A DNA stretch of 64,000 bases from Komagataeibacter sp. FNDCF1 (GTDB lineage Bacteria > Pseudomonadota > Alphaproteobacteria > Acetobacterales > Acetobacteraceae). The translations under genes and the position numbers were made by a program. Shown one piece after another: positions 1-64,000 of this stretch; position 1 is the stretch's first letter; each line of letters starts with the position of its first letter. The stretch is taken from contig NZ_JAIWOT010000001.1 of NCBI RefSeq assembly GCF_021295335.1, forward strand, positions 2,402,501-2,466,500, read 5' to 3'. The notes beneath the pieces were generated by a model. That model did no database searches. It was not told the origin of the DNA and saw nothing but the letters and a program-made list of their open reading frames with translations.

Positions 1-1233
1 CTCGGGCTTGCTGTCGATCTGCATGCGCAGGCGGCTTGCGGCCTCATCCACCAGATCGATGGCCTTGTCAGGCAGGAAGCGGTCGGTGATGTAACGGTTG
101 GACAGGGTTGCCGCCGCAACCAGCGCGCCATCGGAAATACGGATACCGTGATGGAGTTCGTATTTTTCCTTGATCCCGCGCAGGATGGAAATCGTGTCGG
201 CCACCGTCGGCTCACCCACATAGACCGGCTGGAACCGGCGGGCGAGGGCCGCATCCTTCTCAATATACTTGCGGTATTCATCCAGCGTCGTCGCACCGAT
301 GCAGTGCAGTACGCCACGGGCCAGTTCGGGCTTGATGAGGTTGGAGGCATCCATCGCGCCATCGCTGCGACCCGCACCCACAAGGGTATGCATCTCGTCG
401 ATGAACAGGATGATCTGGCCTTCGGCGGACTCGATTTCCTTGAGCACTGCCTTGAGACGTTCCTCGAACTCACCCCGGAATTTCGCGCCAGCGACCAGTG
501 CGCCCATGTCGAGCGAGAGCAGCTTCTTGTTCTTCAGGGCCTCGGGCACATCACCATTGACGATACGCTGCGCCAGCCCTTCGACGATGGCGGTCTTGCC
601 CACACCCGGCTCACCGATCAGGACGGGGTTGTTCTTGCTGCGGCGGGCAAGGACCTGAATGGCGCGGCGGATTTCCTCGTCACGGCCGATCACGGGGTCC
701 AGTTTGCCCTGAAGCGCCACCTCGGTCACGTCACGCGCATATTTCTTCAGCGCGTCAAAATTGGCTTCTGCGTTTTCGCTATCCACGGTGCGTCCCTTGC
801 GGATTGTGGCAATGGCTTTTTCCAGCGCCTGTGGCGTGGCACCGCCCGCGCGCAGGGCCTGGCCGGCCGGGGTCTCGGATGTGGCAATGGCGGCCAGCAG
901 GCGGTCCTGCGCCACGTATTCGTCACCCGCCTTCTGGGCGGCCTGTTCGGCGCCATCCAGCAGGCGCACCAGTTCACCCGTGGCCGCAGGCTGACCCGCG
1001 CCGCTGCCCTGCACCTTGGGCAGCTTGGCAAGGGCTGCGTCATTGGCGGCCGTAATGGCAGGCACCTGCCCGCCAGCCGCGCGGATGAGGGAAGATGCCG
1101 CCCCCTGATCATCATCCAGCAGGGCCTTGAGCAGATGCTCCGGCGTCAGCTGCTGGTTGTAATCCCGCATGGCAATGGTCTGTGCAGCCTGCAGGAAACC
1201 GCGCGACCGTTCTGTAAACTTCTCGATGTTCAT
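1..1233 (-). CDS. clpB: ATP-dependent chaperone ClpB, N-terminal 411 residues (3' end outside window)
   Basis: ClpB is the cytoplasmic AAA+ disaggregase that works with DnaK/DnaJ/GrpE to recover aggregated proteins. The visible 411 residues contain the Clp N domain (about 1-145), then the first AAA+ module with Walker A GEPGVGKT at 207-214 and Walker B ending in D279-E280 (LFIDEMHT). The text stops in the first ATPase domain because the gene runs off the window. The ATG at 1233 follows GAGAGGGACGGGAAAAC on the minus strand, an acceptable ribosome site. A sigma-32-like promoter lies about 90 bp upstream. The family call is very secure. Confidence 0.97.
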
Positions 1234-1320
1234 ATGTTTTCCCGTCCCTCTCGATCAGGCGACAAAAAAGGTTTCGCCCTTGGCCGTCCCTCAACAGGCA
1301 ACGGCATGGCGCTGGATTCC

Positions 1321-1349
1321 AGATGGGATCAACTGGATGTTATTACAAG
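1321..1349 (-). promoter_or_regulatory. Heat-shock (sigma-32 type) promoter for clpB
   Basis: On the minus strand the -35 box CTTGTAA (1349-1343) is followed after 14 bp by TCCCATCT (1328-1321). These match the sigma-32 elements CTTGAAA and CCCCATNT at 6 of 7 and 7 of 8 positions with allowed spacing. Transcription would start near 1314, giving a leader of about 80 nt. This was read by eye; a 5' end map would settle it. Confidence 0.6.
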
Positions 1350-1450
1350 ATATCGGGCGTGATTTCCTTCCCCTGTCTCCTGTCGCGCGCATGGGGTCAT
1401 GGGCGATGTGAACCTGTGGATAGCTGATCATCGGGGGTGGGTTTTCAACC

Positions 1451-1464
1451 TTGATCCAGGTCAA
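1451..1464. promoter_or_regulatory. FNR/CRP-family box in the clpB upstream region
   Basis: TTGATCCAGGTCAA has the form TTGAT-N4-GTCAA, the standard FNR/FixK/DNR operator with one position off the perfect dyad. It lies about 100 bp upstream of the heat-shock promoter of clpB and does not face any plus-strand protein gene. It could give clpB a second, oxygen-linked promoter, or drive an unannotated transcript rightward toward the hairpins at 1525-1674. Confidence 0.5.
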
Positions 1465-1524
1465 TATTGCCGTGCCTTATTGGCGCAACGGCCATTCGCC
1501 CAGCGGTATGCGGCGCCTGCGGGG

Positions 1525-1557
1525 CAACCGCCCCTCCATATTAAAGAGGGACGGTTG
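1525..1557. other. Stem-loop, 11 of 12 bp paired, in the clpB-AKR gap
   Basis: CAACCGCCCCTC (1525-1536) pairs with GAGGGACGGTTG (1546-1557) across a 9-nt loop, with one mismatch. No T-run follows on either strand, so it is not a standard intrinsic terminator. The rest of the 463-bp gap (1234-1696) holds the clpB promoter, the FNR-like box and repeat copy 1; no protein gene is apparent. Confidence 0.5.
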
Positions 1558-1597
1558 AATGGAAAAACCAGATTCCCACAAACCCTTGATAAAAAAT

Positions 1598-1674
1598 AAA
1601 AGTTTCTGGGTACTGCCTTTTTTACAAAGGCGGCGTTCCCTGAAGCTTTCTGAAAAAAGCTTCACCAGGAACTT
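1598..1674. repeat. Dispersed double-hairpin 3'-end repeat, copy 1
   Basis: The unit has an outer arm AAAGTTTCTGGG, a first hairpin with GCCTTT (1615-1620) pairing AAAGGC (1626-1631), a second hairpin with GAAGCTTT (1642-1649) pairing AAAGCTTC (1656-1663), and a closing arm ACCAGGAACTT. It begins 23 bp beyond the stop of the aldo/keto reductase gene. Related copies lie at 3913, 12306 and 57047. The A- and T-rich stems could work as a transcription terminator in both directions. Confidence 0.75.
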
Positions 1675-1696
1675 CTTTCCGATTTTATGGCGGTTT

Positions 1697-2761
1697 TTAC
1701 TTGTTTCTTTCCGCCAGTGTCGGCCCCAGCAGCAGCAGGTCGGCTGCGGAAAGACGGTCCGACGCCGTGCTGGCCTGATGCCAGAAGGGATAGAGGATCG
1801 GTGGCGCGCTGGCTTCGTCAAGACGGCTGATTTCCTCCGCAGTCAGGCTCAGCTCAATGGCCTTGAGGTTATCAACCAGCTGTGCCTCGGTCCGGGCACC
1901 GATAATGACGGATGTAATGGTGGGCCGCTGCGCCACCCAGGCCAGCGCCACCTGGGCTGCGGAAATGCCACGGCTTTCGGCAATGCTGACCAGCACTTCC
2001 ACCACATCGTACAGCTTCTCGGTATCATATACCGGCGGTTCGCCCCATTTCTCGATCTGGCGCGTGCCTTCGGGCTGCGGCTTGCCACGGCGGTACTTGC
2101 CGGACAGCAGGCCGCCGGCCAGCGGGCTCCACACCTGCACACCAATACCCTGGTCAAGAGCCACGGGCAGGAGTTCGTACTCCGCCTCGCGTGCCTGAAG
2201 GGAATAATAGATCTGCTGCGCCACGGGGGCGATCAGACGGTTGCGCTCCGCCGTGCCCAGCGCCTTCATGATATGCCATGCCGAGAAGTTGGAAACCCCG
2301 GCATAACGGATCTTGCCCGCGCGGGTCAGGGTATCCAGGGCTTCCAGCGTTTCATCCAGCGGGGTCTGGCCATCCCATTCATGCAGGTAATACAGGTCGA
2401 TATGATCACGGCCCAGACGCTTCAGACTGGCCTCGCACGCACTGACAAGATGAAAGCGCGACAGACCCGCGTCATTGGCACCCGGCCCCATGTTGAAGCG
2501 CGCCTTGGTCGTGACCATCACGTCATCGCTGCGTCCCTTGAGGGCAGCACCCAGAATCTCTTCCGACACGCCGGTTGAATAGATATCCGCCGTATCGAAC
2601 ATGTTGATCCCGGCATCGATGCACAGGTCGATCTGGCGGGTTGCCCCGGCAAGATCGGTATTGCCGGTCTTGGCAAAATTCCCCTTGCCGCCGAATGTCA
2701 TGGTTCCCAGTGTAAAAGCCGAAATCCGCAGGCCGGAACGGCCAAGCTGACGATACTGCAT
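1697..2761 (-). CDS. Aldo/keto reductase (354 aa)
   Basis: This is an NADPH-dependent aldo/keto reductase of the YajO/Tas-like group acting on aldehydes or ketones in the cytoplasm. The (beta/alpha)8 fold is shown by the full catalytic tetrad D56, Y61 (NMFDTADIYS), K86 (TTKAR) and H127 (YYLHEWD). A C-terminal stretch IIGARTEAQLVDNL is typical for cofactor binding. Length is normal. The ATG at 2761 was chosen because AGAGGAGA sits just upstream and homology starts at MQYRQLG; an in-frame extension to 2941 has no family character. The substrate cannot be told from sequence. Confidence 0.92.
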   Translation of the reverse strand: MQYRQLGRSGLRISAFTLGTMTFGGKGNFAKTGNTDLAGATRQIDLCIDAGINMFDTADIYSTGVSEEILGAALKGRSDDVMVTTKARFNMGPGANDAGLSRFHLVSACEASLKRLGRDHIDLYYLHEWDGQTPLDETLEALDTLTRAGKIRYAGVSNFSAWHIMKALGTAERNRLIAPVAQQIYYSLQAREAEYELLPVALDQGIGVQVWSPLAGGLLSGKYRRGKPQPEGTRQIEKWGEPPVYDTEKLYDVVEVLVSIAESRGISAAQVALAWVAQRPTITSVIIGARTEAQLVDNLKAIELSLTAEEISRLDEASAPPILYPFWHQASTASDRLSAADLLLLGPTLAERNK

Positions 2762-2806
2762 AATTCTTGTCTCCTCTGACAGAAGGGGCTGGCGCGCCCC
2801 TGCATT

Positions 2807-2830
2807 CCTGCCCGCCCATGGGTGGGCAGG
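2807..2830. promoter_or_regulatory. 24-bp near-perfect palindrome upstream of the aldo/keto reductase gene
   Basis: CCTGCCCGCCC (2807-2817) is complementary to GGGTGGGCAGG (2820-2830) apart from one G-T pair, with only AT between the arms. It lies about 45 bp upstream of the reductase start and downstream of the FAH-family gene. It could be an operator for the reductase gene or a hairpin at the end of the FAH transcript. No T-run follows. Confidence 0.35.
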
Positions 2831-2976
2831 GCATGTACCCGGTGGCCATGATCCGCTGCGGGCAGCACGTGATGCGTGCGACAGGCCACGCATGCGGACG
2901 CAGCCAGTACCCCGCTGGCAGCCCCCCATCACGCGGCGCACGGACAGCCTGATGGTGCCGCCGCTGGCGCACGGCC

Positions 2977-3669
2977 TCAGCCGGTATAGGTCACATTCAG
3001 TTCGCCCACCCCGGCGCAGCTTGCATGCAGCACGTCGCCACGCCGGACCGGGCCCACGCCCGAAGGGGTGCCGGTCATGATCAGGTCGCCCGCCGCGAGG
3101 GATACGAAACGGCTCAGGGCAGAAATGATTTCCGCAACCGACCAGATCATGTCCAGCAGATCGCCCTTCTGCCGGGGTTCGCCATTCACACTCAGCGTAA
3201 TGGCGCCGCGCTCGGGATGGCCGATGGACGATACGGGCACGATGGACGAGATGGGACAGGACTGATCAAATCCCTTGGCCAGATCCCACGGCCGCCCCGC
3301 TTTCTTGGCCACAGCCTGCAGGTCACGGCGCGTCATGTCCAGGCCGACCGCGTAGCCGTATATGTGGGCCAGCGCCTTTTCCACCGGAATGTCATGGCCA
3401 TCACGCCCGATGGCAGCCACCAATTCCACTTCGTGGTGCAGGTCGGACGTACTGACCGGAAAAGACAGCAGGCCACCGCCGGGCACCACCGCATCCCCCG
3501 GCTTGGAAAAGAAAAAAGGGTCGGAGCGTTCGGGGTTGCCGCCCATCTCGCGCGCATGGGCGGCATAGTTCTGTCCGACACACCATATCCGCCTGACAGG
3601 AAAGACGCCCTTACTCCCCTCCACTGGCACGATGGGTAGGCTGTAGGGGGGAATCACGTAATCCGTCAC
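2977..3669 (-). CDS. Fumarylacetoacetate hydrolase (FAH) family protein
   Basis: FAH-family enzymes are metal-dependent hydrolases or decarboxylases of acylpyruvates and related diketo acids; fumarylpyruvate or acylpyruvate hydrolase is the closest likely role. The metal ligands are visible as E80 and E82 (HHEVELVAAIG) and D111 (YAVGLDMTRRD), and TGTPSGVGPV near the C-terminus is a family hallmark. The start is ambiguous: an ATG at 3687 has a poor ribosome site, while the GTG at 3669 has AAGGAG nine bases ahead, so GTG was chosen (230 aa). It sits alone between terminated ilvC and the reductase gene. Confidence 0.85.
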   Translation of the reverse strand: MTDYVIPPYSLPIVPVEGSKGVFPVRRIWCVGQNYAAHAREMGGNPERSDPFFFSKPGDAVVPGGGLLSFPVSTSDLHHEVELVAAIGRDGHDIPVEKALAHIYGYAVGLDMTRRDLQAVAKKAGRPWDLAKGFDQSCPISSIVPVSSIGHPERGAITLSVNGEPRQKGDLLDMIWSVAEIISALSRFVSLAAGDLIMTGTPSGVGPVRRGDVLHASCAGVGELNVTYTG

Positions 3670-3768
3670 GGTACGGCGCTCCTTCATGTTCTTTTCGGTG
3701 GCGCATGGTGGCACCCGTTGCCCGCCGCTGTCACGGCAAATACAGGCGTGCGCGCCACCGGCAGACAT

Positions 3769-3803
3769 AAAAAAAACGCCAGCCGGAACATGTCCGGCTG
3801 GCG
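3769..3803 (-). terminator. Intrinsic terminator for the ilvBNC transcript
   Basis: Read on the minus strand, an 11-bp perfect stem (CGCCAGCCGGA with its complement, 3777-3803) with a 5-nt loop is followed by eight T's (3776-3769). This is a textbook rho-independent terminator about 200 bp beyond the ilvC stop and ahead of the FAH-family gene. The 334-bp gap 3670-4003 also holds repeat copy 2 and nothing else that I can see. Confidence 0.93.
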
Positions 3804-3912
3804 CAAGTACAGGGGGATGGCCCACCGCCACCCGATCGGGTCGGGAGCGAAAGACCACCCCGAAAGCCCGCCTTTGACACGTCCCGCAAATCAGCAAGGA
3901 CGTTTCCGGCAT

Positions 3913-3978
3913 GGCTTCTGTCAGAAAAGCTCTGGGCAATACCGCCTTTTTGGAAAAAGGCAGCACCCGGAAACTTTT
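3913..3978. repeat. Dispersed double-hairpin 3'-end repeat, copy 2
   Basis: This copy is in the opposite orientation to copy 1. A weaker first hairpin (GGCTTCTG with CAGAAAAGC, 3913-3930) is followed by GCCTTTTT pairing AAAAAGGC (3944-3961) and the outer arm CACCCGGAAACTTTT (ending 3978). It lies 26 bp beyond the ilvC stop codon, so it would be transcribed as the 3' end of the ilv message before the intrinsic terminator. Confidence 0.75.
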
Positions 3979-4003
3979 ATCACCCGTTATTCGGGCCGGT
4001 ATT

Positions 4004-5083
<1,080 letters not shown>

Positions 5084-5599
5084 TTACAGGATCGCGGCAC
5101 CCCGGGCGATGGCGGCGACACCCGTGCGCGACACTTCGGCCAGGCCGAGCGGGCGCATGAGGTCGATGAACGCATCGAGCTTGTCGGTCGCGCCGGTCAG
5201 CTCAAAGACAAAGGACGTGGCCGAGGCATCAACCGGATGGGCGCGGAAAGCCTGCGCGATACGCAGCGCATCGGCCCGGCGCTCCCCGCTGGCAATCACT
5301 TTCACCAGCGCCATCTCACGCGCCACATGCGGTTCGTGCGCCGTCATGACCGATACGCGGTACACCGGCACCAGCCGCTCCACCTGCGCGCGGATCTGCT
5401 CCAGCACGCGCGGGGTCGCGGTGGTGACAATGTTGATGCGCGACTGGCGGCGGGTTTCATCAACCGGGGCCACGGTCAGGCTCTCGATATTGTACCCACG
5501 ACCGGAAAACAGGCCGATGACACGCGCCAGCGCACCGCTTTCATTCTCGACCTGAATGGAAATGACCGCGGAGACCGGGCTCTCCTGCTGCGTGGTCAT
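5084..5599 (-). CDS. ilvN: Acetolactate synthase small (regulatory) subunit
   Basis: This is the ACT-domain regulatory subunit that binds IlvB and confers valine feedback inhibition. The N-terminal ACT domain reads AVISIQVENESGALARVIGLFSGRGYNIESLTV, followed by the C-terminal ALS_ss domain. The ATG at 5599 (171 aa) was chosen because AGGA lies nine bases ahead; the ATG two codons earlier (5605) would leave only three. It is downstream of ilvB by about 115 bp and upstream of ilvC. The alternative name ilvH is equally usable. Confidence 0.96.
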   Translation of the reverse strand: MTTQQESPVSAVISIQVENESGALARVIGLFSGRGYNIESLTVAPVDETRRQSRINIVTTATPRVLEQIRAQVERLVPVYRVSVMTAHEPHVAREMALVKVIASGERRADALRIAQAFRAHPVDASATSFVFELTGATDKLDAFIDLMRPLGLAEVSRTGVAAIARGAAIL

Positions 5600-5713
5600 G
5601 ATCATGTTTCCTGACTGCTGAAAGTGCCACCGCGCATGCTTGTCCATGCAGAGGTGGCAGGAAAGGAGAAGGGCGCAGCGGCGGCCAGCGCCGCCCGCGG
5701 CATCGGGGGCGGG

Positions 5714-7537
5714 TCAGACCAGCATGCGGCCTTCCGCGCTGATCTCGTCATCCTCCCCGGGGCCAAGGAGCATCTGGTTATGCGCCGCCCCGGACGGGAT
5801 CATGGGATAGCAGTTTTCATCCTGCGCAACGCAGATATCCGCCACTACCGGACCCGGATGGGCCAGCATTTCGGCAATCACGCCATCCAGTTCACCCACG
5901 CACGTCGCACGCAGGCCGCGACCATGGAAGCTTTCCGCCAGTTTCACGAAATCGGGCAGTGCCGCGCTGTAGCTTTCGGAATAGCGCGATTCGTGCAGCA
6001 GTTCCTGCCACTGGCGCACCATGCCCATGTACTGGTTGTTCAGGATGAACACCTTAACCGGCAGGCGGTACTGCGCGATGGTGGACAGTTCCTGAATGTT
6101 CATGAGCGTGGAGGCTTCCCCCGCAATATCGATCACCAGCGCATCGGGATGGGCGATCTGCGCGCCCACGGCCGCAGGCAGCCCATACCCCATGGTGCCA
6201 AGACCGCCCGAGGTCAGCCAGCGATTGGGTTTGTCAAAACCGAAATGCTGAGCGGCCCACATCTGGTGCTGCCCCACTTCGGTCGAGACATAGGTGTCGC
6301 GCCCGGTGGCGGTCGCCAGTTCATGCAGGCGGCGGATGGCGTATTGCGGGCGGATGATCGCATCCGGCGCCATGTCCTGCACGAAGCCAAGGCTGTCGCG
6401 CTTGCGCCATTCGTTGATCTGGTGCCACCACTGCGCCATGTCGATGGGCTGGCTGGTATTGGCGGGGGTGCAGTCCCACTCCTCCAGCATCATCTCGATC
6501 ACACGCCGCGCGTCCCCCACGATTCCCACATCTACGCGCACGATCTTGTTGATCTGGCTGGGGTCGATATCGGCATGGATCTTGAACGAACCGGGCGAGA
6601 ACGCGTCCAGCCGCCCGGTCACCCGGTCATCAAAGCGCGAGCCGAGTGCGATCAGCACGTCACAGTCATGGGTGGCCATGTTGGCCTCGTACGTGCCGTG
6701 CATGCCCAGCATGCCCAGGAAGCGCCGGTCCCCCGCGGGCATCGCCCCCAGCCCCATCAGCGTGGAGGTGCATGGAAAGCCGGTCTTCTCCACCAGCCTG
6801 CGCAGCGCCACCGATGCTTCCGGCCCGGCATTGATGATGCCACCACCGGTGTAGAACAGCGGCCGGCGCGCGCCCTTCATGGCGGCCACGGCGCGCGAGA
6901 TCGCATCACGCCCCGGCTCGGTCTGCGGATGATAGGACGGATGCGGCGCACGCGGTGGCGCCACATAGGGTGCGGGGCCGACCATCAGGTTCTTGGGCAG
7001 GTCGACCAGCACCGGGCCGGGGCGGCCGCTGCGCGCGATGTGAAAGGCTTCATGCACGCTGGGTGCGATCTCATCCGCGTGGCGCACGAGATAATTGTAC
7101 TTCGTGGCCGGGCGGGTGATGCCCGTGGTGTCCGCCTCCTGAAAGGCATCGGTGCCGATCAGCGGCACGCCGACCTGACCGGAGAAACAGACCACGGGAA
7201 TCGAGTCCAGCATGGCGTCCAGCAGGCCCGTCACCGTATTGGTGGCGCCGGGGCCGCTGGTGACCAGCACCACGCCCACCTTGCCGGTGGAACGGGCATA
7301 GGCTTCCGCCGCATGCACGGCCGCCTGCTCATGGCGGACCAGCACATGGCGAATCGCGTTCTGGCGAAAAAGTGCGTCATAAATGGGCAGGACCGCGCCG
7401 CCGGGATAACCGAAGATGACTTCGACCCCCTGCTCGCCCAGGACGCGCAGAAGCACTTCGGCACCGCTCAGGACAGCCGATGCGTCCGTATCCCTGGTGT
7501 GAGGCTTCAGATCAGTCTGGTGCGATGCTGCGTTCAT
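5714..7537 (-). CDS. ilvB: Acetolactate synthase large (catalytic) subunit (607 aa)
   Basis: This ThDP-dependent enzyme condenses pyruvate with pyruvate or 2-oxobutyrate as the first common step of branched-chain amino acid synthesis. The catalytic glutamate is E70 (VRHEQAAVHAAEAYAR). The ThDP-binding segment reads DIAGEASTLMNIQEL and ends with NN; the usual GDG is replaced by GEA. The C-terminal half carries the conserved QYMGMVRQWQ. The ATG at 7537 has AAGGAGCAGGAAC just ahead. It follows miaA by 69 bp on the same strand and is probably cotranscribed with it. Confidence 0.97.
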   Translation of the reverse strand: MNAASHQTDLKPHTRDTDASAVLSGAEVLLRVLGEQGVEVIFGYPGGAVLPIYDALFRQNAIRHVLVRHEQAAVHAAEAYARSTGKVGVVLVTSGPGATNTVTGLLDAMLDSIPVVCFSGQVGVPLIGTDAFQEADTTGITRPATKYNYLVRHADEIAPSVHEAFHIARSGRPGPVLVDLPKNLMVGPAPYVAPPRAPHPSYHPQTEPGRDAISRAVAAMKGARRPLFYTGGGIINAGPEASVALRRLVEKTGFPCTSTLMGLGAMPAGDRRFLGMLGMHGTYEANMATHDCDVLIALGSRFDDRVTGRLDAFSPGSFKIHADIDPSQINKIVRVDVGIVGDARRVIEMMLEEWDCTPANTSQPIDMAQWWHQINEWRKRDSLGFVQDMAPDAIIRPQYAIRRLHELATATGRDTYVSTEVGQHQMWAAQHFGFDKPNRWLTSGGLGTMGYGLPAAVGAQIAHPDALVIDIAGEASTLMNIQELSTIAQYRLPVKVFILNNQYMGMVRQWQELLHESRYSESYSAALPDFVKLAESFHGRGLRATCVGELDGVIAEMLAHPGPVVADICVAQDENCYPMIPSGAAHNQMLLGPGEDDEISAEGRMLV

Positions 7538-7606
7538 GTTCCTGCTCCTTCGCCAGGGAGACCGGGACAACCGGCCTGCCATCAATGGCGAAATCCGGGG
7601 CCGGGT

Positions 7607-8635
7607 TTACGGAAACCCCGGGGCTGCGTCAATGCCATTCATAACAAAAGAAATGATTTTCTTCTCACATCTTTCCATTTGTTGCGCATCGGGGTGTATT
7701 TCGAAGCGTTTTTCCTGCACCAGCGTGTCCGCAGGCCGTGCCAGCGCGTGATGGGCGAACCATGTGGCCTGCCGCTTCGTGTACTGCCCGGTCAGCGTGA
7801 TCGCCCGCGCGGTGGCATCCGCCAGTGTCATCGTGCCGCGCAGCATGGCAGCCAGTTCGGGCACGCCATGGGCACGCATGGCGGGCAGGTCGGGGGGCAG
7901 GCCCTGTTCCAGCAGATGGGCCACTTCATCCAGCGCGCCCTGTTCCACCATGGCATGGAAGCGCCGCGCTATGGCGGCGCGCAGTGCCTCACGCGGCGGA
8001 TGCAGGCGTATGGCGATAAAGCGCGCGGCAAGGGGCGGCAGTACCGCTTCACGCCGCCACCACGCCAGCCCGTGGCCGGTGGCCAGACGCACCTCCAGCG
8101 CACGGGCAATGCGCTGGCCATCGGTGGGGCGCACGGTGGCCGCCGTCCCGGCATCAAGCGTGCGCAGTTCGGCGTGCGCTCCCTCCGGCCCAAGATGCTC
8201 CACCATGGCGCGCGCGCGGGCACGGATGGCATCGGGCGGCTGGGGAATATCGGCCAGCCCGTCGGTCAGCGCGCGGAAATACATTCCCGTCCCGCCACAG
8301 AATACCGGCACCCGCCCCGCGTCCCACGCCGCGTGCGCACACGCCATGGCCTGTTCGCGCCACCACGCCACACTGCCGGTCCGGGCGGCGGGCAGCACGC
8401 CATACAGCGCATGGGGCACACGGGCTTCGTCCTGCGGGCCGGGGCGGGCGGTCAGGATACGCAGGTCGCGGTAGACCTGCATCGAATCCGCATTGATGAT
8501 GGTACCCTTCACCCGCTGCGCCAGCGCCAGCGCAAGTGCGGACTTGCCCGAACAGGTCGGACCCGCCACGATCAGCGCCACACGCCCCCCCGGCGGAGGC
8601 GTGCCTGTCCCAACCCTGTTGTATCCGGACCCCAT
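7607..8635 (-). CDS. miaA: tRNA dimethylallyltransferase (342 aa)
   Basis: MiaA transfers a dimethylallyl group to N6 of A37 in tRNAs reading UNN codons. The P-loop GPTCSGKS is at 25-32, followed by the signature NADSMQVYRDL and, later, FCGGTGMYFRALTDGL and TGQYTKRQATWF. Length fits. The start ATG at 8635 has AAGGGAAGGGGA ahead on the minus strand. Its start codon overlaps that of divergent serB in a shared CATG (8633-8636). The tRNA-Leu(UAA) at 20830 is an expected substrate. Confidence 0.96.
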   Translation of the reverse strand: MGSGYNRVGTGTPPPGGRVALIVAGPTCSGKSALALALAQRVKGTIINADSMQVYRDLRILTARPGPQDEARVPHALYGVLPAARTGSVAWWREQAMACAHAAWDAGRVPVFCGGTGMYFRALTDGLADIPQPPDAIRARARAMVEHLGPEGAHAELRTLDAGTAATVRPTDGQRIARALEVRLATGHGLAWWRREAVLPPLAARFIAIRLHPPREALRAAIARRFHAMVEQGALDEVAHLLEQGLPPDLPAMRAHGVPELAAMLRGTMTLADATARAITLTGQYTKRQATWFAHHALARPADTLVQEKRFEIHPDAQQMERCEKKIISFVMNGIDAAPGFP

Positions 8636-9542
8636 GGCTGATTCCCCTTCCCTTACCCATACCCTTGTACTGGTGGCCGCGCGTGACGCCACATCCCTTA
8701 CCCCGGTCGATATCCGTGCCGCGCGCGACCTGGTGCGGGGGGCGGCCCCCATTACCCTTTCGGAAGGGGAAGCTGTCGAGATCGCCTGCCCCGCGCCCGA
8801 AACATGGGACAACCCGGATATCGGCGCCCTGCGCGCGGTCTTTGCCGGGCGCGGGCTGGATGTGCTGGTAACGCCGGGCCACAACCGCCGCAAGCGGCTG
8901 CTGGTGGCGGACATGGACAGCACCATCGTCAATTGCGAAACGCTGGATGACATCGCGGCCCATACCGGCATCGGCGCGCAGATTGCCGAAATCACGCGCC
9001 GGTCGATGAACGGGGAAATCGAATTCGAAGCCGCCCTGCGCGAACGCGTGGCGCTGCTGCGTGGCCTGTCCACGGACCTGCTGGAACGGGCATGGCGGGA
9101 TGTGCGGCTCAATCCCGGCGCGCTGGAACTTGTCCGGACCATGCGGGCCGCTGGCGCGCGCACGGCGCTTGTTTCCGGCGGGTTCACTTTCTTTACCAGC
9201 CGGGTGGCGGCACTATGCGGCTTCGATGAAAACCACGCCAACACCCTGCTGGCACAGGGTGATACGCTGACCGGCACGGTAGGGCTGCCCATTCTGGGGC
9301 CGGACGCCAAGCTTGCCCATCTGGAACGGCTGGTGAAGGAAGGCGGGCTGGACATGGATGACGCCATGGCCACGGGTGATGGCGCGAATGACCTGGCCAT
9401 GCTGCGGGTGGCGGGGGCGGGCATTGCCTTCCATGCCAAGCCCACTGTCCGGCGCGAGATTGCAAGCCAGGTCAACCACACCACGCTGCGCACCCTGCTG
9501 TTTGCCCAGGGCTACCGGGCAGCGGAATTCGTCACGGCGTAG
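8634..9542 (+). CDS. serB: Phosphoserine phosphatase SerB (302 aa)
   Basis: SerB hydrolyses O-phosphoserine in the last step of serine synthesis. The HAD motif I DMDSTIVN has the nucleophile D93 and acid D95. Motif II is LVSGGFTFF and motif IV is GDGANDLAML. The N-terminal ACT-like part (about 1-85) matches the long SerB form. The ATG at 8634 was kept because homology begins there, although no clear ribosome site precedes it; in-frame GTG (8601) and TTG (8619) codons upstream are alternatives. The 3' end overlaps the convergent transporter gene by 11 bp. Confidence 0.96.
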   Translation: MADSPSLTHTLVLVAARDATSLTPVDIRAARDLVRGAAPITLSEGEAVEIACPAPETWDNPDIGALRAVFAGRGLDVLVTPGHNRRKRLLVADMDSTIVNCETLDDIAAHTGIGAQIAEITRRSMNGEIEFEAALRERVALLRGLSTDLLERAWRDVRLNPGALELVRTMRAAGARTALVSGGFTFFTSRVAALCGFDENHANTLLAQGDTLTGTVGLPILGPDAKLAHLERLVKEGGLDMDDAMATGDGANDLAMLRVAGAGIAFHAKPTVRREIASQVNHTTLRTLLFAQGYRAAEFVTA

Positions 9543-10530
9543 GCGCACCCCCCGTGGCGGCCGTGCTGGCCCGGCTGGTGGGCTGGGCGCGGCTGTCCTG
9601 TGCCTCGATGAAGACGCGGGTGACTTCGGGATAGGTCTGCTTGATCTGGTGTTCCAGCGCGCTGACCACGATTTCCACCTGCCCCGCCGTCAGGTCATTG
9701 CGGAAATCCAGGCTGATCACCACCAGCACGTCCCGCGGGCCAAAATGCATGGAGCGGATTTCATTGAGCCGCTCCACCCCCTGCGCCGCCAGCGCCATGC
9801 GGCGCAAGGCGGCCAGAACCTCCGGCGCGACACCCTCCCCCGTCAGCAGCGACTGGGATTCGCGTGCCAGGAATGTCGCCGTGACCGCCAAAATGCATGC
9901 GATGATGATGGACGCCACGCCATCGAGCACCGGCATGTCCAGCACTTCTGACAGGATATTGCCCACAAGCGCCACGGCCAGGCCGCCCAGCGCCGCCGTG
10001 TCCTCGAACAGGACGGTAAAGACCGTGGGGTCCTTGCTCATCTGCACCGCCTCCACCCAGCCGCGCCGGCCCTTGCCCTCCTTGCGGAAGGCCCGGAGCG
10101 CCAGCAGCCAGACCGACCCCTCGAACACGATGCTGGCCACGAGCACGGCATAATTGACCAGCACATGCGCCACCGGCTGGGGATGGATGATGTGGATGAT
10201 CCCCTCATAGAGGGAAACACCCGCCCCCAGCCCGAAAATGAGCAGGGCCACCACAAAGGTCCAGAAATACAGTTCCAGCCCGTAGCCAAACGGGTGCATG
10301 GCCGTGGCCGGGCGGGTGGCGCGCCGCATGCCGACCAGCAGCAGGCCCTGGTTGCCGGTATCGATCAGGGAATGGATGGCCTCGCTCAGCATCGAGGCGC
10401 TGCCGGTCAGGAAGGCGGCACCGAATTTGGTGGCGGCCACAAGCAGGTTGCCGCCAAGGGCCGCAAAGATGACGGTTCGGGAAGATGAGGAATGTGCCAT
10501 TGATTTTTTCAATACGAGGTCCGCGCCCAT
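9532..10530 (-). CDS. Cation diffusion facilitator (CDF) family transporter
   Basis: CDF proteins exchange divalent metals (zinc, iron, manganese, cobalt) for protons across the inner membrane. Several hydrophobic segments are visible (about 20-45, 80-105, 125-150, 165-215), with SEAIHSLIDTGNQ in the second helix at the place of the metal-site motif, followed by a C-terminal cytoplasmic domain (about 240-315) with FGPRDVLVVISLDF. The start at 10530 has GGATAGG ahead; MAHSSSS at 10500 is an alternative. Metal specificity cannot be read off. The tail is proline-, threonine- and serine-rich. Confidence 0.9.
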   Translation of the reverse strand: MGADLVLKKSMAHSSSSRTVIFAALGGNLLVAATKFGAAFLTGSASMLSEAIHSLIDTGNQGLLLVGMRRATRPATAMHPFGYGLELYFWTFVVALLIFGLGAGVSLYEGIIHIIHPQPVAHVLVNYAVLVASIVFEGSVWLLALRAFRKEGKGRRGWVEAVQMSKDPTVFTVLFEDTAALGGLAVALVGNILSEVLDMPVLDGVASIIIACILAVTATFLARESQSLLTGEGVAPEVLAALRRMALAAQGVERLNEIRSMHFGPRDVLVVISLDFRNDLTAGQVEIVVSALEHQIKQTYPEVTRVFIEAQDSRAQPTSRASTAATGGAPTP

Positions 10531-10641
10531 CCTATCCGCCCGCCACCGCTTTTAACAGGCCGCACGCGCATGAGGCGCCGGTTGCGGGCGCGGGGCCGCC
10601 TGTCCTATGGTCTGGGCATCATCCACGGAGTATCTGTCCCG

Positions 10642-11493
10642 ATGCGCACCACTGTCATCCAGATGGCGCCCGGCGCCTCCGCGCCCGAGAATATGGAACA
10701 TGCCCGCGCGCTGGTTACGGCCGCCGTCAGCGCGGACAAGCCCGATCTTGTCATCCTGCCCGAAATGTGGAGCTGCCTGGGCGGCACACGCGAAATGAAA
10801 TTCGCCGCCGCCGAAACCCTGCCCGCGCCTGGCGCCACGGGGCAGGCCGGGCCGCTGTACCGCTTCCTGTCCGGCATGGCGCGTGAACTGGGCATCATCC
10901 TGCATGGCGGCTCGATCGGGGAGCGGCATGGCGACAGGCTGCTCAACACCACGCTCCTGTTTGACGCCACGGGCCAGGAACGCGCGCGCTACCGCAAGAT
11001 CCACCTGTTCGACATGACCACACCCGGCGGGGAAGGCTACCGGGAAAGCAATACCTACGAACCCGGTTCGGACATCGTGACCGTCCCCCTTTCCGCCGAT
11101 CTTACGGCAGGGCTGGCCATCTGCTACGATATCCGCTTTCCCGCCCTGTTCCATGCCCTGCGCGCACGCGGGGCCAACGTGCTGCTGGTTCCCGCCGCCT
11201 TTACCGTCGAGACCGGGCTTGCCCACTGGGAAACGCTGCTGCGCGCCCGCGCGATCGAGACCCAGTGCTGGATGGTCGCCTGCGGCACCACCGGCACCCA
11301 TCTGGATGAAAACGGCCAGAAGCGCCGCACCTATGGCCATTCCATGATCATCGACCCGTGGGGGACCATCGTGGCCCAGGTATCGGACGGACCGGGCTGG
11401 AGCACGGCGCGGCTGGAACGCGGGGTCGTGGACAGCATTCGCGAACGCATGCCGGTCATGTCCCATCATCGCCTGTCCATCCACACGCCATGA
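10642..11493 (+). CDS. Carbon-nitrogen hydrolase (nitrilase superfamily), Nit2/omega-amidase-like
   Basis: The protein (283 aa) has the complete nitrilase triad E41 (LPEMW), K119 (YRKIHLF) and C161 (ICYDIRFP). The phrase [17 protein letters not shown] and the late HSMIIDPWG segment place it with the Nit1/Nit2-type amidases, which hydrolyse 2-oxoglutaramate/2-oxosuccinamate or deaminated glutathione. The ATG at 10642 was chosen where family similarity begins ([10 protein letters not shown]), with GGAG 11 bases upstream. It overlaps nadK by ATGA, so the two are probably translationally coupled. Confidence 0.9.
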
Positions 11494-12293
11494 GCGAGAT
11501 GTCGTACCCCGGCTGGACCGATGGGTACATCCCCACCAGGCTGTGCTTTCGCGCCGCCCCCAACGAAAGTGCGCAGACCTGGCTGGCCCGGCTGGTGGAA
11601 CGGTATGGCCAGTACGACATGGCGGACGCGAATGCGCTGATCTGCCTGGGGGGCGATGGCTTCATGCTGGAAATGCTCCATGCCACGCTGGGGCAGCCGC
11701 TGCCGGTATACGGGATAAACTGCGGCACTGTGGGTTTTCTCATGAATCCCGCCGTGCCCGACAACCTGCCCGAACGCCTGGCCGCAGCGCAGGTGGCCAT
11801 CCTGCACCCGCTGCGCATGGAGGCCACGACACGCGATGGCGCCTGCATCCCTGCCCTGGCGCTCAATGATGTGTTCCTGTTCCGCCAGACACGGCAGGCG
11901 GCCAAGATCCGCATCAATGTGGACGGACGCGTACGCCTGTCCGAACTGATATGCGACGGGGTGCTGATCTCCACCCCGGCGGGGTCCACGGCCTACAACC
12001 TGTCCGCCCATGGGCCGATCGTGCCGCTATCGGCCAACCTGCTGCCGCTGACCCCCATCAGCGCCTTCCGCCCGCGCCGGTGGCGCGGGGCGCTGCTGCC
12101 ATCAACGGCGCAGGTGCGTTTTGACATACTGGAGACCGACAAGCGCCCCGTCGCCGCCGTGGCCGATTTTACCGAAGTGCGTGACGTGGTTTCCGTCAAG
12201 ATTACCGAAGCGCGCGAACTGCACACCACCGTGCTGTTCGACCCCGGGCAGAGCCTGTCCGAACGGATCATTGCCGAGCAGTTCACCGCCTGA
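11490..12293 (+). CDS. nadK: NAD kinase (267 aa)
   Basis: NadK phosphorylates NAD to NADP. The invariant GGDG motif is at 54-57 ([10 protein letters not shown]). The NE-containing motif of the family is represented here by ALNDVFLFR. The glycine-rich [18 protein letters not shown] segment is intact, and the C-terminus holds the usual phosphate-side strands. The start overlaps the nitrilase stop as ATGA (11490-11493). Length is typical for short bacterial NAD kinases. Repeat copy 3 follows directly and separates it from the convergent ygjP-like gene. Confidence 0.95.
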
Positions 12294-12305
12294 AGTAAAA
12301 CGATG

Positions 12306-12382
12306 AAAAGTTTTTGGTGAAGCTTTTTTCAAAAAGCCCCAAAGACCGCCGCCTTCTTGAAATAAGGCGGCACCCAAAAAAT
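12306..12382. repeat. Dispersed double-hairpin 3'-end repeat, copy 3
   Basis: Outer arm AAAAGTTTTTGGTG, hairpin AGCTTTTT with AAAAAGC (12321-12337), hairpin GCCGCCTT (12348-12355) with AAGGCGGC (12364-12371), and closing arm CACCCAAAAAATT. It fills almost the whole gap between convergent nadK and the ygjP-like gene, where a two-way terminator is needed. Confidence 0.8.
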
Positions 12383-12398
12383 TCCATTCCTTGTCATT

Positions 12399-13121
12399 TC
12401 AGGCCGGGACCATCCGGTGCAGGCTGGCGCCGTGGGTATGCAGCCATTTCTCGGCCTGGCGACGGTGGGGGGTCAGTTCATCGACCAGCAGCCAGAAATC
12501 CGGACCATGATTCATATGGCGCAGATGGGCCAGTTCGTGGGCGATGATATAGTGCTGCACCTCCTGCGGGGCCATAACCAGCCGCCAGCACAGCATGATG
12601 GAACCATCGGATGAACAGCTACCCCACCGGCTTTTCGTATCGCGCAGCCTGACCTGCGTGGGGTGCAGGCCGGCCTGTTCCGCCTGGATGCCAAGCCGGG
12701 CGGGCAGGAGCACCTGCGCCTGCGCGCGCAGGTAGGCGCCGACGCGGCGGGCGATGAAATCCTGCGCCCCGCTGACATGCAGCCTGCCGTCCTCCAGCCA
12801 CACACCCCGCCGCCCGTCGGGACAGTGGCGGATCTCGCGGGCCCGGCCATCGAGCAGGACCTGACCGCCATCACGCAGTTCGGCGGCAGGCGGCAGGCGT
12901 GACAGCCCCGCCGCCACCCAGGCCGAATGCGCCCGCAGCAGCGCCAGCCCGTCCGCCCTGCGCGCGCCGCGCGGCAGGGTAATGATGACATGCCCGCTGC
13001 GCGGGTCGATCCGCATGGAAATCCGCCGCGCCTGTCGTGAAGACCGCCACCGCACCGTGACCGTACCCGATGCGATGGGCACGACCTCCACACTGCTGCC
13101 CGGAGCGGTGCCGTCCGCCAT
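12399..13121 (-). CDS. YgjP-like zinc metallopeptidase domain protein (M48-related, DUF45)
   Basis: The protein (240 aa) carries the zinc site HELAH at 195-199 with a likely third ligand H205 (HMNHGPDFW), and the family phrase DTKSRWGSCSSDGSIMLCWRL directly before it. YgjP/DUF45 proteins are cytoplasmic SprT-like putative metalloproteases; their substrate is not established, although they often travel with nucleases or helicases elsewhere. Here the gene is the last of a minus-strand row and its start overlaps the ycgN-like stop by one base (TGATG). Confidence 0.9.
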   Translation of the reverse strand: MADGTAPGSSVEVVPIASGTVTVRWRSSRQARRISMRIDPRSGHVIITLPRGARRADGLALLRAHSAWVAAGLSRLPPAAELRDGGQVLLDGRAREIRHCPDGRRGVWLEDGRLHVSGAQDFIARRVGAYLRAQAQVLLPARLGIQAEQAGLHPTQVRLRDTKSRWGSCSSDGSIMLCWRLVMAPQEVQHYIIAHELAHLRHMNHGPDFWLLVDELTPHRRQAEKWLHTHGASLHRMVPA

Positions 13122-13609
13122 CAGCGCCGCGTGGGCCGCGTGCGGCAGAACGCACCCCGGGGCGCTTCACCGGGCCAGTCGATCACATGGTCCTCCAGCA
13201 TGCCCGCATGGCGTTCACTCACCACACGGCCGCTGACGGATATCCCGGCCTCATGCACCGTCTCGGGCGTGCCGGACACCAGCGGGTGCCACCAGGGCAG
13301 CGGCTCGCCATCACGCAGCAGCACGTAGCCGCATGTGGGGGGAAGCCAGTCGATATCCACCAGCTTTTCCGCCGTCAGCGTGATGCAATCCTGCACGCGG
13401 CGCTGGCGGTGGGCATAATCGCTGCACTGGCAGGTTCCGGTATCCAGCAGGCGGCAGGCGACATCGGTGAACAGCACCTCGTCCGTCTCGTCCTCACGCA
13501 GCTTGTGCAGGCAGCACCGACCACACCCGTCACAGACCGACTCCCATTGCGGGCGGGTCATCCGTTCGAGCGGCGTTGTCTCCCAGAAGGGTCGGGTCTC
13601 ATCGGTCAT
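13121..13609 (-). CDS. YcgN-family cysteine-cluster protein (UPF0260)
   Basis: This 162-aa protein has the family's conserved C26-x2-C29-x2-C32-C33 cluster (CDGCGRCCLHKL) near the N-terminus and more conserved cysteines at VACRLLDTGTCQCSDY and QDCITL, the layout of the zinc/iron-binding Fe-B-type cluster domain. The conserved WLPPTCGYVLL and HPLVSG phrases confirm UPF0260. Function is unknown in the family. It is translationally coupled to the downstream ygjP-like gene and lies 36 bp after the small permease-like gene. Confidence 0.92.
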   Translation of the reverse strand: MTDETRPFWETTPLERMTRPQWESVCDGCGRCCLHKLREDETDEVLFTDVACRLLDTGTCQCSDYAHRQRRVQDCITLTAEKLVDIDWLPPTCGYVLLRDGEPLPWWHPLVSGTPETVHEAGISVSGRVVSERHAGMLEDHVIDWPGEAPRGAFCRTRPTRR

Positions 13610-13645
13610 GGTCGTGGTCCTGACATGTCCAGTCCATAAAACATC

Positions 13646-14110
13646 TTACCGCCATGCCGCCGCAGCCATGGCGCAGAGCATGACCATGCCGGCACAGCAG
13701 GCAGCCCCGGCCGCCAGCGGGCCACCCAGCAGCGGCAGCCACAGCAGGCGCAGCCGAGTCCACGCATCCGCCCCCAGCCCGCCGGCCGTGCGCGACAGGC
13801 CGGGCGGGATACGCTGGAGCACCCGCAGCAGCAGCCACATGGCGGCAGGGGCAAGCAGCATACCCTGCACCATACACCCCGCACCACCCGCGCCCCGCAG
13901 CATGGTGGGCCACCAGACGGCCAGCCCCAGCCCCGGCAGCGCGCAGGCCAGCATCAGTCCACGCAGCACCACGCACCATTGTGGCCACGCACCGCGCAGC
14001 ATGACCTCCATCCACAATACAAGCAGGCAGGCCAGCACCAGCCCCAGTCCCGTGCAGGCGCCATCCAGCGCCAGCAGGCCCGCGGGCCGCCCCGTCAGCA
14101 CAGGCAGCAT
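13646..14110 (-). CDS. Half-length ABC permease-like membrane protein (154 aa)
   Basis: The protein is almost wholly hydrophobic, with about four membrane segments. The stretch GADAWTRLRLLWLPLL near 114-129 resembles the EAA coupling loop of spermidine- and thiamine-type ABC permeases (GA..W.RF..V.LPLL), and is followed by a typical last helix. At 154 aa it is far shorter than the usual 260-550. It starts 3 bp after the binding-protein gene, which in turn follows the ATPase-like gene. I read it as a truncated permease, but a small accessory membrane protein cannot be excluded. Confidence 0.55.
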   Translation of the reverse strand: MLPVLTGRPAGLLALDGACTGLGLVLACLLVLWMEVMLRGAWPQWCVVLRGLMLACALPGLGLAVWWPTMLRGAGGAGCMVQGMLLAPAAMWLLLRVLQRIPPGLSRTAGGLGADAWTRLRLLWLPLLGGPLAAGAACCAGMVMLCAMAAAAWR

Positions 14111-14113
14111 CGG

Positions 14114-15145
14114 TCAGCCCGCCCCCCGCAGCCAGATATCGAAGCGGTGTGACAGGCTGGTGTAATGCGCCTGCCAGAACTGCGGATCCATGGGCAGCAC
14201 CCTGGCGGGCTGCCCGGCATCAGGCGGCACGATAGCGGAATAGCTGGCCGCGAAGGCCGCCTGCCGGTCCGGCTGGACAATGAAATGCAGCAGGTCGCGC
14301 GACTGGCCAAGCCTGCCCGCCACCTGTCCGGCCACGACACCCCATGACAGGCCATAGGACAGCGCCATGTCGGCACTGACGCCAATGTCCTGGCGGCCAT
14401 GCACGGGTGACGCCATGACCGCATCACCGGGCGCGCTGCTCATGAGTACCTGTCCGCGGGCGAGAATGCTGGCGGCCTCCGCCGGGGTGGACCACCATGT
14501 TATGTAAGGCCGCAACTGGCTCAGCTTGCGAAAGGCGCGGTCCACGCCCGCATCGGTGGCAAGCTGGGCATAGATGTCCTGCGGCGGCACGCCGTCGGCC
14601 ATCAGCGCGATCTCGAGCGTGGTGCGCGGGTCACGGCGCAGGCCACGCTTGCCCGGAAAGCGCACGACATCCCAGAAGTCACCCCAGCGCGGCGCCACCT
14701 GCCGCCATGTCCGGTCCCACGCCACGACCACCTGCGTGGTCAGGCCGGGCACGCCACAGCCATCGGGGTTGGTGGCGCTGCCCGCCAGATGCACGACCAG
14801 CCCCGCCATGCAGGCGGCGCGGATGGTGCTGTCTTCCGCGAAGACAAGCGACCATGTGGCCCCCGTGGGCGCATGCAGGCCGTGACGGTCCAGTTCGGGC
14901 AGGCTGCCATCCCATGTCCGGTGCGTGACCGGCTGGCCCGATGCGCGGACGAAGGGCTGGAAGAAGGCGGCATCCTGCGCCTGCTCCAGATGCGACTCCG
15001 CCCCTGCCACGACCAGGGCGGACCTGTGCCGCGCCCGCGTCACACCATGGGCGGGGGCAGCCTGCGCCACCGACAGGCTGGCAACGGCGGCAAGCAGGCA
15101 GGACAGGAGGCAACGGACAGGGCTGCGGGGCACGGGCTTGGACAC
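14114..15145 (-). CDS. Periplasmic solute-binding protein, PotD/family-1-like
   Basis: After an N-terminal export signal (PVRCLLSCLLAAVASLSVAQA) the chain has features of PotD-type binding proteins: NPDGCGVPGLTTQVVVAWDR, then RWGDFWDVVRFPGKRGLRRDPRTTLEIALMADGV, the segment in which polyamine and related binders place their hinge. The ligand is unknown. No ATG is well placed; the GTG at 15145 (343 aa) puts the signal peptide at the N-terminus and is my choice, with GTG 15133 also possible. It belongs with the ATPase-like gene upstream (46 bp) and the mini-permease downstream (3 bp). Confidence 0.75.
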   Translation of the reverse strand: MSKPVPRSPVRCLLSCLLAAVASLSVAQAAPAHGVTRARHRSALVVAGAESHLEQAQDAAFFQPFVRASGQPVTHRTWDGSLPELDRHGLHAPTGATWSLVFAEDSTIRAACMAGLVVHLAGSATNPDGCGVPGLTTQVVVAWDRTWRQVAPRWGDFWDVVRFPGKRGLRRDPRTTLEIALMADGVPPQDIYAQLATDAGVDRAFRKLSQLRPYITWWSTPAEAASILARGQVLMSSAPGDAVMASPVHGRQDIGVSADMALSYGLSWGVVAGQVAGRLGQSRDLLHFIVQPDRQAAFAASYSAIVPPDAGQPARVLPMDPQFWQAHYTSLSHRFDIWLRGAG

Positions 15146-15191
15146 GGACAGGAAACAGTCTTTCAGGCATGGGCGGACAGGTGGCCGGACG

Positions 15192-16304
15192 CTACCCCAT
15201 TTCACCCCGGAACGGAAAGGCAATTGCCTGCCCCGGCTGCCATGCCAACACCGCCGTCTGACCCGGAACCACACGCTGCAGGGCGGGCGTGGGCGGCCTG
15301 CGGGCAAGCAGTTCCTCACCGTTCGCCAGGCGAAAACGCAGCAGGACGTGATCGCCCATCTGCCGCAGGTCGGTCAGGACGGCTTCCAGCAGTGGCGGCG
15401 CATCCGGGTCATCGACCGCCATGCCCGCGCGGGTGGGGAACATGACCGCGATCCGGTCCGGGCGGATACACAGCGTGGCAAGCCGGTCGGCCACCACGCC
15501 GGGCATGGCCATGGCCTCCACCGGCAGGCCACCGGGCAGATGGGCGCGGGCCACGTCGTCCTCCACGCAGGCGACGCGTACGGTCAGGCTGTTGGCATGG
15601 CCGAAGCCTGCGGCCACCCGGTCACAGGCCGGGCGTTCGAACAGGTCCAGCGCCGTGCCCTGCTGCACGATTTCCATACCGGACATGTAGGCGATCATGT
15701 CCCCCAGCAGCAGGGCGTCGGAGCGCGCGCGCGTCAGCAGCACGACGCACAGGCCACGCGCGCGCGCCAGCCTGCCCACAAGACGGCGCATGGCCGTGCG
15801 GGCGGCGGGGGGAAGCGGGGTGAACGGATCATCCAGCACCAGGACGGGCGGCTCGGACACCAGCGCGCGCCCGATCATGACACGCAGCGCCTGTTCGGGC
15901 TCCAGTGCTGCAGGGCGCGCCTGTTCCAGCCCGTCCAGACCCAGCAGGGCCAGAATGGCGCGCACCCGTGCCGCCACCGCCTGCGACTCCATGCCGCGCG
16001 CCCGCGGCCCGAAGGCAAGGTTGGCCTGAACGGACATGTGCGCGAACAGCGGATCACGCCACCCCACCACGACACCGCTGCGGCGTTCAGGCGGCAGGGC
16101 GGTCTCGTCACGTCCGTCGACCATGATCGTGCCGCCCTGCGTCGGCACATGCCCCGCCAGCACGTCCGCCAGCGTGGAAAGGCAGGCCGCATGGTCATTC
16201 ACGACCGCCAGGCACGCACCCGCCGCCGCATGAAAAGACAGCGGCGGCGCATCGGGAACCACCCTGAGCGCGTTGACAACCAGCCGAGATGAGAGAGGAG
16301 GCAT
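15192..16304 (-). CDS. Degenerate ABC ATPase-like protein, PotA/TOBE type (370 aa)
   Basis: The whole chain follows an import-type ABC ATPase plus C-terminal TOBE-like region (about 235-365), but the catalytic motifs are gone. The Walker A lysine is L42 in VVNDHAACLSTL. The Q-loop glutamine is replaced (W82, VVVGWRDPLFAHMSV). The signature LSGGQ is LEPEQ (134-138). Walker B ends D158-D159 instead of D-E, and the switch histidine is R192 (LLTRARSDAL). The frame is open and uninterrupted, so it is not an ordinary pseudogene. ATP hydrolysis seems very unlikely; a structural or regulatory role is inference. Confidence 0.8.
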   Translation of the reverse strand: MPPLSSRLVVNALRVVPDAPPLSFHAAAGACLAVVNDHAACLSTLADVLAGHVPTQGGTIMVDGRDETALPPERRSGVVVGWRDPLFAHMSVQANLAFGPRARGMESQAVAARVRAILALLGLDGLEQARPAALEPEQALRVMIGRALVSEPPVLVLDDPFTPLPPAARTAMRRLVGRLARARGLCVVLLTRARSDALLLGDMIAYMSGMEIVQQGTALDLFERPACDRVAAGFGHANSLTVRVACVEDDVARAHLPGGLPVEAMAMPGVVADRLATLCIRPDRIAVMFPTRAGMAVDDPDAPPLLEAVLTDLRQMGDHVLLRFRLANGEELLARRPPTPALQRVVPGQTAVLAWQPGQAIAFPFRGEMG

Positions 16305-16405
16305 GCGATAACAGAAACCTGACTGGGGGGAGAACGCGTTATAAGCAATGGTTACCTCCTTACCAGAGGATGACCCGTTTCATACGCTGTAAAAGGGACA
16401 CGACC

Positions 16406-16663
16406 ATGAGCAAGACCGATTCCGTCAAGCATGTAACGCATGAAGACCTGCAGGCCCTGAAAACCCACATCGAGACCCTGCTGCACACGCATGGCAAGCA
16501 GGCCCTGCACGATGTGGCCAGCAAGGCCGAGAAACTGGCGGGCCAGGCCCGTGAAAGCCTGGAAGAGCACGCCCCGAAGAAAGGCGGTTCACGCGCTCGT
16601 TCGCTTGTGGCTATCGCCATTTTCTCGGTAATCGGGTATTTTCTTGGCCGCGCAACGAAATAA
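16406..16663 (+). CDS. YqjD/ElaB-like small membrane-anchored protein (DUF883, 85 aa)
   Basis: A long amphipathic helical part (about 10-55, rich in K, E, A, H) is followed by a basic stretch KKGGSRARS and one C-terminal membrane segment LVAIAIFSVIGYFLGRATK. This is the layout of DUF883 proteins (YqjD, ElaB, YgaM), which in E. coli are inner-membrane, stationary-phase and ribosome-associated. The ATG at 16406 has AAAAGGGACACGACC ahead. It pairs with the next gene, as yqjD pairs with yqjE. The function here is inferred from that layout. Confidence 0.75.
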   Translation: MSKTDSVKHVTHEDLQALKTHIETLLHTHGKQALHDVASKAEKLAGQARESLEEHAPKKGGSRARSLVAIAIFSVIGYFLGRATK

Positions 16664-16703
16664 GGCATTCTAGCCTGCTGCAACCAGAGGATATGCGAGC
16701 ATC

Positions 16704-17129
16704 ATGAGAATAGGCGAACTCGGTAAAACCATCATCGAAGGGGAACTGACCCTACGCAAACTGATGGCGATCCGTCTTGGGCGTCAGGCCGCATTCCTGG
16801 TTGTGGCAGCGGTTTTTGCCTTCTTTGCCGTCATTTCCGGCCATGGGCTGCTGTGGGCGCTGTGCTACCAGACCTTCGGCTTCAGCGCCCTTGGCTCGGC
16901 GGCGGTGGTGTTTGGCGCGGATGTGCTGGTGGTTCTCATGGGGCTGGTCATGGGCCGCCGCTCCTACATGACGCCGGAGGAAATCCGTGTCCGATTCGCA
17001 CGCGAACACGCCATGAACGAACTGCGGCAGAGCATTGCCCTGTCCGCCGTGGCGGCCACGGTGGCCGGCCCGCTGACCCGTCATACCGGTCGCGCGCTGT
17101 GGAACCTGTTCCGCGGTCGCGCCAGATAA
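16704..17129 (+). CDS. YqjE-like phage-holin superfamily (DUF1469) membrane protein
   Basis: The 141-aa protein has two strong membrane segments (about 28-50 and 58-82) after a short N-terminal helix (LGKTIIEGELTLRKLMAIRLGRQ), and a cytoplasmic tail. This fits the YqjE/DUF1469 group found beside yqjD-like genes. The function is unknown. Its gene begins 40 bp after the DUF883 gene and both would share the promoter in the 100-bp divergent gap 16305-16405. Confidence 0.7.
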   Translation: MRIGELGKTIIEGELTLRKLMAIRLGRQAAFLVVAAVFAFFAVISGHGLLWALCYQTFGFSALGSAAVVFGADVLVVLMGLVMGRRSYMTPEEIRVRFAREHAMNELRQSIALSAVAATVAGPLTRHTGRALWNLFRGRAR

Positions 17130-17254
17130 ACCACCACAACCCGACCGCAACAGGCTGTCTGGTGATGATCCACGTCATTGCCAGATAGTATCCATGCTGA
17201 AATTGCATTGGCTCACATTGTCGTTTTCTGGAAACGTGCAGCTTGTGGATATAC

Positions 17255-17281
17255 TAAGCGCACAAATGGTTTGTATGCTTA
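17255..17281. promoter_or_regulatory. 27-bp inverted-repeat operator, probably for the MarR regulator
   Basis: TAAGC-gc-ACAAA-tgg-TTTGT-at-GCTTA is a dyad with both 5-bp blocks perfectly mirrored. It overlaps the end of a possible -10 box TATACT (17250-17255) and lies 30 bp upstream of the MarR-family start. MarR dimers bind such dyads, so autoregulation and control of the efflux genes downstream are the natural reading. Confidence 0.7.
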
Positions 17282-17311
17282 ATACCTGTATGTCCCCGCT
17301 GGCGGAACAGA

Positions 17312-17791
17312 ATGCCCGATTTGGAGCGCAACGAGAAGGAACTGTCATTCGGTCGTCGTCTTGCCCGGCTTGGAGCCGCGTGGCGGCGGCAGGTCGACCA
17401 TGACCTGCGCGACTATGGCCTGACCGAAGCCACATGGCGGCCCGTGCTGTACCTTGGCCTGCTGCCGCCCCCCGTGCGCCAGACCGATCTTGTGCGCGCG
17501 CTTGAGATCGAAGCCCCGTCCGTTGCCCGCCTGCTCGATGTACTGGAACGCCGTGACCTGGTGTTCCGTTCCCCCGACAGCGAAGACAAACGCTCCAAGC
17601 TGGTCCGCCTGACGGAAAAGGGCGAACGGACCGCCCGCCAGGTCCGCCATGCGGTGGAAGCCGTGTCCAGCCGCCTGCTGCATGGCATTTCCACGCCGGA
17701 ACTGCTGGCCTGCTATTCCGTCTTTGAACGGATCGAGGCCAATCTGTGTGCCAGGCCGCCCGAATCCGGCCGCACCATGGTCCAGCCATGA
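17312..17791 (+). CDS. MarR-family transcriptional regulator (159 aa)
   Basis: The winged-helix DNA-binding part spans about 40-105: the recognition helix region LRALEIEAPSVARLLDVLERRDLV, then the wing FRSPDSEDKRSKLVRLTEKG. Flanking helices form the dimer interface. MarR regulators typically repress efflux operons and are released by phenolic or aromatic ligands. The downstream operon of DUF1656, HlyD and outer-membrane-factor genes fits, since aaeXAB exports aromatic acids. The 27-bp dyad upstream is the likely operator. Confidence 0.93.
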   Translation: MPDLERNEKELSFGRRLARLGAAWRRQVDHDLRDYGLTEATWRPVLYLGLLPPPVRQTDLVRALEIEAPSVARLLDVLERRDLVFRSPDSEDKRSKLVRLTEKGERTARQVRHAVEAVSSRLLHGISTPELLACYSVFERIEANLCARPPESGRTMVQP

Positions 17792-18000
17792 GCGCGGCCC
17801 CCTTTCCCCGCGCACCCGCCGTCAGCATGCCCGCGCACGGGCCAGCCATGCCGCGCGTGGGTGTGCGATCTTCCGTACTTTGGTACCATTGCCGGTTTCG
17901 TCCCCGCGCCCGGTCCGCTACAGATAGCGGCGGATGGCGGCGGAGTCCGTCGCCCCCTGCTCCTCCTTCAACGGGACCGTTCGGAATGAGAACCGCCTGA
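17788..18000 (+). CDS. Doubtful 70-aa ORF coupled to the MarR gene
   Basis: The ATG overlaps the marR stop as ATGA and the frame ends on the base where the DUF1656 gene begins, an arrangement usual for a real operon member. The sequence itself is rich in P, R, A and S with no membrane segment and no family I recognise. In related operons a FUSC (AaeB-like) pump gene of about 2 kb occupies this slot. This may be a chance ORF, or a deletion scar keeping the pump gene's start. Confidence 0.25.
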   Translation: MSAAPFPRAPAVSMPAHGPAMPRVGVRSSVLWYHCRFRPRARSATDSGGWRRSPSPPAPPSTGPFGMRTA

Positions 18001-18194
18001 TGCTGAGCGAATTCAACCTGTTCGGTGTCTTCATGGCACCGATTGTCGTCTATGCCGTGGCCGCGCTGCCTGTCACCATGCTGCTACGCTCGCTGCTGTG
18101 GTGGTGCGGCGTCATGAAGTGGTTCTGGCATCTCGCCCTGTTCGAGGTTGCGCTATACACTTGCGTCCTCTGCCTGATGATCCTGTACATCTGA
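18000..18194 (+). CDS. DUF1656 (AaeX-like) small membrane protein (64 aa)
   Basis: Two membrane segments (about 6-30 and 40-62) and the phrase EFNLFGVFMAPIVVYAVAALP identify DUF1656/AaeX. These small proteins are encoded next to the HlyD and FUSC parts of aromatic-acid efflux systems; their precise role is not known. The ATG at 18000 is where family similarity starts. The HlyD gene follows 27 bp later. Confidence 0.88.
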   Translation: MLSEFNLFGVFMAPIVVYAVAALPVTMLLRSLLWWCGVMKWFWHLALFEVALYTCVLCLMILYI

Positions 18195-18221
18195 CTGTCC
18201 CAAAAAGGTTCGAGAATCCCC

Positions 18222-19133
18222 ATGCCTCTCTTGCGCACCCTGATCCGTGTGGTCCTGACCCTGGCGGTCGTGACGATGGCCATCGTCATGGGCGTCACCT
18301 TATGGGACACCTACATGATTGCCCCCTGGACACGTGACGGACGTGTTCGCGTCTATGTTGTTGACGTGGCGCCGGAAGTCTCGGGCACGGTGGTGCAACT
18401 GCCCGTGGTCGACAACCAGTTCGTCCACCGGGGCGACCCGCTGTTCGTGCTTGACCCCGTACGCTTCCGTCTGGCGATCCGCGAGGCACAGGCCAGGCTG
18501 GACGGGGCGCTCGAGGACCTGAAGCTCAAGCAGAATGACGCACGCCGCCGTATGGGGCTGGGTGGCATCGTCTCGGCGGAAGAGCAGGAAGTCTTCAACT
18601 CGAACGTGGCGACCCAGATCGCATCGGTCGATGCGGCGCGCGCGGCCCTTGACCTGGCCAAGCTGAACCTGCAGCGCTCCATCCTGTATTCCCCGGTCAA
18701 CGGCAACATCACCAACCTCAACCTGCGGGTGGGTGACTACGTGACCGAGGGCCATGCCCGCCTGGCGGTGATCGATTCCGATTCCTACTGGGTGAACGGC
18801 TACTTCGAGGAAACGAAGATGTGGGGCGTGCATGTGGGCGACGAGGCACGCGTCAAGCTGATGGGCTACAAGGACATCCTGCCCGGCCATGTGGTCAGCA
18901 TCGCACGTGGTATCAATGACCAGAACGGCAGGCCCGACGGGCTGGGCCTGCAGGATGTGAGCCCGATCTTTACATGGGTGCGGCTGGCGCAGCGTATTCC
19001 GGTCCGTATCCATCTGGACCACGTGCCCGACAGCGTGACGCTGGCGGCCGGCATGACCGCAACCATTAGCGTGGGCCCCCAGTCCCGTACCCAACGCGGC
19101 CGTCTGACGACATGGCTGCAAGACCACCTGTAA
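18222..19133 (+). CDS. HlyD/AaeA-type periplasmic adaptor of an efflux system (303 aa)
   Basis: An N-terminal membrane anchor (about 7-28) is followed by the first lipoyl half (VDVAPEVSGTVVQLPVVDNQFVHRGDPLFVLDP), a helical hairpin (about 85-145), the second lipoyl half (SPVNGNITNLNLRVGDYV) and a beta-barrel part. This is the AaeA/EmrA type of membrane-fusion protein that joins an inner-membrane pump to an outer-membrane channel. The partners encoded nearby are DUF1656 upstream and the NodT-type channel downstream; no pump gene is in the operon. Confidence 0.93.
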   Translation: MPLLRTLIRVVLTLAVVTMAIVMGVTLWDTYMIAPWTRDGRVRVYVVDVAPEVSGTVVQLPVVDNQFVHRGDPLFVLDPVRFRLAIREAQARLDGALEDLKLKQNDARRRMGLGGIVSAEEQEVFNSNVATQIASVDAARAALDLAKLNLQRSILYSPVNGNITNLNLRVGDYVTEGHARLAVIDSDSYWVNGYFEETKMWGVHVGDEARVKLMGYKDILPGHVVSIARGINDQNGRPDGLGLQDVSPIFTWVRLAQRIPVRIHLDHVPDSVTLAAGMTATISVGPQSRTQRGRLTTWLQDHL

Positions 19134-19148
19134 GGCGCGGGCACGATC

Positions 19149-20666
19149 ATGAACATCAATTCAGTTACCCGCCGGACCGGCCTGCTGCTGACATCGGCCA
19201 TCTTCCTGGCCGGTTGCACGGTGGGGCCCCGCTACCAGCCCGACCGGATGAAGCCACCGGCCAAGTTCACCGAGGATGACCACGCCGCCACCCCGGAGGA
19301 AATCGAGGAAACCAACAAGGAACTGAAACAGTGGTGGCATCTGTTCAAGGATCCTGAACTCGACAAGCTCATCGACAAGGCCATCGCGGGTAACTACAAC
19401 CTGCAGGTCGCGGGCCAGCGGATCATGGCGGAACGCGCCATTCGTGACGTGCAGGCATCGCAGTGGTACCCGCAGGTGGATACGCAGGCATCCGCAGGTG
19501 ACGTGCGGTATTCGATCAATATCGACAACTGGCCGCTGCGGCCCGGCAACCCTGTCAACCATCCACAGGCGTCCTACCTGGGCTATGGTTTCAGCGCCAG
19601 CTGGCAGATTGACGTGTTCGGCCGCATCCGCCGCAGCGTGGAAGCCGAAAACCGCGCGGTCGAGGAATCGATCGAGGACCGTCGTGGCGTGATGGTGATG
19701 ATGCTGGCCGAACTGGCCGGTGACTACATGATGCTGCGCGACCAGCAACTGCGGCTGGAAATCGCGAACAACAACATTCACGTGGCGCAGGATGCGTATG
19801 ACCTGACCAGCCGGCTGTACCTGGAAGGCGTGGGCAACACCATGCAGATCGCGCAGGCCAAGGCGGAGCTGGATTCACAGACCGCGGCGCGCGAACCGCT
19901 GAAAACCCATATTTCCCAGATCACGCATGCCATCGACGTACTGATGGGCCAGATGCCAGGCACGTCGGAACTGGAACTGAAAGTAGCCAAGCCGCTGCCG
20001 CCGGTGCCGGAATTCCCGTCGACCATGCCCTCCATGGTCATTGCCAACCGGCCCGACATCCGCAAGGCCGAGCGGACTTATGCCGAAGCCACGGCACGGA
20101 TTGGCGTGGCGGTGGCCCAGCTGTACCCCAACTTCACCATTCCGCTGAACTTCAACCCCAATGCATCGGCCCTGTACCAGGTGTTCCAGATGGGGGGCAT
20201 GAGCTGGCAGTTCCTGATGATGGCCTCCCTGCCGCTGATGCATGGTGGCAAATACACGTCCCAGATCCGCATGGCGCAGGCGGCGGCCGAGGCCAGCCGT
20301 CTTGCCTATCGCCAGTCCGTTCTCAACGGCTTCAAGGAAGTCGAGGATGCGATGGCCGCGTGGCATGATGACGAGGAACACACCGAACTGCTGGCCAAGG
20401 CTGCCGAAGACAGCGCCCTGGCCAGCGAGCGCGCCCGCAAGCTGTATGCCGCGGGTCTGGTCGGGTTCCTGGAAGTGCTGACCACCGAACGCACAACCCT
20501 GAACGCCCAGAATGCCGAAGCCATGGCCCGGCTGGAACGGCTGCAGGACGCCATCAACCTCTATACGGCGCTGGGCGCAGGCTGGCAGGGCATTGCCCTG
20601 ACCAATACGACCCTGCCCGTATCACTTGAAAAACAGAACATGCTGGCCCGCGCTTTCCAGCAATAA
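19149..20666 (+). CDS. NodT-family efflux outer-membrane factor, lipoprotein (505 aa)
   Basis: The N-terminus has a lipoprotein signal with lipobox L-A-G-C and acylated C23, directly followed by the family's TVGPRYQPD. The two outer-membrane-efflux repeats (about 75-270 and 285-480) make the TolC-like channel. The gene begins 15 bp after the adaptor gene. It would carry substrates of the MarR-controlled system to the outside. No terminator with a T-run is evident between its stop and the tRNA gene. Confidence 0.95.
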   Translation: MNINSVTRRTGLLLTSAIFLAGCTVGPRYQPDRMKPPAKFTEDDHAATPEEIEETNKELKQWWHLFKDPELDKLIDKAIAGNYNLQVAGQRIMAERAIRDVQASQWYPQVDTQASAGDVRYSINIDNWPLRPGNPVNHPQASYLGYGFSASWQIDVFGRIRRSVEAENRAVEESIEDRRGVMVMMLAELAGDYMMLRDQQLRLEIANNNIHVAQDAYDLTSRLYLEGVGNTMQIAQAKAELDSQTAAREPLKTHISQITHAIDVLMGQMPGTSELELKVAKPLPPVPEFPSTMPSMVIANRPDIRKAERTYAEATARIGVAVAQLYPNFTIPLNFNPNASALYQVFQMGGMSWQFLMMASLPLMHGGKYTSQIRMAQAAAEASRLAYRQSVLNGFKEVEDAMAAWHDDEEHTELLAKAAEDSALASERARKLYAAGLVGFLEVLTTERTTLNAQNAEAMARLERLQDAINLYTALGAGWQGIALTNTTLPVSLEKQNMLARAFQQ

Positions 20667-20829
20667 TATCCCCGCCTTGACCGGGCGCCACAGGATGGGC
20701 GGCCCGGCCCTGACAGACCATTTTGTGGCATTGCGTACCCTGCGCCGGCCCCGGGGCGGGACGCAATGCCAATAAAATAACGGCAGATGATTGCCCTGTG
20801 TGCAGCATATGCTACACAGACGCCATTGG

Positions 20830-20917
20830 GCGAGCTTGGCGGAATGGTAGACGCACGAGACTTAAAATCTTGCGCCCGCAACAGGGCGTGCGGGTTCGAG
20901 TCCCGCAGCTCGCACCA
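20830..20917 (+). tRNA. tRNA-Leu (anticodon UAA)
   Basis: The acceptor arms GCGAGCT and AGCTCGC pair. The anticodon stem CGAGA/TCTTG encloses the loop CTTAAAA with anticodon TAA. A long variable arm (CGCCC/GGGCG) marks a class II tRNA, the T-arm is GCGGGTTCGAGTCCCGC, and CCA is encoded (20915-20917). The accessory region begins just downstream. No second copy of its 3' end was noticed in the window. Confidence 0.97.
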
Positions 20918-21152
20918 CATCATTCATTGACTTGGTTTATTTTTCTGGACTGCTGTAATCAAGGTCCGGGTTTGCTCCACAATTTGCCATGCTATCTGGA
21001 AAATTCATTTTCTCAATGGGTTATGGAATTAATTGCGGGATTGCAAGAATTTCGTGTCCCACAATTTGCAGGTTGCCTGATCAACCCGTTCCCGATTTTC
21101 CAGATATTTATAACATGGCATGATAATGTGGCCGAAGCATCAGGTACACATG

Positions 21153-22493
21153 CTATTCGGCCGTACGGGTATCCGGTGCAAAGACCAGGCAGTACAGGCC
21201 ACCCAGGCCAAGCAAAACCGCCGATACCTGAAGAACACGATCGGTCCCGAAATCCCGTGCCATAATGGGCAGCAGCAACGTGCACAGGGACACGCACAGC
21301 CGGGTTACCGTCTGTACCAGGCCATTGCATGAAGCCCTTACCGCAACGGGAAAGAGTTCAGCCATATAGACATACTGCATGCAGCACGCGGCGGATAGCA
21401 CCAGTGCAAAGACCGCCAGAAGCAGGATCTGTATTTCGGGTGCGAATGGATGCCCCGAAGCCAGAACAAAAAGCACGAACGAGGAAATCAGGAACGTACC
21501 GGACAGAAATGCCGGTCGGGATAACCGGTCCACGATGGCACGTCCGGCAAGGGAACCGATAATGATGAATACCGCATAAATCATGCCCCCCAGATAGGCA
21601 CTGTGGATACCAAGCGCGCCAAGGATCTGGAGCAGGAACGTACCGATCCCGAAAAAAGGTACGAGCTGCGCGGTCAGGAATACAAATGCTACAACCATGC
21701 GCCGTGGTACAGGCGCCGTGGCCAGTCCACCCCATTTATGCCTGCGTTCCGGTCTGGCCGTTGGCACCGCCCTGACCTGATAACCGGGAAAATGCCGCCG
21801 TATGATCACGGCCACATCATCATGCCGCTCCTTTGTCAGAAGCCAGGAAAGGGATTCCGGCAGACGCATCCGGACACCGTAGACCAGCATTGCCGGCAGG
21901 GCACTGAACATGAGACACCATCGCCAGCCGGAACCACCCGGCGCGCACCACAGATAGCCCAGCTGGAACGAAAGCGCGAAACCGAACGTCCAGCCCACAA
22001 GCATCGTACTGAGGCGTCTGCCCCGCGCGGCAAGGGGCGAAAACTCGATCTGATAGACATTCCCGGCCACATAGTCCGCCGCCAGGGCAACCCCCAGCGC
22101 AAACCGCAGCAGGGCAAGCTGCATAACGGACGTGACCAGCCCCTGTGCAAGCGAAAAGACAATGGTCAGCATCATCCCCGACTGCAGCAGGGGTTTGCGG
22201 CCGAACCGGTCCGCGGCCTGTCCGATCACGAATGCCCCGCACAGCAGCCCGAACAGCGTGCCACTCCCCACCATGCCGCTGCCCATGGCATCCGCATGCA
22301 ACGTATCATGAACAAAAGGCATGACCGCGCCAATGCCGCCAATTACATAGCCATCACAGAACATGCCCCCCACCGCACTGAACGCCACCATGGCATGCAG
22401 CCGACCACGCGGCAGTTCGCTCACATGGCAACATGTGAGACCGGATTGCGCAGGCGGAGGCACATGGATACCCTGCCCGGACGAACAGGTCAT
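21153..22493 (-). CDS. MFS transporter, sugar-porter/AAHS-like (446 aa)
   Basis: Twelve membrane segments are evident. The loop 2-3 signature GQAADRFGRKPLL and the PESLSWLL phrase after segment 6 place it in the sugar/organic-acid porter branch of the major facilitator superfamily. The ATG at 22493 overlaps the stop of the preceding MFS gene as ATGA. It is the last gene of an eight-gene minus-strand row starting at the TonB receptor (33025), so it probably imports a substrate or exports a product of that pathway. Substrate unknown. Confidence 0.88.
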   Translation of the reverse strand: MTCSSGQGIHVPPPAQSGLTCCHVSELPRGRLHAMVAFSAVGGMFCDGYVIGGIGAVMPFVHDTLHADAMGSGMVGSGTLFGLLCGAFVIGQAADRFGRKPLLQSGMMLTIVFSLAQGLVTSVMQLALLRFALGVALAADYVAGNVYQIEFSPLAARGRRLSTMLVGWTFGFALSFQLGYLWCAPGGSGWRWCLMFSALPAMLVYGVRMRLPESLSWLLTKERHDDVAVIIRRHFPGYQVRAVPTARPERRHKWGGLATAPVPRRMVVAFVFLTAQLVPFFGIGTFLLQILGALGIHSAYLGGMIYAVFIIIGSLAGRAIVDRLSRPAFLSGTFLISSFVLFVLASGHPFAPEIQILLLAVFALVLSAACCMQYVYMAELFPVAVRASCNGLVQTVTRLCVSLCTLLLPIMARDFGTDRVLQVSAVLLGLGGLYCLVFAPDTRTAE

Positions 22494-23704
22494 GGCACAT
22501 GGACAGTCCGGTTGAGTGTTTTCACAATGGCCGGAAGCGTGAATGGCAGTACACCCACACACCCTGCAAAACCGAGGATGCCGATGGCCACCAGCGGCAC
22601 ATTCGCGTCAATCATGATACCGGCAACAGGACCACTGACGGCAAAGGCCATTCTGTCACAACCACCGGCCAGTGCGCCCGTGCGCCCGGTCGGGTCAATG
22701 GCGGCTGCCACCCCCATGAGAATGGGATAGGCAAACATGACCGCAATGAAGAAAAGGACCATGCCCCCTACGTAAACGGCCGAAGAAGACCCGATATAGA
22801 TAATGATGCTGCCAATACCGCTTGCAGTCAGTCCAATGACAAGCAGGGCCTGTCGCGACAGATAACGCGACAGCAGGGCCGAACCGGTACTCCCCAGTAT
22901 GCCTGCAAAAATACTGGTGGAAAAAACCACGGACAGCATGGCGGGAGACATGTGCAGCGCCCGTCCCGCACGTTCAGCAAAGATCCATACGGCACTCATT
23001 CCCATCGAGGACGCGACCCATAATACCAGCAGCGCCACAACCCCGGCCCGCGTCGGCACGGGAGCAGGCCGCGCGATGGAAACCGTCCCGGATGCCGCGC
23101 CCCGCAGTCCCGCCAGCGGAAGAATGCAGGGAAGCAGTACGACAGGCACCGCGGCAAATGCCAGGAATGCCGCCGGGCGCGACATCCACGTGGATGCCAG
23201 ACCGGCCACATCTATGACGGCCACCGTAACAATAACGCTTCCGGCATTGGCAAAACTGTAAATACGGTCAGGTTCTTTCGTGCCGGCACCAGCCACGAAG
23301 AATCCGCCATAAAGCAGGCCGTATCCTATGCCGGACAGGGATGAATAAATGCAGATCCGTATTATTTCAGAGTAATCGAAATACAGGATCAGGTTCGCGC
23401 AGCTTACGATTACCGCTCCCCCTGTACAGGACCATACCGGGGGAATACGGGCGCTATAGGGAGCCAGAACCATCATCAGGAACGCCATGGAGGCAATCTG
23501 GCAGAAGCTGAAAAAACCCGTATCGGTTGCCGACAGATGGGCGGAATCCGTCAGGATGCCGACCTGAACGGGCATGGTTGAGGAACCAAGATGGCCAAGT
23601 CCGGCCACGACGGCAAAAGCGATATAAGGGCCGGGACCAAAATTGTCGCGCGCCGGCAGCACCAGCCTGTCCGACTGGTCCCGTTGTGTCACAGAACCGT
23701 CCAT
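22490..23704 (-). CDS. MFS transporter (404 aa)
   Basis: The protein has about twelve membrane segments with short loops and no close match to a named subfamily that I can identify; MPVQVGILTDSAHLSATDTGFF at the N-terminal half and DPTGRTGALAGGCDRMAFAVSGPVAG near the end resemble aromatic- or amine-transporting MFS members. AGGAGG is well placed seven bases before the ATG at 23704. It is 11 bp downstream of the ornithine-cyclodeaminase-like gene. Two consecutive carriers in one row suggest different substrates or an import/export pair. Confidence 0.82.
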   Translation of the reverse strand: MDGSVTQRDQSDRLVLPARDNFGPGPYIAFAVVAGLGHLGSSTMPVQVGILTDSAHLSATDTGFFSFCQIASMAFLMMVLAPYSARIPPVWSCTGGAVIVSCANLILYFDYSEIIRICIYSSLSGIGYGLLYGGFFVAGAGTKEPDRIYSFANAGSVIVTVAVIDVAGLASTWMSRPAAFLAFAAVPVVLLPCILPLAGLRGAASGTVSIARPAPVPTRAGVVALLVLWVASSMGMSAVWIFAERAGRALHMSPAMLSVVFSTSIFAGILGSTGSALLSRYLSRQALLVIGLTASGIGSIIIYIGSSSAVYVGGMVLFFIAVMFAYPILMGVAAAIDPTGRTGALAGGCDRMAFAVSGPVAGIMIDANVPLVAIGILGFAGCVGVLPFTLPAIVKTLNRTVHVP

Positions 23705-23715
23705 GTCCTGTCCTC

Positions 23716-24720
23716 CTAACCGGTTTTCGGGCTGGCACCTGCCGTTTCCGATGCGACACGATCAAGAACATAATTGGCGGTAAACAGATCCAGATGACCG
23801 CCGCCGGAATTCTTGTACAGCGTAATCTCGTCAGCGGACTCCCTGCCCTGCGCACCACTGCACAGGTCGAACAGATCCGCCTTGATGCTGTCCGCGGTAA
23901 TCAGACCTTCATCGATCGGTATGGTCAGGTCACCGCAACGCAGTGCATTGCGCCGTTCATTGGCGAACAGTGTGGCGCGGACCACGGCTTCGCTGTCCAC
24001 TTCGCGCATGCGCGGTGTCCAGCCACCGATCAGGTCGACATGCGTACCGGGACTGAGCAGCCTGCCATGCACCAGCGGTGTTTCCGCCATCGTGGCACAG
24101 CAGATGATGTCGGCACGCGGCACGGCCTCATCGATATTCTCAACGACCTCGAATGTCCTGCCTGTCCCGAACGGGCTGTCGACCAGCATCCGCTCCAGGT
24201 CCCGTGCACGACTGGCCCGCCGGTTCCACAGGAAGACATGCCGCAGGGATGGCCGGACGGAAAGATGCGCGGTCACGGCGTAATACGCCAGGCCGCCCGC
24301 TCCGACCATGAGAAGGGCCTGGCTGTCGGGTCGCGACAGCAGGCGCGAACCCAGGGCAGAGTCGCCCGCGGTTTTCCACACCGTCAGTTCCGTTCCATCG
24401 ACAATGGCGGTCGGCGTGCCGGTCTGGCCATCAAATACCACGACAATACCCTGCGCGGAGGGAATGCCATGGGTGGGATTGTCCGGAAAGAACGTCACCA
24501 GTTTGGCGCCAAGCACCTTGCCATCCTGCCAGGCGGGCAGGAGATTGAAGGCGTTGAAGCCACCCTCTATCGGGCGGGACAGCAGCAGTTCGGGGTCGAA
24601 TTCCATCCGTTCGCGATGCGCTTCGTACAGCGCATCGGTCAGGCTGACAAAATCCGACACACGGCTCATCGTTTCGGCATCAATGAAGCGTGGGCTGGAG
24701 CGCTTCCGTGCGGCGTCCAT
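23716..24720 (-). CDS. Ornithine cyclodeaminase / mu-crystallin family protein (334 aa)
   Basis: Members include ornithine cyclodeaminase, alanine dehydrogenase (Ala-DH) and delta-1-pyrroline-2-carboxylate reductase. The NAD(P) fold is visible at MVGAGGLAYYAVTAHL, and GAKLVTFFPDNP...GIVVVFDGQTGTPTAIVDG is the family core with the substrate lysine. Beside an N-demethylase of the methylproline type, a pyrroline-2-carboxylate or imine reductase role is attractive but is inference. Its start overlaps the stop of the upstream flavoprotein gene by one base (TGATG). Confidence 0.88.
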   Translation of the reverse strand: MDAARKRSSPRFIDAETMSRVSDFVSLTDALYEAHRERMEFDPELLLSRPIEGGFNAFNLLPAWQDGKVLGAKLVTFFPDNPTHGIPSAQGIVVVFDGQTGTPTAIVDGTELTVWKTAGDSALGSRLLSRPDSQALLMVGAGGLAYYAVTAHLSVRPSLRHVFLWNRRASRARDLERMLVDSPFGTGRTFEVVENIDEAVPRADIICCATMAETPLVHGRLLSPGTHVDLIGGWTPRMREVDSEAVVRATLFANERRNALRCGDLTIPIDEGLITADSIKADLFDLCSGAQGRESADEITLYKNSGGGHLDLFTANYVLDRVASETAGASPKTG

Positions 24721-26756
24721 CACAGTGCCCTCATGAAGCGTGATCCATCCAGAATGGCGGCATGTATGTTCCGGCTCAGCACGGCGTCGCCAATGCGCCA
24801 TAAATGGAAATTGCCCTGCGGATTGTTCATGAGCATCTGCGGCTGCATACTGACAAAGGCATCGTAATCGACTTCTCCCATATTATGTGAAAACGGCCTG
24901 AGCGCCTGATAGAGCGTATCCTCGGGCAGCGTCCCCTGTTCATAGACGACCTGCGCGACTTCGCGCTCTTCCTCCCGGTCACTGTATTCCTCGCGCAATA
25001 CGGCAACCAGACCATTTCCTTCGCGATAGACGTTGGTCAGATGATAGCCGGGGGTCATGACCACATCCTGTTCACGCAGGCGTTTCATGAAATGGACGCG
25101 CGCAAGGCCACCGATTTCCTCACCGATCATCTGGTCTGGTGTAACCATTTCCACCAGGGAACCCCGTTCCGCCATGAACTGGGCCACCGTGGCCCCCTGG
25201 TGCAGGCCCGTCAGGTCAAAGAGCAGTACATTGGGTGCGGGCCGGACCTTTCCCGAAAGGATGTCCCACGAAGGGATGGCATGTTCGGCACCCTGGAACA
25301 TGGGGGGCGGCACCCTGCCACCGGTCGCGATCACAACGGCATCCGGCTGTTCCGCCATGACGGCTTCCCTGTCTGCTTCGGTACCCAGCCGGATATCAAC
25401 CCCCAGCCGCTGCACCTCCATGTTCAGCCAGCGGGTGATGCCCCCCATGTTCTCACGCCAGGACAGGGCGCGTGCCAGCTGCACCTGGCCACCCGGCTGG
25501 GGCTCGCGCTCGAACAGCACGACATCATGCCCCCGCGCCGCCGCGACCCGTGCGGCTTCCAGCCCACCGGGCCCACCACCCACCACCACCACGCGACGGG
25601 GCTGTTCCGTGCGCCCGACGTCATGGGGCAGCAGTTTTTCACGGCCGGTTGAAATGTTCTGGATACAGATCGCCCCGCCAGCATCCACCCGGTCAACGCA
25701 GTAATTCGCACCGATACACTGCCGGATCTCGTCTTCACGGCCATTGAGCATCTTGTTGACCAGGTGCGGATCAGCGATGTGCCCCCGTGTCATGGCAACC
25801 ATATCAAGATGTCCTTCGCCGACCGCGCGCGCGGCCGTTGCAAGATCCCGGATGGCGGAGGCATGAAAGACCGGGATGTCGACTTCCGTCTTGATCGCAC
25901 TGGGCAGATAAAGGAAAGCACCTGAATCATAGGACATGTCCGGCAGCATGGTCTGCAGCGAACGGAATGAATCACCGGTGCCCTGATAGACGTTCAGGTA
26001 ATCAATCAGGCCGGAATTGGCGAAGGCCACAGCAATCTTCAGGCATTCCGCTTCGTTCAGCCCGCCCCTGATCAGTTCATCCCCCACGAAGCGGATGCCC
26101 ACGATGAAGTCGTCCCCGACCCGGTTGCGAATGGCCTCGAGCACCTCCATGCCAAAACGCATGCGGTTTTCCAGACTGCCCCCGTACCTGTCCGTCCGCT
26201 GATTGACCGCAGGGGAGAGAAAGCTGTCGATGAGCTGATGCGCGGCAAGCAGAAGTTCACACCCGTCCAGCCCGCCATCCTTGAGCCGCATCGCGGCATC
26301 GGCAAACTGCTTTATGACACGACGGAAATCAAAATCTTCCATTTCTTTTGCATAACAATGGTGCTGCTGCTCCCGGTTGGCGCTGGGGCCGATCAGCGGC
26401 AGCCAGCCCCGGGTATCCCACCGGCCCCGGCGGCCAAGATGGGTGATCTGGCAGAAGACCGCGGCACCCTCGCCGTGAATCCGGTCAGCGAATTCGCGCA
26501 GATAGGGCAGGACACGATCACTGCTGACATCGATCTGGGCAAAGGACAGCGGAGAGTCCGTCGCGATTGAGGAAGACCCGCCGAACATGGTCAGCGCAAG
26601 ACCGCCACGTGCCTTTTCCTGATGATAGAGCTGGTAGCGCTCCTTGGGCATGCCATCTTCCGCGTAGCCGGGGGCGTGCGCGGTACTGAAAATACGGTTG
26701 CGCAATACAAGATGCTTGAGACGGAACGGTTTGAGCAAAGCCTGATGATCGGTCAT
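24720..26756 (-). CDS. OYE-type flavin oxidoreductase with FAD/NAD domain, DgcA/methylproline-demethylase-like, paralogue 1 (678 aa)
   Basis: Residues 1-350 form the FMN barrel ([29 protein letters not shown], then QITHLGRRGRW), followed by an iron-sulfur segment and a dinucleotide domain (VVGGGPGGLEAARVA from about 391). The family includes trimethylamine dehydrogenase, dimethylglycine demethylase DgcA and stachydrine/methylproline demethylases. The cluster cysteines are C347, C353 and C364; the second position is A350 instead of Cys. The ATG at 26756 follows GGAGGAAAG. It lies in one row with ETF-like and DgcB-like genes, its expected electron route. The substrate is likely an N-methyl amino acid. 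Confidence 0.85.
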   Translation of the reverse strand: MTDHQALLKPFRLKHLVLRNRIFSTAHAPGYAEDGMPKERYQLYHQEKARGGLALTMFGGSSSIATDSPLSFAQIDVSSDRVLPYLREFADRIHGEGAAVFCQITHLGRRGRWDTRGWLPLIGPSANREQQHHCYAKEMEDFDFRRVIKQFADAAMRLKDGGLDGCELLLAAHQLIDSFLSPAVNQRTDRYGGSLENRMRFGMEVLEAIRNRVGDDFIVGIRFVGDELIRGGLNEAECLKIAVAFANSGLIDYLNVYQGTGDSFRSLQTMLPDMSYDSGAFLYLPSAIKTEVDIPVFHASAIRDLATAARAVGEGHLDMVAMTRGHIADPHLVNKMLNGREDEIRQCIGANYCVDRVDAGGAICIQNISTGREKLLPHDVGRTEQPRRVVVVGGGPGGLEAARVAAARGHDVVLFEREPQPGGQVQLARALSWRENMGGITRWLNMEVQRLGVDIRLGTEADREAVMAEQPDAVVIATGGRVPPPMFQGAEHAIPSWDILSGKVRPAPNVLLFDLTGLHQGATVAQFMAERGSLVEMVTPDQMIGEEIGGLARVHFMKRLREQDVVMTPGYHLTNVYREGNGLVAVLREEYSDREEEREVAQVVYEQGTLPEDTLYQALRPFSHNMGEVDYDAFVSMQPQMLMNNPQGNFHLWRIGDAVLSRNIHAAILDGSRFMRAL

Positions 26757-26843
26757 CTTTCCTCCGGAAATTTTTCCCTGATCGACAAGAACAGGTATCA
26801 GCACATTCGTGGCGGCATGCATCCCGACGGGGGGGCTGTTTTT

Positions 26844-27584
26844 TCACGGCGGCCTGAAAATGCCGTTCTGCTTCAGGAAATCCCGGATCGCCTCGGCGGC
26901 CTGTCGGGGGGTGGGGTCCTGCAGCACCACATTGGCCCGCCCGGTCCGCGCGTCCCCGCCGGCGCGCAGCCGTGGCGGTCGCGCGCGCGCGGGTCCCGAC
27001 GGCCAGGCCGCGCGTTCCTGATCCGTTGCAAATGCAAAGGGTTCCGGCACGATGATGCCGCGACGCGCACGATCATAGGCAAACTGACGCGGTGGCGGCC
27101 CTGCTGCCGCCACCATCAGGACGGCAGGCATCGCCACGTGCAGGCGCTGGCGCATGCCTCCCCTTCCGGCCTGAATGACTGTTACGGCATTTTCCCGCAC
27201 GCACTCCACGGCGGCGACGTCGGCCACCAGTGCGCAGCCAAGGGCCCGGGCAAGCAGATAGGGCACCATGCCACTGCATTCCCCCTGTTCCGCCCTGTCG
27301 CCACATATGATGAGGTCCGGTACCGGCGACTGCACAAAGGACAGGATGGCGGGTGTGATCTCCACATCCCCATCAGCAGGCCCACGGACATGAAGCCGCG
27401 GCAGGCCCATGCCCAGATAGTCCCGCAATGCGGGGTCGGCCGGATTACCGACATGCAGGGCACGGGGGGTGGCTGTAATGTCCAGGGCAAGCGACAGGGC
27501 GGACACATCCGCCCGCGCGGCACGGGGCCGGCCGGAAACCGGGTGCCGGCCACGTGAAAGCAGGACCATGACATCAACCGTCAT
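26844..27584 (-). CDS. Divergent electron-transfer flavoprotein beta-subunit-like protein (246 aa)
   Basis: Overall fold features match ETF-beta (DLIICGDRAEQGECSGMVPYLLARALG corresponds to the [25 protein letters not shown] region), but the canonical signature REVDGGLE, present in the second beta subunit at 45031, is lost here (QAGRGGMRQRLHVAMPAV). The DgcB-linked ETFs of other bacteria are similarly divergent. GGAGG precedes the ATG at 27584 by nine bases. The 5' end overlaps the alpha-like gene by 11 bp. It probably accepts electrons from the flavoprotein at 24720. Confidence 0.8.
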   Translation of the reverse strand: MTVDVMVLLSRGRHPVSGRPRAARADVSALSLALDITATPRALHVGNPADPALRDYLGMGLPRLHVRGPADGDVEITPAILSFVQSPVPDLIICGDRAEQGECSGMVPYLLARALGCALVADVAAVECVRENAVTVIQAGRGGMRQRLHVAMPAVLMVAAAGPPPRQFAYDRARRGIIVPEPFAFATDQERAAWPSGPARARPPRLRAGGDARTGRANVVLQDPTPRQAAEAIRDFLKQNGIFRPP

Positions 27585-28725
27585 GCCGCGTGTCCTCCCC
27601 CAGCGCGGCAAGAACCGGCATGACGGCCTGCGCATCGGCAATAATGGCAAGATCGGCCCGCCGTACGATGGCCGCATAGGGATCGGTATTGACCGCTACA
27701 ACCAGACGGCAGTGCTGGATACCCTGCAGATGCTGCGGCGCGCCCGATATGCCAAATGCCACATAGCAATCAGCCTGCAGGATTGTGCCCGATGCGCCAA
27801 CCTGCCGGTCACGTGGCAGCAGCCCCGCATCACATACCATGCGGCTTGCCCCCACGGTGGCACCCAGTGTGTCCGCAACCCGGAAAAAGGCACTCCAGTC
27901 ATGCACCCCCTCTCCGGCACTGACGATAAACCGCGCTTCCGCCAGCGGCAGGTTGCGGGTATCCTGCGCAACCGGTCCCGCATTCACGACCATGGCGTCG
28001 GACAGGACATGCCGGGTAAAATGCCAGGGTGCCGCTTCCCTTTCCGGTCCATCATAAAACGGTGCCACACCGGGAAGAAGGGCAAGCAGGCGCGGGGCCA
28101 CGCGCCGGAATTCGCGGCGACCGCCGTCGGTCAGCGCATGAACCTCGGTTCCATCAATACGGCGCACACCCGTGGCGGGGCGCACATCCGTGGCACTGGC
28201 CACGCGCCGCAATACATCTCCTTCATGCAGTGCATCGGCAAAGAGAACATATCGGGCGTTGCAGAATGCCATGGCATCCATCACCACGGCGCAGGCATCC
28301 TGCGCCGTCTGCACGGCCGTACCTTCATGCAGCATGACCCGGTCGGCTCCCGTCCGGCCTGCATCCACGGCACCGGGCACTGTGGCGAGGCGCAGCAGGG
28401 CCACGCCATCACCCGGCAGGGCATGGGCGGCGCCCAGCAGTTCCCGTTCGGCACCGGGCCATGGATCCGTGCCACAGGTCACGACCAGCACGCAACTGGC
28501 GGGATCGGGAATTCTGGCCACTTCCATGGGGACTGGCAGGGTTGCGGCCTGCGGCTGCGTCCGCACGGGCCGACGCCGTGACTGCCGGGGGTCGATCCGT
28601 ACGCGCGGGGCCGCCGCCCCCTCTTCCGCAGGGGGGGCGGATGCATCATGGGCGTGGGGGTCGATCCGGACCGGCCTGCCCGCCACGGCGGCCTGTCGGG
28701 ATGCCTGCCGGTTGATGCGCTTCAT
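27574..28725 (-). CDS. Divergent electron-transfer flavoprotein alpha-subunit-like protein (383 aa)
   Basis: The C-terminal FAD domain is conserved (GATVGASRMVCDAGLLPRD, QVGASGTIL, FGISGAPQHLQG, VAVNTDP). The N-terminus carries about 70 extra residues, basic and proline-rich, with the phrase VRIDP twice (19-23 and 42-46), not present in the standard alpha subunit at 44078. Such extensions are seen in ETF-alpha proteins linked to DgcB-like iron-sulfur proteins; a docking role is inference. Its start overlaps the dgcB-like stop as ATGA. Confidence 0.82.
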   Translation of the reverse strand: MKRINRQASRQAAVAGRPVRIDPHAHDASAPPAEEGAAAPRVRIDPRQSRRRPVRTQPQAATLPVPMEVARIPDPASCVLVVTCGTDPWPGAERELLGAAHALPGDGVALLRLATVPGAVDAGRTGADRVMLHEGTAVQTAQDACAVVMDAMAFCNARYVLFADALHEGDVLRRVASATDVRPATGVRRIDGTEVHALTDGGRREFRRVAPRLLALLPGVAPFYDGPEREAAPWHFTRHVLSDAMVVNAGPVAQDTRNLPLAEARFIVSAGEGVHDWSAFFRVADTLGATVGASRMVCDAGLLPRDRQVGASGTILQADCYVAFGISGAPQHLQGIQHCRLVVAVNTDPYAAIVRRADLAIIADAQAVMPVLAALGEDTRHDG

Positions 28726-30632
28726 GTCCGGATTCCCACGGCCGTGGCAAGGATCTCCACCACGTCCGCCACCTCCGGCCGGGTGCCCGTCACACCTTCG
28801 AGCATCTGCGCACAGAAGGGGCACGCCACCGCGACATGCCGGGCGCCCGTCTTACGTATATGGTCCATCCGCATATCGGGAATACGGCGTTCACCCTGGA
28901 TATCCGTCACGGGTGCGCCACCGCCACCGCCGCAGCAGCTTGATCGCATGCCGGAGCGTTCCATTTCCACCAGGTCCGTGCAGGCCGCCCGCAGGACAGC
29001 ACGGGGTGCATCAAGGACCGCGTTGTAGCGCCCCAGGTAACAGGGATCATGATAGGTGACCCGTTCCTGAAAAGGAGCGCTGACCACAAGCTGCCCCGCC
29101 GCAAGCAGGGCGTGCAGCAGTTCGGTATGGTGCAGGACCGCGTACACGCCCCCCAGGGCCGGATATTCCCGTTTCAGGACATGAAAGGCATGCGGGTCCA
29201 GTGTCACGATCCGGCGGAAGGACAGGCGGTTGAGCCGCGCAATATTGCCTCTGGCCTGTTCCTGAAAAAGGGCTTCCTCGCCCAGCCTGCGGGCAAGATC
29301 CCCGCAATCCTGTTCCATGCCGGGCGGCATGACCGCGAATGACACGCCCGCCATACGCAGCAGGGCGGCGAACTGGCGCAGGGTGCGCTGGTTGCGACGG
29401 TCGAAAGCTGCCTCCCCCAGCCACCACAGGCAGTCGGTTTCCTGCCCGGGTTCCAGTTGCGGCAGGCCAAGACCGGCTGCCCAGTCAAGCCGCGTGGCGC
29501 AGTCATGGCCGCCAGCCGTATCGGTCATCCGCAGGTTGTCGAGAATCTGTGCGCCCTTACCCGGTGTCTGTCCCCATACCAGCGTCTCGGCGCGGCGCAG
29601 GTCGATGACGGCATCCACGTGCTCGATCATCATCGGGCATTCGTACACACAGGCCCGGCATGTCGTGCATGCCCATAGCGTATCGGGCGCCAAGGTTGCG
29701 TTTCCGCCTTCAAGATACGCCTGCGCCGGACCGGCCGCGACAGCGTTCCCCACAAGGCCGGGAGCGGGGCTTCCGGCATAATGCAGCGCCGTGCCCGCCG
29801 CATCCATTCCGGCGGACAGATCGAAAATCAGCCGCTTGGGGTTCAGCGGCATGCCGGCGGCAAAGGCCGGGCAGGCCAGTTCGCATCGTCCGCACTGGAT
29901 GCAGGCGTCAAAACCGGCAAGCTGGTTCCATCTGAAATCAGCGGCGGATGAAACACCCAGCCTTTCCCCATCCAGGTCAAGCAGCTGCAGTGCCGTATCC
30001 GGCCGCCCCCCAAACCGCGCGGGACGTGGATGGGCAACCAGATGCACGGTCCCGGCCACGACATGCCGCATGGGGCCCCGCCGCATCCCGGCCACCAGCC
30101 AGCCACACCCGCACGCCCCCATCAGCATGGCAAGGTCGTAGGCATACCTTTGCGCAACGGAAAAGTCCTGCACGGGGGACAGGAACAGCACCCCGGAAAA
30201 AAACAGGAATGAAAGGACAAACCCCACGGAAAGCCATGCAAATGCCCCACCCGAAAGATTGCGCGGCCGCAGCGGCACACGGCGGCGGATCTGCAGGATG
30301 ATGCCGCTCAGAAGCAGGGCAAGAAAGGGAATGGCGGCAATACCGGCCAGCCGCGAGGCAAACAGGGCCGACAGGACCGCCAGCGCCAGACAGATGACAA
30401 AACCACCCGCCAGGCTGGCATGCATCCGTGCGGCGCGTGGCTGGCGCAGCACCACGTTGTGTACATCGCGCATGTAGCGCCGTGGCAGCGCCCTGAGCCC
30501 CGCCCACCAGTCAACGGCGGCAGCCTGTCCGGCGCGCCATCTTCTTTCCACACGCAGGGCCTGTATTCCCGCGCCAAGAAAGCCGGCCATTATCACCACA
30601 AGCGCGAATTCGGATGGCGGTCGCATGGGCAT
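28722..30632 (-). CDS. DgcB-like membrane iron-sulfur oxidoreductase (636 aa)
   Basis: The N-terminal third has about five membrane segments (10-25, 73-95, 97-115, 130-152, 165-185). Two ferredoxin-type 4Fe-4S motifs follow: C244/C247/C250/C254 and C322/C325/C328/C332. Two CCG-type heterodisulfide-reductase domains end the protein (DPCYLGRYN, SSCCGGGGG, ACPFCAQML). In Pseudomonas, DgcB works with DgcA and ETF in dimethylglycine catabolism, handing electrons to the respiratory chain. It starts 2 bp after the TonB-receptor stop with no clear ribosome site. Confidence 0.88.
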   Translation of the reverse strand: MPMRPPSEFALVVIMAGFLGAGIQALRVERRWRAGQAAAVDWWAGLRALPRRYMRDVHNVVLRQPRAARMHASLAGGFVICLALAVLSALFASRLAGIAAIPFLALLLSGIILQIRRRVPLRPRNLSGGAFAWLSVGFVLSFLFFSGVLFLSPVQDFSVAQRYAYDLAMLMGACGCGWLVAGMRRGPMRHVVAGTVHLVAHPRPARFGGRPDTALQLLDLDGERLGVSSAADFRWNQLAGFDACIQCGRCELACPAFAAGMPLNPKRLIFDLSAGMDAAGTALHYAGSPAPGLVGNAVAAGPAQAYLEGGNATLAPDTLWACTTCRACVYECPMMIEHVDAVIDLRRAETLVWGQTPGKGAQILDNLRMTDTAGGHDCATRLDWAAGLGLPQLEPGQETDCLWWLGEAAFDRRNQRTLRQFAALLRMAGVSFAVMPPGMEQDCGDLARRLGEEALFQEQARGNIARLNRLSFRRIVTLDPHAFHVLKREYPALGGVYAVLHHTELLHALLAAGQLVVSAPFQERVTYHDPCYLGRYNAVLDAPRAVLRAACTDLVEMERSGMRSSCCGGGGGAPVTDIQGERRIPDMRMDHIRKTGARHVAVACPFCAQMLEGVTGTRPEVADVVEILATAVGIRT

Positions 30633-30634
30633 TT

Positions 30635-33025
30635 TCAGTATTCAAGGTGGATGGAGCCAAAATACTGCCGTGGCGTACCAATCAGGAACGACTGGTAATC
30701 ACCGCTCATCGGGTATCCGTTTTCCCCCATGGTCGAGATGTATCGTACGCCTGTAAGGTTATAGACATTGAACCCGAATGTAATGTTTTTCAGGCCAATG
30801 CGGTCGCCCAGGTAATAATGAGCACCAAGGGAGGTCAGCCAGTAGCTGGGCACCTTCATGTCGCCGGTATAGCTGAAATTGCGGGCGGATGTATAAGTCG
30901 TATCGATATTGGCCTGAAACGGCCCCCAGCGATACGAGAGCGATCCCTTGTACAGAAGCCGGGGATAACCGACGACCTGCTTGCCGGCCGTGGCGTAGCT
31001 GACCCCCAGTTCGGAAACATTGTTGTCATATGTGGAATGGTTGTAACTGAGGCTGTTCGTGATCATGAGCCCCTTGATCGGACTGACGGATGCCAGCGCA
31101 TCCACGCCATTCATGGTAACGCCGCCAACATTGAGCACGGATGTGACCGGGTTGGTGATCGTTCCCGAAGAGACCTGCTGCAGCCGGTTCATGAAGTTGA
31201 CACGGTACGCGCTCAGTGACGCCGTGATCAGCTGGGACGTGTACCGGTACCCCACGGAATAGGACAGGTCCGTCTCCGGCCTGATTGAGCCGACAGACGC
31301 ATTGTAGGCCGCCTGCGATACGGCAAAGGGCGAGGCCGAGAGATGATAGCCCGACTGCGCATAGGATTTCGCGTTCTTGGCAAAATCGAAATACAGTTCA
31401 TGGCGGGGCAGGAACCGCCAGCTTATGTTGACATGGGGCAGGAAGGGTTCGGCCGTGGTCAGGCCCACCCCGCTTGCAATGGCACCACCGGTAAAGGATT
31501 CCACCGCCACGCCGTTACCCACGCGCGTGGTGCTCAGCAGCGACTTGAAACCCGCGTGAATGGTCAGGTTTTTCAGAACGCGGAAGTCATCCTGCAGATA
31601 GGCCGTAAAGGTATTCGTATTATATGTCTGTGACCACAGTTCGGCGAATGGCGTGCCCCATGGTCCGTAACGGCTTGGAACACCATCCCCCAGAAGCGGC
31701 ATGTTATAGGCATATTCATTGGATATGTAATGATTGTTTTCATACCATACGCCCAATGTCGCGACATGGCGGCCTATCGTTCCCTGCAGGAAGCTGTTGA
31801 TGCCGTACCGCTGGAGCGAAGGACGCTTGACCAGCTGCGAAAGCGGTGCCCCCGTATTGGGGGATGGCAGGTAGGGGTCACCCCCCCATGTCACGTCCGA
31901 ATCCTGGCCGTGGCCATATATCACGCTTTTCCACCTGATATGCCTGGACATGGCCAGATCGACGGTCAGCCCGCCCAGATAGTCGGCAATATCACTGATA
32001 CCACTGTAATACGTCGCATCCTTGGCATCACTGACCTTGCCCTGGCCCACGGTGTAGACCCCCTGCGCCGCCAGATAGGCGGTCTTGTACGCATTGGCGC
32101 CCCCCACCAGGTAATCCATGTTTTCACCAAGGTGGTCCAGCATGTCGAACGAGTAATCAAGGTACGCGTCCTGCTGCAGGTGACCGTAATCATAGAAAAG
32201 CGATATCCGGCTGTTGTCACCGACCGGCTGCACAAGTTTTGCATTCACCTGTTGCGAGAACTGATGGCCGTATCCTTTCCATTTTTTCGTATCATCACGG
32301 GCATAGGAAACAAAAAACCGGGTTCCCGATGCATTCAGCCTGCCACTGTCCACCCGCACGAATGTCATGAACGAGGAATTGCTGCCAAATCCCTGATCAA
32401 CCTCGGCACCCGCCTTTTCCTTGGGGTCCCGGCTGACATAGGTGATCGAGCCACCCAGGTTGTTGGTCGAAGGCGTTGCCTCCGATCCCGCACCGGGGGA
32501 GGCAACAACCTGCGCGATGTTCTGTGACGAGATGGCCTGCCCTATCGAAAGACCGTTATAGTTGCGATACACCATCTCCCCCAGCGGCATGCCATCAAGC
32601 GACATGCCGATCTGGGTCTGGTCGAAACCGCGCATGTAAAGCTGGAGCGACCAGATATCGAGCCCCATCGCATCCGTTGAATTGAACATGACCCCTGGCA
32701 GGCGGTTCAGCGCCTTGAGCGGACTCGCGCCGGGAATCTGCGCACGGATTGCATCGGCAGAGACGATCGATATCTGTCCGTGCGAACGGTGGGCGGAATG
32801 CACGCTGATGGATTCGGCCGTATTGGATGCACGGACGGTTGCCTGCGCATGCGGGCTGGCGGCCGTTCCCGTACGGGGATGATGGGCGCCTGCAGGCTGG
32901 CGGGACGGGTGCGGTGTTACCGTCTGGGCCAGCACGGGCGAAGGGAGGCCAACACAGGCGAGAAAAAGCGCCTTGCGGAAGCTCTTCCACGCAATGCCGT
33001 TATTTATGGATAGGGCGCTATGCAA
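30635..33025 (-). CDS. TonB-dependent outer-membrane receptor (796 aa)
   Basis: A signal peptide ends near PVLAQ (about 33). The plug domain (about 75-210: ISVHSAHRSHGQISIVSADAIRAQIPG, then IQGASS-like SLQLYMRGFDQTQIGMSLDGMPLG) and a long beta-barrel follow, ending in an aromatic residue (HLEY). The start is TTG at 33025: AAGGAG lies nine bases ahead and no ATG is better. As first gene of the row with the DgcB/ETF/demethylase genes it likely imports the pathway's substrate, unusual for small amines, rather than iron. An iron role cannot be excluded. Confidence 0.92.
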   Translation of the reverse strand: MHSALSINNGIAWKSFRKALFLACVGLPSPVLAQTVTPHPSRQPAGAHHPRTGTAASPHAQATVRASNTAESISVHSAHRSHGQISIVSADAIRAQIPGASPLKALNRLPGVMFNSTDAMGLDIWSLQLYMRGFDQTQIGMSLDGMPLGEMVYRNYNGLSIGQAISSQNIAQVVASPGAGSEATPSTNNLGGSITYVSRDPKEKAGAEVDQGFGSNSSFMTFVRVDSGRLNASGTRFFVSYARDDTKKWKGYGHQFSQQVNAKLVQPVGDNSRISLFYDYGHLQQDAYLDYSFDMLDHLGENMDYLVGGANAYKTAYLAAQGVYTVGQGKVSDAKDATYYSGISDIADYLGGLTVDLAMSRHIRWKSVIYGHGQDSDVTWGGDPYLPSPNTGAPLSQLVKRPSLQRYGINSFLQGTIGRHVATLGVWYENNHYISNEYAYNMPLLGDGVPSRYGPWGTPFAELWSQTYNTNTFTAYLQDDFRVLKNLTIHAGFKSLLSTTRVGNGVAVESFTGGAIASGVGLTTAEPFLPHVNISWRFLPRHELYFDFAKNAKSYAQSGYHLSASPFAVSQAAYNASVGSIRPETDLSYSVGYRYTSQLITASLSAYRVNFMNRLQQVSSGTITNPVTSVLNVGGVTMNGVDALASVSPIKGLMITNSLSYNHSTYDNNVSELGVSYATAGKQVVGYPRLLYKGSLSYRWGPFQANIDTTYTSARNFSYTGDMKVPSYWLTSLGAHYYLGDRIGLKNITFGFNVYNLTGVRYISTMGENGYPMSGDYQSFLIGTPRQYFGSIHLEY

Positions 33026-33100
33026 GGCTACCGACTCCTTTTACATGAATTCAGGAAAGAGGCAACTTGTTCACACACACGTTATAAGTAAGTTTTTATC

Positions 33101-33250
33101 CGGTTTTTATATTGTTACTTAACAGATACGATTATGATAGGCAGATGGCATTCAAAAAAACAAACAAATTTAATAAATTTTTTATTTTTTTATTGTTCAA
33201 CAACAAGATCGAATATTATTTCTTTATTTTTTAATTACTTAATATGTTCA
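33101..33250. other. AT-rich promoter region ahead of the TonB-receptor operon
   Basis: This stretch between the receptor gene and the kinase gene is strongly A+T-rich in an otherwise GC-rich window (long runs such as AAATTTAATAAATTTTTTATT). It must contain the operon promoter. I see no clear Fur box. The whole gap is 33026-33293; no gene or RNA is recognised in it. Confidence 0.6.
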
Positions 33251-33293
33251 ATAACAGCCGGTTCCTGATATTGGTGCCCGCCTTCCTTTCGGT

Positions 33294-34292
33294 TCACAGT
33301 GTGATGAGGGATCCATCCAGGTAACGCCGTGCAACGGTCCTGCTTGCTTCCACGAATGCGTTCCCCATTTCCCGCACTTCAACAGTGTGGCCATGGGTTG
33401 CGAACCAGCCCACAAGCAGGAGCCTGCGTGTCATGATCAGCGCGGGGATACAGCGCAGATCCGCCTCGGTCAGGGGGCGATGCGCGGCGTAGGCATTCAG
33501 CCACCGGCCCGCACAGGCGGATATATCCATTTCCGCCTCACGGAAGGACAGGAAACCGGCCAGTTCATACATCTGCCAGGTATCGGCACAGTCATCAAAA
33601 TCAATGACATGCAGCACCCGCCTGCACATGATCAGGTTGGCGGCGCGCATATCGCAATGCGTCAGGCCAAAATGCGCGCCCTGGCCGCCATATTGCCTGA
33701 GATCGGCGCGAAGCCGCTGTTCCGCGATGGACAGGAGATCGTACAGGCTGTCATCAATGGCGCGGTTCGCCCCCCAGTACCCCCAGAAGCCCCGCGGCCC
33801 GATGGCGTAGTCGATATCCATTTCCATGCGGGTAAAACCGGGGGGGCGCCGCCATTGCGCGGCCTGTTCATGCATGCGGGCGGCAATCGCCTGCAGGTTA
33901 TTTTCATCCGGGTTCTCCCCGTGCAGAAACTCGAAGAGTACGGCAAACTGTTCCTCGCCCCCGTTCCCGCATGCCAGGCGCGCAACACGTTCGCCCCCGC
34001 GTGTGCGCATGATGTCGGCCACTCTTGCCGCACCGCTTTCCTTGAGCGCCACCATCCATTCCAGCTCACTCTCGATCTGCCCGATGGAACGATAGCCGGG
34101 CCGGTGCAGTCGCATGATGCGGCATCGCCCGGTACGCGGTTCGCGAACGAGGTAGGTCGCGTTTTCAGAAAGCGTGACAAGCCGGGCCGAGGTATCGGGT
34201 TCCAGCGCGTAGCAGGCAAGCGCGGCGGCAATCCGCTCATGCCATGGCACCCCGTGCGTGATGGCACTTCGTGTCCACAGGTCGGTCATCAC
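33294..34292 (-). CDS. APH/choline-kinase-family phosphotransferase (332 aa)
   Basis: The kinase core has the Brenner motif H212-x-D214-xxxx-N219 (LTHCDMRAANLIM) and the metal-binding D231-F-D233 (VIDFDDC). The family phosphorylates aminoglycosides, choline, ethanolamine, homoserine or hydroxylysine. Here the start overlaps the stop of a class-III PLP gene as ATGA. The same pairing of APH kinase and class-III PLP enzyme makes hydroxylysine or ethanolamine phosphate and then eliminates the phosphate. A hydroxylated amine substrate is therefore likely; antibiotic resistance is not. Confidence 0.85.
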   Translation of the reverse strand: MMTDLWTRSAITHGVPWHERIAAALACYALEPDTSARLVTLSENATYLVREPRTGRCRIMRLHRPGYRSIGQIESELEWMVALKESGAARVADIMRTRGGERVARLACGNGGEEQFAVLFEFLHGENPDENNLQAIAARMHEQAAQWRRPPGFTRMEMDIDYAIGPRGFWGYWGANRAIDDSLYDLLSIAEQRLRADLRQYGGQGAHFGLTHCDMRAANLIMCRRVLHVIDFDDCADTWQMYELAGFLSFREAEMDISACAGRWLNAYAAHRPLTEADLRCIPALIMTRRLLLVGWFATHGHTVEVREMGNAFVEASRTVARRYLDGSLITL

Positions 34293-35572
34293 ACCCTGCC
34301 CCCCGCATGCGCCATGGCAGGATCGGTCGCCATGACCGCGGCCTCCAGGCGGTCAAGGATTGCCTCCCCGGTGGCCTGATCCAGCAGAAGGCCCGGTTTG
34401 AACTGCAGGACACGCGGGTCCAGCGTGGAAAAGATGGCCCATACCCCACGTTCGAACAGCGCATGCATCACACGTACTGCGCCATCGGGCGCATGGAATT
34501 CGAGACCGATCACCAGACCGGCCTGACGTATGCCGGTCAGCCACTGCGGGTGGCGCTGCTGGATCCGCGCCAGGCCATTGTGGAAAAAAGCGATATTGCG
34601 GGCAATGCAGTCACGCGTTTCGACACGCCGGGTCATTTCAATGACCCTGAGCGCCACGAAACACCCGAGTTCCGACCCGCCGAAGGTGGACATATGGGCA
34701 AATCCATCCTGCTCGAGCCAGCCGCTGCTGCGCGCATCCATGACCAGCGCGGCAACAGGATAGAGCCCGCCACCCAGACCTTTCGCGGTGACAAGGATAT
34801 CCGGCGTGAGCGCATGCCTGTCGATTGCCCAGAAACAGCCGGTCCGCATGAGCCCGGTCTGGACCTCATCCGCGACATACAGGCTGCCATGGCGGGCGCA
34901 CAGGCTGGCAACGGCTTCAAGATAGCCGGGCTGCGGCATGGGAAAACCATAGGTTGCGGGGATCGTTTCCATGATCACCGCCGCGACATCCCCCCGGGAC
35001 AGGGCCGCTTCCATCGCGGAGACATCATTGAAGGGGACGGCACGGAATTCATCAGGCCGGTCGGAATGGAACAGCTGGGAAAACCGTGCGTCACCCGTCG
35101 CCACGGCCAGGCCCGTATGCCCATGATACGCCTTTCTGACCGATACGATCACCCGCCGCCCCGTCGCGTAGCGGGCCGACTTTATGGCCAGGTCAATGGC
35201 CTCGCTCCCCGTGGAAACGAACGCCACATGCCGCATGTTGGCGCCCGTCGTAGCCAGCAGGGCCTGCGCAAGCGCACTGCGGACGGGGGAGGGAAAATGG
35301 TGATTCCCGATATCGACATGCTGCACGGCCTCCCGCAATGCCGCAACCAGTTCGGGGTGCCGGTGCCCCAGATTGTATGTTCCACCATTCAGGTGCACAT
35401 CAATGACCTCACGCCCGTCCAGGTCGTATAACAGGTACCCTTCGCGGCGGCCGATCATGAGCGGCACGCCCGACTGTTCCCAAAAACGCACCTTGTCCGG
35501 GTTCCAGAACCGGGCCGCAGCCTGCATTGCGGCAGCCTTGTCGGGATATCCGCAGAGATAATCAAAACTCAC
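34289..35572 (-). CDS. Class-III PLP aminotransferase family, possible phospho-lyase (427 aa)
   Basis: Fold type I PLP enzyme with the cofactor lysine K264 (VTAKGLGGGLYP), D235-E236-Q238 (VADEVQTGLMRTG) and the phosphate-binding STGSEAIDLAI. Length is typical. Besides aminotransferases (4-aminobutyrate, glutamate semialdehyde types) this class includes ethanolamine-phosphate and phosphohydroxylysine phospho-lyases, which are partnered with APH kinases as here. Which of the two reactions applies cannot be settled from motifs. It lies downstream of the IS-interrupted NTF2-like gene, so the insertion may also be polar on it. Confidence 0.88.
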   Translation of the reverse strand: MSFDYLCGYPDKAAAMQAAARFWNPDKVRFWEQSGVPLMIGRREGYLLYDLDGREVIDVHLNGGTYNLGHRHPELVAALREAVQHVDIGNHHFPSPVRSALAQALLATTGANMRHVAFVSTGSEAIDLAIKSARYATGRRVIVSVRKAYHGHTGLAVATGDARFSQLFHSDRPDEFRAVPFNDVSAMEAALSRGDVAAVIMETIPATYGFPMPQPGYLEAVASLCARHGSLYVADEVQTGLMRTGCFWAIDRHALTPDILVTAKGLGGGLYPVAALVMDARSSGWLEQDGFAHMSTFGGSELGCFVALRVIEMTRRVETRDCIARNIAFFHNGLARIQQRHPQWLTGIRQAGLVIGLEFHAPDGAVRVMHALFERGVWAIFSTLDPRVLQFKPGLLLDQATGEAILDRLEAAVMATDPAMAHAGGRV

Positions 35573-36051
35573 GGCAGTTCTCCATGTCTTCCGGCCCGTC
35601 CCGACCGGCCATCGGGCCGGGAGTGGACAGTGGCCGGACCACGCCGGTGCGTGCGGGATGACGCGATGGCAGGCAGGCGTGATTGCGCCACGGGTTCTGG
35701 CTGAAATGAATGGGGGGCAGGCTTCGCGCCAGCTTCCGTCAGTCGGTATTCCTGATCCGCCAGCCCGAATTCACCCTGCGCACGACATGCACGACCGGAC
35801 GGACCTCCAGCAGGCACCACTTTCCATTACACTTTGCAAACGTATCGTTGTATTCAGCAAAAACCTCATACCCCGCGATCTGGCCGTCCTTGAGCAGCAC
35901 GTCCTCCAGCGCCTGAAGGTACCATCTGCCCCTTGCATGCAGACCATCGGCATCGATATGGATGTCGCCATTGGTCAGGATGTGATGGGTCCAGACCAGT
36001 TCCCTGCGTACATCTTCGATAAAGGCCGCAATTTCGGCGCGACCCGTATAA

Positions 36052-36981
36052 GAGCCCGATCCGAAAGTTTTTGAACAATACCAGCCTGTTGTGATTCATC
36101 CGTCTTTGCAGAGAGATGGAGTGAATGGTGACATGGACTGGTATTGCCCGGCGCGAGTATAGCCGGGAAAGATTGCGATATCCATCGGACATGACGGACG
36201 GGGAGTGGACTTTGATCATGCCATTTGTGCCCCCGGCGAAACGGGGCGGTCGTCCGCGCACGACGGATATGCGCGAGGTGGTCAATGCGATGCTCTACAT
36301 AGCCTCGGCCGGGTGTGCGTGGCGTCTGCTGCCGAAATGCTTTCCGCCGGTCTCGACCATCAGGCGCTATTTTTACGCCTGGCGTGATGCCGGAGTGTTC
36401 GAGGTCATGAATACGGTGCTGGTCATGAGCCTGCGCGAGATCGAGGGACGTGACGCCTCTCCGAGCGCGGGCGTGATTGACAGCCAGTCGGTGAAAACCA
36501 CGGAAAGCGGCGGGATTTCGGGCTATGACGCGGGGAAGAAGGTCAAGGGCCGCAAGCGCCATATCGTGACGGATACCTGCGGCTTCCTGATCTTTCTCCT
36601 CGTTCATGCCGCTGATATCCAGGACCGTGATGGGGCCGTTGATGTTCTGGCAGCGATACGCAGGCGCTTTCCCTGGCTGCGCCACATCTTCGCTGATGGC
36701 GGCTATGCTGGCGACAAATTGCGATCCGCGCTCGCCTCCATGGGAAAATGGACCCTCGAAATCATCAGGCGGTCCGATACGGTGAAGGGTTTTCAGATCC
36801 TGCCGCGTCGCTGGGTGGTGGAACGGACATTCGCATGGCTGGGACGATGCAGGCGGCTCGCCAAAGATTGGGAACAATCCATTGCTTCCTCAACCGCATG
36901 GACATTGATCGCCTCAATCCGAATGCTCACACGACGGACAGCAAGGCATTGTCAGGGTTGAAAAACTTTCGGATCGGGCTC
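36052..36981 (+). mobile_element. IS1031-type insertion sequence (IS5 family), copy 1
   Basis: The element is exactly 930 bp, begins GAGCCCGATCCGAAAGTTTTT and ends with the inverted repeat, and is flanked by a TAA target duplication (36049-36051 and 36982-36984), in keeping with the TNA preference of this IS5 group. One transposase gene fills it. Its size and 278-residue transposase agree with IS1031 of cellulose-producing acetobacters. Copy 2 at 54690 encodes an identical transposase, so both are recent. Confidence 0.95.
36125..36961 (+). CDS. IS1031-type transposase, DDE (278 aa), copy 1
   Basis: IS5-family transposase. The N-terminal DUF4096-like part (SDMTDGEWTLIMPFVPPAKRG) is followed by the DDE catalytic residues D119 (GVIDSQSVKTT), D191 (FADGGYAGDK) and E233 (VVERTFAWLGR). 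All are present and the frame is open, so the element is probably active. It moves only the IS and has no role in the surrounding pathway. Confidence 0.96.
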   Translation: MVTWTGIARREYSRERLRYPSDMTDGEWTLIMPFVPPAKRGGRPRTTDMREVVNAMLYIASAGCAWRLLPKCFPPVSTIRRYFYAWRDAGVFEVMNTVLVMSLREIEGRDASPSAGVIDSQSVKTTESGGISGYDAGKKVKGRKRHIVTDTCGFLIFLLVHAADIQDRDGAVDVLAAIRRRFPWLRHIFADGGYAGDKLRSALASMGKWTLEIIRRSDTVKGFQILPRRWVVERTFAWLGRCRRLAKDWEQSIASSTAWTLIASIRMLTRRTARHCQG

Positions 36982-37252
36982 TAAGTACCGTATTCACTGC
37001 TGGTATAGACGCCTTCCTCGGCAAAGAGGCTGGCGAACATTGCGGGTTCATACGGATCACAGGCGGTGACGAAAGCCGTCTTTAGGCGCTGGATCGCGGC
37101 GAGATCGGTCAGGAAGGCCACCTGTGATCCCAGTGTCATTTCAGTGTCAGACCCAGCAAAGGGGGCAATGGCCATGTCGATGGGACGCATGAAAATCACT
37201 CCGGTCAGGTTCACATTACTGGCGGTACGTTTCGCAACACGGAAAACGGACA

Positions 37253-38200
37253 TCAGGCCCGATGGAAGGTGCGGCCCGTGAAAAAGGCGTCGACATTATC
37301 AGCCGCAATCGCCAGCAGGCGCTGCAGCGCAGCGGGCGTGTTGTAGCCCTGATGGGGGCTCAGTACGACATTGGGCAGGCTGCGCAGCGGGCTGTCGGGT
37401 TCAAGCGGTTCATGGGCGAACACATCCAGCCCGGCGGCCAGCCGACCGGCCTGCAGCCGTGCTTCCAGCGCGCCGGGTTCGATCAGTTCAGCCCGGGCGG
37501 TATTGATGATGATGACGCCCGGCCGCAGGCGGTCCAGATGCGCGCCCGACAGGATACCGCGTGTCCGGTCATTGAGGGGCAGATGCAGACTGAGCACATC
37601 GGCATGCTCCAGTAGCGTTTCCAGCGGCACGAACCTTATCCCCGGTGGCGCGGTATCCGGCCGGGTCCGTGTCCAGACAAGGACATTCATGCCCACAGCC
37701 GCGAACAGCCGCGCCGTTGCCGCCCCGATGCCACCATAGCCCAGAATGCCCGCAACCCGGCCGGCAAGCTGCATTCCGCTTGGAATGATCCATTGCCCCC
37801 CGCGCACCAGCCGGTCGCCTTCCACCACCCGCCGCGCAAGCGCCAGCAGCAGGGCAAGGGCATGTTCACTGACGGATGCGTTCCCGTATCCCGGCGTATT
37901 CGAAACGGCGACCCCTTTCTGCCGGGCCAGATCGAGATTGACGAAATTCGCGACACCCATTCCGGTAAAGGAGACCAGGCGGAGCGTTGGCACATCGCGC
38001 AGCACGCTGTCATCAAGCGTGGAGCCAAGCAGGCAGGCATCGGCGTCATTCATGACTTTCCTCCACTCCCCTTCGCTCTCCGGTGCACCCATATGCACCC
38101 GGAAATCATATGTCTGGCACAGGTGTTCCATCAGGCCGTCCGCCTCCAGTGCCTGCAGCACCACGGCATCACAGTCCGGAAACACCAGCTTTCGCTTCAC
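37253..38200 (-). CDS. D-isomer-specific 2-hydroxyacid dehydrogenase (315 aa)
   Basis: NAD(P)-dependent interconversion of a 2-keto acid and a D-2-hydroxy acid. The dinucleotide loop GYGGIG is at 154-159, and the catalytic trio is R236 (NTARAELI), E264 (FAHEPL) and H283 (SPHQGYN). The start is a GTG overlapping the stop of the saccharopine-dehydrogenase-like gene as GTGA, so the two are coupled. It could reduce or oxidise the keto acid left after deamination of the pathway substrate. Specificity is unknown. Confidence 0.9.
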   Translation of the reverse strand: MKRKLVFPDCDAVVLQALEADGLMEHLCQTYDFRVHMGAPESEGEWRKVMNDADACLLGSTLDDSVLRDVPTLRLVSFTGMGVANFVNLDLARQKGVAVSNTPGYGNASVSEHALALLLALARRVVEGDRLVRGGQWIIPSGMQLAGRVAGILGYGGIGAATARLFAAVGMNVLVWTRTRPDTAPPGIRFVPLETLLEHADVLSLHLPLNDRTRGILSGAHLDRLRPGVIIINTARAELIEPGALEARLQAGRLAAGLDVFAHEPLEPDSPLRSLPNVVLSPHQGYNTPAALQRLLAIAADNVDAFFTGRTFHRA

Positions 38201-39381
38201 CTGTCCGCCCCGGCCATCTCGACCACGCCAAGGTGGACATCCATTCCGCGCAGGGACAGTGCGGCGAAAAATGGCTCCGGTTCGATGCAGGTTTCCGGTA
38301 CATGTACGCCGTAGGGCATGGGCACGCCCCGTGCCATCTGGGCGGCAAGGATGGCCGGGGGCACCGCCGTCTTGATAAGTCCGGCAGGCAGGTTCCAGTG
38401 CGGCTGCGGGGCGACAATCATGTCCGCCCGGTATTCCATGCTTTCCGCGCCCGCCATTCCCCTTACCGTTACGCGGGTGGCGCTCCACTGTTCTTCCCTG
38501 TCGGCCACGTCCTGCGGTGTCTCCATCAGGGCCGCCAGAACGACCGCGCGCAGGTCAACGCGGGTTCCATCGTGCATCGACAGGGTCCTGCGTCGTGCCA
38601 GGCCCAGCGTATTCATCATGCTGACGGCATGGTCCACGTCATCGGGAAGCGCTATGCGGAACACGACATTGCGCACCCCCTTATGGGCAAGACTGGCGGA
38701 AATGGTCGTAGGTTCGGGATGATTGGTGCAATACGCGGTAACGGTGCCTATCGGCGCGGGAAACGTCTCGCGCCGTCCGGTCCGCGGCGGCAGGTCGACA
38801 AGCTGCCCGTCGATAAAGGCGCGGGCCGGTTCGGTATGTTCGTCAAGAATGGCGTCGGCGCTGAAGGGCCAGCGGATCCGGCCGTTACGGTCGGTCAGGT
38901 CCCGCATGGCAATGGTGATGTCAACATCCAGCACACGGTCGAGACGGTCCGCGCAGGCCCGCGCCATGACCGAGGTAATACCCGGCGCACTGCCCATTCC
39001 CAGCACCGCGGTGCGCCCGGCGGCCACAAAATCATCATGCAGCGCCTGCTGGGCCTGCGTCTCCTCGGGGAATGTGCCCAGATCCACATAATTCCTGCCA
39101 CACTGCAGGACGGCCCGCATGGCGGGCAGGCACAGGCCCGGGGGGCCGGACATCACGACCGTGTCGCAATCCTTTGCCAGTGCCGCAATGCGGGCTTCAT
39201 CCGTCAGGTCACACGTTGCGGAAAAAAGGCGCGGGTCATGCCCGAAATGCGCCATCCGCCGCTCCAGCGCCCGTGCTGCGATATCGATGAGCAGGATATC
39301 ACACGCCGCTTCATACCGGAGCAGGTCGGCAACAATGCCAAGCGCCTGAATGCCCGCACCACCAAGGATCGCAATCTTCAT
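38197..39381 (-). CDS. Saccharopine dehydrogenase-like NAD(P)-binding protein (394 aa)
   Basis: The Rossmann loop GGAGIQALG lies at 7-15, followed by DILLIDIAARALERRMA and VVMSGPPGLCLPAMRAVLQCGRNYVDLGTF, the layout of saccharopine dehydrogenase/homospermidine synthase-type oxidoreductases. The family acts on lysine-derived secondary amines, but many members have no known substrate. AAGGCGGATTGAC precedes the ATG at 39381. It is first of a row with the 2-hydroxyacid dehydrogenase, NTF2-like, PLP and kinase genes, suggesting an amino-acid catabolic step. Confidence 0.82.
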   Translation of the reverse strand: MKIAILGGAGIQALGIVADLLRYEAACDILLIDIAARALERRMAHFGHDPRLFSATCDLTDEARIAALAKDCDTVVMSGPPGLCLPAMRAVLQCGRNYVDLGTFPEETQAQQALHDDFVAAGRTAVLGMGSAPGITSVMARACADRLDRVLDVDITIAMRDLTDRNGRIRWPFSADAILDEHTEPARAFIDGQLVDLPPRTGRRETFPAPIGTVTAYCTNHPEPTTISASLAHKGVRNVVFRIALPDDVDHAVSMMNTLGLARRRTLSMHDGTRVDLRAVVLAALMETPQDVADREEQWSATRVTVRGMAGAESMEYRADMIVAPQPHWNLPAGLIKTAVPPAILAAQMARGVPMPYGVHVPETCIEPEPFFAALSLRGMDVHLGVVEMAGADR

Positions 39382-39533
39382 GTCAATCCGCCTTTCAGCC
39401 ATCTTGACCCCGCATCCCCACGGGCCGCGCACATGCTGGAATCCTGAATATCTCCTCCGTGGGGGAAATGCATTGATGCCTGATGACAATCTGCTGCCCG
39501 CAGATGACAGTCACGCCGGCACATGACAGCAGC

Positions 39534-40550
39534 CTACAGGCGCGACTGCCATTCGGATGGGGACATATCCACCCAGCGCTGGAATGCACGGCAGAACGCC
39601 GCGACTTCGGAATAATTCAGGCGATAGGCGACCTGACTGACGTTCAGCCGTCCCTCGCGCAGGTAGGCAAGCGCAAGATCGCGGCGCACCGTATCGAGCA
39701 CGCGCGAAAACGTCCTGCCTTCGCGCCCGAGACGGCGCTGCAGGGTCCATGCCGGCATTCCCATCTTGTGCGCCACATCCGCCAGTGTCGGCTGCCGCTC
39801 GGGCAGGGACCGTTCGATTTCATGGCGGACGGCGTCAATCAGTTCAACGGCTGCGGCTTCCCTGTGCGTAAGATGGGAAAAGTTCTCCCGGATGATCTGC
39901 TGCAGCATGGTATTGGCCGTACTGATCCGGGCCACGCGCTCGCCACTGCGGAACACGATTGCATTGACCGGCATGCCAAACCTGACATCCGCGCGCAGCA
40001 GATCACGATGCTCCCGCCATGCCGATGGCGCGCCATGCTCGAACCAGATCTGTTCGGGGCTCCAGTCCTGTCCCATCGCATGGCGGAACATGTTCATGAA
40101 CATGCCAATCGACAGTTCCGCGTCCTGTCGCCGCCCGGCGGAACGGGCAAGCCCGGGCACGGCATATTCCAGCCGCGATAGCGGACCGCCATCGACAATG
40201 GCAAGGTGGGTTCCGCTCTGGTGACGGGGAAAGAATTCCGTAAAGGAACGCAGCGCCGCCTCAAGCGTCTGGGCGGATATCCACATATATCCGATCAGCC
40301 CCATGCTCTCGGCCGGGAATCCCTGGCCGAACCGCATGCCGACATTGTCATTGCCACTGATCTGCGCGGCATGTGCAAATGCACCGGCATAGGCCTCAAG
40401 CGAAATATACGCCGTCGGCCTGTCCAGCATGGCCAGGTCAATACCGCATCGCTCGAGGATATCGTGGCCATCCAGGCCATTTTCAGAAAAAAAGCCCGTA
40501 AGCCCGTGCGTTACACTTGCCAGAACCGAGATTGGAGTATTATTCGCCAT
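39534..40550 (-). CDS. AraC-family regulator, ArgR/OruR-like (338 aa)
   Basis: The N-terminal effector domain (about 20-210) is of the arabinose-binding AraC-N type found in regulators of ornithine/arginine and betaine use. The C-terminal double helix-turn-helix (about 245-335) reads PTLADVAHKMGMPAWTLQRRLGREG, then NVSQVAYRLNYSEVAAFCRAFQRWVDMSPSEW. The ATG at 40550 has GGAGG 11 bases upstream. It sits directly upstream of, and codirectional with, the dehydrogenase-PLP-kinase row and is the likely activator of it. Confidence 0.92.
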   Translation of the reverse strand: MANNTPISVLASVTHGLTGFFSENGLDGHDILERCGIDLAMLDRPTAYISLEAYAGAFAHAAQISGNDNVGMRFGQGFPAESMGLIGYMWISAQTLEAALRSFTEFFPRHQSGTHLAIVDGGPLSRLEYAVPGLARSAGRRQDAELSIGMFMNMFRHAMGQDWSPEQIWFEHGAPSAWREHRDLLRADVRFGMPVNAIVFRSGERVARISTANTMLQQIIRENFSHLTHREAAAVELIDAVRHEIERSLPERQPTLADVAHKMGMPAWTLQRRLGREGRTFSRVLDTVRRDLALAYLREGRLNVSQVAYRLNYSEVAAFCRAFQRWVDMSPSEWQSRL

Positions 40551-40878
40551 TATCCGTTCAGCCTCCAGCACGTCTGGATTACCTGTCGTGAATGGAATAC
40601 CGCCTGTATACGCATACGCACCGTACGCAGCCCACGCCCGTGCGCCCTTCATTTATGAAAAGGGGGCCAACCAGCTTCGGGCAACCGTAATTCGATTCGA
40701 TTCCGTTATGTAATGCAGGGTATGACCCCGGGTTCCTTCCTGTCAAAAAATCGGATGCCACTTCGCCGGTTTGTGATACTCCGTTGCAGATAAGTCGCAG
40801 AAGACCTGCATATGCCACAACAGATCAGGAATTATTGTAAACTGCGGTCCGTTTGACCTGTCACCGGACAGTTATGGG

Positions 40879-40922
40879 GCGGACAGGCCGGATCGGGTTA
40901 CCATCCGAACCGGCCTGTCCGC
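40879..40922 (-). terminator. 18-bp stem-loop 6 bases after the paralogue-2 flavoprotein gene
   Basis: Arms at 40879-40896 and 40905-40922 pair over 18 positions with one mismatch and an 8-nt loop. It stands immediately beyond the stop codon at 40928. No T-run follows on the minus strand, so it is either a non-standard terminator or an RNA-stabilising 3' hairpin. The rest of the 377-bp gap 40551-40927 would hold the AraC promoter; nothing else is recognised. Confidence 0.6.
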
Positions 40923-40927
40923 ACATC

Positions 40928-42859
40928 TTACAGCGCTGCGGCATCCGCCACGGCAGAGGTGACATCGCGCGGAAGATGGGCATCACCGATCACGCGAACA
41001 TCCAGTCCCGCATCGCGCAGGGCGTCCAGCAGTCCGGTTTCACCCACCATGCCCAGCACGGACACCACCGCGTCAATATTGCTGACCGGCAGGCGGCCTT
41101 CCCCCAGAACGCCTTCCACAATTGCGGTGCCGCCTTCGTACCGGACAACCCGTGCGCGGTCGATCATCTCAACCCCACGCTGCCCCAGCGAGCGGATCAG
41201 GGGATAGGTGGTGGTCAGCCCCTCGCCTTCCCCCGGATGCATGGCGGATGTCACAAGGGTGACCTTGTCCCAGCCAAGGGACAGTTTTTCCGCAATGAGC
41301 ATGGCCCCGAGCCGCCCCATCTCGTCACGGACCAGAACATGGCCACCCTGCGCGGATACATCGTATGGGCCGTACCGGGTCAGACCGTCTGCCCCCGGCA
41401 ACGCATCATGATATGGCTGGGAGCCGGTGGCCAGCACCACCATGGCGGGATCAAGGGCCGTTACATTCGCCACATCCGCAGCCTGACCGGTCACGACCTT
41501 TACGCCCAGCCGGTCAAGTTCGCGCTTCCACCATTCAATGACCCTGAGGAATTCGGTGCGTGAGGGGGTTGCCGACCAGAGCTGCATCTGCCCCCCCAGT
41601 CCGGCGCCAGCTTCCATGAGTGTGGTGTCGTAACCCATGCCAGCCAGCCGCCGGGCCGCTTCCAGCCCGGCCGGACCGCCACCGATCACCACGGCGGCCT
41701 GTCCGTCCGCCGCCTGTCGTGTCGCGGCGGCAACCTGCCCGCGCACGTCGGGATTGACCATGCAGGTCAGGGGCCGGTGATCGAGCAGGGCATTGATGCA
41801 GACATTCGCCCCGATGCACGGACGCACTTCCGCCGCCCGTCCCGCCAGGCTGAGCGGCAGGATGCGATAATCGGCCACGTTGGCGCGCACCATGCCAACC
41901 AGGTCTGCATCGCCATCACGCAGGATCTCCTCGGCGGTATCAATGGTGGTGACACGGCCAACAGTCGCCACCGGGACCGACAGCGCGCCGCGCATGACCC
42001 GCGACAGGTGCCGGAACGCCCCGAACGGCGCGGGGGTCGGAGGCCAGTGATCGGCACGTGGCAGCTTCTGGGTATTGTTGCCTGCCGTTACGCTGACATA
42101 GTCAATCAGCCCGTCCGCCTCGATCCGCGCGGCACAGGCGGCGGCGGTTTCCGCCGTCAGACCGCCTGCGACCATCTCGTCGGCGGAGATGCGGATGCCC
42201 ACGATCGCATCCGGCCCCATGGCTTCGCGCACGGCCGCAACCACCTGGCGGGGGAAAAGCGTGCGGCCCTCCACATCCCCGCCAAAACGGTCATCACGCC
42301 GGTTCATGGCGGGGGACAGGAAGCTGGCCAGCAGCATGCCATGCGCCATCGTGACTTCCACGCCATCCAGCCCGCCTTCGCGGCAGCGCAGGGCGGCGGA
42401 ACGGAACAGCGCGATGATACCCTCCAGTTCCTCCGCGTTCGCTGCGCGCGCAATCCGCCATGTGATCTGCGAAAGGGTCCATGAGGCCGAAAGGATTTCC
42501 GTGCCCGTTGTCTCCATCGCGCCGACATGGGCCAGCTGCGCCAGCATGAGGCCGCCTTCGTCATGAACGGCCTGCGAAAGCTTCCGGTAACCGGGGATGA
42601 TGCTGTCATCCGTGTTAACAAGGGTCAGGCCATCGGCCCATACTTCCGACCACAGTACCGGCGTGGCCCCGGTAATCTGCATGCCCAGCCCGGCGCGTGC
42701 CCGCTGCCGGTGGTATTCGATATACCGCTCGCCCGGGCGTCCCTCATCCGCAAGGCCGGGCTGGTGGGCGGGCAGATAGACACGCGAGCGCAGGCGTTTG
42801 CCCCGCAGCGTGAGCGGCTGGGTTATATTTGGAAATCTCGTCTCTGTACCTGAGGCCAT
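40928..42859 (-). CDS. OYE-type flavin oxidoreductase with FAD/NAD domain, paralogue 2 (643 aa)
   Basis: Same three-part layout as the proteins at 24720 and 45855: FMN barrel (about 8-345), iron-sulfur segment, and dinucleotide domain (VVIGGGPAGLEAARRLAGMG). It is the most divergent of the three: the N-terminus reads RSRVYLPAHQPGLADEGRPGERY. The cluster keeps C348, C354 and C366 with A351 at the second cysteine position. It stands alone between the AraC and TetR genes. Substrate likely an N-methylated or unsaturated compound; not resolved. Confidence 0.85.
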   Translation of the reverse strand: MASGTETRFPNITQPLTLRGKRLRSRVYLPAHQPGLADEGRPGERYIEYHRQRARAGLGMQITGATPVLWSEVWADGLTLVNTDDSIIPGYRKLSQAVHDEGGLMLAQLAHVGAMETTGTEILSASWTLSQITWRIARAANAEELEGIIALFRSAALRCREGGLDGVEVTMAHGMLLASFLSPAMNRRDDRFGGDVEGRTLFPRQVVAAVREAMGPDAIVGIRISADEMVAGGLTAETAAACAARIEADGLIDYVSVTAGNNTQKLPRADHWPPTPAPFGAFRHLSRVMRGALSVPVATVGRVTTIDTAEEILRDGDADLVGMVRANVADYRILPLSLAGRAAEVRPCIGANVCINALLDHRPLTCMVNPDVRGQVAAATRQAADGQAAVVIGGGPAGLEAARRLAGMGYDTTLMEAGAGLGGQMQLWSATPSRTEFLRVIEWWKRELDRLGVKVVTGQAADVANVTALDPAMVVLATGSQPYHDALPGADGLTRYGPYDVSAQGGHVLVRDEMGRLGAMLIAEKLSLGWDKVTLVTSAMHPGEGEGLTTTYPLIRSLGQRGVEMIDRARVVRYEGGTAIVEGVLGEGRLPVSNIDAVVSVLGMVGETGLLDALRDAGLDVRVIGDAHLPRDVTSAVADAAAL

Positions 42860-43091
42860 AATGAATAAACTCCATCATTTCCATCGTCGGACTGACGCGG
42901 CGCAGGGAATGCCAGTCCAGCAATGCCCGCCATGGTACGAAACCGTTCGCCACGCACATGGTGACGGACCGGTCCATAACCGGGCCTGCACGATTCAACG
43001 ATAGAAATCTAACCTTATGCAGAGATGATATTCCATATCTTATTTCGTATTTTTAACAATTTTCGCAATACAATCCCGATCTGGATCAATA

Positions 43092-43112
43092 TTTCCTGAA
43101 CACATCAGGAAA
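43092..43112. promoter_or_regulatory. Perfect 8+8 palindrome upstream of the paralogue-2 gene; candidate TetR operator
   Basis: TTTCCTGA (43092-43099) and TCAGGAAA (43105-43112) are perfect mirror arms around ACACA. It lies 233 bp upstream of the flavoprotein start and beyond the 3' end of the TetR gene. The same TTTCCTGA followed by CAC occurs at 47977 in front of the paralogue-3 operon. The gap 42860-43259 (400 bp, AT-rich in part) contains the promoter of paralogue 2 and no evident gene. Confidence 0.5.
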
Positions 43113-43259
43113 AACATGACAGATTTTCATTCCTGTTAGTACAGCATTACACGGACCATACCAGAAAGTAGGCCATTCCCAGCTTTACAGTCCCATTCTG
43201 TATTGGTTTCCTGACCGCGTTCCGGGTTTTCAGTTCATCCGCCTGCTTTCATCATGCCG

Positions 43260-43901
43260 TCAGGTCCTGGCATCGGCGACCAGCACGTGATGGCGTGCAA
43301 AAAAGCGATCAAGGTCATGGGGTTGGGGCGCATGACCTGTAAAGATTTCTATGTAACTGGGAATACGATCCAGGCGGTTGGCAATATCTTCCCTGGTCTG
43401 GTTCGAAATATATCCGATCTGCACCAGATAGAGCGCGTGGGCCCGGACATCCGCCGATGTCGCACTGAAGCCGAAGCGGCGGAACATGCCCATCAGCGCT
43501 TCAAGCCTGCAAGCATCAGCGGCCTGGACTTCGTTGAAGATATCGGGGGACTGCTGCGCCCAGCTACGCACCGCGAATTCCAGCCGTGCATCAAAAAGCG
43601 TTTCATCCAGCCAGCAGTCAAATACATTCAGCGTCGCCTCCACGATCGTTTCGGCATAGGCCTCGGCCTGCTTGACTATGCTTCCCGTATTCTTTTCCCG
43701 CCAGCGTGTCACAAGGGCATCAAGAAGCTGCTCCCGGTCCCTGAAGAACCAGTAAAAGCTGGTGCGTGACAGATTCAGCCTGTTGGCAAGCGTCAGGATC
43801 TTTACGGCGTCAACACCGCTTTCAAGCAGGGTATCATAGGCGGCATCAATCCAGATTTCGGTCGAACCCCGCTTGTTTCCTTCGGTTGCACCTGCATTCA
43901 T
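43260..43901 (-). CDS. TetR-family transcriptional regulator (213 aa)
   Basis: The N-terminal helix-turn-helix (about 15-60) reads IDAAYDTLLESGVDAVKILTLANRLNLSRTSFYWFFRDREQLLDALV, the standard TetR form. The C-terminal ligand-binding part is a helical bundle without recognisable motif. The ATG at 43901 was chosen over an upstream in-frame start at 43955 because TetR similarity and the AGAGG site begin there. It lies between the etfA-containing operon and the paralogue-2 gene, both likely targets. Confidence 0.92.
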   Translation of the reverse strand: MNAGATEGNKRGSTEIWIDAAYDTLLESGVDAVKILTLANRLNLSRTSFYWFFRDREQLLDALVTRWREKNTGSIVKQAEAYAETIVEATLNVFDCWLDETLFDARLEFAVRSWAQQSPDIFNEVQAADACRLEALMGMFRRFGFSATSADVRAHALYLVQIGYISNQTREDIANRLDRIPSYIEIFTGHAPQPHDLDRFFARHHVLVADART

Positions 43902-44024
43902 GCCGCCGCGCCTCTTTCCTTCAACTGCTGAAAATCCCTGGATATTGCAGGGCAATCATACCCGGATCGGGGCACATCACGCGAGCATGGAGGCATCATC
44001 CGGCCGGCCGGCCGGCAGCCACCA

Positions 44025-44057
44025 GCATTCCGCACGGCCTGTTGGCGTGCGGAATGC
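44025..44057 (-). terminator. Perfect 12-bp stem-loop after etfA
   Basis: GCATTCCGCACG (44025-44036) and CGTGCGGAATGC (44046-44057) pair perfectly around a 9-nt loop, 20 bp beyond the etfA stop at 44078. As with the hairpin at 40879, no T-run follows on the minus strand. A (CCGG)4 tract lies just beyond at 44000-44015. Confidence 0.6.
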
Positions 44058-44077
44058 ATGATGGGCATGGATGCCTG

Positions 44078-45010
44078 TCACAGACACTTCTGTATTGCCG
44101 GCAGGGCCTCGAACAGATCGGCCTTCAGCCCGTAATCGGCCACCTTGAAGATGGGCGCATCCGGGTCGCTGTTGATGGCAACAATGACCTTTGAATCCTT
44201 CATCCCGGCGAGATGCTGGATCGCACCCGAAATGCCCACGGCGATGTAGAGCTCGGGTGCCACGACCTTGCCGGTCTGCCCGACCTGCCAGTCATTGGGC
44301 GCGTAGCCGGAATCCACGGCGGCGCGACTGGCGCCCACCGCCGCCTTCAGCCTGTCGGCCAGGGGAAAGAGAACCTCCTGGAACCTGTCGGCCGAACCCA
44401 GCGCCCGACCACCGGACACGATGATCCTGGCCGATGTCAGTTCCGGGCGTTCGGATTCGGACAGCGCATTGGACACGAATACCGAAAGCGGCGGCGAGAG
44501 CTCCGGCACGGCCAGTGTCTCGACCGGGGCGCTGCCACCCGTCGTCGCCGGAAGAAAGGCGGAGGAACGGACCGTTATGACCTGGACCGGGTCCGTCGTC
44601 TGTATTGTCTGGATGGCATTGCCCGCATAAATGGGGCGCTTGAAGGTATCAGGGCCCAGTACCTCGATAATTTCGGATACCTGCATGACATCAAGGGATG
44701 CCGCCACCCGGGGCATGATGTTCTTGCCATTGGACGTGGCGGCCGACAGGATCGTGCGATAGGCCGGGGCAAGCGAGACGATGAATTCCGCCAGCGGTTC
44801 AGCCACCGCGTGGGCAAGCCGGTCATCATCCGCGACCAGCACCCTGCTCACGCCAGCCAGTGCCGCCGCTTCGGCCGCAACCGCCGAGACGTCTTTCCCC
44901 GCCACGAGGACATGGACATCATCACCAATAGCCGATGCCGCCGTAAGCGCCTTTACCGTCTGTTCGGAAAGGGCCGTATTATCGTGATCTGCCAGAAGAA
45001 GAATGGTCAT
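44078..45010 (-). CDS. etfA: Electron transfer flavoprotein alpha subunit (310 aa)
   Basis: Standard ETF-alpha. The FAD-binding C-terminal domain shows [85 protein letters not shown]. It forms a heterodimer with the beta subunit encoded 20 bp upstream and takes electrons from the demethylase-type flavoprotein encoded ahead of it, passing them to the quinone pool through an ETF dehydrogenase or the DgcB-like protein at 28722. No ETF:ubiquinone oxidoreductase gene is in the window. Confidence 0.96.
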
Positions 45011-45030
45011 TATGCTATTTCACCCATCTA

Positions 45031-45780
45031 TTAGATGATATCGGTCTCGGCCCTGAGCTTTTCCACCAGTTCAGCAGGAGACCCGACCATGATCCCGGCC
45101 TTGCGCGCGGGGGCTTCTTCCGTTGCCAGTACCTTCAGCCGTGGCGCCACGGACACGCCCAGATCCTCCGGCTTCATCTTCTGCACCGGTTTCCTGCGCG
45201 CTTTCATGACATTGGGAAGCGAGACATAACGCGGTTCGTTCAGACGCAGGTCGGTCGTGACAACCGCGGGCAGGCTGGTCCTGACTGTCTGGAGGCCGCC
45301 ATCAACCTCCCGCGTCACGACAGCGCTGTCCCCCTCGATCACGACCCGGGAGGCAAAGGTCGCCTGCCCCCATCCCAGCAGTGCCGCAAGCATCTGCCCG
45401 GTCTGGTTGCTGTCATCATCGATCGCCTGCTTGCCTGCAATGATCAGGCCGGGCTGTTCGGTATCCGCAACCGCGCGGAGCAGCTTGGCCACGGCCAGCG
45501 GCTCGACACTCTCGTCCGTCTGGACAAGGATGCCACGGTCCGCCCCCATGGCCAGCCCGTTGCGCAGCACGTCCTCCGCCTTTGCGGGACCGATGGAAAC
45601 CAGAACGATTTCCGACGCGACACCGGCTTCCTTCAGCCGGATCGCTTCCTCAACCGCAATCTCATCAAACGGGTTCAGGGACATCTTGGCATTTTCAAGC
45701 GCGACACCGGAGCCGTCGCGTTTGACATGCACCTGCACATTGGCGTCCAGCACCCGCTTGACGGGAACGAGTATCTTCAT
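45031..45780 (-). CDS. etfB: Electron transfer flavoprotein beta subunit (249 aa)
   Basis: Standard ETF-beta, starting [23 protein letters not shown]. The AMP-site stretch [23 protein letters not shown] and the signature [31 protein letters not shown] are intact. It contrasts with the divergent beta-like protein at 26844, which lacks this signature. The gene lies 74 bp after the paralogue-3 flavoprotein gene and 20 bp before etfA. Confidence 0.96.
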
Positions 45781-45854
45781 GACTTTCCTCGCATGATCGG
45801 CTGTCCGCCCCGCCCTGCCATACAGGGCATGACCGGGGCGGAGCGTGGCCGGTA

Positions 45855-47891
45855 TCAGATATCCTTGGCGATACGCAGACCGTCATAAATGGCCGCATGC
45901 GTGTTGCGCGCGGCAACCGCGTCACCAATCCGGAACAGCTGGAAGGCGCCCTGCGGGTTACGGACCACCGACTGCGGTTCCCCCGCGGTCAGCTGGTCGT
46001 GCGATATTTCACCCAGGTTGACGGAATCCGGCTTGAGATCGAAATAAAGCTCGTCAAGCGGGCGCGTGCCGTGGTTGACGACAACCTGATCCACGATGCG
46101 CTGCTTGTCCACGCCACCATAATCACTGCCCACCGCAACATTGAGCATGTTGCCTTCCTTCGCCACGGAACGGATGCGGTAGGTGACCGTGAACGTCACG
46201 TCTTCCTTCTGCAGGGACCGCATGTAGGGCACCAGGTTCATGGCCATGACTTCTGGCGAGAACGAACGGTCCGGCGTCATGATCTCGACCCGGGCGCCGG
46301 AAGCGGCCAGGAACTCGGCAGCCTGCAGGGCGGCATGGTCACCCGCGTCATCAAAGACCAGCACGTTGGAGCCGGGCTTGACGTCACCGGAAATGATGTC
46401 CCACGCCGAGACGACATGCTCGTTGCCGCTCGACAGGACCTCGGTATGCGGCAGGCCACCCGTCGCGATGATGACCACATCGGGGTTTTCCGCCTTGATC
46501 GTATCGGCATCGGCCCAGGTATTGAAACGGAAGGTGACATCATGCTTGGCGCACTGGCTCATCCGCCAGTCGATGATGCTGATCATCTCGCGTCGGCGCG
46601 GGCTCTGCGCGGTCAGGCGGATCTGGCCGCCCGGCTTGTCCGACAGTTCGAACACGACAACCTCATGCCCGCGTTCACCCGCCACGCGGGCAGCTTCCAT
46701 CCCTGCGGGACCGGCGCCGACAATCACCACCTTCTTGCGGGTGGCCGCCTTCTCGATGATGTGGGGCATGTTCACTTCACGGCCGGTCGCCGCGTTGTGG
46801 ATGCAGAAGGCGGCACCACCCTGATAGATGCGGTCGAGGCAGTAATTCGCGCCCACGCACGGACGGATGTCTTCCTCGCGCTTTTCCATGATTTTGCGCA
46901 CCAGGTGCGGTTCCGTCATGTGCGCGCGCGTCATGCCGACCATGTCGACCTTGCCTGATGCAATGGCGTGCCGGGCGGTCGCGACATCGGGAATCTTGGC
47001 GGCGTGGAAGGTGGGGAAATCGGTCGCCGCGCGGATTTCACCCGCAAAATCCAGATGCGGCGCGTTGGCCATGCCCTGGATGGGGATGAGATCGGTCAGG
47101 CCCGGATCCGTATCGATATGGCCGCGCACGACATTGAGGAAGTCGATCAGCCCGCTATCCTTCAGCTTGCGCGAGATCTGCAGCCCTTCTTCCTTGCCAA
47201 AGCCACCCTGCTCCATCTCGTCACCCGTATAACGGATGCCTACGATGTAGTCCGGCCCGACACGCTTGCGGATTTCCTTCAGCACATCGAAGGTGAACTT
47301 CATCCGGTTGTCGAGCGAACCGCCATACGGCCCTTCAAGCTCGTTGGTGAGCGGTGACCAGAACTGGTCCATCAGATGGCCGTAGGCCTGCAGTTCGATC
47401 CCGTCCATGCCGGCCGCCTTCATGCGTTCGGCCGCGTCGGCATAGTCCTTGATGATCCGTTCGATATCCCACTCTTCCATCTTCTTGGGGAAGGAACGGT
47501 GGGCGGCTTCGCGGTTGTGGGAAGGCGATACGACCGGAAGCCAGAATTCCTTGTCCCAGCGCGTGCGGCGGCCAAGGTGGGTCAGTTGGATCATGACGGC
47601 CGCACCCTGTTCGTGCACGGCGTCGGTCAGTTCCTTCATCCAGGGAACAACCTCGTCCTTGTAGACGAGCAGGTTGTTGAAGACCGGCGGGCTGTCCTTG
47701 GACACGGCGGCGGAACCGGCCGTCATGGTCATGGCCACGCCGCCTTTCGCACGCTCGACATGATAGGCGCGGTAACGTTCCTTGGGCATCCCGTCCTCGG
47801 GGTATGCCGGCTCATGCGACGTGACGATAATCCTGTTCCGTAACGTCAGATGCTTGAGCTGATAGGGCTGAAGAAGGGGATCTTCCGACAT
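45855..47891 (-). CDS. OYE-type flavin oxidoreductase, DgcA/methylproline-demethylase-like, paralogue 3 (678 aa)
   Basis: Same length as paralogue 1. FMN barrel 1-350 ([46 protein letters not shown]), cluster segment with C345, A348, C351 and C363 ([19 protein letters not shown]), dinucleotide domain from about 385 ([18 protein letters not shown]). This sequence is the closest of the three to dimethylglycine and methylproline demethylases. It is followed by standard etfB and etfA, its probable electron acceptor. An oxidative N-demethylation releasing formaldehyde is the inferred reaction. Confidence 0.88.
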
Positions 47892-47976
47892 CGCACTACT
47901 CCAGATCCGGTCATGTCCGGATCATTGGCTTGAGATCAGGTACACGTGTGTAACTTTCATATTCATGATAGAACAT

Positions 47977-48001
47977 TTTCCTGACACTGGTGAACAGGTT
48001 T
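47977..48001. promoter_or_regulatory. Imperfect dyad in front of the paralogue-3 operon
   Basis: TTTCCTGA-cactgg-TGAACAGGTTT resembles the palindrome at 43092 in its left arm and is partly mirrored on the right. It lies 86 bp upstream of the flavoprotein start. Nearer the gene, ATCCGG..CCGGAT forms another short dyad, and an ACACGTGT palindrome lies at about 47942. The 481-bp gap 47892-48372 therefore holds promoter elements, then the terminator of the aldolase gene, and no protein gene that I can support. Confidence 0.35.
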
Positions 48002-48017
48002 TTTCATCGTAATAATC

Positions 48018-48037
48018 AAAAACCGCCCGCGGGCGGT
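48018..48037 (-). terminator. Intrinsic terminator downstream of the class II aldolase gene
   Basis: ACCGCCCGC-GGGCGGT is a perfect 16-bp palindrome (48022-48037); read on the minus strand it is followed by five T's. It would end leftward transcripts coming from the aldolase gene before the paralogue-3 operon promoter. The distance from the aldolase stop (about 335 bp) is long, so another terminator may exist nearer, for example the GGCCGTG/CACGGCC hairpin at 48321-48337. Confidence 0.65.
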
Positions 48038-48372
48038 CCGCACCCCACGTGGCAGCGTGCTTTTGCCTTCCGTCAGCGCGGGCACGGGGCCCGCAGCCGG
48101 TATCGCGCCCATGGCGGCAAGGCCGGGGGAGCCGCCATGCGGTTCCGATTCGCAGGGTCATTTCCGCGCCCGTCGCAGCGAAGCACCGCCACCCGGCGGG
48201 TTGTGCCATGCCCGTCACCACCCCGATTTCCCGTACAGGCAGACCGGTCGGCAGGATGCCCATACGGCAGCAGGCGTGCCAGAAGGACATCCGGCACGCC
48301 TGCGATAGAAAACCGTCACGGGCCGTGCGGCACGGCCATGCGGGGGGTCATGTCATGTTCAGGCCAGGAGCG

Positions 48373-49146
48373 TCAGGTCCGGTAATCCGGCTGCTCGCGG
48401 TCAAGCTTGCGCCGCAGGGCCTGCCAGACCAGACGCCCGCCATCGGGGTCGTCATCGAACTGCTTTTTCGTACGCTGGATCTGCGCGGCGGAGGGAATGT
48501 GCAGCGGCACGCCCGTGGCCTGTGCCGCGACCTGGATCCGGCAGGCCTGTTCCAGATAGTACATGCGGTAGAAGGTATGCGCCACGGTATCACCAACCGT
48601 CAGCAGTCCATGGTTCTGCAGGATCAGCGCATTGTGGGTGCCCAGGTCACGCACCAGGCGTTCACGCTCGCCCATGTTGTCATCGGCGGCGATGCCCTCG
48701 TACGGGTGGAAGCCGACACTGCCATAGAATTCCATGTTGATCTGGTTGAGCGGCAGGATGTTCGTATCCTGCGCCGCCACCACCATGCCGGGCACGGTAT
48801 GGGTGTGCATGACGCAGGCGGCATCGGGCCGGCTGCGATGAATGGCGGAATGGATGACGAACCCCGCCGGGTTGATCGGCCATGATGTTTCCTGCCGGGG
48901 CAGGCCATCCGCATCGACCACCACCAGGGAACTGGCGGTGATTTCCTCGAACAGGAGGCCATAGGGATTGACCAGATAGGCATGGGCGTGCCCCGGCAGC
49001 CGCACGGACAGGTGGGTATAGACAAGGTCGGTCATGCCGAAATGCGCCATGAGGCGATAGGCCGCCGCCAAGTCCTCACGCAGGTCCTGCTCGGTCGTGG
49101 AGGTTGGGGAAACCGGTGAAGTCAACATGGTATCGAAAAATCCCAT
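48373..49146 (-). CDS. Class II aldolase/adducin family protein (257 aa)
   Basis: Zinc-dependent aldolase fold (fuculose-/ribulose-phosphate aldolase, AraD type). Metal ligands are seen in VMHTHTVPGMVVAA and ILQNHGLLTVGDTVAHTFYRMYYLE, with TDLVYTHLSVRLPG earlier. Many members of this sub-branch, including adducin-like and decarboxylase types, have unknown substrates. The start at 49146 (MGFFDTM) is uncertain; 49128 is an alternative. It stands between the dimethylargininase-like gene and the demethylase operon, all on the same strand. Confidence 0.88.
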   Translation of the reverse strand: MGFFDTMLTSPVSPTSTTEQDLREDLAAAYRLMAHFGMTDLVYTHLSVRLPGHAHAYLVNPYGLLFEEITASSLVVVDADGLPRQETSWPINPAGFVIHSAIHRSRPDAACVMHTHTVPGMVVAAQDTNILPLNQINMEFYGSVGFHPYEGIAADDNMGERERLVRDLGTHNALILQNHGLLTVGDTVAHTFYRMYYLEQACRIQVAAQATGVPLHIPSAAQIQRTKKQFDDDPDGGRLVWQALRRKLDREQPDYRT

Positions 49147-49317
49147 CCTGTGACAAATGCCCCAACGCACGGCTGCCGCCCGTGTCAGGCAGCACCATGA
49201 TAGGGCGGAATGATATGAATCGGCAACGATGATCCATCATTCCCCCAAACGGGAACGCGTGCCCCGGGCCCGTCTGTCGGGTCCTGCCGCGCGTGCGGGC
49301 GCGGCCCCGCCACTAGC

Positions 49318-50190
49318 CTATCCCGGCAGGAGCGAGCGGCGGCGCAGGGGCATGGTCATGCAGTGGATGCTGCCACCGCCCTGCGAGAACTGGTCGAGTT
49401 CGGGGTCCAGCACGTCCAGCCCCTCCGCGCGCAGCATCTGGTTGATGCGCGTGCAGTGCCGCGGGCTGATCACGCGCCCGCGCCCCAGCGCCAGCACGTT
49501 GCAGCCCATGTCGCGCATGGCCTCGCGGTAGCTGACCGGCAGCAGGCGGATGCCCTGCGTGCGGAACCAGTCCAGATCCGCATCGGACAGCACGTCCACC
49601 GCCGCGATGGCAAGGTTCTCCGCCACCATGGTGAAGATCACGTCGAGATGCAGGAAATGTTCGGGAAAACGGATCATCCGGCATGTCCAGCCCGCATCCT
49701 CGAACCAGCCCATGAACTCGGCCGCACCCGCGGCGTCCGTGCGGCCACCGCTTACACCCACCGCCAGCAGGCCGGGGCGGATGATGTGGATGTCACCGCC
49801 TTCGATATGCCCCTTCGTGCAGGTCTTCCAGATCGCGTCGCGGCCATAGAAATCATGCACCGGCCCGATCTCCGCCCGGCGTTCGGGGCGTGACAGGCGG
49901 GTGACGACGGTGCCGAACGGCGTGGTCTGGGAACTGTCGCGGGTATAGACCTCGTAGGGCATGCCTTCATGCGGGGTCAGGAAATGGCAGCTGACCCCGG
50001 CTTCACGCAGGGTGGCGACCAGCCCGTCAAACTGCGCCCGCAGCGCCGCGCGGTCGATGGTCGCACCCGATGCCATGCTCTGGATGGCGATGTCGTTGCT
50101 GGGAATCCAGGCATAATGGTCCGGCGGGCACAGCAGCACGTCCGCCAGTTCCCCGGTTTCACTATCCACAAACCAGCGGTTCGTTCCCAT
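49318..50190 (-). CDS. Dimethylarginine dimethylaminohydrolase / amidinotransferase superfamily (290 aa)
   Basis: Guanidine-modifying enzyme with the complete superfamily motif set: E130-G-G-D133 (HIEGGDIHI), H181-L-D (HFLHLDVIFTMV) and the catalytic C277 (SIHCMTM). The N-terminus (ADVLLCPPDHYAW) and the 290-aa length fit DDAH and related arginine-derivative hydrolases rather than the longer arginine deiminase. DDAH yields citrulline and dimethylamine. AAGGATGACGGGACA precedes the ATG. Divergent LysR and amino-acid ABC genes support use of an arginine derivative as nutrient; the exact substrate is inference. Confidence 0.85.
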   Translation of the reverse strand: MGTNRWFVDSETGELADVLLCPPDHYAWIPSNDIAIQSMASGATIDRAALRAQFDGLVATLREAGVSCHFLTPHEGMPYEVYTRDSSQTTPFGTVVTRLSRPERRAEIGPVHDFYGRDAIWKTCTKGHIEGGDIHIIRPGLLAVGVSGGRTDAAGAAEFMGWFEDAGWTCRMIRFPEHFLHLDVIFTMVAENLAIAAVDVLSDADLDWFRTQGIRLLPVSYREAMRDMGCNVLALGRGRVISPRHCTRINQMLRAEGLDVLDPELDQFSQGGGSIHCMTMPLRRRSLLPG

Positions 50191-50416
50191 TGTCCCGTCA
50201 TCCTTGCCAGCAGTCAGATACAGCCCTCTATCGCAGCGGAAGAATAACGGCGGCCATGCATGATCAAATATAAACAATTCGTAGTTTACTTTAGTATTTT
50301 CATCAGCCCTGCCAGTATCAGTCCGTGCCATGGACGTGGGTGCTGCATGCGGGCAGTTGCGTACTCCCATGCGCCGGGTGGTCATGAATCTCCATTTTTT
50401 ATGTGGTATCAATAAT

Positions 50417-50452
50417 TTGTAGCGTATCCCCACCTGCATCACGACGCTACAA
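50417..50452. promoter_or_regulatory. Inverted repeat between DDAH and LysR genes; candidate LysR operator
   Basis: TTGTAGCGT (50417-50425) and ACGCTACAA (50444-50452) are perfect 9-bp mirror arms 18 bp apart, in the divergent gap 50191-50563. LysR-type regulators usually bind in the intergenic region between their own gene and a divergent target. The gap also has an AT-rich part (50260-50310) likely to hold the DDAH promoter. No other gene is seen there. Confidence 0.6.
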
Positions 50453-50563
50453 TCCGTGGATAATCCTGACAGCAGACTGGTCTTTCCCGATAATGAGATG
50501 CTTGCCCGCGCCACTTCTGCCCATACGCCGCAGTAACCCCGTGGGGCCGTGGGGATACCCTTC

Positions 50564-51544
50564 ATGAGCCGACAGCCCCCATCGGACCCCAATGGCGCGC
50601 GCCCCGTACGCCGCCAGGCATCGCGGCGGAAACCGGCCGGCTTCCATGGCCAGGTTGCCGAGGTGGACCTGCGCCTGCTGCGCGTGTTCCGCACGGTTGC
50701 CGAACATGGTGGCTTTGCCGCAGCCGAGGTGGCGCTGGGCAAGAGCAAGTCTTCCATCAGCATCGACATCGCGGCGCTGGAAGACCGGCTGGGCATGCGG
50801 CTGTGCCTGCGCGGGCGCAGCGGCTTTGCGCTCACGGCGGAAGGACGGATGGTGATGGAGGCGACCCATGCGCTGTTTTCCGATATCGCCCGCTTCCAGC
50901 AGCGCATCAATGAAGCCAGCGGCACGCTGTCGGGGCGGTTCAGCCTGTATGTGCCCGACAATATACAGATCCATGGTGAAACCGCCCTGCTGCGCGCGAT
51001 CGAGACCTTTACCTCCTGTCATCCGGCCGTCTTCATGGATATCCGTTCCGCATCACCGCGTGAGGTGGAATTCGCGGTGCTCAACGGCCAGGCTTCCGCC
51101 GGGATCACGCTCAATGCCCGCCACATGCCCGGCATGCAGGCGATCCCGCTGTTCACGGAGGAACTGCACCTGTTCTGTAGTGTCCGCCACCCCCTGTCGG
51201 GCATGGCGGATGATGAGATCACGCCCGAGATACTGTCCCGGCAGCGCATGATCGAGGTGGCGGGTGCCGCCACCTCGCCCATGTGGGCGGGCCTGCGCCC
51301 GCGCCTGAACTTCTGCGCCTCGGCGGAAAATGTGGATTCGCGCGCGCTGCTGATCCTGTCGGGCAATTACATCGGCTTCCTGCCCGATGCCTTTGCCCGG
51401 CCACTGGTGCGCGAGGGGATGCTGCGGCGCATCGTCATGGGGGGGCTGCAGCTGGTGACAGGTTTCCATTTCCTTGCCCGCCCCTCCCCCGAGACCGGGC
51501 TGCTGGTCGATACGTTCCGCACCATCCTGGAAGACAGCTGCTGA
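50564..51544 (+). CDS. LysR-family transcriptional regulator (326 aa)
   Basis: The N-terminal winged helix (about 33-95) reads VDLRLLRVFRTVAEHGGFAAAEVALGKSKSSISIDIAALEDRLGMRLCLRGRSGFALT, an unusual form in which S and I replace the common QPA-SR-I recognition residues; a co-inducer domain follows. The ATG at 50564 is chosen; no strong ribosome site is seen and an in-frame GTG lies at 50549. It is upstream of the ABC importer (17 bp) and divergent from the DDAH-like gene. Confidence 0.93.
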   Translation: MSRQPPSDPNGARPVRRQASRRKPAGFHGQVAEVDLRLLRVFRTVAEHGGFAAAEVALGKSKSSISIDIAALEDRLGMRLCLRGRSGFALTAEGRMVMEATHALFSDIARFQQRINEASGTLSGRFSLYVPDNIQIHGETALLRAIETFTSCHPAVFMDIRSASPREVEFAVLNGQASAGITLNARHMPGMQAIPLFTEELHLFCSVRHPLSGMADDEITPEILSRQRMIEVAGAATSPMWAGLRPRLNFCASAENVDSRALLILSGNYIGFLPDAFARPLVREGMLRRIVMGGLQLVTGFHFLARPSPETGLLVDTFRTILEDSC

Positions 51545-51561
51545 TACGGGGCCCGCTGGCA

Positions 51562-53202
51562 ATGTCCTTCTCTCTTTCCGCCCGCCCCCCGGCCGGGGCG
51601 GCGCACCACACGGTCCGTTCCATGGCGCGGCCCGCATGCCGCTTCCCCTCCCGCCAGTCCCTGCAGGCCGCGGGCCTGGCCCTGCTTGTGATCATGGCGG
51701 GCCTGCTGGCCATGGCGGGACATGCGCGGGCTGATGCAGCGGAACGGCCGGACTTCCTCCATGACGGGACGCTTACGGTCTGTACCAATCCCACCCTGCC
51801 GCCCATGACGTTCGTAAACGGCACGGACGTCAATGCGGTGGACGGGATCGACATGGATATCGCCCATGGGCTGGCGGCGTACTGGCATGTGCCCCTGGTC
51901 ACCACGACCATGGATTTTACCGGCCTGTTCCCCAGCCTTGCGGCACACAGATGCGCCATGGTGGCCAGCGGCATCATAAAGCTGCCGGCGCGCGAGCGGG
52001 ATTTCGATGCCGTCGCCTATCAGGATACCGCGCTGGTCATCGTGGCGCGCGCGGGCACGCAGCCACTTGCCAGCATGGCGGACCTGTCGGGCAGGACAGT
52101 GGCCGTGCAGTCCGGCACCAGCTACGCTAGCCGGCTGGCCCGCGAAAACGAACATCTAGCCGCAAGCGGGCTGGCCCCCATCATCATCCAGCAATACCCG
52201 ACCGAGGACGAGGTGGTGCAGCAGGTGCTGATCGGCCGTGTCTTTGCCTTTGCCAGCCAGGACGTGGAACTGTACTACCGGCAGGAGCAGCTGCACGGCC
52301 GGGTCAGCGTCATCCTTGTGCCGCCCTACCCCGAATACCGGCATTTCGCACTCTATATCCGCAAGGACGCGCATGACCGCGCCCTGCTGGAACAGGCCTT
52401 GGCCACCATGGTGCGCAATGGGCAGATGGCGGCCATCCAGAAGGAATGGGCCATCGCCCCCGATCCCGCCACGGCCCTGCCCCACGCGGGGCCTGCGCCC
52501 ATGTTCCGCTGGGGCATCTTTTTCGCGGCCCTGACATCCGGCGCGTTCATGCGGGGGGCGTTCATCACCCTTGCCGTGGCCGTCCTGTCGCATCTTGCGG
52601 CCATCATGATCTCGATTCCGATGGCGGTGGCGCTCAATGGCCGCAGGTCCTGGCTCACGCTGGTGCTCGGGGGGTATGTATCGCTTTTCCGTGCCGCACC
52701 GACACTGTTGCAGCTGCTGTTCATATGGAATGCGCTGCCGCAGTTCCTGCCCATCTTCCGGGAGGCATGGTTCACGCCCTTCCTCGCCACGTGGCTTGCG
52801 CTCTCGATCAATGAATCCGCCTATCAGGTCGAAATCAACCGTGCTGCCCTGAATGCGGTGGACAGGGGGCAGGAACTGGCGGGGGACGCGCTGGCGCTGT
52901 CGCGCCGGCAGGTGTACTGGCATGTCATCTTTCCGCAGGCACTGCGCATTGCGCTGCCCCCTACCATAAACGAGTTCATAAACCTGCTTAAGACCACATC
53001 GCTTGCCTCGGTCATCTCCCTGCAGGAGCTGCTGGCGATTACGCAGATACAGGTGGCGCGCACGTTCGCGTTTACGGAATATTATGCGGCGGCGCTGGTT
53101 TACTATCTGGCCATGGTCTTCCTTTTCCTGTTCGTGCAGAAACGTGTCGAGCGCCGTTTTGCATGGGCCGACCGCCATCAGGCAGGCACACATGACCCCT
53201 GA
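51562..53202 (+). CDS. Fused amino-acid ABC transporter: substrate-binding domain plus permease (546 aa)
   Basis: After a signal/anchor segment (about 36-58) comes a polar-amino-acid binding domain (about 62-305; DGTLTVCTNPTLPPMTFVNG, GIDMDIAHGLAAYW, GRTVAVQSGTSYASRLA). A HisM/GlnP-type permease domain follows (about 325-535) with the EAA-like loop DALALSRRQVYWHVIFPQALRIALPPTINEFI. Fusion of the two parts in one chain is known for GlnP-like systems of Gram-positive bacteria; in a Gram-negative with a periplasm it is less usual. The ATPase gene overlaps by 11 bp. Substrate likely arginine-like. Confidence 0.9.
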   Translation: MSFSLSARPPAGAAHHTVRSMARPACRFPSRQSLQAAGLALLVIMAGLLAMAGHARADAAERPDFLHDGTLTVCTNPTLPPMTFVNGTDVNAVDGIDMDIAHGLAAYWHVPLVTTTMDFTGLFPSLAAHRCAMVASGIIKLPARERDFDAVAYQDTALVIVARAGTQPLASMADLSGRTVAVQSGTSYASRLARENEHLAASGLAPIIIQQYPTEDEVVQQVLIGRVFAFASQDVELYYRQEQLHGRVSVILVPPYPEYRHFALYIRKDAHDRALLEQALATMVRNGQMAAIQKEWAIAPDPATALPHAGPAPMFRWGIFFAALTSGAFMRGAFITLAVAVLSHLAAIMISIPMAVALNGRRSWLTLVLGGYVSLFRAAPTLLQLLFIWNALPQFLPIFREAWFTPFLATWLALSINESAYQVEINRAALNAVDRGQELAGDALALSRRQVYWHVIFPQALRIALPPTINEFINLLKTTSLASVISLQELLAITQIQVARTFAFTEYYAAALVYYLAMVFLFLFVQKRVERRFAWADRHQAGTHDP

Positions 53203-53959
53203 CCCCATGACCATCCCGCCGGACCTGACCGCCATGATTTCGGTACGCCACCTGAGCCGGCTGTACAGGGATTTCGTCGCACTCGACCGGATCAGCTTCG
53301 ATGTACGGCGGGGGGAGAAGATTGTCGTGCTTGGCCCATCAGGGTCGGGCAAGTCGACACTGATCCGCTGCTTCAACCGGATCGAACCGCATGACAGCGG
53401 CATCCTGGCCATTGATGGCGAAATCATTGATGAACGGACCGACCTGACCCGGCTCCGCGCCACGGTGGGCATGGTGTTCCAGAACTACAACCTGTTCCCG
53501 CACCTGAACGTGCTGGACAACTGCACGCTTGCCCCCCGCCTGGTCAAAAAAACCCCCCATGCGCAGGCCGGGGCCATGGCGCGGCACTTCCTGGCACAGG
53601 TCGGGATTGCAGAGCAGGCACATAAATACCCCATCCAGCTTTCCGGCGGGCAGCAGCAGCGCGTGGCGATCGCGCGCGCGCTGTGCATGCGGCCCGAAGT
53701 CATGCTGTTTGACGAACCCACGGCAGCACTCGACCCCGAGGCGATATCGGGCGTGGTGGCCATCATCAACAATCTGGCGCGGGAAGGGATCACCACTGTC
53801 TGCGTCACGCATGAAATGGGTTTCGCGCGGCATATTGCCGACCGCATCATTTTCATGGATCAGGGCCGCGTACTGGAAATGACCCCGCCCGCGCAATTCT
53901 TCACCAACCCCACGACACAGCGCGCCCGTGACTTCCTTGACCAGATGATCTCCTGCTGA
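53192..53959 (+). CDS. Amino-acid ABC transporter ATP-binding protein (255 aa)
   Basis: All ATPase motifs are intact: Walker A GPSGSGKS 48-55, Q-loop VFQNYNLFPHLNV, signature LSGGQ 150-154, Walker B ending D174-E175 (MLFDEPTAALDP) and the switch histidine in CVTHEMGFA. This is the GlnQ/HisP type and energises the fused binding-protein/permease. GGCAGG stands five bases before the ATG at 53192; an ATG at 53207 is the alternative. It makes a useful contrast with the motif-less ATPase-like protein at 15192. Confidence 0.96.
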   Translation: MTPDPMTIPPDLTAMISVRHLSRLYRDFVALDRISFDVRRGEKIVVLGPSGSGKSTLIRCFNRIEPHDSGILAIDGEIIDERTDLTRLRATVGMVFQNYNLFPHLNVLDNCTLAPRLVKKTPHAQAGAMARHFLAQVGIAEQAHKYPIQLSGGQQQRVAIARALCMRPEVMLFDEPTAALDPEAISGVVAIINNLAREGITTVCVTHEMGFARHIADRIIFMDQGRVLEMTPPAQFFTNPTTQRARDFLDQMISC

Positions 53960-54240
53960 CTGACTTCTGCCAGGGTAGCATGGGCGCAACCAGGATCAGG
54001 ACCGGGCTCATTCTTCAGGAATGCCAGTTGCCAGACCACGGTCTCCCTGAGCCTGACGGCGCACGCGGTGCCGGTCAAGCCGGGTTTGGAACTGCCCCAG
54101 CCCAGCCTGCCAGCGATCCGTCTGGCCATTCCGGATCGTATTCCCCGACCACCATGCCGGCAGTGTTCTCACTGCGGCAGGACTCCCGGTACACCCTCAG
54201 CATGGATGATTTTCAAAGTATCTTCGTGATGTTCACGGTA

Positions 54241-54600
54241 TGAAACAATAAAGCCGTATTATGAAATTAACTTATTTATATTCTATTAATTTAATAAATA
54301 TTAAAAATAAACACCACAATTCGGTAAATTTTTTACACAATATCTGAAATTTTTTCATAATAATTAAAAATGATGTTTATTTTTATCATTATTTTGGAAT
54401 CAATACATATAAACAGTTTTATTTAATATTATCATAATATTACATAAATAAGATTTATTAATATAATGAATGTTATTTAAATTATATGATATGAATATAT
54501 AAGAATTTTTAAGATACCAATCTAAGTATAAAATAAAAATCATCAATTAATGATTTAATTATAAATAATTATATTAATAAAACAATTAATTTTTGTAAAA
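54241..54600. other. Extremely AT-rich, gene-free stretch beside IS1031 copy 2
   Basis: Only 48 of these 360 bases are G or C (counted line by line), against a GC-rich surrounding. No open frame of useful length and no tidy tandem repeat is seen. The whole non-coding gap is 53960-54689; its first 280 bp have normal base composition and no gene that I recognise. Such a tract could bind H-NS-like silencers, be the edge of acquired DNA, or be the remnant of an AT-rich mobile element. Confidence 0.8.
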
Positions 54601-54689
54601 TTTCGACGCATCACCACCCGATATAATCTGGTACGCTCATACATTAATGTCCGCAATTCATATCGCAGCATGCTTTATCTTGTGTCTTA

Positions 54690-55619
54690 GAGCCCGATCC
54701 GAAAGTTTTTCAACCCTGACAATGCCTTGCTGTCCGTCGTGTGAGCATTCGGATTGAGGCGATCAATGTCCATGCGGTTGAGGAAGCAATGGATTGTTCC
54801 CAATCTTTGGCGAGCCGCCTGCATCGTCCCAGCCATGCGAATGTCCGTTCCACCACCCAGCGACGCGGCAGGATCTGAAAACCCTTCACCGTATCGGACC
54901 GCCTGATGATTTCGAGGGTCCATTTTCCCATGGAGGCGAGCGCGGATCGCAATTTGTCGCCAGCATAGCCGCCATCAGCGAAGATGTGGCGCAGCCAGGG
55001 AAAGCGCCTGCGTATCGCTGCCAGAACATCAACGGCCCCATCACGGTCCTGGATATCAGCGGCATGAACGAGGAGAAAGATCAGGAAGCCGCAGGTATCC
55101 GTCACGATATGGCGCTTGCGGCCCTTGACCTTCTTCCCCGCGTCATAGCCCGAAATCCCGCCGCTTTCCGTGGTTTTCACCGACTGGCTGTCAATCACGC
55201 CCGCGCTCGGAGAGGCGTCACGTCCCTCGATCTCGCGCAGGCTCATGACCAGCACCGTATTCATGACCTCGAACACTCCGGCATCACGCCAGGCGTAAAA
55301 ATAGCGCCTGATGGTCGAGACCGGCGGAAAGCATTTCGGCAGCAGACGCCACGCACACCCGGCCGAGGCTATGTAGAGCATCGCATTGACCACCTCGCGC
55401 ATATCCGTCGTGCGCGGACGACCGCCCCGTTTCGCCGGGGGCACAAATGGCATGATCAAAGTCCACTCCCCGTCCGTCATGTCCGATGGATATCGCAATC
55501 TTTCCCGGCTATACTCGCGCCGGGCAATACCAGTCCATGTCACCATTCACTCCATCTCTCTGCAAAGACGGATGAATCACAACAGGCTGGTATTGTTCAA
55601 AAACTTTCGGATCGGGCTC
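54690..55619 (-). mobile_element. IS1031-type insertion sequence (IS5 family), copy 2
   Basis: 930 bp with the same inverted ends as copy 1 (GAGCCCGATCC...), flanked by a TTA duplication (54687-54689 and 55620-55622). Its orientation is opposite to copy 1. It lies between the AT-rich tract and the L,D-transpeptidase gene and does not interrupt a recognisable gene. The encoded transposase is identical to that of copy 1. Confidence 0.95.
54710..55546 (-). CDS. IS1031-type transposase, DDE (278 aa), copy 2
   Basis: Identical in sequence to the protein at 36125, with D119, D191 and E233 intact. The gene is open and probably functional. Recombination between this and the inverted copy 1 could flip the 18.6 kb between them. 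Confidence 0.96.
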   Translation of the reverse strand: MVTWTGIARREYSRERLRYPSDMTDGEWTLIMPFVPPAKRGGRPRTTDMREVVNAMLYIASAGCAWRLLPKCFPPVSTIRRYFYAWRDAGVFEVMNTVLVMSLREIEGRDASPSAGVIDSQSVKTTESGGISGYDAGKKVKGRKRHIVTDTCGFLIFLLVHAADIQDRDGAVDVLAAIRRRFPWLRHIFADGGYAGDKLRSALASMGKWTLEIIRRSDTVKGFQILPRRWVVERTFAWLGRCRRLAKDWEQSIASSTAWTLIASIRMLTRRTARHCQG

Positions 55620-55781
55620 TTAACAAATGACCCTGAGGCCCTGCTCCATCCTGGCCACGTCACGCCATGCCGCAGGGGCATGCAGCTTGGGTATGCCGTT
55701 TGCCTGCCGCCCATACTGCCAGCCGTGAACAAATGCGATATAAGGATGTCGTAACGTCCATGACTGAGGTAAGCCGCCTGC

Positions 55782-56936
<1,155 letters not shown>

Positions 56937-57046
56937 TGCGGCGTTGCAAATAAAAAATGTCACCTTGATGTTATTTATTATTTCATATTACAGCGTTTTA
57001 CGCTGATATTTCATTATTTACTGTTTTAAAAACGGTTGGGTAATAA

Positions 57047-57125
57047 TAAAATTTTTGGGCGTTGCCTTTTTTAAAAAAAGCAACATTTTCCGAAGCTTTT
57101 TGAAAAAAGCTTCACCAAAAACTTC
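57047..57125. repeat. Dispersed double-hairpin 3'-end repeat, copy 4
   Basis: Outer arm AAAATTTTTGGGC, hairpin GTTGCCTTTT with its mirror ending AAAGCAAC (57061-57084), hairpin GAAGCTTTTT with AAAAGCTTC (57092-57113) and closing arm ACCAAAAACTT. It lies in the convergent gap between the L,D-transpeptidase and phosphoketolase genes (56937-57242), together with the intrinsic terminator at 57184. The remaining AT-rich part (56945-57045) shows nothing recognisable. Confidence 0.8.
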
Positions 57126-57183
57126 TGTGATTCCAGTATGTTCTCGACGTATTCCGCATGCGACGTGCCGGACAACAGCACAT

Positions 57184-57211
57184 AAAAAAAGGGGGCATGA
57201 CTGCCCCCTTT
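57184..57211 (-). terminator. Intrinsic terminator for ackA-xfp
   Basis: GGGGGCA (57191-57197), loop TGAC, TGCCCCC (57202-57208), with seven T's following on the minus strand and TTT on the other side. It stands 31 bp beyond the phosphoketolase stop and could work in both directions. Confidence 0.93.
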
Positions 57212-57242
57212 CCTGAATCACCGGCACTGTTGCCGGAACCGG

Positions 57243-59612
57243 TTACGACCAGCGCCAGTTCCGGATCTCGGGCAGGTCCTGACCGTACTGCGCCACATAT
57301 TCCGTGTGTTCGACCAGCTTGTTGCTGATCGCCTCGTTGGCATAGGCCGCTTTTGCCGCAAGGCCGGGCACGCGCCGGATCACGTTCTGCACAAGATGGA
57401 AGCGATCCAGACTGTTGCGCACCGTCATGTCAAACGGTGTGGTGGTAGACCCTTCCTCGCGGTAGCCATGCACATGGAAGTTGCGGCAGTTGGTCCGCTT
57501 GTAGATCAGCTTGTGAATCAGCGCTGGATAGCCATGGAATGCGAAGATGACCGGCTTGTCGGTGGTAAACAGGCTGTCGAACACAAAGTCATCCAGACCG
57601 TCCGGATGCTGGGTCCTTGATTCAAGCGTCAGCAGGTCAACCACGTTGATCACGCGGATCTTCAGGTCCGGCAGGTGTCTGTTCAGCAACTGCACCGCCG
57701 CCAGCGTTTCCATGGTCGGCACGTCACCCGCACAGGCCATGACCACATCCGGCTCACCGCCCTTGTCATTGCTGGCCCATTCCCAGATGCCGATGCCCTT
57801 GGCGCAATGCGCCATGGCGGCATCCATGTCCAGCCACTGCGGCTCGGGCTGCTTTCCCGCCACGATCACGTTCACACGGTCACGGCTTTCCAGGCAGGTC
57901 TTCGCCGTGCACAGCAGGGTGTTGGCATCGGGCGGCAGGTACACCCGCACCGTCTTGGCCTTCTTGTTCAGCACATGGTCAATGAAGCCGGGGTCCTGAT
58001 GGCTGAAGCCGTTATGGTCCTGCCGCCAGACATGCGATGTCAGCAGGTAGTTCAGCGACGCGATCGGCGCGCGCCAGGGCACCTCATCGGCCTGCTTGAT
58101 CCATTTGGCATGCTGGTTGACCATCGAATCCACGATGTGGATGAATGCCTCGTAGCATGACAGGAACCCGTGGCGACCGGTCAGCAGGTAGCCTTCCAGC
58201 CAGCCCTGGCAGGTGTGCTCGCTCAGGATTTCCATCACATGACCATCAACCGCCAGATGGTCATCATAATCGAAAGTTTCGGCGTTCCAGGCGCGGTTGG
58301 TCACGTCCAGCACGGCATTCAGGCGGTTGGAATTGTTCTCATCGGGGGCCAGCACACGGAAGTTGCGCGCGGGCAGGTTGAGCTTCATCACATCGCGCAG
58401 CCACGACCCGAGCACGCGCGTGGCCTCACCCAGTTCATGCCCCGGCGAGGACACGCTCACCGCATATTCACGCACATCGGGCAGGCGCAGGTCGCGGCGC
58501 AGCAGGCCGCCATTGGCGTGCGGGTTGGCACTCATCCGGCGGTCGCCCTTCGGCGCCAGCGCCGCGATTTCGGGCATCAGGGTGCCGTTTTCGTCAAACA
58601 GTTCTTCCGGCCGGTAGCTATGCATCCATTCGTCGAGCAGCTTGAGATGCTCGGGCTTGGTCATGTCGGTAATGGGCACCTGATGGGCGCGCCAGTACCC
58701 TTCCGTGCGCAGACCGTCCACCGTCTTGGGGCAGGTCCAGCCCTTGGGGGTGCGCATGATGATCATGGGCCAGGCCGGGCGCACGGTCTCGTTCTTCTCA
58801 CGCGCGGCTTTCTGGATTTCCGCAATGCGGGCAAAGGCCGTATCCATCGCCACGGCCATCTTCTGGTGCATGATGTCCGGGTCATGGCCTTCCACCACGA
58901 TCGGGTCATAACCGTAGCCCCGGAACAGGCTCAGCAGTTCCTCTGGCGCGATGCGGGCCAGAACGGTGGGGTTGGCGATCTTGTAGCCGTTAAGGTGCAG
59001 GATCGGCAGGACCGCGCCATCGGTCCGGGGGTCAAGGAACTTGTTGCTGTGCCATGACGTGGCCATGGGGCCGGTCTCGGCCTCGCCATCGCCCACCACG
59101 CAGGCAACAACCAGGTCGGGATTGTCAAATGCCGCGCCATAGGCGTGCGAGAGCGAATAGCCCAGTTCACCGCCTTCATTGATCGAACCCGGCGTGGTGG
59201 GTGCGGCATGGCTGGGAATGCCACCGGGGAAGGAGAACTGCTTGACCAGACGGGCCAGCCCGTCCGCATCCTGCGACACTTCGGGGAAATACTCGCTGTA
59301 TGTCCCTTCCAGATAGGTACTGGCGACAACACCCGGCGCCCCGTGCCCCGGCCCCGCCACGAACAGGATGCTGCGGTCCTGCTCACGGATGATGCGGTTG
59401 AGATGCAGGTAGAGGAAATTCAGCCCTGGCGTGGTGCCCCAGTGGCCCAGCAGGCGCGGCTTGGTGTGTTCCAGCTTGAGCGGTTCACGCAGCAGCGGAT
59501 TGGCCAGCAGGTAGATCTGCGCAATCGACAGATAGTTTGCTGCATGCCACCATTTGTTGAACAGCGCGACATCCGCTGTGGACAGCGGTGTTGCGGATGC
59601 AGTTTCACTCAT
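57243..59612 (-). CDS. xfp: Xylulose-5-phosphate/fructose-6-phosphate phosphoketolase (789 aa)
   Basis: ThDP enzyme cleaving xylulose-5-P or fructose-6-P with phosphate to acetyl phosphate plus an aldose phosphate. The family hallmarks [18 protein letters not shown] and [21 protein letters not shown] are intact, as are the C-terminal [15 protein letters not shown] and TPFDMTVRN. Length is standard. The ATG at 59612 follows AAGGAACGGAA. It is 42 bp downstream of ackA; together they convert sugar phosphates to acetate with one ATP, the phosphoketolase route known in acetic acid bacteria. Ends in a strong terminator. Confidence 0.97.
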
Positions 59613-59654
59613 TTCCGTTCCTTCCGAGATAGTCCATCCCTGCCCGGCCTGTAC

Positions 59655-60869
59655 TCAGCCCAGACACATCAGCACGTGCCGACGGATTGTTGTTTCCTCA
59701 TCGGTGGGGATGACCCGCACCTCCACAGCACTGTCCGGCGTGCTGATGATGTCCCGATGCGCGGCATTGGCCTGCGCATCGAGACGGATTCCCGCCCATT
59801 CCAACCGCGCGCATACCGCCGCGCGGATGGTGGCGTCATGCTCGCCAATACCGGCGGTGAACACCAGCCCGTCCAGCCCCTGCAGTGCGGCCATCATGCC
59901 GCCGGCCTGCTGGGCAAAACGGTAGACGAACAGGTCCAGCGCCTGTGTAACCTCCGGGCTCATGCCGGCCCTGGCGTGCAGGTCGCGCATGTCCGCCGAC
60001 ACACCCGACACACCCAGCAGGCCGGAGCGGTGATAGAGAATATTCTCGATCTCGGCCGCGCCCAGCCCTTCTTCACGCAGCATGTACAGGATCACACCGG
60101 GGTCCAGGTGCCCGCAGCGCGTGCCCATGACCAGCCCGTCCAGCACCGAGAAGCCCATGGTGGTGTCCACGCTGCGTCCGGCCAGCAGCGCGCACAGGCT
60201 GCCACCGCTGCCAATATGGGCGACAATGGTACGCCCCTGCGCCAGATGCGGCGCGGATGTACGCAGGCAGGATGCGATATATTCATACGACAGGCCGTGG
60301 AATCCGTAGCGCCGCACACCCTTGGCCGCATAGTCGCGTGGCAGCGCCTGTGCCTGCGCCACGGCAGGCAATGTGTGATGGAAGCCGGTATCGAAACACG
60401 CCACCTGCGGCAGGTCCGGCTTCTGGGCCAGCAGGGCACGGATGGGGGCCAGGCTGCCCGGCTGGTGCAGCGGGGCGAAAGGGGTCAGGGCAGCAAGACG
60501 GGCCAGCACATCGGGCGTGATCCGTACGGGGGCAATGAAATCCGCCCCCCCGTGCACCACCCTGTGGCCCACGGCCATGAGATCGACATCACCCAGCTGC
60601 CTGCCAACCCACTCCATAAGGGTGGCCATGGGGCCATGATGGGCCTGCGCCGGCGTGGTGCCGGGGGCAATCGGTGCCCATGTCTCATCCACCAGCACGC
60701 CACCCGATGCATCATGGGCGACAAAATGGGGATGGGTGCCGATCCCCTCCAGTTCCCCCGATGCAATGCGATGGGAAGGCGAGGCCGCTGTCTCGCCCTT
60801 TTCAATGGCGAACAGGGCAAACTTCAGGCTGGATGAGCCTGCGTTGAGTGCCAGCACGGCACGGGTCAT
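59655..60869 (-). CDS. ackA: Acetate kinase (404 aa)
   Basis: AckA converts acetyl phosphate and ADP to acetate and ATP. The N-terminal LALNAGSSSLKFALF (NAGSSSLK motif, 9-16), GHRVVHGGADF, HYTT-like phosphate-binding stretches IVAHIGSGGSLCALLAGRSVDTTMGFSVLDGL and FTAGIGEHDATIRA are all present. It is first in the operon with xfp. A perfect FNR box lies 66 bp upstream of the start and a GTTTCACGAAAC palindrome 19 bp upstream, so oxygen-dependent control is likely. Confidence 0.96.
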   Translation of the reverse strand: MTRAVLALNAGSSSLKFALFAIEKGETAASPSHRIASGELEGIGTHPHFVAHDASGGVLVDETWAPIAPGTTPAQAHHGPMATLMEWVGRQLGDVDLMAVGHRVVHGGADFIAPVRITPDVLARLAALTPFAPLHQPGSLAPIRALLAQKPDLPQVACFDTGFHHTLPAVAQAQALPRDYAAKGVRRYGFHGLSYEYIASCLRTSAPHLAQGRTIVAHIGSGGSLCALLAGRSVDTTMGFSVLDGLVMGTRCGHLDPGVILYMLREEGLGAAEIENILYHRSGLLGVSGVSADMRDLHARAGMSPEVTQALDLFVYRFAQQAGGMMAALQGLDGLVFTAGIGEHDATIRAAVCARLEWAGIRLDAQANAAHRDIISTPDSAVEVRVIPTDEETTIRRHVLMCLG

Positions 60870-60934
60870 GCCTGTTTCCCCCTGTTCGTTTCACGAAACC
60901 GGCAGCATGTCACGCTGATCCGACACAGCTGACA

Positions 60935-60948
60935 TTGATGCGAATCAA
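60935..60948. promoter_or_regulatory. Perfect FNR box upstream of ackA-xfp
   Basis: TTGAT-GCGA-ATCAA is the exact FNR consensus dyad. With transcription starting near 60895-60905 it would sit close to the activating -41.5 position. A 12-bp palindrome GTTTCACGAAAC at 60888-60899 may be a second operator. The 322-bp gap 60870-61191 otherwise holds a GC-rich hairpin next to the hpnG stop (CGCCGCC/GGCGGCG, 61160-61189) and no gene. Confidence 0.7.
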
Positions 60949-61191
60949 TTGCCTGTGCGCCATCCCCTGCATCAGGGAAGCACGATTGCGCCCAACGCAT
61001 CCATCACGGGTCCGCACGCCAACGTGGTAGATCAGGAAAGGTTTTTTAAATCAGTTCGTTACAACATTCCGATCCGGTCTGTCGGCCTGTATTGCGGACC
61101 ATGGGCACGGACAGTCCGGGTGAATGCATATCACCTGCGCGTATCGTATGTTTCCTGCCCGCCGCCACCCGCGTGGCGTGCAGGCGGCGAA

Positions 61192-61872
61192 TCACCCGAA
61201 GCGTCGCGCCAGTACCGCACGCGCGGCCTTGCGGGCTTCGCCCGCATCGCGCCCCACGCGGATAAGGGCGGGAATCTGGAGCGGGTTGCACAGGATGCTG
61301 CGCGCCAGCGCCCCCACCGCCAGACTGCCATCGGGCCGCAGGGCAACCACGGCAGCGGGCGGCAGGGTACGGTCCGCCGGATCACAGACCACGCGCATGA
61401 CCGCAAAGGGCACCCTGCGGGCCGCGGCCATTTCCGCCACCACGCCACTTTCCATGTCCAGCGCCACGCAACCCGTCTGGCGGAACAACTCCGCCTTGCG
61501 CGCGGCCGCCGTCACGATCACGTCGCTATGCAGCAGATCGCCCGCCATGACATCGGCACGGTTTGCCCCCAGCCAGCCCAGCAACGCGGGGGATGCGGCA
61601 ATCCGCTCGCCATTGACCATCACATGCGCGGGCATGACCACGGCACCGGGTGCAAGTGCCGGGTCCAGTCCCGCCGCCAGCCCGAAGGAAAGCAGCGCGT
61701 CCACCCCACCTTCCAGCAGGTCCAGCACCGCCTGCCGCGCACCCGACAGGGTCGCCCCGCTCAGGCCGAAACGCGCCTGTGGCAGGAACGGACGGATCAG
61801 GGAGGCTTCCGCCTCCATCCCCACCACGATACCCAGCCGTGAAAAGGGAGATACGGATACTGGATCAGACAT
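61192..61872 (-). CDS. hpnG: HpnG-type hopanoid-associated nucleoside phosphorylase (226 aa)
   Basis: Purine-nucleoside-phosphorylase fold: GIVVGMEAEASLIRPFL at the N-terminus, LLSFGLAAGLDPALAPGAVVMP, and CVALDMESGVVAEMAAARRVPFAVMRVVCDPADR, the catalytic ME-x-D region. HpnG removes adenine from adenosylhopane to give ribosylhopane in bacteriohopanetetrol synthesis. It is the third hpn gene here after hpnD and hpnE. hpnH, which makes its substrate, is not next to it in this window. Confidence 0.9.
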   Translation of the reverse strand: MSDPVSVSPFSRLGIVVGMEAEASLIRPFLPQARFGLSGATLSGARQAVLDLLEGGVDALLSFGLAAGLDPALAPGAVVMPAHVMVNGERIAASPALLGWLGANRADVMAGDLLHSDVIVTAAARKAELFRQTGCVALDMESGVVAEMAAARRVPFAVMRVVCDPADRTLPPAAVVALRPDGSLAVGALARSILCNPLQIPALIRVGRDAGEARKAARAVLARRFG

Positions 61873-62125
61873 GACGACCCCTTTCGCGATTTTCAGGAGA
61901 CATGGCGCCTACGGTCACGACCGCCGGAAGCAAAACGGACGGGTTATGATGATGCCGCAACCACGCCCCGGGAACGCCCGCAATACCGGGTGCCGGCGCC
62001 ATTACGCCCCCATGCCTGCCGCAGGCTCCGTAGCGCCTGCGCGCCGGGTCTGGCACCATCGGGTCCGGCATGGCCTTCCTGTCCGGGTGGCGGAAAACCG
62101 CTGCCAGTCCGTCGCCCCCGCTCAT
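61865..62125 (-). CDS. Doubtful 86-aa ORF between hpnE and hpnG
   Basis: The ATG overlaps the hpnE stop as ATGA and the ORF runs 8 bp into hpnG, so its placement is that of a coupled operon member. The sequence (rich in R, H, P, G, V) matches no family I know and shows no signal or membrane segment. In other hopanoid clusters shc (hpnF, about 2 kb) lies here. It may be chance, or a scar from loss of that gene. No squalene-cyclase motif (QW or DxDD) is visible. Confidence 0.3.
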   Translation of the reverse strand: MSGGDGLAAVFRHPDRKAMPDPMVPDPARRRYGACGRHGGVMAPAPGIAGVPGAWLRHHHNPSVLLPAVVTVGAMSPENRERGRHV

Positions 62126-63435
62126 TGCGGACGGCCGGCGGTACCCCGGCGGTCATGCACGGCCCGGGCTGCCGCGGCACCGGAGCGGATCGCCCCTTCA
62201 ATCGTGGCGGGCAGGCCCGTTGCCGTCCAGTCCCCTGCCAGCAGCAGGTTGGCGGCCATGGTGCGCGTATCCGGCCGCATCCGGTCCTGTGCGGGGGTTG
62301 CGGCAAAGGTCGCACGCTTTTCACGCACGATCCGGAGCGGTGGCATGGCCACCGGCAGCGGGACCGTCGCCGCCGGGTCGATCGCGGCACGTACCTCGTT
62401 CCAGATGATGGCGGCCAGTTCATCCAGGTCCCGCGTGGCGTAGCGGTTGGCGGCACTGACCGTGACCGAAAGGATGCGCTCCTTTGCAAACACCCATTCG
62501 CTGATCCCGCCCACGACACCAATGAAGCGGGCCTGCGCCAGCCCGCCGGTCAGCACCGGGGGTTCGGGCAGCAGGAAATGCACGTTCAGGATCGACTCGA
62601 ATTCATCCGGCGCGCTGAAACCGGGCAGTTCGGCAGCCAGAAGGCTGGCCGCCACGGGGGGCGGCACCGCCATGATGACGGTATCCTGCGCGCCAAGGGC
62701 AATCCGTTCCTCCCCCAGCCGCAGGGCCGTGACCTGGCCCTCCGCCATCTCCACCGCGCTTATCCGGCTGCCGGTGCGCACCTCGGCCCTGAGCACCGAC
62801 AGGTGGGCCACAGCGGGGTCCACGAAACTTTCGGACAGCCCCACGGCGGGGAAGCGCGGCAGGCAGTTGCGGCCCCCCTTCGCAAGACTTTCCTTCACCA
62901 CCGCACCCAGCAGGCCGGCGCTGCCGGTATCGGGCATGGTGTTGAGAACGGATATGGCAAAGGGTTCGAGCAGGCGGCGCGCAAGGCTGCCCGGCTGCAG
63001 GCAGTCGGACACCACCATGTCCGGTGTCGCCTCCATCAGCGCCAGCAGGCCACGCAGTTCCGCCAGCCGCATGCCCGGCACCCGCCTGCGCTTCGACAGC
63101 ACCCACAGCGGCACCCGGCCGCGGGAGAGGTCCAGCGTCCAGCGCAGCCGGTCGGACAGGTCCACGAACGGAAAGACGGGGCGTGCAGGCCCCACCAGCG
63201 TATCCTGCGCCCCGATCAGCCCCAGATAGCGGTACACCGCCGGGTTGCCTGACAGCAGCAGATGGTTGCCATTGTCGATCCGGCAGCCCAGCTGGCGGTC
63301 AAGATAGGAGCGTGCGCGGCCGCCACAGGCCGGTCCCGCCTCATAAACCGTGACCCGCTCGCTGCCACCGGCCAGCTCAACCGCCGCCGACAGCCCGGCC
63401 AGGCCGCCGCCTACGATATGGACATGTCCCGCCAT
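62122..63435 (-). CDS. hpnE: Hydroxysqualene dehydroxylase / squalene-associated FAD oxidoreductase HpnE (437 aa)
   Basis: FAD-dependent amine-oxidase-fold protein converting hydroxysqualene to squalene with HpnC and HpnD. The dinucleotide loop HIVGGGLAGLSAAVEL is at the N-terminus with VYEAGPACGGRARSY, and the C-terminal FAD motif NLLLAGDWTATGLPATIEGAIRSG closes the domain. Length is normal. It starts 6 bp after hpnD and its stop overlaps a small ORF. Squalene is then cyclised by Shc, which is not encoded in the window. Confidence 0.94.
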   Translation of the reverse strand: MAGHVHIVGGGLAGLSAAVELAGGSERVTVYEAGPACGGRARSYLDRQLGCRIDNGNHLLLSGNPAVYRYLGLIGAQDTLVGPARPVFPFVDLSDRLRWTLDLSRGRVPLWVLSKRRRVPGMRLAELRGLLALMEATPDMVVSDCLQPGSLARRLLEPFAISVLNTMPDTGSAGLLGAVVKESLAKGGRNCLPRFPAVGLSESFVDPAVAHLSVLRAEVRTGSRISAVEMAEGQVTALRLGEERIALGAQDTVIMAVPPPVAASLLAAELPGFSAPDEFESILNVHFLLPEPPVLTGGLAQARFIGVVGGISEWVFAKERILSVTVSAANRYATRDLDELAAIIWNEVRAAIDPAATVPLPVAMPPLRIVREKRATFAATPAQDRMRPDTRTMAANLLLAGDWTATGLPATIEGAIRSGAAAARAVHDRRGTAGRPQ

Positions 63436-63441
63436 GGTGCC

Positions 63442-64000
63442 TCAGCCCGCCAGCGCGCGCAGCGCGATCAGCACCTTGCGCGGGCGCGACAGCGAGACCC
63501 GACGCTCCGGCGTGCCCCAGCCCTGACGCTCCTGCGCCGCGAGGATGGCGGCGTACGTCGCCCCCATCAGGCGCGCGGGCCGCATGGCCGTACGGTCGCA
63601 TTCTGCCATGGCCGCCGCCGCCGCACGGAAATGATCATGCGCGCGACCGGCCAGGATGCGCCCGACCTGTTCCAGCCGTGGCGCGCGCACCACGGCTTCA
63701 GGTTCGGGCGGGATGCCAAAACGCTCCAGCAGGTCACGCGGCAGGTACAGGCGGCCCAGCCGGGCATCCTCCGCCACGTCGCGCAGGATGTTGGTGATCT
63801 GCAGTGCCCGGCCCAGATGATAGGCCACCTGGTCGGCGCTGGCCGAGGCATCGCCAAACACCCGTACCGACAGCCGCCCCACGGCGGAAGCCACGCGGTC
63901 GCAATACAGGTCGAAGGTGGCCTCATCGGGGGCGACAACGGGGCCGCGGGCATCCATTTCCATGCCGTCGATCACGTCGTTGAAGTCCTGCTGGCGCAGG
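63442..64000 (-). CDS. hpnD: Presqualene diphosphate synthase HpnD, C-terminal part (5' end outside window)
   Basis: Squalene/phytoene-synthase-fold enzyme joining two farnesyl diphosphates to presqualene diphosphate. The visible 186 residues include YCDRVASAVGRLSVRVFG and the second aspartate-rich motif ITNILRDVAEDARLGRLYLP that binds magnesium. The N-terminal part with the first D-rich motif lies beyond position 64000. It is upstream of hpnE in a tight row, as in other hopanoid producers. Confidence 0.94.
   Translation of the reverse strand, partial: LRQQDFNDVIDGMEMDARGPVVAPDEATFDLYCDRVASAVGRLSVRVFGDASASADQVAYHLGRALQITNILRDVAEDARLGRLYLPRDLLERFGIPPEPEAVVRAPRLEQVGRILAGRAHDHFRAAAAAMAECDRTAMRPARLMGATYAAILAAQERQGWGTPERRVSLSRPRKVLIALRALAG

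Follow-up and report, generated by a model that had tools for sequence, protein, structure and literature searches.

Results

Scans of the open reading frames against Pfam and NCBIfam covered positions 21153-50190 (about 29 kb) of the window, the 64,000-nucleotide stretch of Komagataeibacter sp. FNDCF1 that we analyzed. They confirmed the flavoprotein and electron-transfer classes named in the original prediction, namely three Oxidored_FMN plus Pyr_redox_2 proteins (here OYE1, OYE2 and OYE3), two ETF pairs and a DUF3483/Fe-S DgcB-like protein, and likewise an OCD-family enzyme, a saccharopine-dehydrogenase-like protein, a class II aldolase and an ADI/DDAH-family hydrolase. An APH-type kinase adjoins a class III PLP enzyme, as predicted (Pfam and ORF coordinates). 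Both MFS carriers and the TonB-dependent receptor were also found by Pfam, the second carrier weakly and under the cut-off. 2-Hydroxyacid dehydrogenases had been listed in the plural; the class is present as a single copy (Pfam). Profile scans added three features absent from that list, an AraC regulator (39534-40652), a TetR regulator (43260-43955) and an IS5-type element (36049-36985). The genes had been described as lying nearly all on one strand, and the 20 intact named genes in 21153-50190, transposase aside, are all on the minus strand; the IS5-type element is the sole plus-strand gene identified there. The Dgc-type ETF, OCD and OYE proteins of the region all score under NCBIfam cut-offs.

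Judged by sequence relationships, the region appears to hold several amine-catabolism gene sets of separate inheritance and not one pathway. Three genes are most related to Komagataeibacter and Kozakia among their plasmid relatives. For OYE1, OYE2 and the kinase, no orthologue was found among the congeners searched (18 congeners; family sample, three candidates scored per genome), and the kinase gave only 35-38% matches in the 18 congeners. Genome searches revealed five full-length OYE/FAD paralogues, all of which fall in a 155-kb span of a single 3.53-Mb contig. This clustering exceeds chance, at about 2 in 100,000 for uniform independent placement with local duplication ignored.

A tree of 36 flavoprotein rows separated OYE1-type proteins, gbc-linked DgcA and StcD into three supported sub-clades (7 rows, 100/100; 5 rows, 100/100; 12 rows, 98/95), which together form one 24-row clade (100/99). 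The branching order among the three is without resolution, and OYE2 sits on a long branch with unsure placement. The active-site segment reads [AST]AH[HQ]L in 7/7 OYE1-type rows, AHGHL in 5/5 gbc-type rows and [AT]YGHL in 10 of the 12 Stc-type rows. The position of the FadH Tyr that we take to be catalytic is occupied by Gln, Met and His in OYE1, OYE2 and OYE3, respectively; the Tyr is kept in FadH, NCR and also in histamine dehydrogenase. Likewise, the second Cys of the four-Cys 4Fe-4S motif is Ala in OYE1-3 and Cys in FadH, NCR and histamine dehydrogenase. The original prediction had placed the flavoproteins with N-demethylases and had named grouping with 2-enoate reductases as the outcome that would speak against it. 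OYE1 and OYE3 indeed fall with the N-demethylases, away from the ene-reductases, and OYE1-3 all lack the FadH Tyr.

OYE3 (45855-47891) is, by sequence, an orthologue of StcD, and therefore a plant-betaine step is strongly indicated. It matches R. etli StcD at 83.6% (78% identity in DNA), carries the AYGHL active-site segment of StcD and clusters with three rhizobial StcD rows (100/99). A dedicated ETF pair and the TetR regulator share the locus: EtfB2 (45031-45780) is 71% to rhizobial etfB-2, EtfA2 (44078-45010) 72% to etfA-2 and the TetR 64-65% to the rhizobial TetR beside stcD, the EtfB, EtfA and TetR (65%) counterparts all coming from the same rhizobial locus as the StcD match. OYE3 is thus a predicted StcD-type N-methylproline demethylase, 82-84% to rhizobial StcD proteins and 75% to a Paracoccus protein annotated HpbA, and shares TetR and EtfBA partners with the R. 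etli Stc module. Unlike in the rhizobial module, where the TetR gene is divergent, the window TetR lies downstream; the pyrroline-5-carboxylate reductase and cupin of that module have no match in the window, and no Rieske gene was found in the window. Genes of the pyrroline-5-carboxylate reductase, cupin and Rieske types lie about 54-60 kb off on the same contig. Three Rieske genes, of the oxygenase type that would carry out the first demethylation, were found in the genome, one of which (C1:2385827) adjoins a GbcB-like reductase. A homologue of StcD at 77% is present in the congener G017, and part of this module could therefore be older in the genus.

OYE1 (24720-26822) is a predicted Dgc-type FMN/FAD N-demethylase (Pfam, tree, residues). 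At higher coordinates lie EtfB1 (26844-27677; Pfam ETF; NF051844 191.2 bits, cut-off 350), EtfA1 (27574-28824; Pfam ETF_alpha; NF051845 212.2 bits, cut-off 600) and the DgcB-like membrane Fe-S protein (28722-30632; Pfam DUF3483, 4Fe4S and CCG domains), which is 51-53% to Azospirillum DgcB-like proteins. In PMC12093977, DgcAB is described as a flavoprotein, a DUF3483 DgcB and an ETF pair, and the OYE1 set contains the same four parts as this ETF-linked dimethylglycine demethylase. OYE1 matches the gbc-linked DgcA of its own genome at 53% and the Azospirillum B510 one at 57%. However, it belongs to the separate 7-row clade (100/100) and has AAHQL in place of AHGHL, which argues against OYE1 being a gbc-linked DgcA. 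Moreover, the window is without gbcAB, and the neighbors of OYE1 are OCD, TonB and MFS genes, whereas the canonical gbcA-gbcB-gbdR-dgcA-dgcB-etf-adh set for glycine betaine sits elsewhere in the genome. OYE1, DgcB and EtfAB make up a Dgc-type complex with all its parts, and OYE1 forms its own clade next to those of gbc-linked DgcA and StcD.

The neighboring OCD-family protein (23716-24801) is of the ketimine/pyrroline-2-carboxylate reductase type (Pfam OCD 149.7 bits; NF004793 289.9 bits, cut-off 322). The whole OYE1-DgcB-EtfAB-OCD set recurs in five loci and OYE1-OCD in a sixth, short contig. OCD homologues near the OYE1 relatives in these six other alphaproteobacterial loci are at 42-46%; the window OCD is closer to a Shinella copy (50.8%). 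Relatives of OCD and OYE1 are accompanied by genes for ABC or TRAP transporters of the amino-acid type. In Flavimaricola and Labrys, a SIS-domain protein and a sugar kinase (PfkB or ROK) lie alongside the OYE1-type genes; the Flavimaricola SIS protein is closest to fructoselysine-6-phosphate deglycase, at 98.8 bits well under the cut-off of 430. MFS1 (21153-22562; Pfam Sugar_tr/MFS_1), of the sugar/aromatic acid:H+ symport type, is 45% to an MFS protein adjoining the genome's second betaine-type cluster. MFS2 (22490-23704; MFS_1 19.3 bits, cut-off 33.4) is very divergent, with no match in the plasmid search and no homologue among the loci compared. The TonB-dependent receptor (30635-33025; Pfam) has a 47% paralogue in its own genome and, among plasmid proteins, is closest to relatives in Komagataeibacter (47.5%; the gene adjoins betA/betB) and Kozakia.

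OYE2 (40928-42859) seems to be a divergent third kind of FMN/FAD enzyme. It has a 64% relative in Lichenifustis and a broken 67% copy in genome G506, and matches in the family sample are otherwise at 37% or below. Beside it lie the AraC regulator of the QhpR family (NF049968 255.5 bits, cut-off 250), which is 33-36% to the AraC proteins adjoining 4/5 kinase-PLP loci, the saccharopine-dehydrogenase-like oxidoreductase (38197-39489; Pfam; only 50 bits to the carboxyspermidine dehydrogenase PDB 8deb) and the D-2-hydroxyacid dehydrogenase (37253-38488; Pfam). The family match of the latter begins at residue 120, and its true start is probably near 38.19 kb. These four genes may form one further set. 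OYE1 and OYE2 are near neighbors in Lichenifustis, and the two sets may therefore cooperate.

The APH-family small-molecule kinase (33294-34292; Pfam APH; PDB 6ef6 175.9 bits) and the class III PLP enzyme, probably a phospho-lyase (34289-35572; Pfam Aminotran_3), overlap by 4 bases. The Glu/Arg pair, presumably functional in ArgD-type enzymes, is changed at both residues in 9/9 sequences of the PLP clade (control: E. coli ArgD), and its absence argues against an ArgD-type class III aminotransferase. The PLP enzyme is 52-57% to a clade found with a kinase, at some loci together with acylating-aldehyde-dehydrogenase-like and CcmP-like shell proteins. Among five loci with 54-57% relatives the former occur in three and the latter in all five, both under NCBIfam cut-offs. 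Other relatives follow a gene of a phosphatase family and have no annotated APH-type kinase closer than 10 kb; on a Phyllobacterium plasmid, 63 kb separate the PLP gene from a kinase homologue (30%). An APH-type kinase adjoining a class III PLP enzyme is likewise found in the Aut/RMM amino-alcohol pair, although the window kinase is only 31-36% to those of the five loci and the best match to an acylating aldehyde dehydrogenase in the genome is distant (35 bits over 163/531 residues). By these comparisons, an amino-alcohol kinase with a phospho-lyase fits the pair better than the hydroxylysine route.

At the end of the region lie a class II aldolase (48373-49170; 84.6% to K. saccharivorans) and the ADI/DDAH-family hydrolase (49318-50190; 82.9% to K. 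saccharivorans from residue 1; PF02274 85.2 bits, PF19420 65.2 bits). Their unit, here the acetic-acid-bacterial (AAB) module, extends to about 53.96 kb with three plus-strand genes (Pfam) for a LysR regulator (50549-51544), a solute-binding/permease fusion (51283-53202) and an ABC ATPase (53003-53959), the last two probably starting later than annotated. Plasmids of Komagataeibacter and Kozakia carry the combination as well, sharing the DDAH-like ADI (74-83%), aldolase (78-85%), binding-protein/permease and ABC ATPase genes. The LysR gene has the same position in K. saccharivorans, and none is annotated there in Kozakia. The plasmid modules carry a glyoxylate/hydroxypyruvate reductase alongside, and the 147-base gap that separates ADI and aldolase in the window holds none. 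Methylated arginine had been proposed as a substrate; family membership aside, nothing points to it, the DDAH-like relatives sitting with aldolase and amino-acid ABC genes. No flavin N-demethylase is annotated near them in the stretches compared.

Discussion

Acetic acid bacteria are familiar as oxidizers of sugars and alcohols, and among the papers listed by searches of an open-licence library we found none that joins methylated-amine catabolism of this sort with them. We consider it probable that at least five amine-catabolism modules, each inherited separately, are stacked here on one strand as a mosaic. The single dedicated route of the original prediction finds no support, since the modules differ in relatives and in distribution; its plant-betaine part is strongly indicated for the OYE3 step but unsupported as one route for the whole cluster. 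Homology, clades, gene neighborhoods and active-site residues are the observations here, from which we infer all reactions, electron routes and substrates. OYE3, as an FMN/FAD enzyme, would oxidize the N-methyl group of N-methylproline, itself from stachydrine, with loss of formaldehyde, and electrons would pass to its own ETF, EtfA2-EtfB2. The kinase would phosphorylate a hydroxylated amine, and the PLP enzyme would then split off ammonia and phosphate, leaving an aldehyde. The AAB module may take up and hydrolyze a compound that is amidine-type or amino-acid-like.

The modules are mostly fresh members of established kinds, with the OYE1 module as the interesting remainder. Its set would act as an oxidative N-demethylase complex in which electrons run from FMN via FAD and ETF to DgcB, the membrane Fe-S protein, and on to the quinone pool. 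The substrate would be an N-methylated amino acid or amine, neither dimethylglycine nor N-methylproline, after which the OCD-family enzyme may interconvert imine and amino acid. The TonB receptor and both MFS carriers likely belong to this module. The SIS protein and sugar kinase seen nearby in other genomes suggest that the substrate could be an Amadori-type sugar conjugate of an N-methylated amino acid, or its free form. Tentatively, OYE1-DgcB-EtfAB-OCD, helped by OYE2 in some species, might even represent a third ETF-linked N-demethylation class with an undescribed N-methylated substrate, which we regard as possible though rather doubtful. The OYE1 clade is a testable case: a Dgc-type complex, marked by an active-site segment of its own and present in several alphaproteobacteria, whose substrate could be found by assay. 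A species that carries five of these flavoproteins, including two from the StcD group, would probably use plant osmolytes as nitrogen and carbon sources.

It is hardly credible that these flavoproteins belong to the 2-enoate or 2,4-dienoyl-CoA reductases, in a cluster unrelated to N-methyl groups. NCR (229.7 bits) and FadH (210.9 bits) are the top-scoring solved structures for OYE1, FadH (237.4 bits) is that for OYE2, and the highest NCBIfam scores, for mycofactocin OYE, BaiCD and bilirubin reductase, all stay under cut-off. However, FadH and NCR stand apart from OYE1 and OYE3 in the tree, ETF genes are linked to both (DgcB also to OYE1), and OYE1-3 have the substitutions at the Tyr and the second Fe-S Cys, whose loss is a quick way to tell them from the reductases whose models and structures they match best in routine scans. 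Closer to the original prediction, the whole stretch might serve one methylated or hydroxylated lysine-type compound, converted to aminoadipate semialdehyde. The OCD family includes lysine cyclodeaminase, a saccharopine-dehydrogenase-like gene is present, and hydroxylysine kinase and a phospho-lyase for its product are known enzymes, both from animals. The genome also has an L-piperidine-6-carboxylate dehydrogenase (808 bits, cut-off 730), found in 1/14 control genomes, but its gene, about 2.1 Mb off on the contig, may belong to normal lysine degradation. OYE3 as a likely proline-betaine enzyme, the separate relatives of the DDAH-like/aldolase part, the amino-alcohol-like clade of the PLP enzyme and the weak similarity of the saccharopine-dehydrogenase-like protein to characterized enzymes make such a lysine route quite improbable.

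The PLP, kinase and TonB genes and the OYE1 set follow one another on the same strand, no more than 268 bases apart, and the OYE1 and kinase-PLP modules could therefore share transcript and purpose. Together, perhaps with OYE2, they would form one pathway for an N-methylated amino alcohol: TonB/MFS uptake, OYE demethylation, then kinase and PLP lyase yielding aldehyde, phosphate and ammonia. The company of the PLP clade resembles amino-alcohol microcompartments as described in PMC4207490 and PMC6620236, the TonB receptor has its closest plasmid relative beside betA/betB, and in Pseudomonas MPC6 three MFS genes follow a PLP-kinase pair. Nevertheless, we judge this pathway unlikely: neither PLP nor kinase occurs in any of 18 OYE1-comparison loci within the stretches examined, the amino-acid-type transporter genes beside OCD and OYE1 relatives point elsewhere, MFS2 lacks homologues among the loci compared, and the genome has no close acylating aldehyde dehydrogenase. 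A decaying pile-up in which some parts have stopped working is quite improbable as well. In G506 the relative of OYE2 is broken, the rhizobial cupin genes are unmatched in the window, and the IS5-type element (DDE_Tnp_1 transposase 36125-36961; inverted ends of about 26 bp), of which the genome carries no fewer than 35 near-full-length copies, counting both in the window, splits a SnoaL_4 gene between the 2-hydroxyacid dehydrogenase and the PLP enzyme. Its minus-strand remnants are C-terminal (35742-36050; SnoaL_4 positions 47-124 of 126, 41.7 bits) and N-terminal (36987-37295; positions 3-41, 22.3 bits, just under the cut-off of 24). The N-terminal stretch includes a lead-in that overlaps the 2-hydroxyacid dehydrogenase end. 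Yet the remaining family-assigned ORFs are open, and the insertion looks recent, being 100% identical to other copies.

Gene content and layout of the cluster

The observation of the gene cluster itself is sound. Pfam and NCBIfam scans recovered the gene classes listed in the original prediction, except that one 2-hydroxyacid dehydrogenase (HADH, 37253-38488, minus strand) is present and not several, and they added an AraC regulator, a TetR regulator and an insertion sequence (IS). The description as one dedicated cluster proved too simple. We found one StcD-type module (TetR-EtfA2-EtfB2-OYE3), one Dgc-type module (OYE1-DgcB-EtfA1-EtfB1-OCD, with a TonB receptor and MFS carriers) and neighbouring genes. 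The OYE3 module is clearly a StcD-type system. The OYE1 module is a Dgc-type system, and the remaining genes are neighbours, which may have other roles.

Junctions within the minus-strand gene run are mostly short or overlapping. Longer gaps separate HADH from the PLP enzyme (1680 bases, with the IS inside), TetR from OYE2 (400), OYE2 from AraC (275) and the kinase from the TonB receptor (268). The frame overlap between the saccharopine-dehydrogenase-like SacDH (38197-39489, minus strand) and HADH is read as a start-codon artefact, because the HADH family match begins at residue 120. An open reading frame at 47922-48290, without a Pfam match, is doubtful and was omitted from the gene list. Promoter and terminator scans of 20700-40600 gave counts near chance (6 vs. 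7.4 expected; 18 vs. 15.2). A phosphoketolase (XFP) gene lies on the right flank (57243-59612).

Phylogeny and active-site residues of the flavoproteins

Genome searches revealed five full-length OYE/FAD proteins within 155 kb of the 3.74 Mb genome, of which the window is a part. On their contig they lie at 2294937, 2376063, 2427223 (OYE1; window 24720-26822), 2443431 (OYE2; 40928-42859) and 2448367 (OYE3; 45855-47891), the latter three on the minus strand. A maximum likelihood tree (IQ-TREE, LG+C20+F+G4) was calculated from 36 rows, which are the sequences fetched here and not a broad sample; Azospirillum is represented by two of its eight pattern-scan loci, plus B510. The tree revealed a 24-row clade (100/99) consisting of three sub-clades with unresolved branching order. 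The gbc-type sub-clade has five rows (100/100), and linkage to glycine betaine genes was seen in two of them, the genome's own 2295-kb copy and B510. The OYE1-type sub-clade has seven rows (100/100), while the Stc-type sub-clade has twelve (98/95) and includes OYE3 and the 2376-kb paralogue. NCR, FadH and two FadH-like rows group outside the 24-row clade. The original prediction had named grouping with 2-enoate reductases as a result that would speak against it; OYE1 and OYE3 stand apart from FadH and NCR, and OYE2 pairs with a Lichenifustis copy (100/100) outside the 24-row clade, where a long-branch warning makes its placement loose.

In the alignment column of the FadH catalytic Tyr, the 24-row clade carries His in 22 rows and Gln in two (OYE1 and Flavimaricola). 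Both OYE2 rows have Met, and the other ten rows have Tyr (8/10) or Leu (2/10). The second Cys of the Fe-S motif is replaced by Ala (23/24) or Met (1/24) in the clade and by Ala in both OYE2 rows, and is kept in 10/10 of the others. The active-site segment reads AHGHL in 5/5 gbc-type rows, [AST]AH[HQ]L in 7/7 OYE1-type rows and AYGHL or TYGHL in 10 of the 12 Stc-type rows; of the other two, the 2376-kb paralogue has CASHL and Mesorhizobium AASHL.

OYE3 belongs to a StcD-type module

In tblastn searches against plasmids, OYE3 was 83.6% identical to Rhizobium etli StcD, annotated as N-methylproline demethylase, and the genes share 78% DNA identity over 2045 bases. On pSymB of Sinorhizobium meliloti, stcD is described as encoding the N-methylproline demethylase of stachydrine catabolism (PMC12239276). 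The rhizobial locus has the order TetR, stcD, cupin, etfB, etfA. Besides the StcD homologue, the window shares with it TetR (65%), EtfB (71%) and EtfA (72%), whereas the rhizobial cupin has no match in the window. One of 18 congeners, G017, carries a StcD homologue (77%) with a TetR; an ETF match was not found in the 19.9 kb around it, and in the 36-row tree this homologue branches outside OYE3 and the rhizobial rows (97/96). These findings suggest that OYE3 was acquired by horizontal transfer.

OYE1 relatives and their neighbourhoods

The search for OYE1 covered plasmids, 18 congeners, and a further 5 members of the family and 16 of the class; named species genomes were examined by a pattern scan that detects close relatives only. 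The congeners showed no OYE1 orthologue. The scan returned 18 loci, with identities of 69% in Gemmobacter, 67% in Shinella and Rhizobium, 63% in Labrys, 59% in Lichenifustis, 57% in Flavimaricola and eight Azospirillum loci, and 46-49% in four others. The Azospirillum B510 gene lies near genes for an aromatic-ring-hydroxylating dioxygenase, an oxidoreductase and sarcosine oxidase, which is a glycine betaine setting.

A homologue of the ornithine-cyclodeaminase-like OCD (23716-24801, minus strand; 42-46%) occurs in six of the 18 loci (L070-L073, L082 and L087). Five of these also hold DgcB and EtfAB; the sixth, L070, is a 9.6-kb contig. OCD was not found at E 1e-12 in the eight Azospirillum and four distant loci (L083-L086). 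Amino-acid-type ABC genes are common to L071-L073, L082 and L087, and a GlpD-like FAD protein to L070-L073, with a distant version in L087. The Labrys and Flavimaricola loci additionally encode a SIS-domain protein and a sugar kinase, and OCD-SIS-PfkB is also found in two Sulfitobacter plasmids with no OYE gene annotated nearby. Altogether, OCD accompanies a SIS-domain protein in L082, L073, L180, L181 and L182, with a PfkB or ROK sugar kinase in 4/5, a recurrence that hints at sugar-amine conjugates. In Microvirga, OCD and TRAP genes lie within 13 kb together with SIS and FAD proteins and a flavoprotein resembling OYE2 (31%). In Neorhizobium NCHU2750, OCD and peptide-type ABC genes share an 11-kb stretch with a GlpA-named protein and an OYE protein that is 48% identical to OYE1; DgcB is not annotated in this stretch.

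A dgcAB_fixAB system has been described, with dgcA needed for growth of Vibrio natriegens on dimethylglycine (PMC12093977). Among the matches listed in searches of open-licence literature, we found no paper on catabolism of this type in Acetobacteraceae or acetic acid bacteria.

Betaine-type sets elsewhere in the genome

The 2295-kb paralogue is surrounded by a GbdR-like regulator, GbcB, GbcA, a second DgcB, an ETF pair and the formaldehyde dehydrogenase AdhI. GbcA, GbcB and GbdR score below their NCBIfam cut-offs and AdhI above. This set is the standard glycine betaine route and lies outside the window. A second betaine-type set (L011/L012, about 2376-2395 kb), some 8 kb from the StcD-like 2376-kb paralogue, comprises a Rieske oxygenase (2385827) with a GbcB-like reductase, an enolase-superfamily protein, an MFS carrier, a gamma-butyrobetaine-dioxygenase-like protein, an aldolase and LysR; it also matches the rhizobial stc-linked pyrroline-5-carboxylate reductase (64%) and cupin (55%).

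The kinase-PLP pair and other neighbours

Relatives of the kinase (33294-34292, minus strand) reach only 35-38% in 18 congeners, and a paralogue in the same genome (2107 kb) 37%. Across a sample of the class, a kinase match of any strength was found in 50 of 385 genomes, this one included. Two PLP subgroups occur beside such kinases. Kinase neighbourhoods of Agrobacterium and Rhodococcus were set aside; they contain a different subgroup (27-31% to the window PLP). The window PLP (34289-35572, minus strand) is 52-57% identical to eight sequences, from five alphaproteobacterial loci (L166-L170) and plasmids of Phyllobacterium, Mesorhizobium and Pseudomonas. We took the ArgD Glu/Arg pair (second Glu of EPIQGEGG, Arg of MRFAP) as our assumed yardstick for a class III aminotransferase. 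All nine sequences of the PLP clade lack this Glu, with E-T/V-IPAT instead, and the Arg, with LQFK instead. The other 18 kinase-locus sequences likewise lack the Glu motif, and 17 of them show [LVI]K[IMV]RP at the second site, which is not covered in one.

The five loci share a conserved ABC transporter set and an AraC that is 33-36% identical to the window AraC in four; the L166 copy (24%) is set apart. A 531-residue acylating-aldehyde-dehydrogenase-like protein is encoded in three of the five (L167, L168, L170), scoring 434.8 bits at best and thereby under the cut-off. L170 has a CcmP-like shell protein (208.9 bits, not reaching the cut-off of 340) with homologues of 40-95% in the other four. 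These would be microcompartment-like amino-alcohol loci. Amino-alcohol microcompartments contain phosphotransferase and aminotransferase genes, with the pathway left open in PMC4207490 and PMC6620236; the latter proposes the aminotransferase as first step. In the window, the kinase would act first, followed by the PLP enzyme as a phospho-lyase. PLP follows an alkaline-phosphatase-family gene in Phyllobacterium and Mesorhizobium, with no APH-type kinase annotated within 10 kb; this arrangement points to a phosphorylated substrate. On the Phyllobacterium plasmid, a kinase homologue of 30% identity lies 63 kb from PLP. A close acylating aldehyde dehydrogenase was not found in the window's own genome.

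We considered a single hydroxylysine or methyl-lysine pathway, since aminoadipate semialdehyde can be drawn as the common endpoint of OCD, SacDH and the kinase-PLP pair, and a P6C dehydrogenase scoring over cut-off is present in the genome. It was rejected as the main view because PLP falls in a different clade and the relatives seen do not show the modules linked. Two explanations from mobile DNA were also rejected. Two identical, inverted IS5-type copies (36049-36985, 937 bases with ~26-base inverted ends; 54686-55622) would bound a composite transposon at 36985-54686. Such flanking is not telling, because the genome holds at least 35 copies of at least 932 bases (26 at 100%, 6 at 97%, 3 at 94%), a lower bound from 40 of 65 first-look candidates scored. 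A tRNA-Leu (20830-20917) abuts the left end, but an island bounded by it was rejected: at the settings used, the search of 20800-56000 gave no repeat of this tRNA of at least 24 bases.

In a family sample with three candidates scored per genome, 70 of 397 genomes, this one included, matched OYE2 at E 1e-75 or better. Beyond its own copy, identity exceeded 37% only in G506 (67%), where the gene is fragmented across different frames. In Lichenifustis (L087), a copy of 64% identity is separated from OYE1 by one gene. The AraC (39534-40652, minus strand) scores above the QhpR cut-off. SacDH neighbourhoods in Acidisoma, Haladaptatus and Terrarubrum (27-32%) contain transporter and alcohol/aldehyde dehydrogenase genes and were discarded, showing no shared pathway.

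DDAH-like gene, TonB receptor and minor features

Among plasmids, the ADI-family gene has its nearest relatives in Komagataeibacter saccharivorans (82.9%) and Kozakia baliensis (73.8%); for the aldolase the corresponding identities are 84.6% and 78.2%, and the TonB receptor, too, is most closely related to plasmid genes of these genera. On this basis the host would be an acetic acid bacterium. Plasmids of the two genera share the ADI-family gene, a binding-protein/permease fusion, an ABC ATPase, the aldolase and a glyoxylate/hydroxypyruvate reductase, with LysR annotated beside the ADI-aldolase set in the Komagataeibacter plasmid. A flavin N-demethylase is not annotated in these stretches, whose gene tables are incomplete. 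By family membership alone, the DDAH-like gene could act in dimethylarginine breakdown. A Komagataeibacter TonB receptor (L178, 7027-13836), 47.5% identical to that of the window, adjoins betA/betB, which hints that such receptors may take up quaternary amines across the outer membrane.

IS copy 1 splits a SnoaL_4 gene; one piece matches profile positions 47-124, and the other, scoring just under the cut-off, positions 3-41. An AT-rich 32-nt inverted repeat (54454-54581) lies just before the second copy, and GC falls to 0.503 in the stretch at 54-56 kb.
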